Positions 1-64,000 of a stretch of 64,000 nt of DNA are shown here, piece after piece. Both the position numbers and the translations under genes were made by a program. The stretch spans positions 16,292,094-16,356,093 of the forward strand of contig NC_092647.1 in assembly GCF_039555335.1 (NCBI RefSeq), in the 5' to 3' direction. A model generated the notes under the pieces. The model worked only from the letters and a program-made list of their open reading frames with translations, did no database searches and was not told the DNA's origin. The number at the start of each line of letters is the position of its first letter. The stretch's first letter is position 1. This DNA is from Amphiura filiformis (lineage: Eukaryota; Echinodermata; Ophiuroidea; Amphilepidida; Amphiuridae).

Positions 1-294
1 AAGTATGTTGCGCTGAAAAATCCCGGTGAAAAATCAAATTTGGCAATACCAAAGAACTACTTCATCAAATAAATCAAAACAGAAAGATGCTTCCTTTACG
101 AGTTATCACTCATTGAAAGTGCTACTTTGCTATACTTTACATGGAAAGCGACTATCTTAAAGTCGTCATATTTCCTTAATTACATGACCGATCAAGCTGT
201 TATTGGGATATGTGATGCACAGTTGAAAATTAATTATTAAAAGATTTGGTGACCTCAGTTGACCTTTGACCTTGTATGTGACCTTTGACCTCAT

Positions 295-1215
295 GAAAAT
301 CTAATCAGGTCGAGTACCTCTGGCCACGCAACTCCCCACCAAGTTACGTCACTGTACCCCATACGGATCTCCAGATAATCTGTTCACAAGGTATTTTGCT
401 TATTACGCATATATTATGCAAATTAGGTACTTAATTACCATATTTTACGCTCAAAATCTAATCAGGTCGAGAACCTCTGGCCCTGCTACTCCTCACCAAG
501 TTACGTCACTGTACCCCATACGGATCTCCAGATAAGCTGTTCACAAGGGTTTTTTGCTTGATACGCATCAAATACGCATAAATTATGCAAATTAGGTACT
601 TAATTAGCATATTTTGCGCTGAAAAATCTAATCAGGTCGAGAACATCTGGCCACGCTACTCCCCACCAAGTTACGTCACTGTACCCCATACGGATCTCCA
701 GATAAGCTGTTCACAAGGTTTTTTTTGCTTGATACGCATCAAATACGCATAAATTATGCAAATTAGGTACTTAATTAGCATATTTTGCGCTGAAAATCTA
801 ATCAGGTCGAGAACATCTGGCCACGCTTACTCCCCACCAAGTTACGTCACTGTACCCCATACGGATCTCCAGATAAGCTGTTCACAAGGTTTTTTTGCTT
901 GATACGCATCAAATACGCATAAATTATGCAAATTAGGTACTTAATTAGCATATTTTGCGCTGAAAATCTAATCAGGTCGAGAACATCTGGCCACGCTTCT
1001 CCCCACCAAGTTACGTCACTGTACCCCATACGGATCTCCAGATAATCTGTTCACAAGGTATTTTGCTTATTACGCATAAATTATGCAAATTAGGTACTTA
1101 ATTACCATATTTTGCGCTCAAAATCTAATCAGGTCGACACCCTCTGGTCATGCTACCCCTATAAAGTTTCATCATCATAGCACTTACGGTTCTCAAGATA
1201 ACGCGCGTCACAAGC
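295..1215. repeat. Tandem satellite, about six units of 157/170 bp
   Basis: The word AATCAGGTCGA recurs at about 303, 460, 630, 800, 970 and 1127, giving spacings of 157, 170, 170, 170 and 157 bp. Each unit also holds CACCAAGTTACGTCACTGTA and AAATTATGCAAATTAGGTAC. The short unit lacks 13 bp around the GATACGCATCAAATACGC block. The last unit is diverged and runs into the CA tract. No open reading frame runs through the array in a convincing way. The window begins just upstream, so more units could lie to the left. Confidence 0.9.
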
Positions 1216-1223
1216 TTTTTCCG

Positions 1224-1283
1224 AACACACACACACACACACACACCCCACCCCACACACACACACACGGACACACACACACC
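1224..1283. repeat. (CA)n microsatellite
   Basis: An interrupted AC dinucleotide run with CCCCACCCC and CGG interruptions. It directly follows the diverged end of the satellite. Confidence 0.9.
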
Positions 1284-1339
1284 ATAGTGATTACTAAGTC
1301 TCTCCCTGAACATTCAGGCGAGACAAAAATCGGTGATAA

Positions 1340-2400
1340 ATGAAAGTTAATGTTCAAATTGAAAAATAAGGGTCTTTGGGTGACAGATCAAATGGAAAAA
1401 TAGGCATATGGAAACCTTTGGGGAACTAAGATTTTCCGAGCTATTCCACGCTTGAACTCCTATGGAAACACAGACTACAATTGGGTCTTTTTTACATCTC
1501 ATGCCACCCAAACATAATTTGTAGTGATATAACTTGGATCTGCTAGTTACATGGAGCTAATACTGTGATCTTTGATTTTTTCAAAAATAAACATGCTCGA
1601 AACTTGTTTAGACTCGTGTATCTTGGGGTAAACTTTTATTTTTAGTCAAAAATCGCGAAAATTTCATTGTAAATTTTGCGTTTCTTGAAAAAACCGGGAG
1701 CTTCTAGTCAGCTTCTATTCACCAAAAAAATAAACAGCGCCATAAATCACTTGGATCTCTTGAGTAAAATTTCTTCCGCTTTGTGACCGCTTTCCATTGA
1801 TGGAACATTCATTTTGGTAGCTTCAGATTAAGACTTATGTGTGTTCAAGAAAGAAAAAATCATGAATTTGAAGTCGGACTGAAATCTGGTCATCAGGCCG
1901 TTATATCCTAGTCGTTTGCACAGACCTAAACATTTCGACGTACTGAATGCGCAAAGCCAATCGATCAGGAAGTAAACAAACAACCCGCTGAAGAGGTTAA
2001 GTGGGCTATTGTGTGTAACATGGACAAGCTTCTTCGCAAAGTTCGTGTAGATCCCGGTGTAGATTCTTTCGTATTTGTGGCCAAATTGTAATTAAATTTT
2101 TAATTTTTTGTATTATTCTATAACCACAATATTGCAAAATAAGTAATACAGAATAATAAAACACAATATAAAGTGGTTAAAATAGAAATAAACGAGTCGT
2201 ATGTCAAAATAAAAAATTTCAGGCCAATTTTGATAGGGTCCTTTTCACTAAAAAGGTTTCCATATGGGGTCTTCGGGTGACAGAGCATGTGTTCGTAAAC
2301 AAATATGGGGTCTTTGGGTGACAGCGATACTGAAAAAGGGGTCTTAACAGCCCTCCAAAGACCCCCCCAGCACTAGATATGAAAATACTTCAGTTTGAAC
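1340..2400. other. Intergenic stretch with repeated GGGTCTTTGGGTGACAG
   Basis: No gene is seen. The word GGGTCTTTGGGTGACAG occurs near 1370 and 2315 with a variant near 2265. A pair ATATGGAAACCTTT (near 1408) and AAAGGTTTCCATATGG (near 2250) faces inward, so this may be one inverted-repeat element of about 0.9-1 kb. Its limits are not clear. Confidence 0.4.
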
Positions 2401-2460
2401 AAAGAAAAATAAGATTGTCTGACCATTATTGCAGCTAAGACAAACTTTTGTCACCCTAAA

Positions 2461-3137
2461 GTAGGCACCGGAGTTTCGCGCGATCGCGCAAAATTTTGCC
2501 AAACACACTACTTTTCAACGTAAATTCACCAATAATAACCTTTTTACAACATAACAGGCTTCCCGTTAGTTAAAAGCGTCATTGCGTCCAGATAATAAAA
2601 GCCCCAAAATTTTGACCCACCTGCTGAGAATTGAAGTAAATTCTGCAATATTTGTAAATGCAACGTCAGGAAATCGTGCACTTTTGGCATGCTTTCCGAA
2701 CGATCGGTGGCCTGATGGTGGGGAAGTCCCGATTGATTTGTTTACAACCAAGCACGTACGGTTAATGTTTATTTAATTATTTATCACAACCTGACAATAT
2801 TCAATTTTTAATATTTTAAGTTTATTTTCTCATAAATAATCTAGGTTTCCTAGTTTTTGACCACGTTTCGGACCAAAACTGACACAGAAATGAGAAAAAT
2901 TATCATAGCGAATGGAGATGGAATATCATGGCGAAAATGCACTTTTATTTTTTTTTAACAATCAACATTTGATGAGGTGTAGACCCGGGGTACGTGTGTA
3001 TCGTCATAATCGTGAATTTAAATACTGGAAAACGCATTTTCGCGCTTTTTGACTTGAATATTCGTGCATTTTCGCGCTTTATAAAAAACCGGCCGCGCAT
3101 TTTGCCGTTTTAAATCGCGCGAAACTCCGGTGCCTAC
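2461..3137. mobile_element. 677-bp TIR element inserted at the Rieske stop codon
   Basis: Perfect 24-bp terminal inverted repeats start with GTAGGCACCGGAGTTTCGCG at 2461 and end with the complement at 3137. The element is flanked by the 6-bp direct repeat CCTAAA (2455-2460 and 3138-3143), as expected for a target-site duplication. No transposase reading frame is present, so it is non-autonomous. I cannot assign a superfamily. It lies exactly at the stop codon of the minus-strand Rieske gene: its last bases supply the TAG now used as stop. Confidence 0.85.
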
Positions 3138-3262
3138 CCTAAAGCAATCCAGTGTTTACCTGTTGGTATATTTCCTTCCTGTGTAGGATCATCTAGAGAT
3201 AATTCAGCTGATGTATGGATGTACACTTTGCCTTCTACCACACGTATATCATAGGTCTGTTG
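3134..3262 (-). CDS. RFESD-like: Rieske gene terminal exon
   Basis: 129 bp, 42 codons plus stop. The acceptor is ATTCACATACAG before 3262. It begins QQTYDIRVVEGKVYIHTSAE and ends TGKHWIALG. The stop TAG (3134-3136) lies inside the inverted repeat of the transposon at 2461-3137. Without the insertion the same frame would read TTA GGG TGA, so the protein end is unchanged. Confidence 0.85.
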   Translation of the reverse strand, partial: QQTYDIRVVEGKVYIHTSAELSLDDPTQEGNIPTGKHWIALG

Positions 3263-6200
3263 CTGTATGTGAATAAAATATAACAAAATCAAAGATAAAG
3301 AAATAGGGAATGTAAACTCTATCATTTCAATTGTAGCATCAGTTCCAAATTCTTTTTTTTTAAGTGATAGTTTGGATGTACCTGGAGCCAGGGGTCGCAT
3401 TTAAGGAGTTTGCGCGTCCAGGGACTCCTTATTTTTTGCTTTTGCCCATTTTGGACTCCTTAAATCTCAAGTAGAAAGTGACCAAAGGGTCTGATAAAAA
3501 CTGTATGGACTCCTTAATTTCACGATGCATGGAGGTATAAATCATCAATTTAAAATAAACAAATAAAAAGATCAGTAAATCTTTTGAATCACCATAGGCC
3601 AACAACACTAATAATTTCACTGGAATATTTGACAAGTTCCGAAGTTTAGAATTTCGGACAGATGGACTCCTTAAATTCTCATCGGACCCCTTAAATGTTG
3701 GTTTTGCACGTACCGAAGGGTACAGAAAAATTAAATTGGACCCCTTGATTTTGTGTGCTTGTGCTACCCCTGCCTGGAGCAATGACATAGTTAGGACCAA
3801 GTAATCTTACAGTTAACATTCCATCTTCATCTATAGTGCTTGGCACATAACGTTAACCAACATACTTTTAGAGTCAAATTGTGTATAATACTTGGAACAG
3901 AAAAAAACACAATTGTGTAAATGGCATTGGCATGGTTGGATTCACTTCTGTGTTACGCACCCCCCCCCCCCCCCACACACACACACCCCCACTCGCGTAG
4001 GCAGGAAAACGAGGACCTAATTTTTCACTTGATTTAAAACATACTAACCGAGGACTCACACATCCGTTCTTAATCGCCATACCGTGGACCTCACTCACAC
4101 ACACCAGACCACTTACTATCCAACCGTGGCCCGTCCTATACCACCCATAGGTGGACCCGTTTTAAATGCATTTTTACGTTATTTGAGATGTCCTGGATAT
4201 ACTTAAAAGGCCGAGGACGTCCACGGTCACCGGGTGTCCTCATTTGTCAAGTGTGTATCCTTGTGTGTGTCCTCGTTTGCCTGGCTACGTAAACGCACCC
4301 CGGTGTACATTGCTCAGTGTACGTGAAAAATTGTCACACACTACAAATACATGTATCAGGCTGTGTTCATTCAAATGAAATTTCTAGCATAGGGTGCAGC
4401 CAAAGATTGGTCATACATATGTGACCTGCTCCCACAAAACCAGATATAACTCACTAATTTTGAAAATTGAGTTTTTGATGTCATCATTTAGTATAGGTCT
4501 TCAGCTTTCATTTGATGCCAAAATTATGTTTCTGGGGCATGTGGTCCTCATTCTATGGTCTTTCAATGGGAAGGGGGAAGCGCCACATAAAGAAAAGGCA
4601 AATGCAAGAAATGGCTTTAAAGTTGTAAAATGACATGTTAAGGACTTTGAAAATGTTAGATTTGGGTGCTTTTTAGACTTAAAAGAATATTTTGTTTTCA
4701 GTGGTTGGTTAAAGTAAACATATTAAGGAATCAAAAATAATAAAAACTGAAGACCCGAAATCTGCAAGGTGTTTCACCCCTCTCCCAACTTTGACTTGCC
4801 GTATCTTGAAATGGTGAGTGCGACTTATAGCGGGTTTCGTCAGAGCGGGTCATAAAATTTGCTTAAGTCTTAAATAGGATCCCTCAAACCTAGAATTCTG
4901 TTTCAAATGCAACTTTTTTTATCAACTACATTTTGTTAGTCTCACTTTAGTTTCAAGTTTCAAAATACCTTTAATCCTGAAGTAGATTCTCCATTATCAA
5001 GTCGGAAATCAAATGCATGCCAGGGGCAAACGATGCACAAATGACCATCAATATCCTCAACGTCTCCAAGTTCCAAGGGACCTCCTGGTAAATTGAAGAA
5101 TTGTATTCAAATTAATTTGACAACATATGGCAAAACAAATTATGACCAAAAAAAGTGGCCCATGCAAACCATGGACACATGGGTACCTTTTTACATGTTT
5201 GTAAATAGTACAAACATTTTTACATGTTTGTAAATTAGGACCAGACCAGACTTAAAGTCTGGTACTAAGTCCAGAGACCCCAGTGCACACTACATGTATA
5301 CTGTGAAAATAGTCTTCGATGGTGACAGTATTGATGTTTTACCAATGACTATTCCTCAATGACACTTTTCATAGCTCTACAATAGTCCTGCCTGCTGCCT
5401 TACAACACCCTGGGTGGAACGTTGCAACGGTATGGCACTTAATGCTAATGTAGTAAAAGCCCTGTTACTCATAGGCTTATATAAAGTACAAGCTGATTTT
5501 GTTTGTTTGTAAGTTAGACTGCAACATGGTAATTTTTCATCTTTGAAGAGAGAACTACACCAGGAGTGCTCATCTTAAGAATTAAGGGCGACTCCGAAGA
5601 TGACCGCGCTGGTGATCTACCAATGAACTACCATCCCCCGTGATGAAAACTTCAACACATTACATACATATTTCATCAAAATAACTTCTGAACAGTATTA
5701 AAATAAAAGCACATTCAGTTGCTCATAACTTTAACAACTCACATAACTCATAATTTTTAATTAAAGGGGCATTTTGTGATCCACAGCCTCATCCCCCACT
5801 TTTCTCAAAAAAAGTTGAGATTTTTATATCACTGGAAACCTCTGGCTACATAATGTTTATGTACAAAATATTTCTTGCAGATTAATTCGTTTTGCAAAGA
5901 TATCGTGAAATTTGAATTTCGTTCTGGTGCACCAGAACGAAATTACAACGCATTGTCTATGGAGCAGTGTAATACACATAATCATGCATAACTCGCAAAC
6001 ACAAAATCGGAATCAACTGAAATTTTGGGAATAGGCTTTTTTCGTGGATATGTACTGAAAAATGTCATAAAAAGAGGATGCTAGGATCACGAAACACTCC
6101 TTTAAAGCAAGTAATTAAAAACACTAAACCTAAAATTTATATGAACATGAATGGAATTTGTTAGCTGCAGTGTGGTAATGCAATAGTAACTGCAACTCAA

Positions 6201-6773
6201 CTGTAAATGAAAATATAAGAAAAAAATCATGACTGAATGAAATTTGATGCGGTTTTAAATAAGTTGCCAACTTAAGGTGGAACTACACCCCCTGATAAAT
6301 TTTTTGACTAATTTTGCATTTTTCTCAAAAAATAACTACACACTGATAACAAAAGTTATGTATATTATATGGGCAAAGAATCCAATTAGGGCATTATAAC
6401 CTCCATTTTAGTAACAAAAATGCAATTAAAAAAAATGACCAATGCTATTTCTCTGATATTTTCAGAGTTTGTAGTATGTAGAAATATCAAGTAGTTGCTC
6501 TTCTCCTAAAAAATCAAAAGTCCTATACCTCAATGATAAATGAAACCTACATGTAGGTGCACAGGGAAGATGACTTGCAGGGGGAAACATTATATATGAA
6601 AATGGTCAAATATGGTCAAGAGAGATGCAGCTCCTCCTCCCTAGCTACACCACATTCCTGCATGTACAATGTAGTATTTCTTACCTTCATGTGGACATGA
6701 TGCATCCATGGCAAAATACTGGTTTGGAGGCACATGTATGAGCACAACATCTTCACCATCCTCGGCATACAAT
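3134..6773 (-). CDS. RFESD-like: Rieske [2Fe-2S] domain protein, RFESD-like (three 3' exons, N-terminus not found)
   Basis: Joined in reading order, the exons are 6773-6685, 5084-4969 and 3262-3134. All three junctions keep frame with GT-AG borders. The product carries the Rieske cluster signature: CPH at the end of the first exon and CIVCPWH in the second, which supply the Cys-x-His and Cys-x-x-His ligands of a [2Fe-2S] cluster. The stretch GGPLELGDVEDIDG is the diagnostic block of the animal soluble Rieske protein RFESD. The last exon gives the closing beta strands (YDIRVVEGKVYIHT) and ends in HWIALG. The role is presumed electron transfer in a soluble protein; the partner is unknown. About 115 residues are visible. 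The start must lie in one or more exons above 6773 that are too short for me to identify. Family assignment is secure; orthology to RFESD rather than another Rieske ferredoxin is likely. Confidence 0.9.
3389..3772. mobile_element. hAT-type MITE with iterated GGACTCCTTAA word
   Basis: The ends are CAGGGGTCGCA and GCTACCCCTG. They are flanked by an exact 8-bp duplication CCTGGAGC (3381-3388 and 3773-3780), typical of hAT insertions. The interior holds six or more copies of GGACTCCTTAA or GGACCCCTTAA-like words. It lies in the last intron of the Rieske gene. There is no transposase frame. Confidence 0.85.
3959..3989. repeat. poly-C / (CA)n low-complexity tract
   Basis: About fifteen C bases run into CACACACACAC. 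It is intronic in the Rieske gene. Confidence 0.9.
4969..5084 (-). CDS. RFESD-like: Rieske gene exon (second cluster ligands)
   Basis: 116 bp. The acceptor is TTTACCAG before 5084 and the donor is GTATTT at 4968. It completes the split Gly codon, then reads GPLELGDVEDIDGHLCIVC followed by PWHAFDFRLDNG, and ends in frame 0 after SGLK. CPWH supplies the second Cys/His pair. Confidence 0.92.
5761..6105. mobile_element. MITE family A, copy 1 (TTAA ends)
   Basis: 345 bp bounded by TTAA on both sides. The termini AAAGGGGCATTTTGTGATCC and GGATCACGAAACACTCCTTT are near-complementary. The centre holds the palindrome TTCGTTCTGGTGCACCAGAA. Two more copies lie at 30444-30790 (opposite orientation) and 62277-62607. 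The TTAA border fits a piggyBac-type target, which is inference. It sits in a Rieske intron. Confidence 0.88.
6273..6450. mobile_element. MITE family C, half copy
   Basis: It starts TTAAGGTGGAACTACACCCC and continues with AAAAAATAACTACACACTGA and AACAAAAGTTATGTATATTA, matching one half of the complete copy at 42370-42690. The second inverted repeat is not seen, so the copy is truncated. Confidence 0.7.
6685..6773 (-). CDS. RFESD-like: Rieske gene exon (first visible; first cluster ligands)
   Basis: 89 bp. The acceptor is CTTTCATTTTTAG before 6773 and the donor is GTAAGA at 6684. It enters with one base completing a split codon and leaves after GAA G. It encodes LYAEDGEDVVLIHV and then YFAMDASCPHE, ending in the CPH ligand pair. 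Confidence 0.88.
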
Positions 6774-6839
6774 CTAAAAATGAAAGCAAAATGCACAAGT
6801 TGAATGCATGGGCAGTAAAGGACTGTTATGAGCAGTCTT

Positions 6840-7029
6840 CAGCGGCGGGCGCTAGGGGGGGCAAGGGGCAAATCCCCAATATTTGTTGCCCCCCACACTT
6901 TTGAGGCAAAACCCCCCAAATTGCCACTTTAGCGGCAATTTTGCGCAAAATTTGGCTATTTCACCCCTTAAATTCACTTTGAAACCCCTATGCCACCACC
7001 CCCCGAAAAAATTCCTGGTGCCGCTACTG
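6840..7029. mobile_element. hAT-type MITE (CAGCGGCGGGCG...CCGCTACTG)
   Basis: It is flanked by the exact 8-bp duplication GCAGTCTT at 6832-6839 and 7030-7037. The interior is rich in CCCCCC and AAATTGCC words and resembles the element at 18308-18464. It lies just upstream of the first visible Rieske exon. Confidence 0.88.
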
Positions 7030-7799
7030 GCAGTCTTTCTTTCTTAGTTGAGTGATACAGTCTAGAAAGATTAAAAACAGCAATTAGAATTCATTTCAAC
7101 TTCTAGTAATCTCCTCTAGTGCTCACAAACCCTGCTTGTCTGACCCTCAATACTCAATACATGTAGGGTGTTGGGCAGTACACAAGAAGAAAAGATTAGA
7201 GTGTTTGAGTAGGCCGAGTCTGAATCTGAGATGCAGATGGGGGGATCAGAGTCGCTTGCCAGTGTACATACATTGTACACTGTGCCTATATTACGGACTG
7301 TGGTCCCATTTTGTGTGTCAATTGGATTTACACCCTTAGGGTCTTTTAATCTGTTTCTGTTTCCGTTTTCATATGTCATTGTTATTCTGAAGTGTTAGCC
7401 TCCTAGGTGTGACCAATCTTTTATTCTAGCCTTTTGTCACTTAGTAATAACCTGAAGCAGGTCAATATATTCGTATTCGTTTCTGTAAGTTATGTTAATT
7501 TCTGACTTCAAAACTCCAGATATTTTGGGTGCATGCTCATTTAGACAAAAGAAGTATCTAAATGTTACGCCTAGGTATGACTTGCTTGCGTAAATAGTCT
7601 TGCATCAAAATAATTATCAGTGTATAAGCTTGTATACTAGTCAGTGTTGCATTCAAGCGAAACTTGATTTCATTCATTGCTGTAACAATTGGAATCAATG
7701 TAATCTGATAAATGCTTTAGGCAGATTGCAGACTCAAATCTATTTTAAATGTACATGTATATATTTTTCATTCATTGGCCAAGCTGATAAAGATTGCAA

Positions 7800-8130
7800 A
7801 TTGCGAAGTAGGAGAGAGAGAGGGGGGGAAGAGAGGAGAAGATGATCGGTTGGAGGGGATAGGATAGGAAAGGATAAGATCAAAACAAACAAAACCACAA
7901 AAACACAAATAACAACAAACCCCCAAACACACAAAGCCCAAACAAACAAACAACATAACACTAACAGTGAAAGGGGAAGAAGGGCAAAGGGGAACTTTGC
8001 AGGAGAGACTTGAAATACAACAACCAATAAAATTCACATCCAAATAATTCAAAAGATAACACAAGTGAGAATAGGAGAGAGTGAGAGACAAAAAGACTTC
8101 TAAGAGAAGAAAGCAAGAGATGAGGGAGGG
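7800..8130. other. Purine-rich / AAACAAACA low-complexity stretch
   Basis: GAGAGAGAG and AACAAACAAACA tracts create long pyrimidine-rich reading frames on the minus strand. They look compositional, not coding. Confidence 0.6.
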
Positions 8131-8331
8131 GTCCTTTTTTAAATGTCACATTAATATAGACCAAAGTGACATCAAATTTGCATTCGACCCTGATGTAGGC
8201 CTATCCTACCTAGTTAAATGAGAGACATGAGTAAGATTGCCCACTTGAAACACAGGTGTTCATTATACCGGTATTAAATTGATTTATCAAGCATTTATTG
8301 ACAGACACAAGTAGAGTAACTGACAGCACCT

Positions 8332-8630
8332 ATAAAGCAGTATTCAGACTCTTTATTATGCATACAATATTGTATGCAACATATCTCGTTGTTTAATCTA
8401 TTGCCATTCTATTTCCAGTAATGTTTAAGTTCTAACGAATGTTTGATGACGTAAAATCGATAATATATTTCTACTAGATATTACATGTAACATATTATCG
8501 ATTTTTCGTCATCAAACATTCGTTAGAACTTAAACATTACTGAAAATAGAATGGCAATAGATTAAATAACGTAGATATATGTTGCATACAATATTGTACG
8601 TACAATACTCGGAGTCTGTGGAGCGCTTTA
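8332..8630. mobile_element. Fold-back palindrome, arms of about 100-130 bp
   Basis: The left arm (about 8332-8467) and right arm (about 8490-8630) are inverted copies, for example CTATTGCCATTCTATTT against its complement, and GTTCTAACGAATGTTTGATG against CATCAAACATTCGTTAGAAC. The spacer is only about 20 bp. Outer ends are TAAAGCAGTATTCAGACTC and GAGTCTGTGGAGCGCTTTA. It would form a near-complete hairpin. It has no coding capacity. Confidence 0.88.
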
Positions 8631-9440
8631 CCTATTGAAATGAGAAGCATTGATGCACCAATACCAATCGTATTCATAACAATGAAGTAAAATTACAGAC
8701 CAACTCACTTAATCCCTTGCGTTTTGTTTCTGAACAACAGACTTACAAAAACTGAAAAGGTTAAAAGACCCTTAGCATTTTAAGCAGCTTCGAACATTTC
8801 AACAAATTTCTTTGCAATTTAGTGAGTTATGTAGAAACACAGTGCAGTATTCAACTGTTTTTTGCTTAATGTTGTGAAAATATTTGGAGGAAAATTGAGA
8901 GTTTGCCGAAGAAGAGGACCGTTCAGGTTTGATTGGGAATGGATATCTAAATTTAAGTTTAATATAGGCATGATCCCATTTAGTTTCTCCTACGTTATAC
9001 GAATAGTTTTAAACAAAAGTGTAACTTAAACACGGGTCGCATTCCACCGTCTGACTGCATGCTGATTGACTGTTGCTTCGCGAATAAAAGGAAATAATAC
9101 ATTGTACAAACAAATTACATCTCATATATCCCTTTGCGAGTACCTCTGATATGTCGTCATTTGATGTCTAGTACGTGTCAGGCCAATGCGCACATCGTTT
9201 TACGAACACCGTTACTGCGCATTGCAAGTCGGTGTAACATCTAATTTTTGAGATGGTTTGTATGTTTGAAGGTGCAAAATCAACATCACGACACTTGTAT
9301 TAATTAAAACAAACAGTGCTTGAGTTTGATTGACAGATGATGTCAGACGCAAACTAGTCTTTTTATCTTTGTCTTTAAATAGTAAAGTACCGTACACAAA
9401 ATTTAGTTTACAATCATGATTCATGACACTTTACTTATCA

Positions 9441-9685
9441 CAGGACTGTCAACTTTTTAGAATTGCTTGGCGTGATGCGAGACAGAGCCGTACCGGGAAT
9501 TATCAACTACAATGTTCATTTTGACCCATTATTATTTGAGGGGTATTCAAATCATTTTGATGATGCATGAGATTTTACTCATTTTCCAGCATTTTGCGTG
9601 AGATTATACTACCTTGACGTGAGACCGTGAGAAAGTGACCCAATGCGTGAGACTCATGGCCAATGCATGAGAGTTGACAGCCCTG
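9441..9685. mobile_element. hAT-like MITE with iterated GCGTGAGAC word
   Basis: The ends are CAGGACTGTCAACTTTT and GAGAGTTGACAGCCCTG, inverted copies of each other. CTTATCA flanks both sides (seven bases). The interior repeats words such as GCGTGAGA, GCATGAGA and CGTGAGAC. It sits about 40 bp upstream of the LINE fragment. Confidence 0.75.
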
Positions 9686-9725
9686 CTTATCATCATGCTT
9701 ATTACTAATAATTAATTACCCTGCA

Positions 9726-10217
9726 TGCCACCTTTCTTTTGACTTTCAAGAAACAACTAGTCATACATATCTGGGTGTGAACATAACCCAAGACCTGTCA
9801 TGGAACTTACACATAAACAATGTATCTGCAAAAGCAAACAGGACTCTGGGTTTTATACGCCGCAATCTGTACTCATGCTCAAAGAAAATAAAAGATATGG
9901 CTTACAAAAGCCTGGTTAGACCAGTGTTAGAATACAGCTCCTCAGTGTGGGACCCCCACACTCAAATCCTCATAAACCAGCTTGAAGCTGTCCAAACCAG
10001 GGCAGCGAGGTTTGTTACTGGAAACTACAGCAGGAAGAGCAGCGTCACCAAGATGAAAAAAGACCTCAACTGGCCTGACTTGGCTACACGTAGGAAAGTA
10101 GCCCGTCTTAATCTATTTAATCAGGCTATTGGGGGTCACCTTGCCATACCAACTCGAAATATCCTGCGTCCGGTCCAATGGTCAACTAGACTAACTTCAC
10201 CCAGTTCCAATAATTGA
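9726..10217 (+). pseudogene. LINE (Jockey/CR1/L2-like) ORF2 C-terminal fragment, 5' truncated
   Basis: The open frame reads HTYLGVNITQDLSWNLHINN, then TLGFIRRNL, KSLVRPVLEYSSSVWDPHTQ and LEAVQTRAARFVTGNYS. These are the conserved blocks after the catalytic core of non-LTR reverse transcriptases of the Jockey/CR1/L2 group. The catalytic part, the endonuclease and ORF1 are absent, as in a normal 5'-truncated insertion. The frame ends at TGA 10215-10217 after foreign sequence. The true C-terminus resumes near 11050, so this copy is interrupted and inactive. Confidence 0.88.
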
Positions 10218-10244
10218 AACTCCCGGCTCCGACCGGGAGTTTCA
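10215..10244. other. Perfect 12-bp stem hairpin overlapping the LINE fragment stop
   Basis: TGAAACTCCCGG (10215-10226), loop CTCCGA, then CCGGGAGTTTCA (10233-10244). The stop codon TGA of the upstream frame forms the base of the stem. It marks the start of the sequence that splits the LINE. Confidence 0.8.
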
Positions 10245-10419
10245 ACAGGTACTGTGTATGTGTTTGTATGTGTTTAATGTGCATTCACATACACACTTGC
10301 CGTCGGTATGAAGAAATCGTTGCTCCAAAACTGACTGCAAATTACACATTTGTAATCATTTTTCACAACAAAATATGATATGAAAACACAGGTGAGCAAT
10401 GTATAGGTATACTAGGTGA

Positions 10420-10800
10420 ATTCAAATTTGCCATCAAATTGCATCATTTTATATATCAAATTAAAACCCTTGAGTAAACTAAGCCAAAACTGAAAACCTT
10501 TTTTTTCATAGCACTTTCCGTAGCAAAGTTACATCTTGTCAAAGATTGACTTTCATCAAAAAGATTCAGCTAGCAAAATTCCCCAAAACGGCATTTCGGG
10601 GTGTTTCTAGATCTTAGTCTCATGGCGATAGCAGCTTTTTTTAATGGAACTGCTATCAAAATCCTCTAAAATTCCATGTGCGACTTGATTATCACCATAA
10701 AAAATCATATATTTGGGTCAAGTGAAGTATAGAAAACATATTTATGTAGGTTTCCTTCACCGACCTATTCTCGAAAAAAATTCAAATTTCTATGTAAATA
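10420..10800. repeat. Dispersed repeat family E, copy 1
   Basis: It shares long runs with 53900-54580, including AGCAAAGTTACATC, AAAGATTGACTTTCATCAAA, AAGATTCAGCTA, GTGTTTCTAGATCTTA and AATCATATATTTGGGTCAAG. It lies between the two halves of the LINE, so it is part of the interrupting segment. Confidence 0.8.
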
Positions 10801-11049
10801 TGCATTGTGTTGGGGCCCCGGTCTCGGCGAATTCGCTGACTAGTAAATGTGTTAACTAAGGTTTGCCTAGGTTACCTACAAATATATGGAGAGGTCAAAC
10901 AGGTTGTTAATTATTGTCAATAATAATATTTTGTGACATTTATAATGAAAACAATTAACATTCAAGACACCCTATGGCACCTTCTACAACTTGAGAACAA
11001 GTCCTCAAACGTTCGAAATTTGTAGTTACTACAACTGAACTTCACCAAA

Positions 11050-11300
11050 CTCAAGAAACTTCACACCAATTCAAGCAAATAAAAACTGTTGAACAATCAT
11101 TCATTCCAAGAACACTGATTGATTGGAATAATCTGCCCAAAGAAATCACTACCATAGAAGAGAAACAAAAGTTCAAATCAGCAGTCAACAAATTGTATAA
11201 CAACACAGAAGAAGAATAACATCAAATAGCACTATACGCGCCCACCTAAACCTGCTTGAGTGACTCCTGCAAAAGGGCTGTTAGGCAGTATTCATCAAGA
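11050..11300 (+). pseudogene. LINE ORF2 C-terminal end and 3' UTR (second piece)
   Basis: The frame reads QSFIPRTLIDWNNLPKEITT and ends KLYNNTEEE with TAA near 11219. The block FxPRTxxxWNxLP is the usual last conserved segment of CR1/L2-type ORF2 proteins. The following text, with GGCAGTATTCATCAAGACAA, looks like the element's 3' UTR. It continues the fragment at 9726-10217 after about 850 bp of inserted sequence. Confidence 0.8.
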
Positions 11301-11499
11301 CAAGAAGACAAGACTTACCGGGTACAAGTTTTCAAGTATTTTGCTTCTCCAACACAAAACCATTTGGAACAATCGATCACTTCCTTCAAAGCAGAAACTA
11401 GGTCATTTTCGAAGTCATTTTCAAAGGCCATCATGCATTTGTTTCATTATCAACAAACATGTAAATACTGTTTTGCATGTTTGAGCCCGGGGTTTGAGT

Positions 11500-11647
11500 A
11501 GTCCGACGAGTAGGACCTTTTATTTCTAAGTTACCAGACTATACACTTTTCACACTATGATCACTATCTCACATGGCGCAAGAAAGACGAATCGCGAAAG
11601 TCCAGTGACCGCGCCCCCCAAAATAAAAGGTCCTACAATATTCGTTG
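11500..11647. mobile_element. Short TIR element (TAGGACCTTTTATTT...)
   Basis: TAGGACCTTTTATTT at 11511 faces AAATAAAAGGTCCTA at 11635. A related element is at 14252-14438 in the opposite orientation. The flank AGTCCGACGAGTAGGACC is shared between the two copies. Confidence 0.7.
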
Positions 11648-11649
11648 TT

Positions 11650-13065
11650 GGTGTACCGGAATTCCGGTACAAGTTAACTTGACACCAGTGGTGACATCAC
11701 AATTTGACGACCAATAGAAAATCCCCAACTTTTTGTTTGACAGGCGACGGTTAAAATCTGAGACAAATTATGCCGAGGGGCTTCCAATTGCGTAACTGGA
11801 ATTATCAGCCAGACACCTATAGCTGTCCCCGGGTCTCCCTCCGAGGTCAGTCACGATGCACACCCCAACCGCAAAACTAGCATGTCCATGGCAATGGACT
11901 GACCCTGAAGTTGTACACACAATTTTAAAACAAACACCTTTCCTTGCAATCAATACCACTTTCTGAAACTACAGAATTTTTTAATTCAATAAGCTTAACA
12001 CCTATTCACCTGACATTCACTGATATTTGGGTCTTAAATCCTCTGAAAATGTTGACTTTGCATGTCGACAGGGATCCTGTAAATGTATTCATGGTATTAA
12101 AATAAGGCAAAAGTAGCTGCATGATCCCTGATTTGGCAAATTACTTTCAAAGTTCGGCCGCCGGTGAAGCCCAGGTCGCCATTCTGGGTCGCCATTTTCC
12201 CCTCAAACTACTGGCAATAAATCTATGAAAATATCCAAAATACAGTTTTAACAATTTCTACCTCCAAACTATGCCTGTAGGGATTTTAAATATTTTAGTT
12301 TTAATTTTTTTTCACTAGTTTTGCTTGTTTATTTCTGTCCAGGGACCTCTTGTTTAGTTGTTTACTTCTAATTACCATATGAATGGGAAATTGTTTTGGA
12401 ATGTTACATTTACCTGACGGGGTGATATATTTTATTATTACCGATAATTCTATAAAAATGGGGAAAATATGCATTTATAATTATATATTTTTAATTAAAG
12501 TAATTCCATGATGGTTTTAAAATTATTATGACTAATTACTAGTTCTCATCAAATTAGAATTGTGATGGAAAATGAATGTAAACATACTTAAATCTGCAAA
12601 ACACCCCTGGGAAAGCAGCTACAGTGGTAGAATCAATGGGGTTTCCCAATTTTTAATTACGGTATTGCTCAGGTGCGTGCGGGAAGATGACTTTCAGATG
12701 AGGTACATTATTTTGTAATTCCTTTTCACACAATAAATAACTTCAAGATTTATTTTGTGTTTTCTAAGAAATTCTCAGGGGTTGGAAATATTCTTCAAAC
12801 TTATTTTATTGGAAAAAAGACTTCCAATATTATTTGCTATTCTGTGCAATGCAGTGATGATTTCCGGGATGATTTGTGTTTTCTTTTCTTCCATGATCAT
12901 CGTGATCAATCCATTTTTTTACTGCCGCGCCCGGATTTCCCACGAGGCATAAATATTTCTCTGGAAGGAGCTTCGCAAATTCATCACTTTTTCCCATCTT
13001 TCATGAAGTCATGGTCAAGGCAAAACAGAATTTAGAAAAAAAAAAAAGCGACGTATTCAAACCAT
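11650..13065. other. No gene or clear repeat seen
   Basis: AT-rich unique-looking sequence. Short open frames at 11768-11959 (minus) and 12755-13035 (plus) show no motif and no flanking splice signals I would defend. Confidence 0.5.
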
Positions 13066-13070
13066 GGAAG

Positions 13071-13850
13071 AAAGATCTTTTAATATCTTGTACATGTTGA
13101 TGTTCATTTCTCAAACAAGATAAGAAAATGAAGCGAACAACTCGCAGTAGAAACAAAATTTAAATATTCATTTCAACTTATTTTTATATTCTGACAAAAA
13201 GTTAATAGGCCTATATAAAGATCTTATCTCGTACATGTTGATGTTCATTTCTCAAACAAGGTAAGAAAATAATGAAGCAAACAACTCGCAGTAGAAACAA
13301 CATTTTAAATATTCATTTCAACTTGTTTTTATATCTGACAAATTTAGGTATTATGGTCTCAGCTTTTTGGAAACCAAAAATACCCGCGTGAAATTTTCAA
13401 AAATGCCAAAATAATTCATTATTTTCAAAGTAGGCCTTATCGGTGTTTTCACTAGTGAAACATAGGCCTATATTTTTTATTGTAAAACATATATTCATAA
13501 CTTGGAAGCAAAACCAGGCTCTTTTCTAGTCCTTTACCCATTATAAAAAACATGTTTATAAATCGTTTGGCTCAACACGCATTTTAGGTCAATATTATGA
13601 AATCTGATGAAATAATGAAAACTAAAAAATGAAAAAGTCACCTCACCAACCTGGAAAAAAAAGTGACGATAAACTCGGAATTGACTTTCATGGGCCTAAA
13701 GATCTTATCTCGTACATGTTGATGTTCATTTCTCAAACAAAGTAAGAAAATAATGAAGCAAACAACTCGCAGTAGAAACCGGGAGTAGAAACAAAATTTT
13801 AAATATTCATTTCAACTTGTTTTTATATTCTGACAAAAAGTGAATAGGCC
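13071..13850. repeat. Three tandem copies of a ~140-bp unit, split by a MITE
   Basis: GTACATGTTGATGTTCATTT and ACAACTCGCAGTAGAAAC recur from about 13071, 13216 and 13697. The first two copies are adjacent. The third is separated by the inserted element at 13365-13694. Confidence 0.85.
13365..13694. mobile_element. TIR element family F (inverted relative of 41389-41780)
   Basis: It ends GACGATAAACTCGGAATTGA then CTTTCATGGGCC. Its body (ATTCATTATTTTCAAAGTAG, CTCTTTTCTAGTCC) is the reverse complement of the element near 41.4-41.8 kb. The other end is not clear, so the copy may be truncated. Confidence 0.7.
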
Positions 13851-14251
13851 TATATTTTTTTTCTATAGGCCTATATCTTTCATCCGGAGTTCATGACATA
13901 TTCAAAGGCCATGATATTGTTAAATGGATTTTTTTAAATCGCAATATTTTAAATACAACATAATTAAATCAAATGTTTAAAACACGCATGCAGGCTGAAT
14001 CCAAAATTGTAAACTTGATCTGTGATAAAACCTAGATCACACGTGCTGCGCTCCAAGGTTGGTATCGGCATAGACCCTGGAAGACCATCACTGACCGAGA
14101 TGAGTGATATACACAACAGGTGGTCGCTGCCAAATCCAGTGGGCGTGACTTTTGGAAGGGTTATTCCATATTTGGGGTGATTACATCATGGTTTCATATT
14201 GCAAGCAGTGACCAGTTTTCAACCAACGTGGGGGGCAAGCGACGTTTATTG

Positions 14252-14438
14252 TAGGACCTTTTTTTTCGGGAGGATAGTGGACTTTTGTGGTTTATCTTTC
14301 TTGAGCGATCAGAGTTAGAGTATAGTTGGTAAACTAAGAAAAAAACGGGTCGGGAGGATAGTGGACTTTTGTGGTTTATCTTTCTTGAGCGATCAGAGTT
14401 AGAGTATAGTTGGTAAACTAAGAAAAAAACAGGTCCTA
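14252..14438. mobile_element. TIR element with internal 84-bp tandem duplication
   Basis: TAGGACC at 14252 faces GGTCCTA at 14438. Inside, CGGGAGGATAGTGGACTTTT and GATCAGAGTTAGAGTATAGT appear twice with an 84-bp period (near 14267 and 14351). It is related to 11500-11647. Confidence 0.8.
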
Positions 14439-14950
14439 CTCGTCGGACTAGGTTTGAGCCTAAATTTTTTGTTGTTGATTGATTGACCCCTTGACACGGT
14501 ATGGACAGCTCGTAACCCAAATGAAACTTTCCGCCGAACGAAAACGAATTTGCTGCATGCTGAATTTCACAGTACATACTTCCAGATTTACAGTATATCA
14601 CAACATAGATAAAGTAACAACGTTAAGATTAAGGTATTCTTTAACAGTTGAAGGTTGAAAGTAAATGTACCTTGTGATCAGATATGACATGGATTGTGAA
14701 TGCAATGGCATGCAAATGCTAATGAATCGATCATGAAACCAAAAGTTTATAAGCTTACTGAATACTTATACTGGCATGACTGGTAATTTCAATTGAATAA
14801 ACAATCATGATGTTTATATACATGTGTTGGCATGGTACTAATTGTTGGTTTCATTAATCATATCCGTGTTACGGTACGTACGCACAGTCGCACACGTACA
14901 TGCTGTCGCTGGCGTACATCACAAACACATAAGATAAGTCAGTGTATCGC

Positions 14951-15534
14951 CCAGGCCAGGGCCAGGGGGCCACTCATATAAAAAGTTGTAAGCATGCGTG
15001 GGAACAAAAACGTGGAATATGGGTGGTCTTTTCTACTGCAACACGGGCCCGCACAGGCCCGTGTTAAGGGTCTCAAAATCATTGATTATAGCAAATAAGG
15101 GTGTAATTTTTGACACCATGTGTCCGTGTTAAGGGTAGTTAAATCTAATCACATTCCTACCCTTACAATCGTCATAATAAAATATACTGCCCTAAATGCA
15201 GGCGATAATTATGTTGAATAATGATAACTGAGTAGGCCTAAAGCCTACCAAATCCAGTTAGGAAGTATCCAATTAGAGTATAATAATAAAGGAAATAAGA
15301 AACCTTGAAAGTTGATGTCTTTTACTTTTTTCTTCAAAATTGATCATGCATCCTTGCTAAGGGTTGGATTTAATCCACTTGTAACTTTGTCCTTGTTAAG
15401 GGTATGGTTAACAAACCATTATCCTTCTTAAGGGTCATTTTGAAGACACAATGGTTGTCTTTGTTAAGGGTGCTTTTCTGAAGTGCATTCACACGCATGC
15501 TTACAACTTTTATATATGAGTGGCCCCCCTGGGG
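14951..15534. mobile_element. hAT-type element with iterated GTTAAGGGT word
   Basis: An exact 8-bp duplication TGTATCGC lies at 14943-14950 and 15535-15542. Inverted ends include GGGGGCCACTCATATAAAAA and its counterpart TATATATGAGTGGCCCCCC, each running about 40 bp. GTTAAGGGT or CTTAAGGGT recurs near 15063, 15127, 15357, 15394, 15427 and 15465. It landed inside the left inverted repeat of the larger element at 15537-16776. Confidence 0.88.
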
Positions 15535-15536
15535 TG

Positions 15537-16776
15537 TATCGCTCATTCTACAAAATCCGGTGCCAATCCACTATAAAAATTTAAAAAATAAAAGTTGTTC
15601 AAAATATAAAAAACCTGCTTTTTGTGTTTTTTAAGAGTAAATGTATCACTACTTTCAGATGTAAAAAACACTTGCATATTTTTCTTTCAGGAAGTCATGA
15701 TGTTTTTTAACACTAAAACTCAATGTAATTTGAGCTACGTTACCGACTATAAAATGGGCTGGTTTTACTCAATCCAGCAAGGTCATAAAAAGCAAACTAA
15801 AGATCACTTGAGTGAATGAGTGAAATGTAAAACAGATTTCACCATTTCATAGAAGTTTTGAAGATGCGTAGTGTGTGTGTAATTCTAATATAAATGGGGT
15901 TCGACCACTGGTAGCTTTCACATATTATTAGGAAGTACATGTAATACATGTGCATACTATAGAATCCTGGTAACGTAGCTCACCAATCTTAACATGGTCG
16001 GTCGAAATTTCAATGTTTACAACCAGTGTCCGAAATAAGGAAAATATAGAGGTTATCCGGAGGACAATAAAAGCAAAATTCTGCTTGTCCTCAAAACAAT
16101 TTGGTTGTCCCCAAAGTGTGTCATATTTTTGGAGGTAAAATATAGTTGGTTGTCCAGGGGATAAGTACATAGCTCAATTTGGTTGTCCCCAGTGATTTTT
16201 GGACAAGAGGATAAGTGGTTATTACATCATTTCTATGCCAAAAATGCTACAGCATCACAATTTTTACTGTGATTTTTAAAACCTATGAGTGTTTCCTTTC
16301 AAAAACCGCAAATTACATTGATACCTCTGTTTTACTTCTTTCCAATAACGTGTGTTAAAAAGGGGTAACGTAGCTCACAGCGTTTTGGTGGAAAGTGCAA
16401 TTTATTTTAGAATTACACAAAGACGCTTTAATCACTAAAAAATAATGTTGATAAACAATATGATGGTGCGTTATCTAATTAAAAAACAACAAATATGTAA
16501 AGAAATCGCATTTATTCAAAGAAAATATTCAGGGTTAGATGTGACACTTGCGCAGTGGAAATGCATTTTTAGCGATTTTGGAGCCTTTGCAAGGGTCAAT
16601 CAGGCTGAAGAAAGCATGTAAGGTATGGAAAACTATATATATGTCCATGTAGATCTCGTTGAGTTCTACCAGAAAAACAACATTTGATGCCCAGCCCTAA
16701 ATGCTCGACAAAGTGTTTGTGGACCAAAGAATGGAAAAAAGGCTATTGGCACCGGATTTTGTAGAATGAGCGGTAT
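15537..16776. mobile_element. 1.24-kb TIR element interrupted by a hAT element in its left end
   Basis: TATCGCTCATTCTACAAAAT then CCGGTGCCAAT at 15537 faces ATTGGCACCGGATTTTGTAG and AATGAGCGGTATAA ending near 16776. Its interior contains a block (about 16020-16215) with reiterated GGTTGTCC words. There is no transposase frame. Confidence 0.85.
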
Positions 16777-16838
16777 AATGCAAAAAATCGTCACGCTATA
16801 TATGTCAGGCTGTGTTCATTCAATTGAAATTTCCTATA

Positions 16839-17112
16839 TCATGACAATATTAAAGTTAATTTGCTGATTGGCTGATCAACGTCACAACAACAATACAGTT
16901 CAGGACAGGTTGACCCATTGGTCGTTGGGGTATTTGTCGTTGGCACATAGAAGAGGATAGTCCGAGGTGCTCTGACGATAACACTCTGATCGCCAGGCAA
17001 TCTACGTTTGTAGTAGGCCAGTGGGACAATGGAACCGCTACGTGAACGAGCCAAGAAGAGGAGGGGTCGAGGCCTCGCCACTTCTACACGATCGCCATTC
17101 ACCAGTGTGTAC
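16839..17112 (-). CDS. Possible exon of an unrecognised gene
   Basis: A minus-strand frame opens directly after a good acceptor (TTTCTTCTATGGTCCAG before 17112). It reads YTLVNGDRVEVARPRP, then LLFLARSRSGSIVPLAYYKR, and stops near 16839. The GC content and lack of low complexity differ from the surroundings and look coding, but I do not recognise the family and no partner exon is seen. It could equally be a decayed element. Confidence 0.25.
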
Positions 17113-17149
17113 CTGGACCATAGAAGAAATAAAAAATTAACTTTAATTC

Positions 17150-17640
17150 ATGATTATTATTAAGCCAAGTAAAAAAAATAACATGTTATAACTATATTGT
17201 CCGGACTTTTTCAAAAATCGGTGAGGGAGGCTTGATTTTGTTATGTTATTTTTTTACCATTCATTTCTGTGTGAAATTACATTTGCAAAAGTCTTTGCCA
17301 TTAGCACATAAAAACTAGCTAACATGTTTTTTCATTACGACAATTTTAGAAACAAAGTAAGGGAGCAAAGAAGAAAAATAATTCAAAATTATACTGAAAA
17401 TCGTTGAGGCGGGAGTGGACGATATACATGTTATTTATTTTACTTGGCCAGGTCAAGTAAAATAAATATTAAACATGTATATCCCCACCCTCACCGCTTT
17501 TTGGAGATTTGCAACAATTTTTGTTATTTTTCGCATTTGCTAGGGCGAAATTGCTCCCATACTTTGTTTCTGAAGTGGTTAAAAAACATGTACAGAAGTT
17601 CTTAGTTATTAAATTATAAACACATTGCAAACACTTACAT
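17150..17640. mobile_element. Inverted-repeat element with central palindrome
   Basis: A stem of about 28 bp around GGCCAGGT (17425-17482, GATATACATGTTATTTATTT and its complement) sits inside a wider inverted repeat. TAAAAAACATGTACAGAAGT on the right corresponds to AGCTAACATGTTTTTTCATT on the left. Limits are approximate. Confidence 0.6.
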
Positions 17641-17807
17641 GAATCAAATCCAGTCACTCATGGAAAACAGGGTACCGTACTGAAAACCAGTACACCATGT
17701 CAATATGGGCCATGAGTGGGTTTGTTTACATTGCAGTAATTCCCTTAGAATAGTCAATACAGATTCAAAACAGTTAAAACTTACCTCATATCAGTTTTAG
17801 TTGCCCT

Positions 17808-18050
17808 TAAGGTGGTACTACAAGTCTACACCCCTCGACTATTTTTGCATTTTTTCAAAAAATAATAACAGAATGGTAACAAAAGTTAAGTATATGATAG
17901 AGGCACGGAATCCAGAACTTACATTGTACTACACAGGAATTTCAGTGACTCAAGACAAGCATTATTTATATTAAGAAAAGAGGTACGGTACCGCTAGAAT
18001 GTACCTCATTTCTTAATGAACTACTTGTCTTGAATCAAACATTTAAGATT
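17808..18050. mobile_element. MITE family C, partial copy
   Basis: It begins TTAAGGTGGTACTACAAGTC and contains AAAAAATAATAACAGAATGG and the CAAGACAAG blocks shared with 42370-42690. The right terminal repeat is missing. Confidence 0.7.
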
Positions 18051-18307
18051 GCCAACTGATATCCTTTGTATTTGATTTGTCAAATATGGTATTATTTCTG
18101 TCATGGAAGTAAACAGTAGTTAAAAAAATGTCAACAAAACATGCTACTTAAGTAAAGTGTTGGATGCATGCTGTTAGATCAATAGGCCTATAAAATAAAC
18201 GCCTAATGTCAGACAAAAGTTTTTGAACATGGCAATAGTTCCAAGTCAACAAAAACTTCTAAATCCAGCGATGCTAATGTCTTCATCAGTGCTCCTTTAC
18301 TCAAGAA

Positions 18308-18464
18308 CAGTGGCAGTGCCATGGAGGGGCCTGTTCCCCCCAAAAAACCCAAAATGAAAATTTCCACTTTTTACAGCAATTTTGTGCAAAATTTGTTGAT
18401 TCCCCCTGAAATTCACTTTGCCCCTCAACCCCCGAAAAAAAAAAAATTGCTGGCGCTGCCACTG
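18308..18464. mobile_element. hAT-type MITE (CAGTGGCAGTGCC...GGCGCTGCCACTG)
   Basis: Terminal repeats are 13 bp. The flanks CTCAAGAA (18300-18307) and CTCAAGTA (18465-18472) match at seven of eight bases. Same style as 6840-7029. It is upstream of the first visible centrin exon. Confidence 0.85.
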
Positions 18465-18804
18465 CTCAAGTATTTTTTTCAATCAAACTTTGTGGGACGC
18501 ACGGAGCTGTCATTGTTGCCTTTGATCCCATGTAGATAAATGAGTTGGATGTCGCTATTATTGATTTTGAGATATTGGCAAAGAAAATGTTAAAATTCTT
18601 TTGTTTTATATTGTTTTCAGCGATTGATAAATTGATGTAACTTCACAAAGAAAAGTCGTATCAACATGGGGTTTTCAGTTTCTGAAAGCTCTAAATGCAC
18701 TCTTTAGAAACATGTGTAAAACCCATTTTCGACCAGGGCCGACGTGTGTCTCATACCCCTTGTTCATGTCACAAATATTAATTTGTGATCCTTTGATTTT
18801 GTAG

Positions 18805-18943
18805 GTCTGATTTGACAATGGACAAAGGTAGACGGCGTGCCAAAAGACGTGAACTGACAGAGGAACAGAAACAGGAGATCAAAGAGGCATTTGAATTGTT
18901 TGACACAGACAAAGACAAAGCTATTGACTACCATGAATTAAAG
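18805..18943 (+). CDS. CETN3: CETN3 exon A (EF-hand 1)
   Basis: 139 bp. Acceptor GATTTTGTAG, donor GTAATT at 18944. It reads [17 protein letters not shown] and then EF hand 1, ending in frame 0 after HELK. A TIR element starts 11 bp past the donor's first base (18955). Confidence 0.95.
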
Positions 18944-21900
18944 GTAATTCTATTTTAACCCCCTGAGCACTACCTACCGATCTAACATTGCTTCTGATTG
19001 GTCAATTACATGATATTTTCACTTTAATCACCAATCAGAATGAATAATTTACCCAAATTTTTTTGCGTGGTGAAAATATTCTAACAATGTTGCTGATCAG
19101 GGGTGAAATTAAGTGGGAAACGGTAGCCGTTTGGCCCCCAGAAACTCTAAAATGGCCCCTGGTTCCATCTCAATTTTAGTTGACCAGGCCAGGGGGACTT
19201 TTCTCACAAAACTGGCCCCCGGGATATAGTGAACCAAAAATATTTAACTCATCCAGCACATCTTTATTTTTATTGGCTCCTTGGTAATTGGAAATGGCCC
19301 CTGGTTCTTCCAAATCTTGGTGAACCAGGAGCCACTTTTTGCCAAAGTGGCCTCTGGTTCAAGCTCTCTTATTTTCACCCTTGTTGCTGATTGGACAAAT
19401 TGATAATGAAAACTTCTGTTTGGCCAATCGGCAGGTTGTTCTCATGGGGTTAACGTTTAACCTAACTCCCTAGGGAAAGAAATAAAAGAAGATGAAAACC
19501 AAAGTTGTTTTCTCTTGTGGTTTTGAAACACCAACCTATATTAATAAAAAACATATTGGCCCAAGAATTGTTTTGTTACGTTTAAGGAAAAAGAAGTGGG
19601 CTGAAAAACATTTTTTGAGATTTTGGGCCAAAAATGAGCATTTTGGCCCAAATGTGACCTCACAGATGAATTTATCAAGTCTTTGCCAATCTAATACACT
19701 TATATATACTTTAGACTAACAATTATGAGTTAGGCACTTGAAACTTGATTCTGAGTTTAGCGTCCGCCGCCCGCGTTATGAATTTTGTGCCGCGTTTGAG
19801 ATGTGAAATCTGAAAATAATTCATTATTGTGCAAATTACTACTAAAACCAGGAAGAAAATTTGTTGTGAAAAAATTTTAAACCCCTTTGACAACTAGTGG
19901 AAGAATTCATCTAAATATTTGAGCATTAAAAATATACAGATTTTTGACCCTTGCTCTTTCCAATTATTTCAATTATACCTTTGGGATACCAGGGTAGACA
20001 AGAAGTGAACTTAACCTAGCCATGGACATTGTTTATGTTTATAATTTAAGATAGGAGATACTATATAAAAGACCTATTTTTAACAAATTGGTGCCAATAA
20101 TAATTATATCAATGTTCTGCATGATTGTTATTTTTGTATAAATGAGTCAACCCCCCCCCCATTTTCCCCTAACCTCAAATGTATACAGAGAGGTTAGTAC
20201 AAATTGGAGAGAAGAAGACTGATATACTTCGGAATACATTGAGTTTGTTTTAAAACTTCATTTAAACAAAAAGCAAGATAATTATACTTTTATAAACGTT
20301 TCGTGTATTCGTGACATTTGGGACCCAAATAGAATAAACAAAAGTGCATAAGCATTGGTAAAAGGCCGCGTATAATGAAACCTTGAAAATAATGAATAAT
20401 GAAATAGTTGCCTCATTATGAGCTGAAAAAAAGGGACGCTAAACTCGATATCAAGTTTCAAGTGCCTTATGTATGAGGCCGGAAAGTTTCCATAATTCTA
20501 GGGTTATAAGACCAACCTTAAAGGTTACTCCAAATGAATGTGGAACTAATTACCATAATATCTCTACTACAGGTGGCAATGAGAGCACTGGGATTTGATG
20601 TTAAAAAGGCAGATGTGTTGAAAGTACTTAGAGACTATGACAGGGACGAGACTGGCAAAATCAACTTTGATGATTTCAATGAAGTCAGTAAGTATACCAC
20701 CACATTGTACAGTTAGATGGAGGAAGTTACTCATACATAAGTACCGTACAAAATGAGATCTGTCGGACTTCCTTTGAATAAGGACAGATACAATGTACTG
20801 CGTTAACAGCTTTTTATGGGGTCTAAAAGGCACTCGGACTAAAACGTGTGCGTAGACTGCACAAAACATAAAGAAAATTTCATGAAAGTTTATCTGCGTT
20901 GATAAATTCATAATTGAAGTTTAAAAATTTTGATCCAAACATATCTCCCTTCCAACTCACAAATTTCTGATGGTTTGCAATCTTTTATCAGCAAGAGTAA
21001 TACTGTGATCTTTATCATCAGATCATGAGTCATGACCTTTTTGACCTTATTCCAGAAAAATACAGTACCGTACTAATTTTTTGAGATTAAAAAATATTAT
21101 CAGGTTCTGCCAAATGAAACATAGCTCAATCCTTATCATTCATTTAGTCCTAACTGGAGATAGAAGAAAAAGTTCATTGTTTTACTAATTTCTTGAAAAA
21201 AGAGCCAAAAACATGCATTTTCGGCATGTTTTCTGACAATCAAGTCACAAAAATCACAGACTTGGAACAAGTCTAAGCATTCAAAATCTTGAGTATATGC
21301 CGAAATTTTGCTCTAATTTTCACTTTTTTGTGTTACTTTAATTAAATGGTTGGTTATAAGAATGAAACATGTGTTTTCCAAAAATTAGAATGCAGAAACT
21401 GAAAGTAGTCTTAGTACAAGTCTTTGGGCTTGATTGTCACAGCATACGAAAAACACCCTAAAAATGCATGTTTTTGGCCCTTATTTCTAAAAATTGGCCA
21501 AATATTTAAATTTGACTTATTGTTAGTTAGGACTAACTAAAGGATTAGGATTTAGCTGTGTTTCATTTGGCAAAACAGGATAATATTTTTTTAATCCGAA
21601 AAAATTAGTTCTGTGTTTTTCTGGAATAGGGAGTAGATTTCATCAAACAACAATTGCTTGTTTGCCAAAACAGGCTGCAATTTTCATTTTTATTTTACTG
21701 TCTTGTTCTCAAGTTTATATTAGATTCAATAATAAGCCATTGGGTATTGCTATTGGGCATTTTTAGAAAAATAAACATTTGAAAAAAAATCAGTTGGGTG
21801 GAGCTAGTTTTGTTTCCCGCTGAAATTGTAAGAAAAAACATTTGGATATTATCCATGGATAATGTCTTTTTTGATGGACATTCTGTACTAGCAAGAAAAC

Positions 21901-24900
21901 AATTGCTTTATTGTGATTTAAAACCAAGGTGACATACAGTTTTTGTTCAACGCTATATAGGATGGCATTCTTAGTTCATGCAGTGACTGAAAGTTAATTG
22001 AAAGAGGGGACAAAATTTGTATTATTAAAGCTACATGCTGTGTAACATGCACTGATGATTTTTGAATGATTAATGTGCCCGATTAGATTAGTGCATCTAT
22101 TAAAAAAAGAAATTTACCCCAATATGGTTCAGTTTTGAAATTGTGATTATTTTTCCAAGTGTAAGGATACTTTTTTTTGGCGCAGTATATGATATCTGTG
22201 TATGAATTCATCTGTGTTACAGTAACAGACTGGATGTTGGAGCGAGATCCACAGGAGGAAATCTTGAAGGCATTTCGATTATTTGATGATGATGATTCAG
22301 GCAAGATTGGCATTCGTAACTTGAGGAGAGTAGCCAGGGAACTTGGAGAGAATATGACTGAGGAGGAGCTGAGAGCCATGATTGATGAATTCGACAAGGA
22401 TGGAGATGGTGAAAGTATGTACAATGTAGCCTGATTATTTTATGGTTGATGTGATATTTAGTCTGTTTACTTTGTTTGAGAGGCCATAATATGTTGCAAG
22501 TAATTTGAATTAAGTTCAAGAAAAGAAAAAGGTTTGTTTCAAATGTGCATACTGCATGTATTTCGTCAAATAGTCGCCCCCCCTCAAATAAACGCCCCCA
22601 CCACTTTTTTCAACCAAGATGTTTCAAAAATGCAGATACGTACTTCCATGGTATCTTGTGTAGTAAGCTTACCAAGTTGTCCACATGGTCGATAATAGCG
22701 TCACTTTTTGGCGAAAATCTGAATTGGAAACCCGAAGTGAACCAGAAGTCAGTGTTTCTAGTTCATAGTTTGTCATTTTAGCGTGAGTTTTAAGTTTACC
22801 TAATGATTTTAACGTGAATTATCGTTCTAAAATTGACCTTGAATAAACGCCCCCCTTTGGGAAAATGTAACGACCCGGGGACGTTTATTTGACGAAATAC
22901 GGTATGTGAAATAAGTTTTGCCACATAGATTTACGTGACCAACCCATTTTGGGCCTTTTTTAGTTGTCAGAAAATATTAAAACAAAGATAAAAATTGCAG
23001 CTTAAAAAACATGGGGAGCTAAAAACAATGTTCGGTGACAAACCTGTTCTTGGCTTAAGGTTACTGGTCTGAACCCTGGAATTATGGAAACTTTTGGGCC
23101 TCATAACTGCTATATTGTTGGTCTAAAGTATATAAAAGTATACATAAAGTTTTTTTTCCAACATTTTTTCAGACAATGTAACAAGAAAACTCTTCAGTAA
23201 AAAAATGTTTCTATTAATTTTTTAGAAGTAGATATAAACATCTTGGACCATTTTTAAAAAAATTGTTTTAAATTTTGATCAACTTCACCAAAAAAATGAA
23301 ATTTGGGCAAAATTGAGCATTTTTGGTGAAAGTTGGTAAAAATTACAAATAAAAACAATAAAAAAACAGGTCCTAGATATTTATATCTGTTTTTGAAAAT
23401 TGATTTAAAAAAATTTACTCAAGAATGTTTTTGTTACATTGTCCAAAAAGAATTTGACCAAAAACGTTTTGGGGATTTTCTCCAAAACTGAGCATTTTTA
23501 CCCAAATTTGAATCCACATTAATATTCATTTTTCAAGTCTTTGCCACTCTAAATATGTATACATTACCTTTAGGGGTGGTGCAATAATTATATGTGTACC
23601 CCTGGGGGTGAATTCTCAAAATGGTCTGCCAAAATCGCTTGTTCCCCCTTTGGCGTGCCAAAAACCTTTGCCCCCCCTTCGACGTGCCAAAAACCTTTGC
23701 CCCCTTTTGACGTGCCAAAAATCTTTGCCCCCCCCTTACACATGCAAGATTTTGGGGAACCCGAATTTAAAACCTTAAATTGTCTTAACATATAATGCGA
23801 AAGAAGCAGGAAATTTTGCATATTTGAACATGTTCAGAACGCTTTCCTCGCCTTTTAGGGCGTAATATAGAAACGGTGCCCAAAATATCTGTGCCAAAAT
23901 TGCTTGCCCCCTTTCGACCTGCCAAAAATTGCTTGACCCCCCTTTCGACCTGCCAAAAAAATGCTTGCCCCCCCCCCCTGCTGGCCTGCCAAAAAATCTT
24001 TGCCCCCCCTATAATTCACCCCGGGTACACACATAATATTGCACCACCCCTTATATAATTAGACCAACAATTTAGCTGTTATGAGGCCCAAAAGTTTCCC
24101 AGGGGGGCCAAAGATTCAAGTAAAAAGGGTCTTTTTTCATGATCAGGCACTGTACTTACGTATCGTGAATAGGGTATCTAAAACAAGGAAATTTAAGAAA
24201 AAGGGTATACATGTACCTTGTACAAAAATCACATTGTTTGGGGTCCTTTGAAACAAATGTAGCATGGAATAAAGGTTAAAAGTTATGAACCTTTGAATTT
24301 GTGTTTTCCCAGTTGTTATGAAGGGTTTTAGAGTCAAAAAATGACTGATTTACTTGTTTCTAATGGGGCAAAAATAGTGTCAATACTTATTTAGGGTATA
24401 AAATTGCACTTGTCATACTTGTTTAGGGGTGCATTTTCACTTTTCAGACCTCGTAAATACTTATTTAGGGTGCTATTTGGGACTTCGTGGCCACGTATGA
24501 TACCCCTTGTCAATGACCAGTGCCCCCGGAAAAGTTTCCACAATTCCAGGGTTAAGACCAATCTTACGGTGTAATGCAATGAAAACAAAGAAGGGCACCG
24601 ATGGCAAAGGGACTTTAATGGGCACAGCAATGTGTACATGTGCTGTTGTGGTATGGGATCATTTCGAGGGCTAGCATGACAAGTATTAAAGTAGCGTACC
24701 AATGGCATTTGCTTTCAGTTATTTTTCCCTGCAAATTTCATGTACATGTACTCAGCAAAGAAGCACACTCTGTAAATCAAATATTGCCAAGTGCGTATAG
24801 GTACACTTCTTTGCCATCAGTGGGTGATACACATGGTGGAATCTGTGAATGTGTGTGCCACCAGGCCCATAGCTCCCCCCCAAAAAAAAAAAAAGTATAC

Positions 24901-25254
24901 AAAAGTCCAAGAATTTAAGAATTTGCGAGCATAGCGAGCCAAAAAAAATTGATTTTTTAAGCTTTTTTGGTCAAGAAAGTTCTAAATTTGGGGAGAAAGT
25001 CAATTTTTCACAGAATTGCCCCCCCCATGGAAAAAAGTCCACTTTTTCAAATTCAGCACCCCCCCTACACAAAAAATCCTTGTTACAGGCCTGTGTGTTA
25101 CTAGTAATACATGACTGCTAACCTCTCTGCACACTAAAGTAATGACACATTGAACTCTTCTAAGCCGACTGAAACTAAGTGAGTGTTTTTGTTTATTTTT
25201 CCATCCACAGTAAATGAGGAAGAATTCATTGCCATCATGACAGGGGATACATGA
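18805..25254 (+). CDS. CETN3: Centrin-3, EF-hand protein of centrioles (four exons; first short exon not found)
   Basis: Exons 18805-18943, 20573-20687, 22223-22414 and 25211-25254 join in frame with GT-AG borders. They give about 162 residues; the usual length is near 167. The basic lead [54 protein letters not shown] and the terminal [12 protein letters not shown] identify centrin-3 rather than centrin-1/2. Of four EF hands, the first ([12 protein letters not shown]) and fourth (DKDGDGEINEEE) are canonical calcium loops. The second and third ([12 protein letters not shown], Asn at position 12) are degenerate, as usual in this subfamily. The protein acts at centrioles and basal bodies in centrosome duplication. 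The acceptor at 18804 enters with one base of a split codon, so a short upstream exon encoding about six residues should exist. The internal ATG at 18818 is an alternative start. Confidence 0.95.
18955..19453. mobile_element. TIR element family D, with a nested hAT MITE
   Basis: Left end TTAACCCCCTGAGCACTACC, right end AGTTCTCATGGGGTTAA, inverted with few mismatches. CTGATTGGTCAATTA and GCCAATCGGCAGGT are shared with the intact copy at 34673-34888. The nested hAT element is 19098-19383. It begins just inside the intron after CETN3 exon A. Confidence 0.85.
19098..19383. mobile_element. hAT-type MITE with iterated TGGCCCCTGGTTC word
   Basis: The ends are CAGGGGTGAAATTAAG and CTTATTTTCACCCTTG. 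The exact 8-bp duplication TTGCTGAT is at 19090-19097 and 19384-19391. The interior holds five copies of words like TGGCCCCTGGTTC on either strand. It is nested in the family D element. Confidence 0.9.
19500..20519. mobile_element. TIR element family B, partial copy split by a TTA-target element
   Basis: It contains GATTTTGGGCCAAAAATGAG, TCACAGATGAATTTATCAAG and TCTTTGCCA, and the end GAAAGTTTCCATAATTC with AGACCAACCTTAA. These match the full copy at 46009-46715. The left terminal repeat is missing or diverged. The element 19733-20466 is inserted near the right end. Confidence 0.75.
19733..20466. mobile_element. TIR element with TTA target duplication (PIF/Harbinger-like MITE)
   Basis: The ends are GGCACTTGAAACTTGATTCT (left) and ATCAAGTTTCAAGTGCC (right), flanked by TTA at 19730-19732 and 20467-20469. 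The inner block GAGTTTAGCGTCC is repeated inverted as GGGACGCTAAACTC. A 3-bp TTA duplication and GG ends suit PIF/Harbinger, which is an inference. It lies in CETN3 intron A. Confidence 0.82.
20573..20687 (+). CDS. CETN3: CETN3 exon B (EF-hand 2)
   Basis: 115 bp. Acceptor TCTCTACTACAG, donor GTAAGT at 20688. It reads [20 protein letters not shown] then [18 protein letters not shown] and leaves one base of a split Ile codon. Confidence 0.95.
21047..21631. mobile_element. TIR element, about 585 bp, ~85-bp arms
   Basis: Left TTATTCCAGAAAAATACAG, TTTTTTGAGATTAAAAAATA and GCCAAATGAAACATAGCT. Right AGCTGTGTTTCATTTGGC, TTTTTTTAATCC and TTTTTCTGGAATAGG, which are inverted copies. It lies in CETN3 intron B. 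Confidence 0.8.
22112..22192. repeat. 80-bp segment shared with 32406-32482
   Basis: AAATTTACCCCAATATGGTT, GAAATTGTGATTATTTTTCC and GCAGTATA occur in the same order and direction near 32.4 kb. Here it lies 30 bp upstream of the acceptor of CETN3 exon C. Confidence 0.8.
22223..22414 (+). CDS. CETN3: CETN3 exon C (EF-hand 3 and most of EF-hand 4)
   Basis: 192 bp. Acceptor TCTGTGTTACAG, donor GTATGT at 22415. It reads [20 protein letters not shown], then [35 protein letters not shown] and FDKDGDGE, with split codons on both sides. Confidence 0.96.
23057..24107. mobile_element. TIR element family B, copy with nested insertion
   Basis: Left TGGTCTGAACCCTGGAATTA and GGCCTCATAACTGC, right AGCTGTTATGAGGCCCAAAA. 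The body GATATTTATATC..., CAAGTCTTTGCC and ATATGTATAC matches 46009-46715. The element 23573-24050 interrupts it. It lies in CETN3 intron C. Confidence 0.8.
23573..24050. mobile_element. TTA-target TIR element with iterated TGCCAAAAATCTTTGCCCCC word
   Basis: The ends are GGGGTGGTGCAATAATTATA and TAATATTGCACCACCCC. TTA flanks it at 23570-23572 and 24051-24053. The interior carries about eight copies of a word near TGCCAAAAACCTTTGCCCCC, several preceded by TTCGACGTGCC or TTCGACCTGCC. No protein is encoded. Confidence 0.85.
24520..24575. repeat. Solo end of TIR family B
   Basis: CCGGAAAAGTTTCCACAATT followed by CCAGGGTTAAGACCAATCTT matches the right terminus of family B; the rest of the element is absent. 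Confidence 0.6.
25211..25254 (+). CDS. CETN3: CETN3 terminal exon D
   Basis: Acceptor TTTCCATCCACAG. It completes a split Ile codon, then reads [13 protein letters not shown] and stops at TGA 25252-25254. The 3' UTR follows, with a MITE 24 bp downstream. Confidence 0.95.
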
Positions 25255-25277
25255 TAGAGGCTGCACGTCTTATCTAA

Positions 25278-25394
25278 GGGATGAAATCAAACCTCGACCG
25301 GCGGTAGACCGCCGTTTCCGTCCAGTTGCTATTGTTACAATGGCAACCAGTCAGAACCACCGGTCAACTGCCGGTCGAGATTAGATTTCATCCC
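25278..25394. mobile_element. MITE in the CETN3 3' UTR, TAA target duplication
   Basis: GGGATGAAATCAAACCTCGA then CCGGCGGT on the left faces CCGGTCGAGATTAGATTTCA then TCCC on the right. TAA flanks it at 25275-25277 and 25395-25397. It would fold into a strong hairpin within the mature 3' UTR if transcribed. Confidence 0.85.
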
Positions 25395-25439
25395 TAAATG
25401 GATACAGTACTCAACCAATAGAACTTTATAAACCAGCGT

Positions 25440-26540
25440 TGCTTTATGATACCTGCATGTGTCATGCATTATGCCTTAAACATGCAGAAAAAAAGCAACA
25501 TCATGCTACAGCCTTGTGTGTAGTGATGTTGGAAAGGTGAAAGACTACCTCACATATAGCATCACAAGTCACAAACCATTAGACAAGGTCTCCGCTCAGC
25601 TCTGGATGTAAACCGTCCTGCGACTCCAAAATACAACAGGAGGTTTGGCGATGGAGCTGTTGGCGTTTGTGGTCCCAAATGTGGAATGACCTTCCTATAA
25701 CCGTCCGTTGATCATCACCCACTGTTAGTGCCTTTAAATCCAGCTTAAAAACCCACTTTTACTAGTTGTTTTTCATTGCATTTATTTCCCTTTTTTTTTT
25801 GCTGTGGTCATTTAGTTTTCTCATTTATTTATTTTTCTCATTTATTTATTTTTTTTTGTTGCATGTTTTTATAAGCGCATTGCTCATTTTTGGAAATGCG
25901 CTATATAAAGCGCAGAGTTGTAACGAGTCAGGTCATTTCATGGTTGAGTTGAATCATTTCTAGCAATAGCTCGAGCCGAGTCAAGTCAAATGACTTGAGC
26001 CACTGTACAATCTCTATGGGGAAAATTTCAAGATCCGAGTCGAGTCATTCCATTTTTGAAAATTCAAGTAGACCTATTGAGTCATGACTCATTACAAGTC
26101 TGAAGCGTCGTTTGTATGTATGTATGTACATGTATGTACACGTATGTAGTTCAACATAAATCTGATTGCAGTTTAAAAATTCATATAGAGAATATGGAAA
26201 TGGAAATACGCACTATATGCCTTTTGCACAAGTGTATCTTATGCAAACGAACAATTTACACAAACGTAACTACCGTAAAAAATGTAATTTTATATAGATA
26301 GGGTTGAACAAATTGAAACGTCGTGGTTATAAATGAGGTTAATGACTTTGCATCAGGTATGTTTTGGATATTGTGAAAAATCTAAACATTTTCCTTGCTG
26401 TGCCCCTCAGGATATTCCTTGGTCCCAAAGCAAAATGTTAAGTTTTTCACAATACACTCAATATAAGTGATGCACATTAATCTCTAATCATTATACACGC
26501 AATCAAGACCACATGATAACATGTACTTATAGCCATTTAA
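25440..26540. other. Downstream of CETN3: no gene seen
   Basis: AT-rich. Near 25766-25870 a T-rich run with repeated TCATTTATTTATTTTT makes a hydrophobic frame that is compositional. Short GTATGTATGTACATGTATGT tracts lie near 26115. Confidence 0.5.
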
Positions 26541-26648
26541 CCCCCTGAGCACTACCTGCCAGACGCCACATTTTTCCAGTTTAGTACTTATTAATATTTT
26601 AATATTAAAATACATTGATGGTCTCAAAGGAAATGAAACAAGGAAAAG

Positions 26649-26839
26649 CAGGCCTTGTATTTTGAAAATTGCTGGCGAGTGACAAATCACTCTCCTCAAA
26701 ACTTGTCAGGTGAACTGTAGGCGAGTGATTTTAATCAATTGTATTATTATTTCACCAAATGTAGGCGAGTGATAAAAAGCTCTCCTCAGCTTCATTTTAG
26801 GCGAGTGATGGTCTCGCTCACCTCAAAAGACAATGCCTG
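26649..26839. mobile_element. hAT-like MITE with iterated GGCGAGTGA word
   Basis: The ends are CAGGCCTTGTATTTTGAAAA and AAAAGACAATGCCTG. GGCGAGTGA appears four times, plus inverted forms such as TCACTCTCCTC. Its head and tail match those of 54087-54281, whose interior instead repeats GGAGCTC. GAAAAG lies on both flanks, but a clean 8-bp duplication is not seen. Confidence 0.75.
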
Positions 26840-27049
26840 GAAAAGTATCTTTCTTAAATAAAGTGTGGATGACTTGCCAAATGTATGTATGTCAGAGAAC
26901 AGTTTAAAATTAAGTAAGTTAAATAATAAATGCTTAGGTTGAAAGATATTGCAATCTTGATGTTACTAGTGCCCAAAAGAGCTGGGATTTTGTAAATTGT
27001 AAATATTATGTAGCAGTAGTATATATTTAATTTGATTTGATTTGTTCGG

Positions 27050-27444
27050 GTTTTGACAACCCTGGATAACCCAAGAAAGCCTCTATTGAAGCTTATTTCC
27101 ATTGGGGTCCATTTGAACACCGGGACGGGTTGGGAACAGTCAGGGGTTAACACCCTACTCTTTTCGAAACTGGCTGCGAGATACATGTACAGGTATGGCT
27201 CTCTGTACACGGGACCGACGGCTTAACGTCCCCTCCGAAGGACGGAGTACTTTCATGATTCGTTTACCCAATTCTAAATGAACCATGGGAGAGCGGAAGT
27301 CTGAATTTAATCTACAGAAGTTGCCAATTAATTTCAGACTGTTTTTTCCAAGTCAATATCCCAGCAAATCGCCACCGCCGGGAATCGAACCCGGGACCTC
27401 ATGCACTAAAGGCAAGTACCCTAACCATTGCGCCACGCTCTCCC
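27050..27444 (-). repeat. tRNA-headed SINE-like element
   Basis: On the minus strand, 27444-27371 has a pol III box A-like TGGCGCAATGG and box B GGGTTCGATTCCCGG. The 7-bp acceptor arms (GAGAGCG and CGGTGGC) do not pair, so this is not a functional tRNA. The following body includes CCGTCCTTCGGAGGGGACGT and CGTGTACAGAGAGCC, which looks like a conserved SINE central domain. The exact SINE family is unverified. Confidence 0.65.
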
Positions 27445-27583
27445 TAATAACAACATTAATGTATGAATTCACTAATGTGACATTCCTCATTCTGTCATTG
27501 TATTGTCCCGGATGTATTGTGCCTCAATTGATCTGTATATCATTATTTTTTTAACATTCCTCAATACACACATTATGGTTTTT

Positions 27584-27738
27584 CTACCGGATGTTGACTT
27601 GTACCTAAACTCCTTCCCACAAGGTGATAGGCATATTGCATAACAATAGATACAGTTCAAAGATTAATTCATCTGCTTTGTTTTGTAATATGCATGGTAT
27701 TGTGGGATGGAATTTAGGAACAAATGGACATCCGGTAG
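27584..27738. mobile_element. 155-bp MITE
   Basis: CTACCGGATGTTGACTTGTA and CCTAAACTCC on the left face GGAATTTAGGAACAAATGGA and CATCCGGTAG on the right. Confidence 0.82.
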
Positions 27739-27817
27739 AGATATCCTTAAGGTGAGTATTTCATTTGATTTCACTGAGGTCACTTACCTATTTTATGTAA
27801 AATACAGACCCAGTGAA

Positions 27818-27999
27818 TAATTAGAGAATAAAGGTATTGTTTGTAGCCGCTGTCATGCATCTATCATCTCATATTATACACAGGCGACATCATTAATTTA
27901 AGTAGTTGTTTTACACCCAAAATAATGATGTCATCCGTGTTATATGAGACGATAGATGCACAACAGCGGCTAAAAACAGTACCTTTATTCTAATTCTTA
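27818..27999. mobile_element. Fold-back MITE
   Basis: AATTAGAGAATAAAGGTA, TGTAGCCGCTGT and GCATCTATC on the left face GATAGATGCA, CAGCGGCTA and GTACCTTTATTCTAATT on the right. The spacer is about 25 bp. Confidence 0.82.
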
Positions 28000-28631
28000 A
28001 ACACTTCAAAGTAAGGGTATTTGATGATCAGGTATTATGTACTTTGATAATATAAAATCATTTAATAAAATGAACTACTGAGTGTTAAAAATTGTCTGAT
28101 ATCTTAATTTTGAATGTGTCAGTTCCTTCTTGTTTGGTCTTTAAATCATAAAAAGCTGTAATATCTTAGTTCTTGTTGACATTTTACAATGAGGTTTCAT
28201 GTACAAATTATTCTCACTATATTTTGACCATTATTTATTTATGTGGCATTCTACTAATCATAAATGGATGGTTTATTACTGGGATACATAAAAAATACGA
28301 GCTACATTACAAAATGACATCTTTTATATCAATAACATGGGTATATGAATACAAGTTTTGGTATCATTAATATATTTCATTTGTCCTTTGATGTAGAATG
28401 GTACATTATTTGAGGGCGTCAAAATAGTTTTGTACTTAATTTGAGGGCCGGGGTTAAAAAAGTTTTGGATCCATTTAGGAATTCAGTAGCAACGTTTGCA
28501 CATCAGACACACCAACTTTCATTCTGAATACGAGGAATGTCCTGATGATATCAAATAATTTTGATTTTGTGAAATTTATAATACAAATTTAATATCTACG
28601 CCGCCCCAACAGCCTCCTAGCTATGGGGCAT

Positions 28632-29281
28632 AAACTGCTCAAATAAAGAAAGTCCGCAGTCATGTAACCCGTCCTACACCAAAACCTGATCTTGTTATGA
28701 CAATTTGATTGATACTGTCGTGTGCAGAATCTTGTTAGCTCCAATTTGATACCAAATTTGCTACCAAACACTCAAAAAGTGACAAAAATTGATGCCAGTT
28801 TATGGCATTTGGTGCATTTTCAAAAGTTGCAAATCAAAACGAAGCACACAGTCGAAATTGCTTAGGGTCAAGCTTGCTTGCCCATGATGGCCCCTGTCGA
28901 CTATCCCAAGTGCGCGCTTTATTCAATTGTTAATTTAAAATGCATGGATTGCTACAGTGCTTTACTGATGAATACTAGGTCATGATGTGATCGATATGAC
29001 CTAGCGGTTGTTCGAGGTATGTCAATGGTCGCGCTCTGACATTCACCTCTACAGGTCCGCGCGGTCCGTTTTTAATTTGCAACTTTTGAAAATGCACCAA
29101 ATTTATACTGGTATCAATCTCTGTGAATTTAAGAGTTTTCAGTAGCAAATTTGGTATCAAATTGCAGCTAACAAGATACTGCACATGACCTTTTCATCAC
29201 ATTGACATAACATGATCAGTTTTTTGTATAGAACCGGTTACATGACTGCGGAGTGCGGACTTTCTTTATTTGAGCAGTTTA
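28632..29281. mobile_element. Large fold-back element, ~210-bp arms
   Basis: Left TGCTCAAATAAAGAAAGTCC then GCAGTCATGTAACC faces GGTTACATGACTGCGGAGTG, CGGACTTTCTTTATTTGAGC on the right. Inner blocks AAATTTGCTACC and GGTGCATTTTCAAAAGTTGC are also mirrored. There is about 230 bp of unique middle and no transposase. Confidence 0.85.
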
Positions 29282-30443
29282 GATAGATCTTGGACTTGCC
29301 CATTGGGGAAAGTTAAGTATGTCAGCCAAATAGTAAAGCACCATCTTTTTTTACTTGCCCATGTGTCTACTTGTAAATATGAATCTTCCTTCCTTCCATA
29401 TACAATATACTGATCTCTAAATATAATTAATCTTTTCCGTGAGCACCCCCCCCCCCCCACCCCTTTCCTTGTCTTTTGGTTATGTTTATGTAATGTTGAT
29501 TTATTTTGTTAATTTCATTTGATTTCAGGGAAAGGCTAACTTTCAGACCTTTTTGGTCTTCCAGCCTTTTCCTCCATATGTACCGTGTTTATATTTATAT
29601 TTTTTGTAATGTCTTTGATTTTTATGGAAATAAAATATGAATGAATGAATGAATGAATACTGCATAGTGGTCCCAGGGAAGTGCTGGTTGGTGACTTTAT
29701 GTAGCTTGCCTAGTGTTAGTGTAGCTTGCCTTCGGCAAGCCCTGTACTAGGAGTGGTATTAATTTTTTACAGAATGGTCTAACCAGGCAGGGATTGGCCT
29801 TTACATTTTCTTTACTAGTCACTTGCTTGGGTATATTTTACTCAGGGATCACTGGATGTTCTGAGGTACTGCGAGGGCTCTGATCAAGAGCTATCACCGT
29901 ACTCCCTCTGTTTGTTAGCTTCCCAAGTAGACTACTTACTTTGACTTGCGGTTAAGATTCTTAACACGGGACTAAAATTGGCCATGATGTAATGCATCTT
30001 AAAATGGATCTGGCTTGTGATTGGTCGCCCAGATCTCGCTATTGTTTAAATCCTCCGGGTACGTACCATTAACTACATCGTACGCAACATTTGCGGCACG
30101 TTTGTGGTGGCGCGCTCTCAGTGGTACATTGGACGTACATTTAGCGCGTCATGTACCACCATGCTTAGCACTTGTGGTTGATTTAGAGTGATAAACAAGT
30201 ATGATTGACAGTGTGTTTTAGAGACCAAAGTTCCGGGGTAAAGTTCTGCTTAAAAGCCAATGTACATAGTCGGATTTTTACTCGGGCTTTCGCGATCAAT
30301 AAACTGGAAGATTCCAAAATCAGAATTGTTAAGTATTGAAGTGAGTCATTATAATTATGCAAGATATGTTGAATCGATAACTTTTATTGTCACTAATCAT
30401 CTAATTATATAAACTCTTTATGACAATTTTACTATTGAACACT
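29282..30443. other. No gene seen
   Basis: It holds a C tract near 29448, four GAAT repeats near 29637 and otherwise unique-looking sequence. No splice-bordered frame is defensible. Confidence 0.5.
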
Positions 30444-30790
30444 TTAAAGGAGTATTTCGTGATCCTAGCATCCTCTTTTTATGACATTTTTCAGTACATA
30501 TCCACGAAAAAGCATATTCCCAAAATTTCAGTTGATTCCGATATTATGCTTATGCGAGTTATGCATGATTATGTGTATTACACTGCTCCATAGACAATAC
30601 GTTGTAATTTCGTTCTGGTGCACCAGAACAAAATTGAAATTTCACGATATCTTTGCTAAACGAATTAATCTGCAAGAAATATTTTGTACATAAACATTAT
30701 GTAGTCAGAGGTTTCCAGTGATATAAAAATCTCAACTTTTTTTGAGAAAAGTGGGGGGATGAGGCTATGGATCACGAAATGCCCCTTTAA
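30444..30790. mobile_element. MITE family A, copy 2 (opposite orientation)
   Basis: TTAAAGGAGTATTTCGTGAT at the left and ATCACGAAATGCCCCTTTAA at the right. It has the same internal palindrome TTCGTTCTGGTGCACCAGAA. It is the reverse complement of copies 1 and 3. Confidence 0.88.
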
Positions 30791-31113
30791 CATGTTTAAT
30801 AAACATCAGTATAATTTTGAGTTCAACGGAATGCGTTCATCATGATTAAATAATAATAATAACATATTTTTTATCAAAATTCGACTATAGCATAGTCTAC
30901 TTCGTCACTTAACCGTCTGGCGACAACCTCATAGTACGTCTTTTCCGATTGGCTGAAAATTAACTCACTAATGATGCAGCGGTTGATGAACAGCTCTGCA
31001 GTTACATAAATCCACACAATGTACGCTTGCTGCCTCAGTGGCTGCTAAGCTAGCATACATTTTGTGTTTGCGGTATCTACAAATAGTGGAGGGCCTGTAA
31101 TGTTTAGTGTCAC

Positions 31114-32338
31114 TTAAGGGCGTACTACACCCATATATTGGTGTGATTGGTCTAAAAAAATATTTTGTCATTTATAGCTAGGCGATATATGCACGGATCA
31201 TGTGAAATAAAAAATTTAAAAAAAAAAGAAAAAAAAAGGTGGTTTTAAACCATTGTATAGTAAATCATTTAGCCCTATATATTTTTTGTTTACTGTAACC
31301 TAGTTACTCAGATGCGTGTTTCGTAACAAATCATAATTTATTCTTTTCAACATGTTCAAGTAGGGTACATGAATAGAATACATTAAATCCTTTGTTATAC
31401 TCTCTATAGAAAATCTAGTGGTACATGCAAAATATATAACACTGAATAAATTAAATAAACACTTACACAATAGATGCATATAGTCATTAGTCAAGTCAAT
31501 ACTATGTGTTGTTAGGAGAAGAAAAGGCTATTAGGTCACCGTATGTCAGGTTATAGGTCAATTGGTTCAGGTCAAATTTAAGCATCAATTTTGAATACAC
31601 ATGTGAGAGTCTGTGATATCAGAATGAGGAATAATTTTGATATTCTGTCTTAACTGGATATATATCGAGAAGTGCAAGGTGGATATACTAATATACCTTG
31701 GGATGTAAATGGTGAGTACAATTTAAAATGCCTAGTTGAGATGGATTTCACAAATAAATATAAAATAGTTACCAAAATCACAAAAGCTAAGCTTACGGAA
31801 AACTACCCAATATGGTGGTATAGGTGACAAGAAATACAATTTTTTTCAACATTGCTGTAGTATGGTTGTGGTAACCTGTTACCTATGGCTTAATTAAGTT
31901 TCAGTGAAATAATGTCGCAAGTTAAAAATACAAAATATAGCTCAACATTGAAAATAGAAGCATTTTAACAGGTTCGTTTTTTGATAGTTGTGGAGCACCA
32001 AGTTCATGAAGTCATAAAAGAAATCAGGGACCACTTATTCCCATTTTACATATCAACATTATTTCCCTAATGTGTTAGCAACACATATCCAAAATTTTAA
32101 CGAAATCCGTTGATAGTAAGCTTTCCAAAATGAAGTGAATTTAAATCATCAGTGATGTACCACCTTTTGGCTTCTACTTTTAAAAGCATGTAAGCTACGT
32201 TGATACCGATGCCACCAATAAAACGAGAAGATTTGCCCTTCATTTTGCATACCACTTTGTCCAATTTTTTTTTTTGTAATTTCTTCACAAAATGCAAAAA
32301 ATGCAAAAAAAAAAATCAATGGGTGTAGTACCCCTTAA
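31114..32338. mobile_element. 1.2-kb TIR element related to family C ends
   Basis: TTAAGGGCGTACTACACCCA at the left faces TGGGTGTAGTACCCCTTAA at the right. The interior is AT-rich with no transposase frame. The ends resemble family C (TTAAGGTGGTACTACACCCC), suggesting a longer relative. Confidence 0.8.
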
Positions 32339-32405
32339 CGCAAATCACGTCCTACATGTATAGCCAATTGAAAACAGTTTTCTTCCCCTTCTTTGGAAAT
32401 TCATT

Positions 32406-32482
32406 AACCAAATTTACCCCAATATTGTTCAGTTTGGAAATTGTGATTATTTTTCCAAGGGATACTTTATTGGTGCAGTATA
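32406..32482. repeat. Copy of the 80-bp segment at 22112-22192
   Basis: ATTTACCCCAATATTGTTCA, GAAATTGTGATTATTTTTCC and GTGCAGTATA. It is in the same orientation as the copy beside CETN3 exon C. Confidence 0.8.
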
Positions 32483-32489
32483 GCTTTCT

Positions 32490-33160
32490 TTGCCAACAAC
32501 ACAAAATGAAAAACAAACAAGATAGCATACAGTTAAGTTTTCTATCTACACTGGATATAATTTTTAATTTTCACAGCCAATTTACAATGTAGTAAATCAA
32601 TGTCCTTATTGCAATATAATAACAATATCTTACACCAATTTATTGGAAATAAAAAAATGATTTGATGCAATTAACATAATTAATAAGACTGAACCGATAA
32701 TCGTATTGGTTATCGAATCTGTACAGATACATGTGCGTCATCGGTCAAATATGTTAGAATAATTTTCACAAATTCAGTTTGTTCCAATGGGACTTAAAGC
32801 CATATTAAAACATTCTCTTACAAAATAGATCAGCATTTCTTTGCCATAAAATGTTAGCTTTAAATGTCAGATATTATCCCCTTTTATTTTTGAGCCGAAT
32901 AACTAAGGCAAAGCAAAGAAAATTGGAATTTACTACCAGCGCTGATGTCACCAATGTGTATCACTCATTCGGTTGTGTTATGATGCAATCCTTTGTTGTG
33001 TAGATCACCATGCCGCATGTCATGTACGTACTGTGTTATGAACATTGTGTATGCGTTTGACTAATAATTCCATCGTAATACGGTTCCTGAGTTTCATTCA
33101 AAATCTCGGATTTCGACAAAACTACAGCATCTAGAGTCTTGATTTTTACAGGGTATGTTG
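32490..33160. other. No gene or repeat recognised
   Basis: AT-rich sequence without convincing frames. Confidence 0.45.
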
Positions 33161-33162
33161 GC

Positions 33163-33450
33163 TTAACCCTAACCCAACTAGGACTCACTAAAGCTCACTA
33201 TTAAAACCACTCTGCGTGCATGCATTCCACGGGACTTGATGACGCAATCAGACCAAGTCATATATACCCAGGGAATCGCTGGCGGGCCAACGTCACCTGT
33301 GTAGCTACATGCTGGGGATCTTCTGCGTGGCATGCGAGGGGTCCGAGGTTCAATCCCGGGGTGCCAAGTGACTTTCTTCTTCTTCTACGCTACGGTTTCC
33401 TTCCTGCTTTCCCTTCCGATAGCCAAAAACCACGGGTAGGGTTAGGGTTA
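33163..33450 (+). repeat. SINE-like unit with telomere-like inverted ends, copy 1
   Basis: It starts TTAACCCTAACCCAACTAGG and ends GGGTAGGGTTAGGGTTA, so the ends are inverted TTAGGG-type words. Inside, on the plus strand, GAGGTTCAATCCCGG matches a pol III B box and TGTAGCTACATGCTGG is an A-box-like upstream block. A second copy follows at 33481-33772. Confidence 0.75.
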
Positions 33451-33480
33451 GTGACCATGCATGTTTTCCTATATGCTTCC

Positions 33481-33772
33481 TTAACCCTAACCCAACTAGG
33501 ACTCACTAAAGCTCACTATTAAAACCACTCTGCGTGCATGCATTCCACGGGACTTGATGACGCAATCAGACCAAGTCATATATACCCAGGGAATCGCTGG
33601 CGGGCCAACGCCACCTGTGTAGCTACATGCTGGGGATCTTCTGCGTGGCATGCGAGGGGTCTGAGGTTCGAATCCTGGGGGTGCCAAGTGACTTTCTTCT
33701 TCATCTTCTCTCCTTTTTCGTTCCTTCTTTCCCTTCCGATAGCCAAAAAACCACGGGTAGGGTTAGGGTTAA
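33481..33772 (+). repeat. SINE-like unit with telomere-like inverted ends, copy 2
   Basis: A near-identical head-to-tail copy with 318-bp period. Its ends are TTAACCCTAACCC and GGGTTAGGGTTAA. The B box reads GAGGTTCGAATCCTGG. The frames seen here in both copies are repeat-derived. Confidence 0.8.
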
Positions 33773-34033
33773 TAAAGTACAACATAATCGTGTAAAAAAA
33801 TTGAAAAATATTGAGGGCGTCCTCCTCAGCAAATGTTATAATATGGCTTTAACTTTAAGCATTCTTTGGGATCTTTAAAAAAAATCGAACCACCGACCCA
33901 AATAAATTTTGAGCTGAAAGGGCAAACAGTCCTTTTTTGGGCGGCCTAATATTAATGTTTTTTCAATGATAATTATAATTGTACCAATTATCTTCAACTA
34001 CCCCCCCCTTTTATTTTTAATTTTAATTGTTCT

Positions 34034-34190
34034 CAGTGGCGTAGCGTGGGTCATCATATTGGGTGGGGGCACCGGGTCTGATTGGGGGGCGCAAGCTGTT
34101 TTTCAGACATTTTCCTATAGATGAGATTTTAACAAATTTCAGATTGATTGGGGGCACATGCCCCCATGCCTCTATGACGCTACGCCAGTG
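34034..34190. mobile_element. hAT-type MITE (CAGTGGCGTAGC...GCTACGCCAGTG)
   Basis: 157 bp with the exact 8-bp duplication ATTGTTCT at 34026-34033 and 34191-34198. CAGTGGCGTAGC is a common hAT terminus in animals. Confidence 0.93.
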
Positions 34191-34351
34191 ATTGTTCTGT
34201 TGTTCAGTTCCCAATTCTGATGAGTGGGGTTTGCCTGACAGCCTTACATGCATATTGCAGAAATAGTAAATTATGAAAACTTTGTTATTGACTTGAGTTG
34301 AGTTACAAAACATTTGTACTAGGCTAATGTGTTCATGGAGTGAAACAATTA

Positions 34352-34560
34352 CTGTAAAAGTAGAAATTTTATGAAGTTTTTATTTTCGCAAATTTTGCTA
34401 GTTGACATTAAATCGCGAAAATAAAACCTTGTGAAAATATCCTTTGTCAATAGAGATGCCTTACAATTAATGAAGATACCGAGAAATTAAATTCTCGCGT
34501 ATTTTCTGACAACTATAAAATCGCGAAAATATCTGCACAAGAAAATTTCTACTTTTACAG
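34352..34560. mobile_element. Tc1/mariner-like MITE, TA target
   Basis: CTGTAAAAGTAGAAATTTT faces AAAATTTCTACTTTTACAG with TA on both sides. Inner blocks ATCGCGAAAATA and TATTTTCGC are mirrored. Confidence 0.88.
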
Positions 34561-34672
34561 TACCATGTACTGTTAAAAAAATATACAGGTACATTCTCCG
34601 GATTGGGTAAATTTCCTCTGCATATTTGGAAGTACATACGTTGAAAGCAAAATTAAACTTCTACGCTACTTT

Positions 34673-34888
34673 GGTACCCTGAGCACTACCTGCCGATCTA
34701 TCATTGCCTCTGATTGGTCAATTATATGATGATATCTTCACTTTAATCACCAATCAGAATATATCTTTGCAAATAATTCACCCCAATTTTTTTGCGTGGT
34801 GAATTATTCTAACAATGTTGCTGATTGGTCTAATCGATAATGAAAACTTTTTTTTGGCCAATCGGCAGGTAGTTCTCATGGGGTTAAT
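34673..34888. mobile_element. TIR element family D, intact copy
   Basis: CCCTGAGCACTACCTGCCGA at the left faces GGCCAATCGGCAGGTAGTTC and TCATGGGGTTAA at the right. It contains CTGATTGGTCAATTATATGA and its inverted relatives. Confidence 0.85.
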
Positions 34889-35294
34889 GTGTCTATCTCC
34901 TGTGATCTGTCATCAGGATCAGAAACAACCATCGCTGCTCTATATAAAAGGGTTCTCATCTACACCTGTGACATCGGAGGTGTCTCCACCGTTAGCAATG
35001 TCTTCGGAACAATAACATCCACTGAATACTCTGGTTGACCCGTTGAAAGCGCTCCCGTGAGCTGAGTGTACCACATTTGAGTAGCATAGAAGTTTAATTT
35101 TGCTTTCTATTTACGCTTACCGCTACGTATGAATATACATCATAAAAATACATGTTTGGATTTTTTTACAAGTTAACACTTAACTTAACATCAAGTTGTG
35201 AGTTGCTGTAGAGACTTAAAAAAATGTAAACCCAGGGGCTGAACTGGAGCAGTCTTTAGTGACTAAGAGTTACATAGCATTCGAGGTCAATTTA

Positions 35295-35366
35295 TCCTTG
35301 ACCAAGATTTGAACCTGGGACCCTGGGTATCTAGACCAGCGCTCTTACCAACTAACCTATCAAGGA
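35295..35366 (-). pseudogene. tRNA-like sequence (probable tRNA pseudogene or SINE head)
   Basis: The 72-nt minus-strand sequence has a perfect 7-bp acceptor stem (TCCTTGA with TCAAGGA) and a paired T arm with loop TTCAAAT. Its box A-like block is TAGGTTAGTTGG and its B box is GGTTCAAATC. The D stem has a mismatch and the anticodon stem has a mismatch at its loop end (CTAGATA loop). This is better than random but not a confident functional tRNA. Confidence 0.5.
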
Positions 35367-35939
35367 AGCCAATAGACCTTTTCAAATCAAAGTTTTCCAA
35401 AGTTTGTTATGGATGACCCCGTTTACAATTCCGGGTCATCGACGCTAACGCAAACACAACTATTACGTCTAAACACAAATCTGCATGAAAGACACGGTCA
35501 CCCTCAATTTTTGTAGAATTTTTACTTTTTGCATGCTTGTAATGCCAAATGGTGCGCTAAAATACCATGTGAAATACTAAGTCTGAAGAATTTATTTACT
35601 CTTAACCAGGCGGTTTTCGAGAGTCTTGCATGCTTTAGGACTGGAAAAAATGGAGATGACCAAAATAGGTCATCCATCCATCCCTAAAGTTATTACAAAG
35701 TCTTAACTTTGGCAAGACAAAAATCAACAAAATTCAAAGTTCAATGTTACCCCTCTCTTTCCTTACACTTTTTTTGGTCAAAATAAACCTTCTTTTTGCC
35801 CAGAACAGCTGATTTTGCATGCATGCATGCATACAGCAATTTCCATCAAACTTGATCCACCTTTGGGGCTAAAAACAGCTGATTTTACATGCATACAGTT
35901 AACTCGAACCACTTTTGGGCTAAAATTTGTTACCAAATT

Positions 35940-36085
35940 CTTGTGGCTAGCAGAGGTAGCGCCAGGGGGCATTCCCCCCAATTTTTCTTACCACCCAGTT
36001 TGCCCCCCCTTTTTTTTAGGACCCCCAAAAAAAATTCACTTTGCCTCCCCCATATACACTCCCGAAAAAAATTACTGGTGCTAGA
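35940..36085. mobile_element. Probable hAT-type MITE
   Basis: AGGTAGCGCCAGGGGGC at the left and CCCGAAAAAAATTACTGGTG at the right, with poly-C/poly-A blocks like those of 6840-7029 and 18308-18464. I could not find clean target duplications. Confidence 0.5.
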
Positions 36086-36095
36086 GAAGTAGGAG

Positions 36096-37965
36096 AGATA
36101 TGGTCATTTTCACGGTAAAGGGTGTAACTTTGGATTTTTAACATTTTAATCCGTGGTGTTCTAATAAAGCCACAGAATTCCATGATTTTTGGCCACATAA
36201 GTCATCTAGTTAGCAGCTACCTTGGGTAGCATAATCAGCTTTGGGAGTTACTCATGCTCAGTTTTAGCAGGCTTAAATGTACTTAATATTGCCATTTTGA
36301 AAAACTATAAAAACAGTAACATTTTTGTAAAACCCTGTGTTTTCTTCAGTTAGTTCATGGATAATTTTTCTTATCCTGAAAGTACAGTCATATGTTCAGT
36401 AAACACTGCCACATTAGATTTAATTGTGAACGGCCCTGTATTTTTGAGAACCGGACTTCGATATTTATCGCTTCGAGGCTTCATTTTCCGTTAACAATTG
36501 TTAACAAACTTTGTGGGTGTAGCTTTGGTTCATAATTCTTGGTTATTTCTTCACTTCTTCTTGATTCATAACAGTTGTTATCTTAACTTGAAATGGGTAA
36601 CAAAAATTAGCCGATTTGCAAGCTTTTAAAATTTTTATAAAATCTTGACTTCAAATAGCCGCTTTTCCGTTAACTTTTTGAAGCCTCCGAAACAAACTGT
36701 TCAGCAAGCTTGTGCAAATATAAATAAAAGAGCTCATCCAATCTATTTATTAAAATGTAGCAAACTAGATCCTCAAGTCACATGTTTTTAAATCGTGGAG
36801 ATATATATCACCGCTTGAAAATGGGACCCAATACAAACTTTCCGTTAACAATTGAAGCCTCCGAAACAAATGAAGCCTCCAAAACAACAGTAAACTTAAT
36901 TATCATCTATGCATATCTAAATTGGTGTGTTTCATACTGATATCTGCATTGTAATTATTACTTGATATGTGCAGAATGTCATAAATTTAAAAAAAAATTG
37001 ACATTATGGTTAATGTTTGAAAAATATACTGATACCTTAAAAAGCCTGTTTCGGAGGCTTCACGTGCAAAAAACACCATACTTAACAAATGGGTGAAAAA
37101 ATTAATGTGTGATAAATCTACAATATCTGCCGCATAGAATCATTGATTCAATACACACAAGAAAATAACAGCTTAGATGATCCCAACACTGTTGTTTTCA
37201 AAAAAAACTACTTCTGCAATGTTTAACAATTGTTAACATGAAGCCTCCGAAACAAAAAAAATGACTTGCTGTGATAATTTAATTTTTGTCACAACTGAAA
37301 TTCAATACTTAGAAGCAAAGCATGAAAACTGGTAATTGTGATATTTTTTACCTATTTTTTTATGTCAACTTGTAGTAGTTAGCTAAATATTTTACTTTTA
37401 TGATCACCTGTGTTGTTAACTGAAGCCTCCGAAACACAAATCGCTTGAATTGCCAATTCTAAAAAATAACTCCAATTTCTGTGAAACTTGGCTGGGAGGT
37501 TCCTTTCATCAAGTAGTATTTGTACATGAAGTTAGACATTCAAATTATTTTAGGAACCCAATTAAAACTTAAAAATATGTTTAAGGTTTGGAAATTTCCA
37601 TTGTAAATGACACTTGATGTTAAAAATTTTCAAAACTGCAATTACAACCATAGCAAAACATGGTATAAAATTTAACTTATATCTGTTGACTTACTTTGGA
37701 ATGGAATTTCACATGTATTCCAGCTTTCATGTCAAAATTTTCTGAGGTTATGTAAAATACATTTTTTCTTAGATTTTAACCAAAATGTTATGCAAATGTC
37801 AAATTTTTATTAGAAATCAAAAGGTTTAAGCCTTGAAACATTATTTTACTTGAAATTAAGTTGCTTCTATGCATGATTTCAGTAAACAGAAACATATTTA
37901 AGTGGTTTGAAATTTTGACCCTAAAAATCAAAAGTTACACCCTTTACCGTGAAAATGACCATATA
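36096..37965. mobile_element. 1.87-kb TIR element with periodic TGAAGCCTCCGAAACA motif
   Basis: ATATGGTCATTTTCACGGTA, AAGGGTGTAACTTT at the left faces AAAGTTACACCCTTTACCGT, GAAAATGACCATAT at the right. TGAAGCCTCCGAAACA occurs at 36679, 36853, 36871 (one change), 37239 and 37421, inverted at 37047, and as a diverged inverted half near 36475. Spacing is about 175-208 bp. GTTAACAATTGTTAAC palindromes lie beside several copies. No protein is encoded. Confidence 0.88.
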
Positions 37966-38319
37966 TGATCTGGAACCTTGAGCCTAAATATTACATTATT
38001 ACACTTCAATACCATCGGCTTCCTTGATAGCTCATAGGCACACAGATCCTTGAAACTCTGTTCAAGGATGCCAAGGATGAAATTTTGTCAAGTTCCTTGG
38101 CTAAATGGGCATGAAGCACTTTTTGATTGTTACATTGACAGAATGCAAAATGGACAAAATGCATTACATGCACAAAAAGATTACTACGACGCGACCAAAG
38201 TCTACCTGAATCTGTTTCATTAGTCAAGTTGTTAGCAACAATTGACAGCAAAAACATAATACTTCTTGCAAATGTGAACAAACTTATTACCCAATTTTTA
38301 GTCTGGTGGCAGACCAAGG

Positions 38320-39041
38320 TAGGATGGTTTTGCCAATTTTTCTTTCTTGATTATTGTTCTATAGGTGGTGCAAAGTAAGATTCCAAGGGGTATAAAATTG
38401 GCACCCCTGGGCAATTCTGTGATAGCCAAGGTCAAAGTTTATACCGGGGTCATAAATACAAACTGGTCTAATTTTGTCCATTAATTTGTGCACCAAACTA
38501 CACACATGGATCAAACACAGAACCATCTACGTGTACACATAAAATCCATACTTTAATTAGGGGCATTTTATGCAATGATGTAAACTATGTAAAAAAGGTA
38601 GTACAGCAAAATAGGTCATTGCTATTGATTCCTAAATGTATTGCTGATTTTCCCTGAACGGTCACCTAGGCAACGAGTCGTTACAGACAGTTGTAACTGT
38701 GAGATTAAACAGTACTTTAAACCAACAATTTGAAACCATTTTCATCCAATGGAGCATTTGCTGTGTTTTAGCCCCTGTTGATCTTCAAATGTAACCTCTT
38801 GGCTTACAATTCCAGAACAATAAGTTGTAGATAGGTCAAATTATACATTTTTCTAAACCTGCTGACCAGAGGAACATTTTGGTATGAGTTTTAAACAAAA
38901 TTTTAAAATAATAAACTTTGACCTTAGAAATCTTGAATTGCCCCGGGATGAAAAATTCTACACCCATAATCTCATTTTGTACCTTCCATAGAAAAATAAT
39001 CAGTGAAAAAAAAACCACTTCAACTGGCAAAACCATCTAAC
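38320..39041. mobile_element. TIR element, ~100-bp arms
   Basis: AGGATGGTTTTGCCA, TTGATTATT and CCCCTGGGCAATTC at the left face GAATTGCCCCGGGATG, AAAATAATCAGTG and TGGCAAAACCATCTAA at the right. Confidence 0.78.
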
Positions 39042-39049
39042 CTGATAAA

Positions 39050-40070
39050 ACAATAGTTTGCAGCCGGACTATTTTACATGTATGGATAAAGTTTATGAAT
39101 AACAAACTATACTACAGTCTGTTAAGCATAAGGTGACCCCTATGACCCCGTCCATTAACCTCATACACCCTGTCCAAAGTCATGTTCTATCTTTCTCTAA
39201 ATGGATCTATAACAACTAAAGCATGTTCTACCATAAGTTTGCAACAAAACATTTATGATCTGTGCATTTTGATGTCTACAGGTCATGTTCCACCTTATAC
39301 TGGATACACTATAGACGAGTTGACCTCAATGTTTATCAACAATGGCAAGGGACTGGTATATCGATATGCTTGAGTGAACCCCATGCAACGACTACACTGT
39401 TCAATAGCCTTATAGTGATGCGGCGGGAGTTTTAAAAACACAAGCCCTGAACAAAATATGATGCGCAGGCATACTGTCAGACAAAAAACAATGGAAATTG
39501 GGATGATGCGTGCGCCTACATGTACTGCCAGGCATTGACGCCATAAGTCAACTTATCTATAGGCTTGAAATCTTATCCAGTTTGCTTTCATTTATACTTG
39601 ATACTAGGATTCCAAGTCAGGAATCGAATCAAATCACTACAATGTACATGTATAGTATACACTGTATTTTTTATCACTTACAAAAATAATAAAAATAAAG
39701 AACTAAAAAGTATATGTATTAACAAATTAATTAATGTAAATGAAATTTTAAACATAAACATACACATGAACATTTAGAATGCAAGCAAGATAGAGACAAC
39801 AAAACAGTCAAATTACAATTATAACATAGTATGTACATCAACAATTCTACAGGCGTTCAAAATTGTATATTACAATGAGTCGCTGTACACATTAATTCAT
39901 TCCACAGACCTGTAGCAGCCAACTTTAAACTCCAGAAAAATGTAGGGAAACAAATACCGGTAATCATATGTGATGCGATCAAGCAAAATCAGTCGGAACT
40001 TGGAAATATTAGATTTTCAGTTTCTTATAGGATAGTAAATATCCACAGCAGCTAAAGGGAGTATTCTAGG
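39050..40070. other. No gene seen
   Basis: AT-rich stretch with only short frames lacking motifs. Confidence 0.45.
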
Positions 40071-40724
40071 GCTGCTAAGAATACGCAATTGCGTTATTTA
40101 CGCCGCAATTTATGCGTATTTTGGCTCCAATTATGCTTTTTGACATTTTGAAAAAATCTATAAAAAAAAAAAAAAATTTGGAGAGTCCCTGGACCTAACA
40201 TCAAGTGCTACCATCATTAAAAAAAATTTTTTTAAAGATACAAAAAAATTACAAGTTTGTATCCAAATGGGACCAATTTGTAACTTGTGTTCACTTCAAA
40301 ATCTATCTAAGATATAGACTTGTGTACAAGACCAATGCATTTTTATATCTTCAATAGACTACTAGTATGCAGTGAACACTTACAAATCGGTCTCATTTGG
40401 ATACAAACTTGTAATTTTTTTGTATCTTTTTTCCAAAAAATTTTTTTTAAATAATGATTGCAGTACCTCACTCTAGGTCAAGGGACTTTCTAAATCCGCA
40501 AAATATTTTTTTTTAAACGCAATTTTTCTTTCTTTTTTTTTCTTTATTTTTTTTTTTTTTTTTTTTTCCAATTTTTTTCAATGATGGTAGCACTTGATGT
40601 TAGGCCCAGGGACTCTCCAAATCCGCTGAAAAAAAAAAAAAATTAAAAATCGCCAAAAATTTTTGGCGGGAAATCGCGGATTTTTGCGTTTTTTGGCCTC
40701 CAAAATCGCGTATTCTTAGCAGGC
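40071..40724. mobile_element. Nested palindromic element with GCTGCTAAGAATACGC ends
   Basis: GCTGCTAAGAATACGCAATT faces AATCGCGTATTCTTAGCAGG. Inside are two further inverted layers: GGACCTAACATCAAGTGCTA against TAGCACTTGATGTTAGGCCC, and TTGTATCCAAATGGGACCAA against CGGTCTCATTTGGATACAAA. Long A/T runs fill the gaps. Confidence 0.85.
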
Positions 40725-41388
40725 CTAGAGTATCCCATTATGCTTTGCGGTACCATTATAAAACTAAACATGTCAAAAAATGTACACAAAATCCCTCACT
40801 TCAACTTTCAATTACTCGCTTAAATCAGGGGAGCTTAGACTTTTGTTTGAAAAAATATGATCCTTGAAGTATAGTGAAACTATCCATAGCTCTCAATATC
40901 TAAGCAGCTCTTGTTTTGCATTTGCTCTGGAGTATGCAGAATTGCAGATATACTGCAATGTATGATGGGGTACTCCTTTCAGCTGCTGTGGTAAATACCA
41001 TTTGCAAAGCTGCATTTTGCAGTTCCACATTGAAATTGAACAACCAGTTCCAAAGATATGAGCAATTAAAGAGTTTCCAAAACAACAGAAAACAAAAGGA
41101 AATACATGTACATATCCTTTGTTTGGCTAAATCTCAAAATCAATATTTTTGAGATCTGACTGATTTTGCTTGATCGCGTCACATATTATGCATCATGAGT
41201 TCACAAGAAAATGTTGAATAATGCCAAACAAAATGCGATTATTACAGTACGGTACTTACTCTTATTATATTCAATTCAATCTTTCACAGTGAGTCACATT
41301 TTACAACATTACTGAGAATTTGCAAATATTAGGCTTGCAATATTCAAATCCACAAATGACAAAATTGATCTCATTCACATATTAGGCC

Positions 41389-41780
41389 CATGAAAGTCAA
41401 TTCCGAGTTTATCGTCCCTTTTTTTTCCTGGGTTGGTGAGGTGACTTTTTCATTTTTCATTATTTCATCAGATTTCATTATTGACCTAAAATGCGTGTTG
41501 ATTTAAAGCCACACTCATACATGTTATTTATAAACAGGTTTTTATATGGGTAGGGACTAGAAAAGTAAGAAAAGAGCCTGGTTTTGCTTCCAAGTTATGA
41601 ATTTATATGTTTTACAAACAAAAATATATGTTTCCAATTGCTAAAACTGGTGAAAACACCGATACTTTCAAAATAATGAATTATTTAGGCATTTTTGAAA
41701 ATGTGACGTGGGTGTTTTTGGTTTCCAAAAAGTGACGCGGGCGGGGGACGATAAACACAGAATCGACTTTCACACGCCTT
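41389..41780. mobile_element. TIR element family F, full copy
   Basis: GGCCCATGAAAGTCAATTCC, GAGTTTATCGTCCC at the left faces GGGACGATAAACACAGAATC, GACTTTCACACGCC at the right. TTA precedes and follows, again PIF/Harbinger-like. A relative in inverse orientation is at 13365-13694. Confidence 0.8.
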
Positions 41781-41832
41781 ACCCAGGGCTTCATACAAGA
41801 TTTACCTAGTACAAATAATTAATTAATGTATC

Positions 41833-42049
41833 CAGGGACTGCCTTTTGAAAGGAGTGAGAGCAATCACTCCTCTACAGCTCTTAAGTTGCATTTGAAAGA
41901 ACAATTTATAGCTCTTCTAGATGACTCGTTAAATTCTTTATGCTTTAATGGCCACATGTGTAAACAGCTCTTCTAAAGCTATTCTTGAAGAGACCAGAAG
42001 AGCATTCTACACTCTACAGCTCTTCTCATTTTCAAAAGGCAGTCTCTGT
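41833..42049. mobile_element. hAT-like MITE with iterated AGCTCTTCT word
   Basis: CAGGGACTGCCTTTTGAAA faces TTTTCAAAAGGCAGTCTCTG. CAGCTCTTCT, TAGCTCTTCT and inverted GAAGAGC words recur at least seven times. Target duplication unclear. Confidence 0.75.
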
Positions 42050-42262
42050 ATATCTCCCACGAGCAGTTTTGTAAAATGTTATCAATGTTATCTGTAGTTT
42101 ACATTAACTGAATTGGTCCGACACAAAACCCCCATACCCTAACAGAACATACATACATGTACATTATTGTAAGCACCAACAAAATCTACAACAACATAAT
42201 GGCTAATTGACATCACAAATTGTCACTATTTTGCTTATTGTTGCCTTTATTCTACTACAGAA

Positions 42263-42790
42263 CACTGTAAAGCATGAAACGTCTGTATGCATTAAATTAT
42301 GCGACTATGCGTGTGTAATTGATTCACCAAATATTCATGCACGCAAATATTTCTTCTTCCTATAGGCCTTTAAGGTGGTATTACACCCCTTGATAAATTT
42401 TGTGACTAATTATGTATTTTTCTCAAAAAATAACTAAACACTGGTAACAAAAGTTATGTATATTATAGGGGCAAGGACTCCAGTGGTTCATTATGTTAAA
42501 TTGGGTACAGTCTAGCAGTACCTCTTTTCTTATCATAAATACATACCACTTGTCTTGAATCACTGAAATTCCAGTGCAGTAACTTGATTCCTTGCCCCTA
42601 TACATAACTTTTGTTACCAGTGTGTTATTATTTTTTGAGAAAAATGTAAAAATAGTCGCAAATTTATCAGGGGGTGTAGTACCACCTTAAAAGGAAATGT
42701 AAAAATATGCGAAAATTTCATGTCGCTGGGAACTTGGGTTCTCTCCAAAATGCAAATTATTAATGCCGCGAAAATATCATGCTTTACAGT
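42263..42790. mobile_element. TIR element (ACTGTAAAGCATGA ends) with nested family C MITE
   Basis: ACTGTAAAGCATGAAAC at the left faces ATCATGCTTTACAGT at the right; AATATTCATGC and TTCATG-type blocks are mirrored. The complete family C copy 42370-42690 is inserted inside. Confidence 0.8.
42370..42690. mobile_element. MITE family C, complete copy
   Basis: TTAAGGTGGTATTACACCCC faces GGGGGTGTAGTACCACCTTAA-type end. The two halves also mirror GGTAACAAAAGTTATGTATA and GGGGCAAGGA. Nested in 42263-42790. Confidence 0.88.
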
Positions 42791-42849
42791 ACTTGGGACA
42801 CAAAATAAAATAATGCTCCATCCTCCACTCTACTCCACAGGTGCTATAA

Positions 42850-43434
42850 TACACTACTCAAAGAAATCAAAGGACCAGATTTATTTATTAGCATTTTGCA
42901 AAAACAGCATTAACCTTGTAAATCAGACGAGTGTTGTTTCATTCAGTCATGCTTACAAATAGGTAACCAAGCCTGGAAATAAGTGCGCACGGGGAGCAAA
43001 TTTGCCCTCATAAAGACATAAATTGCTCCTGGTTCTTGTAAAAGTCACATGAACCAGGAGCAATTTATTTTAGAAAATTGCTCCTGGTTCCAGTTTTTGC
43101 ACTTGATGCAGTAGTGCTGGATGGAATGCTATTGTACTTGTAGAAAAGGATTTAATATTTTACTATTTGAAAAATGCTCCTGTTTCTTCAAATATTGCTC
43201 CTGGTGCTGGTAAAATCCCAGTGAGCCAAAAGCAATGTTCAAAAACAAATTGCTCCTGGTTCCAGTCTGCTTATTTCCAGGCTTGTATAGGTAACATAAC
43301 ACTTGCACTAACTACCAAGTACTGATGCTCTGAGACACGGCAAAACACCTTGGTTAGCACCATAGAACAAAAAAAGAATGTAGGCAAAATCCAGATTGTC
43401 AGATTCTGATCTTTTCAATTTTTTGAGTAGTGTA
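42850..43434. mobile_element. Tc1/mariner-like TIR element with nested hAT-like MITE
   Basis: ACACTACTCAAAGAAATCAA at the left faces TTTTTTGAGTAGTGTAT at the right, with GGACCAGATTT against AGATTCTGATC further in. TA borders both ends. The element 42968-43285 is inside. Confidence 0.78.
42968..43285. mobile_element. hAT-like MITE with iterated TTGCTCCTGGTTC word
   Basis: CAAGCCTGGAAATAAG faces CTTATTTCCAGGCTTG perfectly. ATAGGTAAC lies at 42959-42967 and again at 43287-43295, one base off the right end. TTGCTCCTGGTTC-like words occur six times on both strands. Confidence 0.85.
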
Positions 43435-43498
43435 TAAGGGATATAGGGGATTTTGATGATCACGGTGGCCTAAACACACTGCATACATTGTACATGGT

Positions 43499-43668
43499 CA
43501 GGCCTGGAAAATATGCTTATTTCCCGCAAGAGAGATAAATTTCCCTCCAACTTGGCAGGATTTCCCACCATTTCTTATGTATTTCTTTATCCAGAAAAGC
43601 AAAATTTCCCTTCAAATGACAAAATTTCCCAGAAAGGAGATTTCTGAATTGCCTGTTTTTCCAGGCTG
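43499..43668. mobile_element. hAT-type MITE with iterated AATTTCCC word
   Basis: CAGGCCTGGAAAA faces TTTTTCCAGGCTG. The exact 8-bp duplication TACATGGT is at 43491-43498 and 43669-43676. AAATTTCCC occurs about five times. Confidence 0.9.
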
Positions 43669-43769
43669 TACATGGTTGCCTCTTTGTGGACAAGTGGAGA
43701 TGGTTGTGGCTTGCAAAATCGCTCCTGATGTACTCTGTGAGAATTTACACAAACTATGCCTGGGAACAT

Positions 43770-43775
43770 TTTATT
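43770..43775 (-). promoter_or_regulatory. AATAAA polyadenylation signal candidate
   Basis: Minus-strand AATAAA about 30 nt after the TAA stop of the gene at 43804-45656; position and orientation fit. Confidence 0.5.
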
Positions 43776-43803
43776 TTGAGTGAGCTCGCCGACTCCAACA
43801 CAG

Positions 43804-44097
43804 TTAGCGAATACTGTGCGTCTTGTAGTAGCTGATTGTGTCTGCACTATGCTGTTTTTGCTGCTGCTCATACTTCTTGAATGGCGCCTGCTGCTCCGGT
43901 GATAATGCTTCATCTTCGCACACCAGGAGCACGTCCAGCTTGCTGTTGCTGGGCTTCGTTAGGCTGGTTAGCTTGGCGCTGGTAGCAGGACTCATCTTCG
44001 CCATCTTGGTTGAGTTCTTCACATTATTTGTCTGCTTCCTCTTCACCGAGATGATCTGGATATCATCGCCGCTGTTGGCTTGATTAGCATTACTTGT
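43804..44097 (-). CDS. Cysteine-pair protein exon 2
   Basis: 294 bp, 97 codons plus TAA. It begins TSNANQANSGDDIQIISVKR, is Ser/Thr/Lys-rich, contains LDVLLVCEDEALSPEQQ and ends THSIR. A strong pyrimidine tract precedes it. Confidence 0.62.
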   Translation of the reverse strand, partial: TSNANQANSGDDIQIISVKRKQTNNVKNSTKMAKMSPATSAKLTSLTKPSNSKLDVLLVCEDEALSPEQQAPFKKYEQQQKQHSADTISYYKTHSIR

Positions 44098-45656
44098 CTG
44101 AAGAAGAAGAAAAATAAACAAAATTTATTTATGAGCTGACAGTTTTGTGTAATTTGATAACAAATGCATGGTTTGTTTCAAGCCAAATATTGAATGTTAT
44201 ATATAATGCAGCCATGAGTTTTAGGTTTGAATTTCATGGTCTGTGCTAAAAAGCCAGTCAAAAGTTTAGATTGAAAAGATCCAAAAAAATCATACCTCTT
44301 CGCTGGGTCAAGTTGTGTAGCAACTTAGTACATGTAGCTCTTTTTACGCGATAATCAGATAGAGCAGATGAACACCACTGAAGTAATTTGCTGAATGATA
44401 TAAATAGCTAAAAGTTTAACAACCCTCCTCCCTTGCCCTACATCACATTATTTTATTTATTTTATTTTATTACAACTGATTTTTGAGATCTTTTGCCCTA
44501 GGCATGATGTTTGCTTCAAATGTATGCAATAAGGTATGTATACATGTACATGGGTATGTATGTGTTTGGTTTTAATCCTACGTATAGACGAATCCAACAA
44601 GCCAAGTCATGGTCAGGATTTGGTCGGACATCTTTGGGTAGCCGCTAGCACCAACCTAGTGTTTTGAGCGTCCAATTGTGCAAATAAAAGCCGCCTAACA
44701 CCTAGAGAAGATGCAAGGACGAGAAGTACATCAAAGCATAGATACCGTGTGTAGTTAATCCGATTATTATGTATGAGGTGTAAAACGGGTGATGGAATGC
44801 AATTTAAAATTTCCGCCAAGGCCGAATCATTTCACATTTTGAGTGCATTGTAGCCTACGGCTACCCAACTAAAGGCTGCTAGTCAGGTGTAGGAATGCGT
44901 GAATTTAGATTCGTCTATATAAGAAACTTACCATTCTTGGTAAAATCAATTTCTTGGGGTTGTTGAGCTGCTGCCCTACTCTCTGGTGGCAACGTGTGCA
45001 AAGCCTTGTGGCCTCTGTGATTAACATCTTCACCCTATTTGTCCGACAAAATTTCTCCATGGTCGGAGTCAGTTTGTATGCCTTCATGTATAGCTGTCCA
45101 TTGGTCCTTAGTATCGTTGTCTTCTTCTGACACAGTGCACATTTGGGAATCTTAAATGCCGTATGCTGACAATAATGAGCGTGACACAGGGAAAAATTGT
45201 GCGGCAACTCCTCCTCTTTGTAATTTTCGAGACTGAATGTAGCGGAAAAACTGCCCCAATCAGGCGCAGCTATGTTCCACACAGCCGAGTCTTCACACAT
45301 GCTGTAGCGAGCAAGGTAGCAGCCATTATTGGGCACGTTTTCTGGCAGTCGTTGTCCTTGAATGTTGTTTTGGGCTTCTGGTTCCGCAACACCAGTGCCT
45401 TCGTCTTCCTCGCTGGCAGCAGAATCATCTTCTTTGCTAGGTTCGTACAAGGTGGATGGTTCTTGATAGCCAAGTTTGATCTGCAAAGCGCAATTTGCGC
45501 AGATACAAGCATCCTGCGGTACTTTATACTTTTTAACGCCCATAACATGCGTTCCTTTGGGTCTTGTGGAATGTGCATACGCCTCCTGGCACCAAGACTT
45601 TTATCACAAATTTGGCATGTTACGGAACATTCCCGATCTGGGTGTATGTCAGACAT
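43804..45656 (-). CDS. Unrecognised cysteine-pair (zinc-binding?) protein, two exons, apparent frameshift
   Basis: Exon 1 is 45656-44932 and exon 2 is 44097-43804. The donor GTAAGT at 44931 and acceptor CTTCTTCTTCAG before 44097 join in phase 0. From ATG 45656 the protein begins MSDIHPDRECSVTCQICDKS with CxxC. The continuation, with a second pair (CICANC), is in another frame. One small insertion or deletion around 45530-45560 is needed, from either a real mutation or an assembly error. Then come an acidic stretch (KEDDSAASEEDEG), a Cys/His cluster (LCHAHYCQH, CALCQKK) and a second pair (LCTRCHQRVG). The tail is Lys/Gln-rich (FKKYEQQQKQ). Repeated CxxC pairs suggest zinc binding and the charge suggests a nuclear protein; both are inference. 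I do not recognise the family. It could be a pseudogene. Confidence 0.6.
44583..44919. mobile_element. Tc1/mariner-like MITE next to a splice donor
   Basis: TATAGACGAATCCAA at the left faces TTTAGATTCGTCTATA at the right with TA borders. CACCTAG and GTGTAGG blocks lie within. It lies entirely in the intron and ends 12 bp from the exon border. Confidence 0.85.
44932..45656 (-). CDS. Cysteine-pair protein exon 1 (with frameshift)
   Basis: The start ATG at 45656 is preceded by AGATTCAAG. The frame changes near 45530-45560, after which the reading frame from 45543 stays open to the donor. Its last codons are KKLILPRM. An inverted-repeat MITE (44583-44919) begins 12 bp beyond the exon end. Confidence 0.6.
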
Positions 45657-46008
45657 CTTGAATCTCTCGGTGTCACCTTTCCAACATCAAGCTGCAGCGT
45701 AGAGTATTAAACTTTCTGTAAAACATACAAAGACATGAAAAAATGTTAACATTACTGACCGGGCAAATTTCAACATTTGACAGCATAATTTGACTTTTGA
45801 CACTGGATTATTACAGGTAGATTTTTTTTTCCTCATATCAAGGATGATTTGCACCCAAAGTTTGAGCCCAATCAGGAAGATTCAAACATTTGACCTTGAC
45901 CTTGGATGGCATAATTTAAACCAGAAATGGGATTTTAAGGAAGGAGCATCGAATAATAGGCCCATGCAGGAAAATAGCCACTATATCAAATCAGAATCAT
46001 GTATCAAT

Positions 46009-46715
46009 TTAAGGTTGGTCTGAACCCTGGAATTTTGAAACTTTCGGGGACCTCATAACTTCTAAATTGTTGGTCTAAAGTATATAAAAGTATACATATT
46101 TAGAATGGCAAAGACTTGATAAGTTCATCTGTGAGGTCAAATTTGGGCCAAAATGGCACTTTTGGCTCAAAATCCCAAAATAATGGTTTTTGGCCCACTT
46201 CTTTTTCGTGCATCGTAACAAAAAAATTCTTGGGCCAAATTTATTTTTTTCTTAATTTTTAAAAACTACATCAAAATATCTAGGACCAGTTTTTTCATTT
46301 TTTTGAATTTTGACCAATTTCACCAAAAATATTTGAAATTTGGGCCAAAATCGGGCTTTTTTATGATTTTTTTGAAAAATCAGCATTTTTTTACCATTTT
46401 TGGTGCAAATTTCTCAAAGTTAGTCGAAATTCAAAAAAATGAAAAAACGGGTCCTAGATATTTTGATCTAGTTTAAAAAAAATTTTAGCCCAAGAATTTT
46501 TTTTGTTACGATGCACTAAATAGGAGTGGGCCAAAAACCGTTATTTTTGTGATTTTGGGCCAAAAGTGGCATTTTGGCCCAAATTTGACCTCACAGATGA
46601 ACTTATCAAGTCTTTGCCATTCTAAATATGTATACTTTTATATACTTTAATCCAACAATTTAGAAGTTATGAGGCCCGAAAGTTTCCATATTTCCAGGGT
46701 TCAGACCAACCTTAA
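46009..46715. mobile_element. TIR element family B, complete copy
   Basis: TTAAGGTTGGTCTGAACCCT then GGAATTTTGAAACTTTC faces GAAAGTTTCCATATTTCCAG then GGTTCAGACCAACCTTAA. The arms extend well over 150 bp, including TAAAGTATATAAAAGTATAC and TCAAGTCTTTGCCATTC. No protein is encoded. Partial copies are at 19.5-20.5 kb and 23.1-24.1 kb. Confidence 0.9.
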
Positions 46716-46914
46716 AGGAAGTAGGAAGGTGACCTGATTTACAAAATGGAATTCTTTAAAATTGATGTACATGTATATCATGATAAAATGTCGTCCCTCA
46801 CACATTCATGCAAAAAGAACACATAAATGTTTAGCTGGCAAATTGGACTAATTCTTTATGGAATTACTGACATTTACATGTATACAGTGTGAACCAAGGC
46901 TCTACCCCTACAGT

Positions 46915-47060
46915 CCTACTGCTGCAAAACCATGCGCGTATTTTGGGGGGTCTTTGGGGGCACCAGCCCCCCGGGGTAAAAGCAGGGGGCGGCAAAAATG
47001 AAGGGGCGTCGGAAGAAGAAGGGGCGGCATAAACAGTGGCAGCAAAAACGAAGGGGGCGG
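46915..47060. repeat. GGGGCGGCAAAAA iterated low-complexity block
   Basis: GGGGGCGGCAAAAATGAAGG and GGGGCGGCATAAA-like words recur four times. It resembles the word-reiterating interiors of the TIR elements, but no ends were found. Confidence 0.6.
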
Positions 47061-49540
47061 CAAAAAGAATTAGTAAGTACAAAAGGGTGGAAAAAGCATA
47101 AAATTTTTGAAAAAATGGTACTATACATCAAAAAGTGCTGCTTTTCGGGCGATTGCGCCTGAAACCCTTTCAAAATAACAAAGTTTTGAGATTTGAACGA
47201 ATATAATGAAAGTTTTGGCCAGTTTTGAAAAAGTGACCAGCGCTGCAAGAGGAAACTATGAATTCATTGCCTTTGGCTAGGCCCCAGCAAAAAATGCAAT
47301 TTTTGAAAGCAAAAAACAAGATCAATAACAATAAAAAGCGAGATTTTCCAAAAGTTTGCTTTAAAAACCGCAATTTTACCGGAAAATCGTCGTACATAGA
47401 GGGCAGCTTTTTTTATGTACACAAATATTGCTGTCGATCAACTATCGAAAGAACGGCAAAATGTAAACAGGAATTCAATTATTTCCATCTCAAGGTGTTG
47501 TTTACATTTAATAAATCCTTCCTCAGTTAAATAAATTTGACAATAAACTACTACAATTTAGTATTCAATTTACACCTTGAAATGACATTTTAGAGACCAA
47601 ATTGTCTTAAAATGTTGTAAACTTTTTTTAAAGCGAGATTGTAGGTTACACACCTATTGTGCAATACTATTCCTACTGGAGATGCCTAGTTGAACGTTTT
47701 CCATAACGCGTCATGTACACATCATAAACACGAACAATAGAATGCTTCTGTAAAGTCTTATTTTGACATTCAATAAAGTTGTACATTTATTGTAACCTTT
47801 CCTTACAACATCTTGGTCTTCTTTCTGTGATTATTGATGATCTAAGTTATGTTCTAGATGAGTACAAATACGATATTTGACGGTAGAAAACCGTATCATC
47901 ACTGCATCTCCGTTACCATGGGCGCAGCCATTTTGCTTTCTCCCAGAAACCATAGCGGCAGTGCAGATGCTGTGACAAACAAGTAGTCTATAAAAAAGGG
48001 AATTCTGACGGTAACATCCGCCCCTCTAATTGGTATGTTCACAGACATACAATTACCAAAAGGCCAAATATTTACATTGACAAAATCACTTTAAATCAGA
48101 ATGTCTAACATTTGAACGATAACATTTAAAACTTGAAATGTTTTGAACACGTAAACAATTAGTCAACAAACATGTTTAGCTAAATCTGGAAACTTTTCAA
48201 AAAGCAGAACTAAATTTGGATCATGAATATTCCAAGATTTGAAAACATTAACCTGTGATAAACAGATCAAATAAATTTGAAACTCTTGCATGTTTTTGCA
48301 AGGAATTGGAGGAGGAACAGTAATTTCCTGATACCAAATCTCCTAACTAACCATTTGCAAATTAACTTTGTTGATTCACAAACAACTTAACATTCTTAAC
48401 TGAAAGATTATTTATGCACACCTGTGCTAATGATGCTCATTTGCAAAACATAATGGATCTCCATGTAGATCATAAAGTTAAATGTCTGACAGTTCACTTG
48501 CATCAATTGTTGCAGTTCAGTCTTAAAACAGCTCTTGAAGAAATCACATGTATGGTCCTTGCAGGCATGTTGAATATAATAACACATGAAACTAGAAACA
48601 TGTCTGCATGACTTCACTTGGAACTCAAAAAGTTTGCTTGAAAATGAATGAGAGGAAATAGCTTAAGAGCTACATTGACTAGACAAAGCAAACATATGAG
48701 ATTTATCCAATATGATGCCATACACAATGTTGCATGCTTCACTGAAAACCTTTGAATATCTAAAAGCAAGGAATTTTAGCACAATAATATTGCTGAGCAC
48801 AAGTGCTTACTGGTTACCAAACTTTATCATAGGCCCAGTTCTGATCACAAATCTAAATTACCATCTAAAATGATGGAAGTTTGTCCATTTGAGGCTAGTC
48901 ATTTTTCTAGTCCTTGAATGTTCTATTTACATATTTGTTCCAACAGCAAAAAAGAAAAAAGGGGTTGCATACACGTTACAATCTACCGTGAGACTAAGAG
49001 GTGTATGCACTTTTAGTATTTTGTTGCTGAAAGAGAAAATAAAATAATTGTTAGTGTCATCTGAAATCTTCTGCAATGGTGGCTCAGCTCTATACATCTG
49101 ACATGCCGGTGAGATCAATACTATTACTTGAAGAAGATGTAGCTCCCACATTATGATCATTGTCCAACTTGTCACATAATTATTCCCACATAAAGCTCCA
49201 CTCACTCGATGGCCATGTGAATTTATCATGGGCATGTAATGAAGCCTCTTTGATGTGTAACTTGGCACTGATGAAGTTCAGATGATTGTCTTGCTCTGTT
49301 GATACAATATTCTTCATTGCATGGTGGGAATGAGCTTGTTGACAAGTTGAAGTGCACTTGGGTAAAATGCTGAGTTGCCAATTGTAGGTTGCCATGGTGC
49401 CGCTATTGTCTAACAGCTCTAGAAGTCATGTTGACATGGTGGATGTATGCAGGTGGGACTCTCATACTAATTTGTGTACATACTACCTGTGTAGCTGTGC
49501 CATTTACTGTTCAGTCTAGTTGAACTGGTAGAGTATGTGA
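47060..49540. other. No gene recognised
   Basis: AT-rich. Near 47880-47990 a GC-richer patch contains CAAAATGGCTGCGCCCATGG on the minus strand, which resembles a YY1-type promoter element. No transcript can be tied to it. Frames at 48.4-49.4 kb lack motifs. Confidence 0.4.
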
Positions 49541-50200
49541 ACGACTATGGTCCTTTCTACTGTCCTAGTTTCTTCTTTCTTCACCAGTAACCCGGGCAGG
49601 GAGGTTGCTCAATGGCCCGAGCCCGAGCCGAGGGTACCAGTGCCGCACCTTACAACACCGCCCCCAAGACTATGCAAGGCCTTGAAATGGGAAGGGCTCG
49701 TCTCACTGTCCCTTTCACGAACTGCTACATGTCCGGACATGTAGGTTTCATGTCACCCCATTATTACGCACGTAGAAGTTCTAGTGGTTCTTTCTGATAT
49801 GGTTCACTGACAGCTACACAGTACACATGAAGTTAAACTTTCAATGTTTGGTGTTCTCTATAGTCCCCTGCTACTACAGTTTCTTGGTGCAATAATAGTT
49901 TCACTGCAATATATAATTGTCCATTCTTTCAGCCTCCACATTTCAATTGTAAAGGTTCTTATTCTTGATATTTCATTATCTAGTTGTAAACTGCAAATTC
50001 CTTCTTGCTTCATTCAGGAATTTTGTTGTCTCTGGCTTTCTTTAGTGAAAATATCCTTTTTTCACTTTGTTGACTTAGCTAATGGCATAGGCTTCAGGCT
50101 AGTTCTCTCTTTCTGTATGGCTTGTATTCAGTCATTTTAGTGTTCACTGCTTGTCACTTCACTCATACTCATCAATGTTGTGAAAATGTATTCAGGATTT
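49540..50200. other. Possible LTR/UTR zone 3' of the BEL/Pao pol
   Basis: It lies just downstream of the retrotransposon pol in its minus-strand sense. A GC-rich patch (49600-49700) stands out. No second LTR exists for comparison because the 5' part of the element is missing, so LTR limits cannot be set. Confidence 0.3.
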
Positions 50201-50207
50201 GATTTAG

Positions 50208-50573
50208 TTACCCTAAGATTCTTGTTCCAAGAGTAAACATAACTTGGTCACAGGTCTGTTCAGTACTGAAGACTTGGTCTTTATAGATGCACTTCTGACA
50301 AGACCTTGGTTTCCAATATGGACCTGCTGGACTCTGCCCATTAACCATGCGTTTCTTGGGGCATTGTTGTTCACTTACTAAGACTACATCGCCTACTTGT
50401 AGATTCCTTGTTGGTTGTAACCATTTCTGCCGCTTCTGGAGCATTGGCAAATACTCACGGGTCCATCTCTTCCAAAATACTTCTGTCAAGTATTGGATCT
50501 GTCTCCATCGCTTTCTGGCGTAGACGTCTCTTTCATTGAAGCTGCCTGGAGGGAGTGTTACATTGCTTTTCAA
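50208..50573 (-). pseudogene. BEL/Pao integrase C-terminal domain (DUF5641-like)
   Basis: RWRQIQYLTEVFWKRWTREY and LPMLQKRQKW, LQVGDVVLV are diagnostic. The expected final block (RPVTKLCLL) is present but in another frame after about 50340. Confidence 0.92.
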
Positions 50574-50602
50574 CAGAAGTAAGTCATTCGATGTGATGAC
50601 AT

Positions 50603-51481
50603 TCAGATCCCTGGATCACTTGACACTCTGGTCAGAGGTCTGCTGTTCATTATTTGTTCAACTTCGCACATGAATGTGTGCAGCTCCTCCTCTCCTCGAC
50701 AGGTCTTCAAGTATTGCTCTGTTAAGATGGCATTCAGTATTTTTCTCACTGTTCTAATATGCCTCTCCCATACACCTCCATGATGTGAGGCAGCTGGAGG
50801 GTTAAAGTTCCAAGTGATTCCTTGGTTTGTAGAGAATCTCTCTATTACCTCCTGGTCTAACTCATGAAGTGCTTGCTCTAACTCTCTTGATGCACCAACC
50901 AAGTTAGTGCCGTTATCTGAGTGTATTTGTTTCACTGGTCCTCTTCTACTCATGAAGCGCCTCAGTGTGTTTATACATGAACTTGTGTCCAAGTTGGTCG
51001 CTACTTCCAGATGTACTGCGCGACTGGCAAGGCATGTGAATATTACCCCGTAGCGCTTTCTTGTTGTCCTGCCTTGTTTAATCAGGAATGGACCGAAGTA
51101 GTCAACACCGGTGTTGGTAAATGGTGGTTCATCAGCCTGTAGGCGGTTGGCTGGCAAGTCTGCCATCTTTTGACTGCTCACAGCTGCTTGCACCTTTCTG
51201 CACACCACACATTTCTTGACCAGATTCTTTACCACAACTCCTGCTTTGATAATCCAATACTTCTGTCTTAATTCAGCCAATACGTGCTTTCTTCCCTGAT
51301 GCTTGTTGCTTCGATGAACATACTGGATTATCAGTGTTGAGATATGACTATTTTTGGGTAATATGATCGGATGCTTTGCAGCTTCTGTTATTGTGGCATG
51401 TCGCAGTCTTCCACCTACTCGCAACAAGCTGTCTTTCGTCATAACTGGATCTAAATTCGCTATGGAAGATCCTTTCTTCAC
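50603..51481 (-). pseudogene. BEL/Pao integrase core
   Basis: 292 codons are open. Visible are the histidine pair and CVVC of the zinc-binding domain, then the DDE catalytic residues in FTNTGVDYFGPF, QIHSDNGTN and SHHGGVWERHIRTVRK, and MNSRPLTRVSSD. This is the best preserved part of the element. Confidence 0.95.
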
Positions 51482-52915
51482 ATGGCTGGTGCCAGCTTGT
51501 AGGGTCCTGTATTCTGGAAATGTCTGTCTTTGTATCGTGCTTCAGAATGGCAGTTTCTGCCTTGTACATATCTTCAGTGGTAATCTTTCCACATTCTCTC
51601 TTTAGGGTCTCTTTGTCTGCTCCTTTAAGCTTCTTTTGCAGGTACTCCTTGAATTTGGTCCACCAAGCCACTGCTCTCTTCAACTTTACCCAGTCACTGT
51701 AATACTGTATCAAGTTGTCTGCAGCTTCTCTCACTTCACTTGCTTGGATTCCGCATACTGTTGTACCTGCTTCTGTTTTCTCATTTTTCCTATCTTCTGT
51801 CTCTGTCAAATCTTGATTGACTTCAGGCCAATGTTGTTCAGATTCCCAGAGGAAGGCTGGTCCATTCAACCATTCTGTCTTACCGGTAAGGTCTCCAGCA
51901 TTCAGTCCGCGAGAAGCATGATCTGCAGGATTTAGCTTTGTGGGGCAATACCGCCACTGCTGGGGATCTGTGCTTTCTCTAATTATGGCAATTCTGTTGG
52001 CTACAAATACTGGGTATCTGGATTTCTCATTGTTGATGTACTTCAAGACAGTCTGGCTGTCTGACCAGAATGTAGAGTTACTGATCTCAATGTTAAGCTC
52101 TCTTCTTAGGGCGGTTTCTTGTTTTACAGCTAATGTTGCTGCCGTAAGCTCTAACTTCGGGATCGTGTGTGTCTTGAGGGTGTCACACGTGACTTGGCGG
52201 TAACAAATGCGCAATGTATTTGCTGATTTTCATTCACATATCTTACGTATGACACGGTCCAGTAGCCTCCCTGGCTTGCAGCAGCGAAGTGATGAAGTTG
52301 AGTATCAATCACGCTCCCAAAATCCTTAGGCTTGTAACACCTTTCGATCTTGATCTTCTCTATCTTAGGAAGGTCTTCTAGCCAAGTATTCCACTGCTTC
52401 TCTTGCTGTTTGCTTATGTCTTGGTCCCATCCAATCTTGTCTTTGGTAGATGCTTGGAGAATCTGTTTCGCCTTCAGGACGTATGGTGACGTGATTCCTA
52501 TCGGGTCATATACCCGACTCAACACAGAGAGAACATTCCTTCTGGTTGGTCTTAGGTCGGCGCCCTTTACTCCTACCCCTATCTTATCTTCCTCCACGTG
52601 CCAAAGAACTCCTAAAGTTCTTTCTGTTGGAAGGGCGTCATGGCTGAGATCTAGCTCCTTCACTTCCTTGGCTCTTTCTTTCACTGGGATCGCTTCGAGT
52701 AGCTTTCGGCTATTACTTAGCCACTTCGTCAGGTTGAATCCTGCATTCTTCAACAAGGCTGTGATGTTGCTAGCTATTTCTATTCCTTCTTCTTCAGTGG
52801 GAACCGACTTTACGAAGTCGTCAACATAAAAGTCGGTGTTGACTGCTTCTACTACTCTTTTACCATGGTCTTGTTCGTTATCATTGGCTGCTTTCTTTAG
52901 CGCGTAGCTGGCAAC
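51348..52915 (-). pseudogene. BEL/Pao RT catalytic end, Pao protein region and RNase H
   Basis: YVDDFVKSVPTEEEG contains the RT active-site Asp pair. Downstream, LTKWLSNSRKLL, LGVLWHVEEDKI, VYDPIGITSPYVLKAKQILQ and ELTAATLAVKQET, FWSDSQTVLKYINNE mark the connection and RNase H (WSDS). The frame changes near 52180. Confidence 0.92.
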
Positions 52916-53246
52916 ACTGGGTGAGGATGTAGCTCCAAGACGTGTACCCTCATTCTGTAGGTTTTAAGGTCTTGCGCTGTGTCTCCATTAGGCCACCATA
53001 GATAGCGTAGCATATCACTGTCATCTTGTGGTACTCCTACTTGGTAAAACATTTGTTCCACATCCGCCATCATGGCTATTCTTTCTTCTCTCCAACGAAG
53101 CAGAACTCCATACAGGCTGTTCGTCATATCAGGTCCCTGAAGTAATTGTTCATTCAGCGATGTACCTCCAAAGGACACTGGACAGTTAAAAACTACTCTC
53201 ACTTTTGGCTTGTGTGGATGTTGAACAGCGTGGTGTGGAATTCTGC
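52897..53246 (-). pseudogene. BEL/Pao reverse transcriptase, N-terminal part
   Basis: It carries [20 protein letters not shown] followed by the [20 protein letters not shown] block typical of Pao RTs, then the aspartate-bearing [20 protein letters not shown]. The frame is lost near 52920. Sequence beyond 53246 in this frame is antisense to the inverted duplicate and is not RT. Confidence 0.92.
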
Positions 53247-53333
53247 TTCGTTGGAGAGAAGAAAGAATAGCCATGATGGCGGATGTGGAACAAATGTTTT
53301 ACCAAGTACGAGTACCACAAGATGACAGTGATT
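53247..53333 (+). repeat. Inverted duplicate of 53010-53100 (RT fragment)
   Basis: The plus strand reads CTTCGTTGGAGAGAAGAAAG and continues with AATGTTTTACCAAGTACGAG, nearly identical to the minus strand at 53100-53014. About 87 bp are duplicated, with about 146 bp between the arms. The translation [17 protein letters not shown] appears here on the plus strand. Confidence 0.93.
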
Positions 53334-53605
53334 ACTCAATAGCGAGAATTGCGTCGAGAAACCGAGATTGCGTTTTTTGTCGGGGCTTACCGTTGGCCTA
53401 ATGAGGTTACATGTTGTTTTGAGGAATGACAAAGTTGTTGTTGGAAACATTGGAAACTGTGTATTGTTTATTTCAACTCTTGATGTAGGATCGCAAGGTG
53501 AGTGAATTCGTAAAGAGATTTCCTTGTTTGAGCGATAGTAGGATACAGGGACGTCCAGACGTAGGCTAAAATAGTAGTCTTTGACCTGCTCTGACGTGTT
53601 AATTC

Positions 53606-53814
53606 CAGGGTCAGAAATTCGCAACCAAGTGTGAGAATTCGTTTGGATTCTCTAAGTGGAATTTGGCAAGAATCTTTGCCATGGATTCTTGCCTTATGTA
53701 CCGGTATATAACTTTGTAATTTGTAGGATTTAAACTGAAATATTTACAAGAATCCATAGATTCTTGCAATTTACGAGAATGGATTCTTGGATTCTCGCCA
53801 AATTTCTGACCCTG
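53606..53814. mobile_element. hAT-like MITE with iterated AGAATTC/GGATTCTTG words
   Basis: CAGGGTCAGAAATTCGC faces GCCAAATTTCTGACCCTG. Words such as GGATTCTTG and AAGAATCCA recur about eight times on both strands. Flanks share AATTC but not a clean 8-bp duplication. Confidence 0.78.
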
Positions 53815-53889
53815 CAATTCACTCAGTCTTGTTCGTACATATGTATCTGCATACCAGACAGCAAATACTGTGTATTTGCTGTGTGGAAC

Positions 53890-54590
53890 CAGACATAAGG
53901 TATGAAAGGTGAATTTGCCATCAAAGAAAGCCAAAACTGAAAACCGTTTTGTCATAGCACTTTCCATAGCAAAGTTACATCTTATCAAAGATTGACTTTC
54001 ATCAAAAAGATTCAGCTAACAAAACAGCATTTCGGTGGTGTTTCTAGATCTTAAAACAGTGATAGTCTCATGATGATAGCAGATTTCAGGCCTTAATTTT
54101 TGAAAATTGCAGGAGCTCTCTAAGGTGCTCAACAAGGTCAAGGAGCTCAATCTTTTAATATCTGTATTCAAACATAGGGATTCAAGTAGTGAGGAGCTCT
54201 GTAAATCATACTCTTGAAATGTTGTTAAGGAGAGCTGTAGGAGCTCTGGTGCAATTGAGCTCCTCAAAAATGACATGCCTGGAAAAAGTGGGGACTTGGG
54301 AACCATGTTCCCAGGAAATTTTGCTATTTGGAGGGAAATTTGTGTTTTCTAAACAAAGAAATACATAAGAAATAATGGGAACATTTTCAATACTGTGCAA
54401 ACTTGGAGGGAAATTTTGATGATGTTCATGGGAAATATTGCATTTGTCTGAGCTTTTCTACGTGGAACTACTTTCAAAATCCCTTTAAAATTCCATGTGT
54501 GATTGTCTCATCACCAAAAAAAATCATATATTTGGGTCAAGTGAAGTATCTCTGTATTTATGTAGGTTTCCTTCAATCATTGATCAGCAA
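53890..54590. repeat. Dispersed repeat family E, copy 2, with nested insertions
   Basis: It matches 10420-10800 block for block, but is split by 54087-54281 and by a following segment (54290-54440) rich in GGGAAATTT. Its right part resumes with ATTCCATGTGTGATTGTCTC and AATCATATATTTGGGTCAAG. Confidence 0.8.
54087..54281. mobile_element. hAT-like MITE with iterated GGAGCTC word
   Basis: CAGGCCTTAATTTTTGAAAA at the left and CAAAAATGACATGCCTG at the right. GGAGCTC or GAGCTCC occurs about six times. It is nested in repeat family E. Confidence 0.8.
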
Positions 54591-54639
54591 GCTGTTAGAA
54601 CCAAGGAGTTTATATAGGAAGGAGAGGAAATAGATTATG

Positions 54640-55270
54640 TAACGCTTATTGTTCCTTTGTGCCAATTGGAGTTCCCGACACGCTATTCATCGAGAGGTAC
54701 CTTTTGTTCGAGACAAAGGGCTTCCGCCATTAAATCGGTAACTGACCTGACCAGCGTATTAACGCTATAATAGACAGGCTACTGTCAATAAGTGATGAAA
54801 CGAAAGTCACGTAAAAGCGCCTATACGAACGAGAGGTACCTTTTGTACTAGTCCATCCCAAGGGTGTGCGTGAGTTGTCGCATGCACACAAAACAGAGGT
54901 TCACCTACAATACAAACCTATTGCAGCGCCCAAATTGGATTGGGCGCTCATTTGATTATACTCAGTGAACACGCTTTGCTCTACCATTTCGCTACGGACA
55001 GTTCAGCAGCATAGGCAAAGTGTGCGCTCTGTGTGGCGGATGTAAGAATCCCGGATAAGAATCTACACAAGTAAGTTGTCTACATTGTTTGCCAATAGGT
55101 CTACAATAAGGATTTGAAGTAATTACGATATCACTCCTACTGTAGTATTTTTAAGGACATTAGCCGCGGTCCACATCGTGTTTTATTATGTATAGGCTTA
55201 CCATAGTATTTTACATGAGCATCGCGTATATAGGAGTCTACCCTGGACCTCAAATGTGATATATTTGCTG
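54640..55270. other. No gene seen; GAGAGGTACCTTTTGT direct repeat
   Basis: GAGAGGTACCTTTTGTTCGA (54692) and GAGAGGTACCTTTTGTACTA (54831) are about 139 bp apart in the same direction. Nothing else is recognised. Confidence 0.5.
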
Positions 55271-55625
55271 TTATATACCTCATATATAGATTCCTGTCAT
55301 CTGATTGGTTAAAAGTGCAGTCATTGGATTAACTATGCCCTCCTTTTTAACTATTCCCCGGGCAATAGTCTTTTAAAAAGACTATTCCCCGGGCATAGTC
55401 ATTTTCACATCGCGCTGTGTGTAGCTATCAAACTCTACGGTTTCGCACGCCATGGTGTGTTCGCATTATGCACGCGGCGCCAATGCGCTGCCTGCCAGTT
55501 GCGGTGACGCGATCGGTTCATAACGGAAAACTTTCTTTGTAAATTTTACCATGGCCTAATATGAACAATAAAATAGGCCTTTTAACCAATCAGATGACAA
55601 AAATCTATATTAATGAGGTATATAA
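55271..55625. mobile_element. TIR element, ~46-bp ends
   Basis: TTATATACCTCATATATAGA, TGTCATCTGATTGGTTAAAA faces TTTTAACCAATCAGATGACA, AATGAGGTATATAA. The centre holds a further palindrome built on ACTATTCCCCGGGCA. Confidence 0.88.
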
Positions 55626-55626
55626 A

Positions 55627-55791
55627 ACAAATGTTGACTGCTATGAGGGGCATGGTTAATATTATAGGCCCAAGGTGATCTCAAAACCATGCTATGACCC
55701 GAGGTGCAGCCGAGGGTCATAGCATGGTTTTGAGATCACCTTGGCGGGCCTATAATTTTAACCATGCCCCTCATAGCAGTCAATATTTGTA
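55627..55791. mobile_element. Near-perfect 165-bp palindrome
   Basis: Arms of about 73 bp (TGCTATGAGGGGCATGGTTA, GGTGATCTCAAAACCATGCT, ATGACCC) surround a loop of about 15-18 bp. It abuts the element at 55271-55625. It would form a very stable hairpin as RNA or cruciform as DNA. Confidence 0.92.
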
Positions 55792-56092
55792 TAATAACTC
55801 GAGAAGCATAGCCATACTATTTCTGAATCAATCAATAAAGCAAAGCAAATCATACTTGTAGGCCTATAATACTATATTAAATATAATTGCGACCAACCGA
55901 TACAGCTCGACACGCCCAATGTATGAATAAAAGCACCTAACAATAAAGTCGCCCAATTGAACAGTTGTAGGTGTCGATCGCACGACTTCATAATTAATAT
56001 TGATTGGCAACATTTTCCAATATGTCAGCGCTCAAATCGGACACAATAGAACAATAGACTCTTCAGTGCGTTGGTTAGAACTTTTAAATTTC

Positions 56093-58502
56093 TATACGGC
56101 TCAAAATATGCTAAGGTGTCATATTATAGCCATATATTTTGACATCTTTTTTTTAAAAATAATAATTATAGAAATGGAATATTTGCTAGTTTAGTGGCAC
56201 GTTTAGGTAGTAAAGACATAGCATACACAATTTAAGTAAAATCCTTTCACTCTAAATAATAAAAAAATAAAAATAGCTGTAAAAATGCCTATTTTTACAC
56301 TTTTATTTGTAACATGCCAAGAGACACCTTTTTCAACAGCTTTTAATTTTTTTATGGATCCTTATAGAAATTCATGTGACCTGTTTCCAAAAATGGTGCA
56401 GTAAACCAATCAAAAAAAGAAAGAGGCATTATGAATTATAAGTTAACAGATCAAAAAAAGGATTTAAAAGTTTGCCTTGCGTATGTTACTATTGTCTGTC
56501 AAACTTTTGATTGATTTTGAAGTCCCTCAGTTTTTTATAAACAAAGACTTGAAGCATAAACTAAAGGGTAAATCTATTGTAAATAACTTCATTTCTCCAT
56601 ATTATAATCAATTTGTAAGTGGCTGCCATCTTTTTTGAACATATAACAATTTTAAAATGTCTGTCAAATAGTAACATACGCAAGACGGTGCTGTAATTCC
56701 TGCTAAACTAGGGTGATACAGCTAATTATGCTACATGACATAGCATTTAGCTCCACCTAGCTTTGTGGCACTATCACTTTGTGAGGAGAAGCTTTTTTGA
56801 TGACACAATCCATTGTTAAGTGTTGTCTGTCAAACATTTGTATGCAAGTAACATACGCAAGATTTGTATGTGTCTGTCAAAAGTAACATACGCAATACGT
56901 TTAAAAAAATTAAAAATCACTTGATGTTCACATTATGATGATAGTTTAGAGTTTATAAAAGTGTTTTAAAACATGTGATTTATAAACTGCATGTGATCTT
57001 TATTCAATTTCCCATCTTGAACTACTGTTTTTGCCAAATTATTATTCTGTATGTTACATTTGACAGACATCTTATGTATGTTATGGCTTGACAGACACAC
57101 ATATTTTATTTATAACAATTTATCCTCCTTATTGTAATATTTGGACACATTTTTTTCCACAATCAGTTGCTGTAGGTCCTACACCTAAATAACCACAAAA
57201 TACCTTATGGCCATGCGTCTCAAGGTGGGAACCTCTTTTGTGACATACTGTTTTCATAGCTGAAAACATCATTTTTGAAATGAATGGTTTTACCTTTTAT
57301 GTACCAATTACAGGTATGTAAAAGTATACATTGCTGGAAAGCATGAAGAACATAGATTACAATGACCCAAACCTGAAGTCAATATTCAGTCTGTACCAGA
57401 AGATATACAGGGTGTAACAATTAACTTTTTAATGAACATGTGATATAGTTTATGAGGTCCTATTTCTTTTCAGGAGTATTTTCTCAATCTGAGGACCACA
57501 AAATCAAACAGAGCTTGAAAAGGCCCACCAGAAAATGTATACTTTATATAGGGTGTGATGCTTCCTTCTATGTATACAGGGTGTTCAAAATTTGCTTCAT
57601 TATTAGACCTGATTAATTATTCAAAAGGTTAATTATTGCTAATTAGCTGATTAAATACTTTTATATTTCTACTTTCAGTCATAAATAATCCTTTCAAACC
57701 AAAAAGGATACAATATATCTCTTTCTTTGTCACTTTTAGACCAATTACTGGCGATTCTGAAAATTGACAGTTTACATAGCAGCCTATGGGAAAAGGCATG
57801 AACGAGCCTGTAAATGTGCTCGTTAGTCTAATTAATAGAGTTGAAATTACACAAAGTACATAATTATTTAGTTGCTACAATTACTGACATCAAATTGATA
57901 CTACATACTCATGGATTTTAGTTTTCAACTCAACATAAAAGGGAAAAAAAGTATGTCATCAAATTGATATGAACTTTTTCCATAGACTTTCTATGGTACC
58001 GTGTCCTCAGCACCGCCACTCTGCATGCTCGTTAGCCTATTTAACTGTTAAATTAATTAGAATCATTGGAGAAGCCTGGTTTTAGTGTCAAAAGAAAAAG
58101 AAAAGATCAGGCTTTCAAATGAGACCAACTAGAAGGGTGTAGGTCTCCATCTTCATATCAAACCAACCATAATCATATCATGTTTGTACGAAAAATGTCA
58201 CACCGCCACCCTAAAGAGGTTCCCACCTTGAGACGCATGGCCTTATGTAATACTTTATAAATTTTTATGTGATTGCAGAAAATCATCAAAATTGTGTCTG
58301 TCAAATATAACGTACGCAAGGGCTAGAAAAATAAATTTGTGAAGTAAATGGTCTATAACTTATCTTTCTTTTAGTGTATTATGAACGATACATGTATATG
58401 TGCATACTATAATTTAAACCTGGTTGGAGACCAAAAGAAAAGAGCTGGAAAAATAATTGTGTGTTACACTTTTATGACACCTTAGCTTATTTTGTGCCAT
58501 AC
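56093..58502. mobile_element. Long TIR element with periodic CTGTCAAA...GTAACATACGCAAG motif, interrupted
   Basis: The ends CTCAAAATATGCTAAGGTGT (near 56100) and ACACCTTAGCTTATTTTGTG (near 58477) are inverted. The motif GTAACATACGCAAG, usually preceded by CTGTCAAA, lies at 56661-56684, 56848-56861, 56872-56897 and 58297-58320. It is inverted at 56476-56489, 57049-57068 and near 57070-57098. Spacing is about 180-205 bp after subtracting the insertion 57209-58242. Confidence 0.75.
57209..58242. mobile_element. 1.03-kb TIR element nested in the periodic-motif element
   Basis: GGCCATGCGTCTCAAGGTGG, GAACCTCTTT faces AAAGAGGTTCCCACCTTGAG, ACGCATGGCC. TTAT flanks both sides (57205-57208 and 58243-58246). 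No transposase is encoded. Confidence 0.88.
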
Positions 58503-58611
58503 ATATGTTTAGGCCCTGGTTTAGGCCATTTTGGCTGACTAGAAATTGTGTTAACTGAGGTTTGCCTCTCATAGTACCTACACTAGACATACCGTACATG
58601 TAACTTGTAAG

Positions 58612-59426
58612 CAGGGTTCACAGTTTACTCTCAAATAACCGGGTCCACTTTTTTATGCTGGACCCATTCAGATCCCATTTAGTTGAAATTTGCGGGTCCC
58701 AAATTGATTTTTGTGGGTCCAAATTGCACTTATATGTACGAAACTTCAGAAACACCCGGAAATATAATATATTTTCAGTACTGGCGCAAACGATAAATAT
58801 TATAAGTATGCTGAATTTGGCACCCAAAACTTACCAAAGTCGAGTCAAATTACTGTGTAAAAGACGACTTGCCGCGATCGGCGGACCTTCTCATAAAGAA
58901 CTACAATTACTACCTAATAACATGCACTACTTTAATCATCTAATTATTTGCTTATTTTGTTATACCGTACTTATATTTGCTCAGTTGAAATACAACTACC
59001 GCAAAAAACGTGTTTTGTTATTATTAATTATTGTAACATAATATTTGCACGATCCGAAAAAAAATCGCAAGTCAACCTCTTCCATAGTTCCCCTCGTATC
59101 GCTGATCAAATATCTGTGCATGAAATAGCGATGGGATGTGTATCATGTTGCAGCGATTTGTGTAATTGTATGTAATTAATGAATGAAAAGTTATTAAAAA
59201 AATGTTCTGTGAGCCGATTGAGCTGGGTCACACAATGTCAATGATGATCTGACTATGATTGATGATATTTTCTATTTCTTGGATGGGATTTTTTTCCGGG
59301 TCCAAGCACAGCCAGTGAGCCTGTGCTGCTGGACCCATTCAGTAAGTACCGTAATCTTACTTTTTCCGGGTCCAGTGAGTTCAAAAAGTATCCTGGACGC
59401 GAAAACACAATAAACTGTGAACCCTG
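58612..59426. mobile_element. hAT-type element with iterated GGGTCCA word
   Basis: CAGGGTTCACAGTTTA faces TAAACTGTGAACCCTG. The exact 8-bp duplication CTTGTAAG is at 58604-58611 and 59427-59434. CCGGGTCCA, GGGTCCAAATT and GGACCCATTCAG recur near both ends. A 128-codon frame in the middle has no transposase features. Confidence 0.92.
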
Positions 59427-60414
59427 CTTGTAAGGTCAACTGTAGACCATTTTGAGCGATCGAGCTTGAGCATTCTCTTGGTCGGGCTGACGTCACAAAG
59501 GGGAAATTTAGCCTTGTAAAACCAGTGTACGCATGTGCAGCGCATGTACAGTTCCCCTTTCTCGAGCTGGTTGCTATGGGCGCGCTTGTGCAAAGGGGAC
59601 GAAGGGGACAATGTTCCCGGATGTCCGACCGAGTGAATGTTGAGGGCTGTATTTGGTGTACATGTACATGTCGTCATGTTTTGAACAGAGTAAAAAGAGA
59701 CCAAACGTAAACATCACAGTTACGGAAGAGGTTCGCCTTACCACACACCACATAATAATGCATTGCATTGCATTTGGGCCAATTTCAGTGGGAATTTGGC
59801 TGATTTAGCGATTATTTAGGCTTTAGTTTCGCAAATTTTGTGTAATAAAGTTAACTACATTTAACATTATTATGAAGTAGGATGGCCACAAATGAATAAA
59901 ATCATATTTGAATGTGCAGCCATTATTTAGAAATAAGACTGACCCGCTTTATAGACGTGATGATCCGGCGTGATGAGCTCGTAGCTGGTGGCACTAAAAA
60001 TGAAAATTGACAAAAGGGGCACATGTCACAGGTGCCAAATTTTGCATTTTAAGACTTACCGTGAATGCAATTCAAATTTCCTCACGAGTTTTGCGTCATA
60101 ATAAATTATTTCTTATCCCTCAGAATGCAGTTTGATTCAAGTTAAGATCATACTTAACTGGCTCCTACCTTTATTTCAGTCTTTTAAGATCATAAGAAGG
60201 CAAAATATTGTACAAAACTAGCACGAATTCCCCAACAAAACTTCATTTTTCGTACGGCGGCGGGTCGAAGGTCAATCCCGAGGACACAGTACCAAGGGGC
60301 GAAGTTCCATCACTGGTGCCACAATGCGAATGGCGATCATCACTGATCATCCCAGAAAAATCATAGACTCTGAATTGCTGAATCCGGGCTCTGCAGAATA
60401 CAGCACTAAATTTG

Positions 60415-60890
60415 GGCTATTCCCACTTGGTCCAATCCCATTTGGTCCAATCCCACTTAGTCCAATCCCATTTGGTCCAAATCCCACTTTGTCCGCAGAC
60501 CCAGTTAGTCCAATCTCACTTAGTCCATGTCCCACTTGGGCCATGTCCCACTTAGTCCATGTCCCACTTAGCCATGTCCCACTTAGGTCATCATCCCACT
60601 AGGGCCATGTCCCACTTAGGCCATGTCCCACTTAGGCCATGTCCCACTTAGGCCATGTCCCACTAGGTCCATGTCCCACTAGGGCCATGTCCCACTTAGG
60701 CCATGTCCCACTAGGTCCATGTCCCACTAGGGCCATGTCCCACTTAGGCCATGTCCCACTAGGACCATGTCCCACTTGGGCCATGTCCCACTAGGGCCAT
60801 GTCCCACTAGGTCCATGTCCCACTTGGGCCATGTCCCACTAGGGCCATGTCCCACTTGATCCATATCCCACTAGGGCCATGTCCCACTAT
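60415..60890. repeat. 16-bp minisatellite (CCATGTCCCACTTAGG)
   Basis: About 25 copies of CCATGTCCCACTTAGG and CCATGTCCCACTAGGG run from about 60535 to 60890. They follow a related block of TCCCATTTGGTCCAA words from 60415. A poly-G tract lies at 60964-60979. Confidence 0.92.
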
Positions 60891-60979
60891 GGTTATAATA
60901 ATATTTGTTTTTGGTCATTTTCAGTACTTGTTTTAGTTTTCATAGTAGGGCCTATAGTTGTAAGGGGGGGGGGGGGTGG

Positions 60980-62270
60980 GAGCTGATGCAAAAAGTGGGT
61001 CCTAAATATTTTAATCCGTTTGTAGAGGCTCATTAAAAAATCACCAAAATATTTTCTCGCAGAACATGAGTTTACACTCTATTTTCTATGGGGTTGACAT
61101 ACATCGACATTTTTCATGGCCATGCCATTTTTCTTTTAAATAAAAATTCCTCTAAAAGGGAAAGCCAGCCTCAATGTAGAAGAGGTCTTGTAATTAGTTT
61201 TGGTCAATGTGAAAGGCATTTTTAGGATCACGGCTTACTACATCCATGTTACATGACAGTCCACGACCACCAAACCATCAACGGTGAGAAGATGTACACT
61301 GAAACTGCAGAAAACATTAACTCCTAATCTTCTGTCAACTCTTTAATTCATTATTGTTCATTATTATTAATTCATTATTGTTCTCTAAATTGTTCTATTC
61401 TGGTTTTATTTGTCTTTTCAGCTTTTTACCCACGATATTTCAATTTCCAATTTTTTAATACCATAACTTACGAACTCAATTTCTTCGCTTAGGAATGTCC
61501 GATTTTATTGGGGAAAACGGCGTTGTGGAGCAAAATAGCTCTTTATGTGAAAGCCTCCAAATTTATAAGCTGTCCAAAAGATGTCTGTTTTTGACATGAT
61601 ACATCATATTTCTTAAAGACCCATTCAGTGATCCCAGTGCAAGAGTAAAAAAATTAAAATTGTTTATAAATTGCTTAAAAGAGAAGGATAGGCCTAAGTC
61701 ATTCAAATTGTCATTTGGTATTTTTGAAATGCCAAATTTGGCAAAAAATGAAGAAAACAGCAGTACTGACGAAGTTCAAGCCCCGCCATTCAAATACTTG
61801 TAGCTAATTTTAGATACTGTCAGTATCTAAAAAAACAGATTCGTGTAAAATGTCTTATTTTGTCTTAAATAGGCCTACACGGCTTTTGGCTGAACCATTC
61901 GCAGACTTAGCACATCTATGTAATAACAAAGGTACGGTACCAAAATTTTGATGATTTTTACGATCGTCCGGATGAGCAAATCACTGAATGGGCCTTTAAT
62001 ATTAATAATAGATAAGCTGCCTTTAAAAATATTATTGACAATGTTGAGAGTAGGAATTACCTTGAAAAATGTCTCAAAAATACAACATGCCAGTTATATT
62101 CCGGTCTGAAACGATCAGACAATATTTTAAACATTAATAACATCATAAACCCAAATCGTGAAAAAATCACCCCGGGTAGATTTTTGGCTATTTCTCCATT
62201 TACGATCCTGCCCAAACGTGTCTGCTTTCGATATACCACGTCACAAATACTACACTGCACTGACTGCAGG
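60980..62270. other. No gene seen
   Basis: AT-rich, with ATTCATTATTGTTC repeated near 61350. No frame with splice signals is defensible. Confidence 0.45.
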
Positions 62271-62276
62271 TTTTAG

Positions 62277-62607
62277 TTAAAAGGGCATTTCGTGATCCAC
62301 AGCATCATCCCCTAACTTTTCTCAAAAAAAGGTGAGATTTTTATATCACTGGAAACCTCTGGCTACATAATGTTTATGTACAAAATATTTCTTGCAGATT
62401 AATTCGTTAGCAAAGTAATCGTGAAATTTGAATTTCGTTCTGGTATACCAGAACAAAATTGCAACACATTGTGTACACATAACCATGCATAACTCGTAAA
62501 GGCAAAATCGGAATCAACTGAAATTTTTTAGAATAAGCTTTTTTTTGTGGATATCTACTGAAAAATGTCATAAAAAGAGGATGCTAGGATCACCAAATAC
62601 TCCTTAA
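62277..62607. mobile_element. MITE family A, copy 3
   Basis: TTAAAAGGGCATTTCGTGAT at the left and ATCACCAAATACTCCTTAA at the right. The internal TTCGTTCTGGTATACCAGAA is a palindrome with its central bases changed relative to copies 1 and 2. Confidence 0.88.
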
Positions 62608-62619
62608 ATTCGCCATATA

Positions 62620-63815
62620 ACATAATATAAACTCACCTTACATGTACATTTTTTATTTTAAAATAATTTGATATTAATTCGCACTGTATAGTTTACTATA
62701 TGATAGATGGTGGCAAGAACATTTATAAAGGACTGATTACTCACTGCAATCTTCACTCTTGTGTGTCTTGACTGTAAGTTTATGAATCAAATAAAAAGAT
62801 AGAAAGTAGCTTCACTTACGTTATGTGTCATTTTATTTATAACATAGAAGTTATTAAATTAATAAAGTAAGACAATTTATTTATATATAAGTGCATGTCA
62901 AATGGGTACATTGTTCAATACTATAGGCCTACATGCATAAATTATGCCCATATTATAGCTAGGCCCTAAAAACTTTATTTTGCATCGGATTTTTCCCGTT
63001 GAAAAGGCAAAACTGATGTTCATGATAGCAACTATTTCATCAATAGCATTTTGAGTCATTTTTATCCATAAAACGACACAGGATATGATAGATAATTACT
63101 TTGACATCAATATGGTCCATATGATGAAGATTTTGATTCTTAGATCTGTTATCAACATGATATCACGCTGTTCAGTGATCAAGGACCCCGGGTCAAAGAC
63201 ACTGAAATGACATACTTTTCTTCTGCTGACCATATGATGCTGTATATTAACTATTATTGTTACATTTTAGGCCTATACCTAAAACTTTTAAAGTCATATT
63301 AATTCAAACATAACTTTGGTAATACTCACTCGTTTTCATTCGTTGAAACGGCAAAACATACTTACTTTTCCTTACACATCGAATTAAAATATTTAAAAAA
63401 AATTCAACCACAAAAAGTTTTAACAAAAAGTCATTCCAATACCAATAAAAATTAATCTCTTGAGCAAACTGACCCCATCCCAGAAACAGGTACCAGCCCG
63501 ATGGGCTGGCGAAAAAGGTGTTGTATTCAAGAACGAGACTTAAAAGATTTCTAAATTATTGTTCAGTTGGTGGTTTGTTAAAACATTTTATTAACCTGGA
63601 GTTTTCAAAGGCTTTGCATGCTATACTTATTGCTTCAGATTAATAATGTTTCAGTATAATAGCTGTGCCAACTATTATTTCTAGTGAGATATTAGAGTGG
63701 GACTGGTTTGTTAGCCTCTACGTTTGTTTATGATGTCAGAAGCATCGTTCACATAATTATATAGATTGTTTTGAGGTTATAAGTTTTAAGAAATAGTCAT
63801 AACATTATGACTAAT
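62620..63815. other. No gene seen
   Basis: AT-rich intergenic-looking sequence with no defensible frame or repeat border. Confidence 0.45.
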
Positions 63816-63820
63816 AATTA

Positions 63821-64000
63821 CGAGGGGGTATCAAAAAGTTTTAGAAATCGCCCAGAAGTGAAAGAGCTATATCAATGAAATTTTGTCAGTGCAATCACTG
63901 GTCCTTATGTACACTATGGTGCAAAAATGGTCTCATAGGTATGTTTACTTTTTTACAGGAGCTAGATGACACTACCTGCCTAACCGCATAACCAGCAAAA
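63821..64000. mobile_element. Probable mariner-like terminus, running off the window
   Basis: After a TA, the sequence CGAGGGGGTATCAAAAAGTT and TTAGAAATCG resembles mariner-family ends. The rest lies outside the window, so neither the transposase nor the second end can be checked. Confidence 0.4.

Follow-up and report, generated by a model that had tools for sequence, protein, structure and literature searches.

The BED domains of the Hermes transposase bind several subterminal repeats, which are arranged differently at the two ends of the element and are held in rigid positions (PMC10368747). These sites are the 4-bp sequence AAG(T/C); each end has five of them within its outermost 55 bp, and the first two form a quasi-palindrome. 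In Herves, the transposase binds CGATTCAT, an 8-bp motif that is repeated at either end of the element and suffices for binding, and such motifs differ among hAT elements (PMC3143072). In the Ac/Ds system of maize, short non-autonomous elements have little in common with their autonomous partner beyond the inverted ends and a handful of subterminal hexamers (PMC3260210). Related elements of the VANDAL/VANC system of Arabidopsis carry different repeated motifs, with an element-encoded reader and a proposed co-evolution of the two (PMC5735166, PMC10398659). Miniature inverted-repeat elements (MITEs) of the hAT superfamily are described as having an 8-bp target site duplication (TSD) and terminal inverted repeats of 10–25 bp (PMC3942097). 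Among the titles and abstract openings of open-licence PMC articles, we found no description of one subterminal spacing common to hAT families with different words.

Here we compare with these systems a window of 64,000 nucleotides from the brittle star Amphiura filiformis (NC_092647.1, 16,292,094 to 16,356,093), in which a preliminary description had claimed at least eleven elements with CAGG-type inverted ends, each with a short repeated word, and five exact 8-bp target duplications. The terminal inverted repeats of hAT elements begin CA(G/A). We find CAGG- or CAAG-type ends at all eleven elements, with the named words recurring inside, and five of the eleven do have a flush and exact 8-bp duplication; in a sixth the copy is exact but 2 bp off, and the other five have no clean 8-bp copy. 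The observation of inverted ends, repeated private words and duplications is thus confirmed.

The elements, named here by their first position and with no strand assigned, are hAT-like MITEs with the exception of the last, a hAT-like element of 815 bp. The five with flush duplications are 3389..3772 (word (TT)GGACTCCTTAA, TSD CCTGGAGC), 14951..15534 (word CCTTGTTAAGGGT, six sites on one strand, TSD TGTATCGC), 19098..19383 (word TGGCCCCTGGTTC, TSD TTGCTGAT), 43499..43668 (word ATTTCCC, five sites on one strand, TSD TACATGGT) and 58612..59426 (TSD CTTGTAAG), which has 16-bp perfect inverted ends and carries its word, GGGTCCA, in the outer ~130 bp of both ends. The exact 8-mer displaced by 2 bp belongs to 42968..43285 (word TTGCTCCTGGTTC). 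At 9441..9685 (word TGCGTGAGA, motif sites in the right half) the duplication is a flush 7-mer, CTTATCA, and at 26649..26839 (word AGGCGAGTGA) it is a 7-mer displaced by 1 bp. Inspection of the element borders found no target duplication at 41833..42048 (word ACAGCTCTTC), 53606..53814 (word GGATTCTTG, on both strands) or 54087..54281 (word AGGAGCTC), whose right end adjoins another element. Two borders were corrected: 41833 ends at 42048 rather than 42049, and the inverted ends of 14951 lie near 14963 and 15531, a repeated CCAGG stretch preceding the former.

Each element contains its own word five to nine times, and this repetition exceeds chance. A both-strand motif search scored above every dinucleotide shuffle in all eleven elements (0/40 shuffles reaching the score in nine, 0/16 in 14951 and 58612), and when 9-mers were counted with one mismatch allowed, eight elements exceeded every shuffle, the count being reached by shuffles in 9441 (1/100), 43499 (3/100) and 58612 (2/40). 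Set against random segments of the window, a background that still includes other mobile elements, the motif score was unmatched in seven elements and was matched in 41833 (1/150), 9441 (3/120), 43499 (4/150) and 58612 (3/40). By the cruder 9-mer count only 53606 and 54087 were unmatched among random segments, and 9441 (17/100) and 58612 (14/40) were ordinary; high repeated-word scores also occur in repeats without hAT-type ends. At a threshold of at least 12 bits, each word matrix found five to nine matches in its own element, none or one in the other elements, and 0–9 in the rest of the window, the exception to this privacy being the pair 19098 and 42968. The words therefore behave as element-specific sites, as the preliminary description had proposed in calling them family-specific binding sites.

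In the short elements the interior may indeed be said to be made of one word, as was first described, but this does not extend to 58612, where no motif site is more than 121 bp from an end (p 0.0002) and a middle stretch of 583 bp separates successive site starts (p about 0.0003 in a largest-gap test). For 3389 and 14951 there is only a weak tendency of the sites to gather at the ends (p 0.036 and 0.045, or 0.088 and 0.20 by the largest-gap test). Short subterminal repeats are a further trait of hAT MITEs: here the word exceeds all shuffles in every element, and a subterminal placement is clear in the longest.

One might suppose that the words spread as tandem or minisatellite-like duplications, in the fashion of VANDAL motifs, with no protein reader at the ends, and the excess of copies on one strand (57 of 70 sites, p about 5e-5) would suit this, as would a flank similarity slightly above random in 14951, 19098, 42968 and 53606 (0.003–0.043 of random comparisons equally good). 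However, Tandem Repeats Finder reported no tandem array in any of the eleven elements, and the spacing of copies is irregular inside an element and yet common to elements with different words. Furthermore, word copies within elements are 69–88% alike while their 10-bp flanks have a mean identity of 0.29 against 0.26 for random, which argues that the copies were not spread as longer duplications, and we consider this explanation highly improbable. The motifs of the VANDAL/VANC system are tandem and serve anti-silencing (PMC5735166, PMC10398659), whereas the sites here are non-tandem, tied to the tips and set in near-random flanks.

The main finding concerns the arrangement of sites at one end of four elements, which we call R-type ends: the right ends (R) of 19098, 42968 and 3389 and the left end (L) of 58612, which is flipped. 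Their sites have common spacing and orientation, at about 30 (+), 55 (-), 84 (+) and 105 (+) bp from the tip. On the forward strand of the window, the arrays are 19274..19360, with sites at 19274 (+), 19295 (+), 19322 (-) and 19348 (+); 43174..43262, with sites at 43174 (+), 43195 (+), 43223 (-) and 43250 (+); 58636..58721, with sites at 58641 (+), 58659 (-), 58694 (+) and 58715 (+); and 3664..3748, with sites at 3664, 3684 and 3738, all on the same strand, the expected opposite-strand site of 3389R being degenerate (6/13 match).

A spacing-only test ignored the letters of the words and took as a scaffold any end with at least three sites, for which 18 of 22 ends qualified; the elements and arrays were excluded from the background, and a 2-bp shift was allowed to ends and background alike. 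The four R-type ends matched in 12 of 12 directed comparisons, with at most 1 in 1500 background tips equally good, and among the other 14 scaffolds only 58612R matched another element, to 42968L. In a separate comparison of whole site maps over 55 pairs, where sites were listed from the words of the preliminary description with one to four mismatches by word, 42968 and 58612 agree at seven sites (reached by 6 of 30000 random maps), 19098 and 58612 at six (0 of 30000) and 19098 and 42968 at six (3 of 30000). With these words the map of 3389 did not agree significantly with any of the other three maps (481, 223 and 2702 of 5000 random maps equally good). The opposite ends are looser, with fractions of 0.00003 (42968L), 0.006 (3389L), 0.010 (19098L) and 0.068 (58612R), although here the 2-bp shift was allowed to element ends and not to the background, so that the spacing-only test is the fairer. 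This pattern of geometry rests on one end of four elements in a single window, and the words, occupying the same places at one end of all four, may not all be independent.

It is also possible that the four elements are old relatives that have kept their site map through homology of the whole end, with no special geometric constraint. The right ends of 19098 and 42968 align over their whole length (z 9.6), as do 58612L and 3389R (z 6.9), gapped alignments of whole ends have site columns clearly better matched than other columns in no more than two of the six pairs, with little difference in the other four, and by eye the words can be aligned as variants of one G-rich word. Against this, in the other four pairs the alignment of whole ends scores near chance (z -0.2 to 2.5) despite the common spacing, and the identity of flanks at matched sites is only 0.20–0.31 in five of six pairs, 19098/42968 being the exception at 0.42. 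The reading of a constrained geometry is weakened in turn by the words themselves, which are only 0.29–0.65 identical at matched sites, for 19098/3389 at the chance level. A test for concerted change is biased, since the site taken at each place was whichever best matched the word of that element; even so, 19098/42968 fell short of the minimum of this test (14/128). On balance, we regard homology of the whole end as an unlikely explanation, but one with real weight.

The preliminary description further proposed that words turn over faster than ends, from the pair 26649 and 54087, which were said to share head and tail but to differ in word. The common head and the different words hold, but the common tail reduces to TGCCTG, for the GAAAA that follows belongs in 26649 to a repeated GGAAAAG flank and in 54087 starts the neighbouring 43499-type element. 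The same head, TTTTGAAAAT, is found in the reverse complement of 41833, the left end of which contains ATCACTCCTC, near the 26649 word. The proposed order of turnover fits 26649/54087, but 3389/58612 shows the opposite: their site positions agree and their word matrices show a mild likeness (p 0.035, before any correction for the 55 pairs), yet their 16-bp ends are identical at 8 of 16 positions. Over all 55 pairs, there is no correlation between end and word similarity (rank correlation -0.06, p 0.65), and among the four most end-similar pairs the words have no detectable relation in 42968/43499, 26649/54087 and 26649/41833 and are related in 19098/42968. As judged from these sequences, ends and words seem uncoupled, with no fixed order of speed between them. 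A label-swap test on 26649/54087 reached its minimum (2/32) but with five hand-chosen sites. A shared map of 26649, 54087 and 41833, suggested by our first site lists (26649/41833, p 0.015), was dropped, as with the words of the preliminary description 1849, 1973 and 4473 of 5000 random maps were as good.

Ten of the eleven families occur once in the window. The other is that of 43499, which has an inverted second relative with the same word at 54277..54448 on the reverse strand, missed in the preliminary description. The two copies are identical at 123 of 156 aligned bases (z 30.8 against shuffles). In the aligner's reading, the word columns are identical at 34 of 35 positions and the others at 78 of 109 (Fisher p 0.0008), and without the gap that the aligner opened in one word the figures, counted by hand, are 32/35 and 76/107 (Fisher p 0.013). 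Word positions are thus 91–97% identical against 71–72% elsewhere, and this better conservation than the surroundings, like the subterminal placement in 58612, also favours the words being family-specific sites.

A blind scan of the window for repeated words gave 53 peaks, of which 25 lay outside the listed elements, extra end pairs and tandem arrays, one of these being the 43499 relative. When 20 peaks were checked for ends and duplications, 13 had no pair and seven had weak or nested pairs; the best extra pair, 40067–40727, is bounded by TAGG-type ends and has a duplication with one mismatch. When CA..TG ends with duplications were sought under relaxed settings, seven matches came out, and controls with displaced duplications gave 7, 17, 2, 3, 2 and 19, so the scan is not specific at that setting. 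Exact patterns of the 26649/54087 head had no match in viral_contigs or genome_contigs, and that of the inverted pair of 42968 words had none in viral_contigs; with no relative found beyond the window, the whole case is based on the window.

MITEs of the hAT superfamily encode nothing themselves and depend for their movement on a hAT transposase with BED and dimerisation domains. The window has 538 stop-to-stop open reading frames of at least 45 amino acids. Of the 145 longest, 46 were dropped by eye, many of them overlapping or antisense, and the 99 scanned gave neither a transposase nor a BED or hAT dimerisation domain, nor did eight frames at a loose threshold give a hAT or BED match. Among the 99 there was likewise no coding relative that might supply an anti-silencing protein of the VANC kind. 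The reader protein is therefore assumed. That the sequence names no such protein, and that the scanned frames contain no transposase, would also be compatible with words that bind a host factor, such as a transcription factor or an insulator or repressor zinc finger. The sites, however, have positions and orientations defined with respect to the tips, and words largely private to one element are better suited to a self-encoded reader; a host factor seems to us very unlikely.

We hypothesise, with a probability of roughly two in three, that these are hAT-type MITEs whose subterminal words are read by transposases, with a geometry kept across families and letters that change together. The elements would consist of transposon ends with little in between, and each word would be a subterminal repeat read by the transposase that mobilises the family, most likely via N-terminal BED zinc fingers; we infer that the reader is a hAT transposase, that BED fingers make the contact and that coevolution is the cause. 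In four of the eleven elements, the set distances and orientation of word copies from one tip may indicate where a multimeric transposase holds the end, the fixed arrangement of its BED domains matching the fixed array of sites, and different arrays at the two ends would distinguish left from right. The geometry of the array would then be dictated by the oligomer and retained across families, while the letters of the word would track the specificity of the BED finger, changing at all sites together. More tentatively, spacing and orientation could form a conserved code that the transposase oligomer imposes, in which the word is rewritten at all sites as the finger changes.

Such an arrangement is like that of Hermes in its short subterminal sites near both tips, end-specific arrays and rigid positions relative to the tip (PMC10368747), but the words here are of 7–13 bp, the R-type sites lie about 21–29 bp apart, and the elements are known without their transposase. 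Herves is a single family studied biochemically, and no cross-family geometry is described in the available part of that report (PMC3143072). For Ac/Ds, the discussion concerns a single hexamer, AAACGG, for all classes, with at least three copies in only 17 of 331 Ds1 elements (PMC3260210).

From single elements it is a puzzle how transposase specificity changes, as many sites would need to change too. A set of small families that combine a single geometry with different words inside one genome would amount to a natural series of these specificity changes. If this is correct, families of hAT ends would be recognisable by geometry alone, though their ends and words are unlike, and from an element's word one could predict the specificity of a transposase that is itself unseen. 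Such a series would also offer a means of linking orphan MITEs to their transposases.

The window (64,000 bases, no gaps, G+C 37%) holds eleven hAT-like elements, referred to here by their start positions (3389, 9441, 14951, 19098, 26649, 41833, 42968, 43499, 53606, 54087 and 58612), and when these were examined with their flanks, the short word that the preliminary description had named for each was present in several copies, and every element ended in inverted sequences of CAGG or CAAG type. The exact 8-bp target duplications that it had reported for five of them were likewise found, and are flush (5/11); in 42968 the 8-bp duplication is offset by 2 bp, and 7-mers flank 9441 (flush) and 26649 (displaced). 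When the window was scanned freely for inverted ends of 12 bp accompanied by an exact 8-bp duplication, 15 pairs passed a low-complexity filter, six within one tandem array, four at listed elements (3389, 19098, 58612 and, shifted by one base, 42968) and five elsewhere, at 2462-3136, 8373-8588, 34034-34190, 46146-46579 and 46266-46471. The first of these is a 675-bp element with perfect inverted ends TAGGCACCGGAGTTTC, duplication CCCTAAAG and repeated word TTTTCGCGC; 34034-34190, with four copies of the word GGGGGCA, and 18308-18464 are two more hAT-like elements; both have ends of CAGTGGC type, and their 8-bp duplications are ATTGTTCT (exact) and CTCAAGAA (within one mismatch), respectively. 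At 40067-40727 lies a possible element with ends TAGGGCTGCTAA/TAGGCCTGCTAA, in which a repeated word is enclosed by a duplication with one mismatch, GAGTATTC/GAGTATCC, and the elements 3389-3772 and 53606-53814 align with each other better than shuffles do (z 7.1) despite differing ends and words. Elsewhere there are remains of a BEL/Pao-type retrotransposon (50211-53298, minus strand; Peptidase_A17, integrase, reverse transcriptase, DUF5641), an ORF with paired EF-hands at 22165-22431 (matches assigned to it by its sequence), which we take to resemble a centrin exon, tandem arrays at 60412-60889 (units of 16 bases and multiples) and 404-1156 (170-base units), and a tRNA-Ser gene (35294-35366) and a second tRNA-like match (27376-27437) on the minus strand. 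The retrotransposon and the EF-hand exon led us to treat the DNA as eukaryotic.

The words exceed chance: a motif search of both strands, run identically on each element and on its dinucleotide shuffles, found 5-9 sites per element with a score above every shuffle in 11/11, and 9-mer counts (one mismatch) exceeded all shuffles in 8/11. No random segment of the window reached the motif score of seven of the elements; the scores of 41833 (1/150 segments), 9441 (3/120), 43499 (4/150) and 58612 (3/40) were matched, while the cruder 9-mer count was unmatched in just 2/11. A blind sliding word scan peaked at all eleven elements, and its three strongest peaks outside tandem arrays were 19098, 42968 and 26649. 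Since random segments match some elements and 25 of the 53 blind-scan peaks coincide with none of the listed elements, extra end pairs or arrays, word repetition alone is not diagnostic. A long inverted repeat at 46080-46640, with TTTTGGGCCAA recurring in its interior on either strand, has a high word score without hAT-type ends, and nested inverted repeats (GAGGGGCATGGTT and others) occupy 55300-55830, where no end pair was found.

Copies of a word within an element are 69-88% identical, the 10 bases on either side have a mean identity of 0.29 versus 0.26 at random places (individually slightly above random in 14951, 19098, 42968 and 53606), and Tandem Repeats Finder reported no tandem array in any of the eleven elements; the words stand alone and were not brought in by the copying of longer units. 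Each is also nearly private to its element, its matrix at ≥12 bits having 5-9 matches there, 0-9 in the rest of the window and, save for 19098/42968, 0 or 1 in any other element. Across whole elements 57 of 70 sites lie on one strand (p about 5e-5). The idea of an interior made of one word needs amending for 58612 (815 bp), where all motif sites lie at most 121 bp from an end (p 0.0002) and the central gap between consecutive site starts is 583 bp (p 0.0003); crowding towards the ends is weakly present in 3389 (p 0.036) and 14951 (p 0.045) too. Given this subterminal placement, a one-word interior can be read as what remains of an element reduced to its two ends.

Site maps, recording position and strand from the ends (words of the preliminary description, 1-4 mismatches set by us per word, tolerance 6 bp), were compared for 55 pairs, and three elements stood out: 42968/58612 share seven sites (6/30000 random maps as good), 19098/58612 six (0/30000) and 19098/42968 six (3/30000), with 58612 matching when flipped. 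At what we call the R-type end, site centres lie near 30(+), 55(-), 84(+) and 105(+) from the tip. When the closest fit to an element's word was sought within 11 bp of these places, which derive from the three elements, the positions obtained were 30/56/83/104 in 19098, 30/57/85/106 in 42968, 31/53/84/105 in 58612 and 31/54/85/105 in 3389, the second site of 3389 being degenerate (6 of 13). All four R-type ends, as printed, have G-rich cores that start around 29-32, 83-85 and 103-106. When the mutual similarity of 13-mers at the four places was scored for any tip, blind to words, these ends ranked at fractions 0.00004 to 0.00023 among 115,956 tips, a 2-bp shift being granted to them and not to the background. 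A fairer, spacing-only test, in which the spacing of each end was used to score every other element's ends and all were granted the shift, was applied to the 18 of 22 ends with at least three sites. The right ends of 19098, 42968 and 3389 and the left end of 58612 recognised one another in 12/12 directed comparisons, with at most 1 of 1500 background tips as good, and among the remaining 14 scaffolds the sole match to another element was that of the right end of 58612 to the left end of 42968. The end opposite the R-type end has a looser geometry. With the originally named words alone, 3389 did not match the other three maps significantly, and it is the spacing-only tests that place it in the group; a common map for 26649, 54087 and 41833 was not supported.

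The four words are TGGCCCCTGGTTC, TTGCTCCTGGTTC, TTGGACCCGGAAA and TTGGACTCCTTAA, the register of the last two being chosen by us. At matched sites the words of 19098/42968 have an identity of 0.65 and those of 58612/3389 of 0.61, against 0.29-0.40 in the remaining four pairs; flanking bases reach 0.42 in 19098/42968 and 0.20-0.31 otherwise. Common descent is thus clear for two pairs only, and for all four words it is a guess. Concerted change was tested by swapping labels on sites matching at least 8 of 13 in both elements (6 to 8 of 8 sites). The test reached its minimum in 5/6 pairs (19098/42968, 14/128), but it is biased, each site having been selected for its fit to the word of the element that holds it, and it adds little beyond the repetition of words. 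Gapped alignments of whole R-type ends contrast sites clearly with other columns in only 2/6 pairs (0.65 vs 0.43; 0.69 vs 0.34).

It had been proposed, from 26649 and 54087, that words turn over faster than ends. These two do have like ends and words without detectable relation, as do 26649/41833 and 42968/43499, but 3389/58612 show the opposite, with mildly similar word matrices (p 0.035, uncorrected), similar site arrays and ends matching at 8 of 16, and over 55 pairs end and word similarity are uncorrelated (rho -0.06, p 0.65); the two appear uncoupled. Intermediates may even link the words of the original pair, judging from 41833, which has ATCACTCCTC, close to the 26649 word, at one end and AGCTCTTC elsewhere, and from a AGGAGAGCT variant in 54087. 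An inverted relative of 43499, absent from the original list, adjoins the right end of 54087 at 54277-54448 (123/156 aligned bases identical, z 30.8) and carries the 43499 word; no other of the eleven has an equally clear second copy in the window. Word columns of the two copies agree at 34/35 versus 78/109 elsewhere (Fisher p 0.0008), or, with one word read without the aligner's gap, at 32/35 versus 76/107 (p 0.013). This neighbour explains part of the tail ascribed to 26649 and 54087 in common: TGCCTG is shared, but the following GAAAA belongs to the neighbour in 54087 and to a repeated GGAAAAG flank in 26649.

BED fingers of hAT transposases bind short repeats near element ends. In Hermes, BED domains of an octamer bind three repeats at the left end; the position of the repeats matters, and their arrangement is not the same at the two ends (PMC10368747). 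In Herves a motif suffices for binding, and the authors state that hAT elements differ in their binding sites (PMC3143072); and Kat1 has a repeated hexamer with polarity differing between its two ends (PMC4763223). That hAT families have subterminal repeats, and differ in them, is already known. The nearest idea we met is that for VANC and VANDAL, in which co-evolution is proposed between motifs specific to an element and the protein that reads them, but there the motifs stand in tandem repeats (PMC5735166), unlike the eleven elements here. Among the open-licence papers listed by our searches, none was found to describe a constant spacing with a changing word; here that pattern rests on four elements of a single window. 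The ORFs tested in the window (99 ORFs; eight at a loose threshold) yielded no hAT or BED domain. The best reading is that geometry and letters have separate sources in a putative transposase, whose oligomer would hold the arrangement of the sites and whose DNA-binding finger would set the letters of the word.
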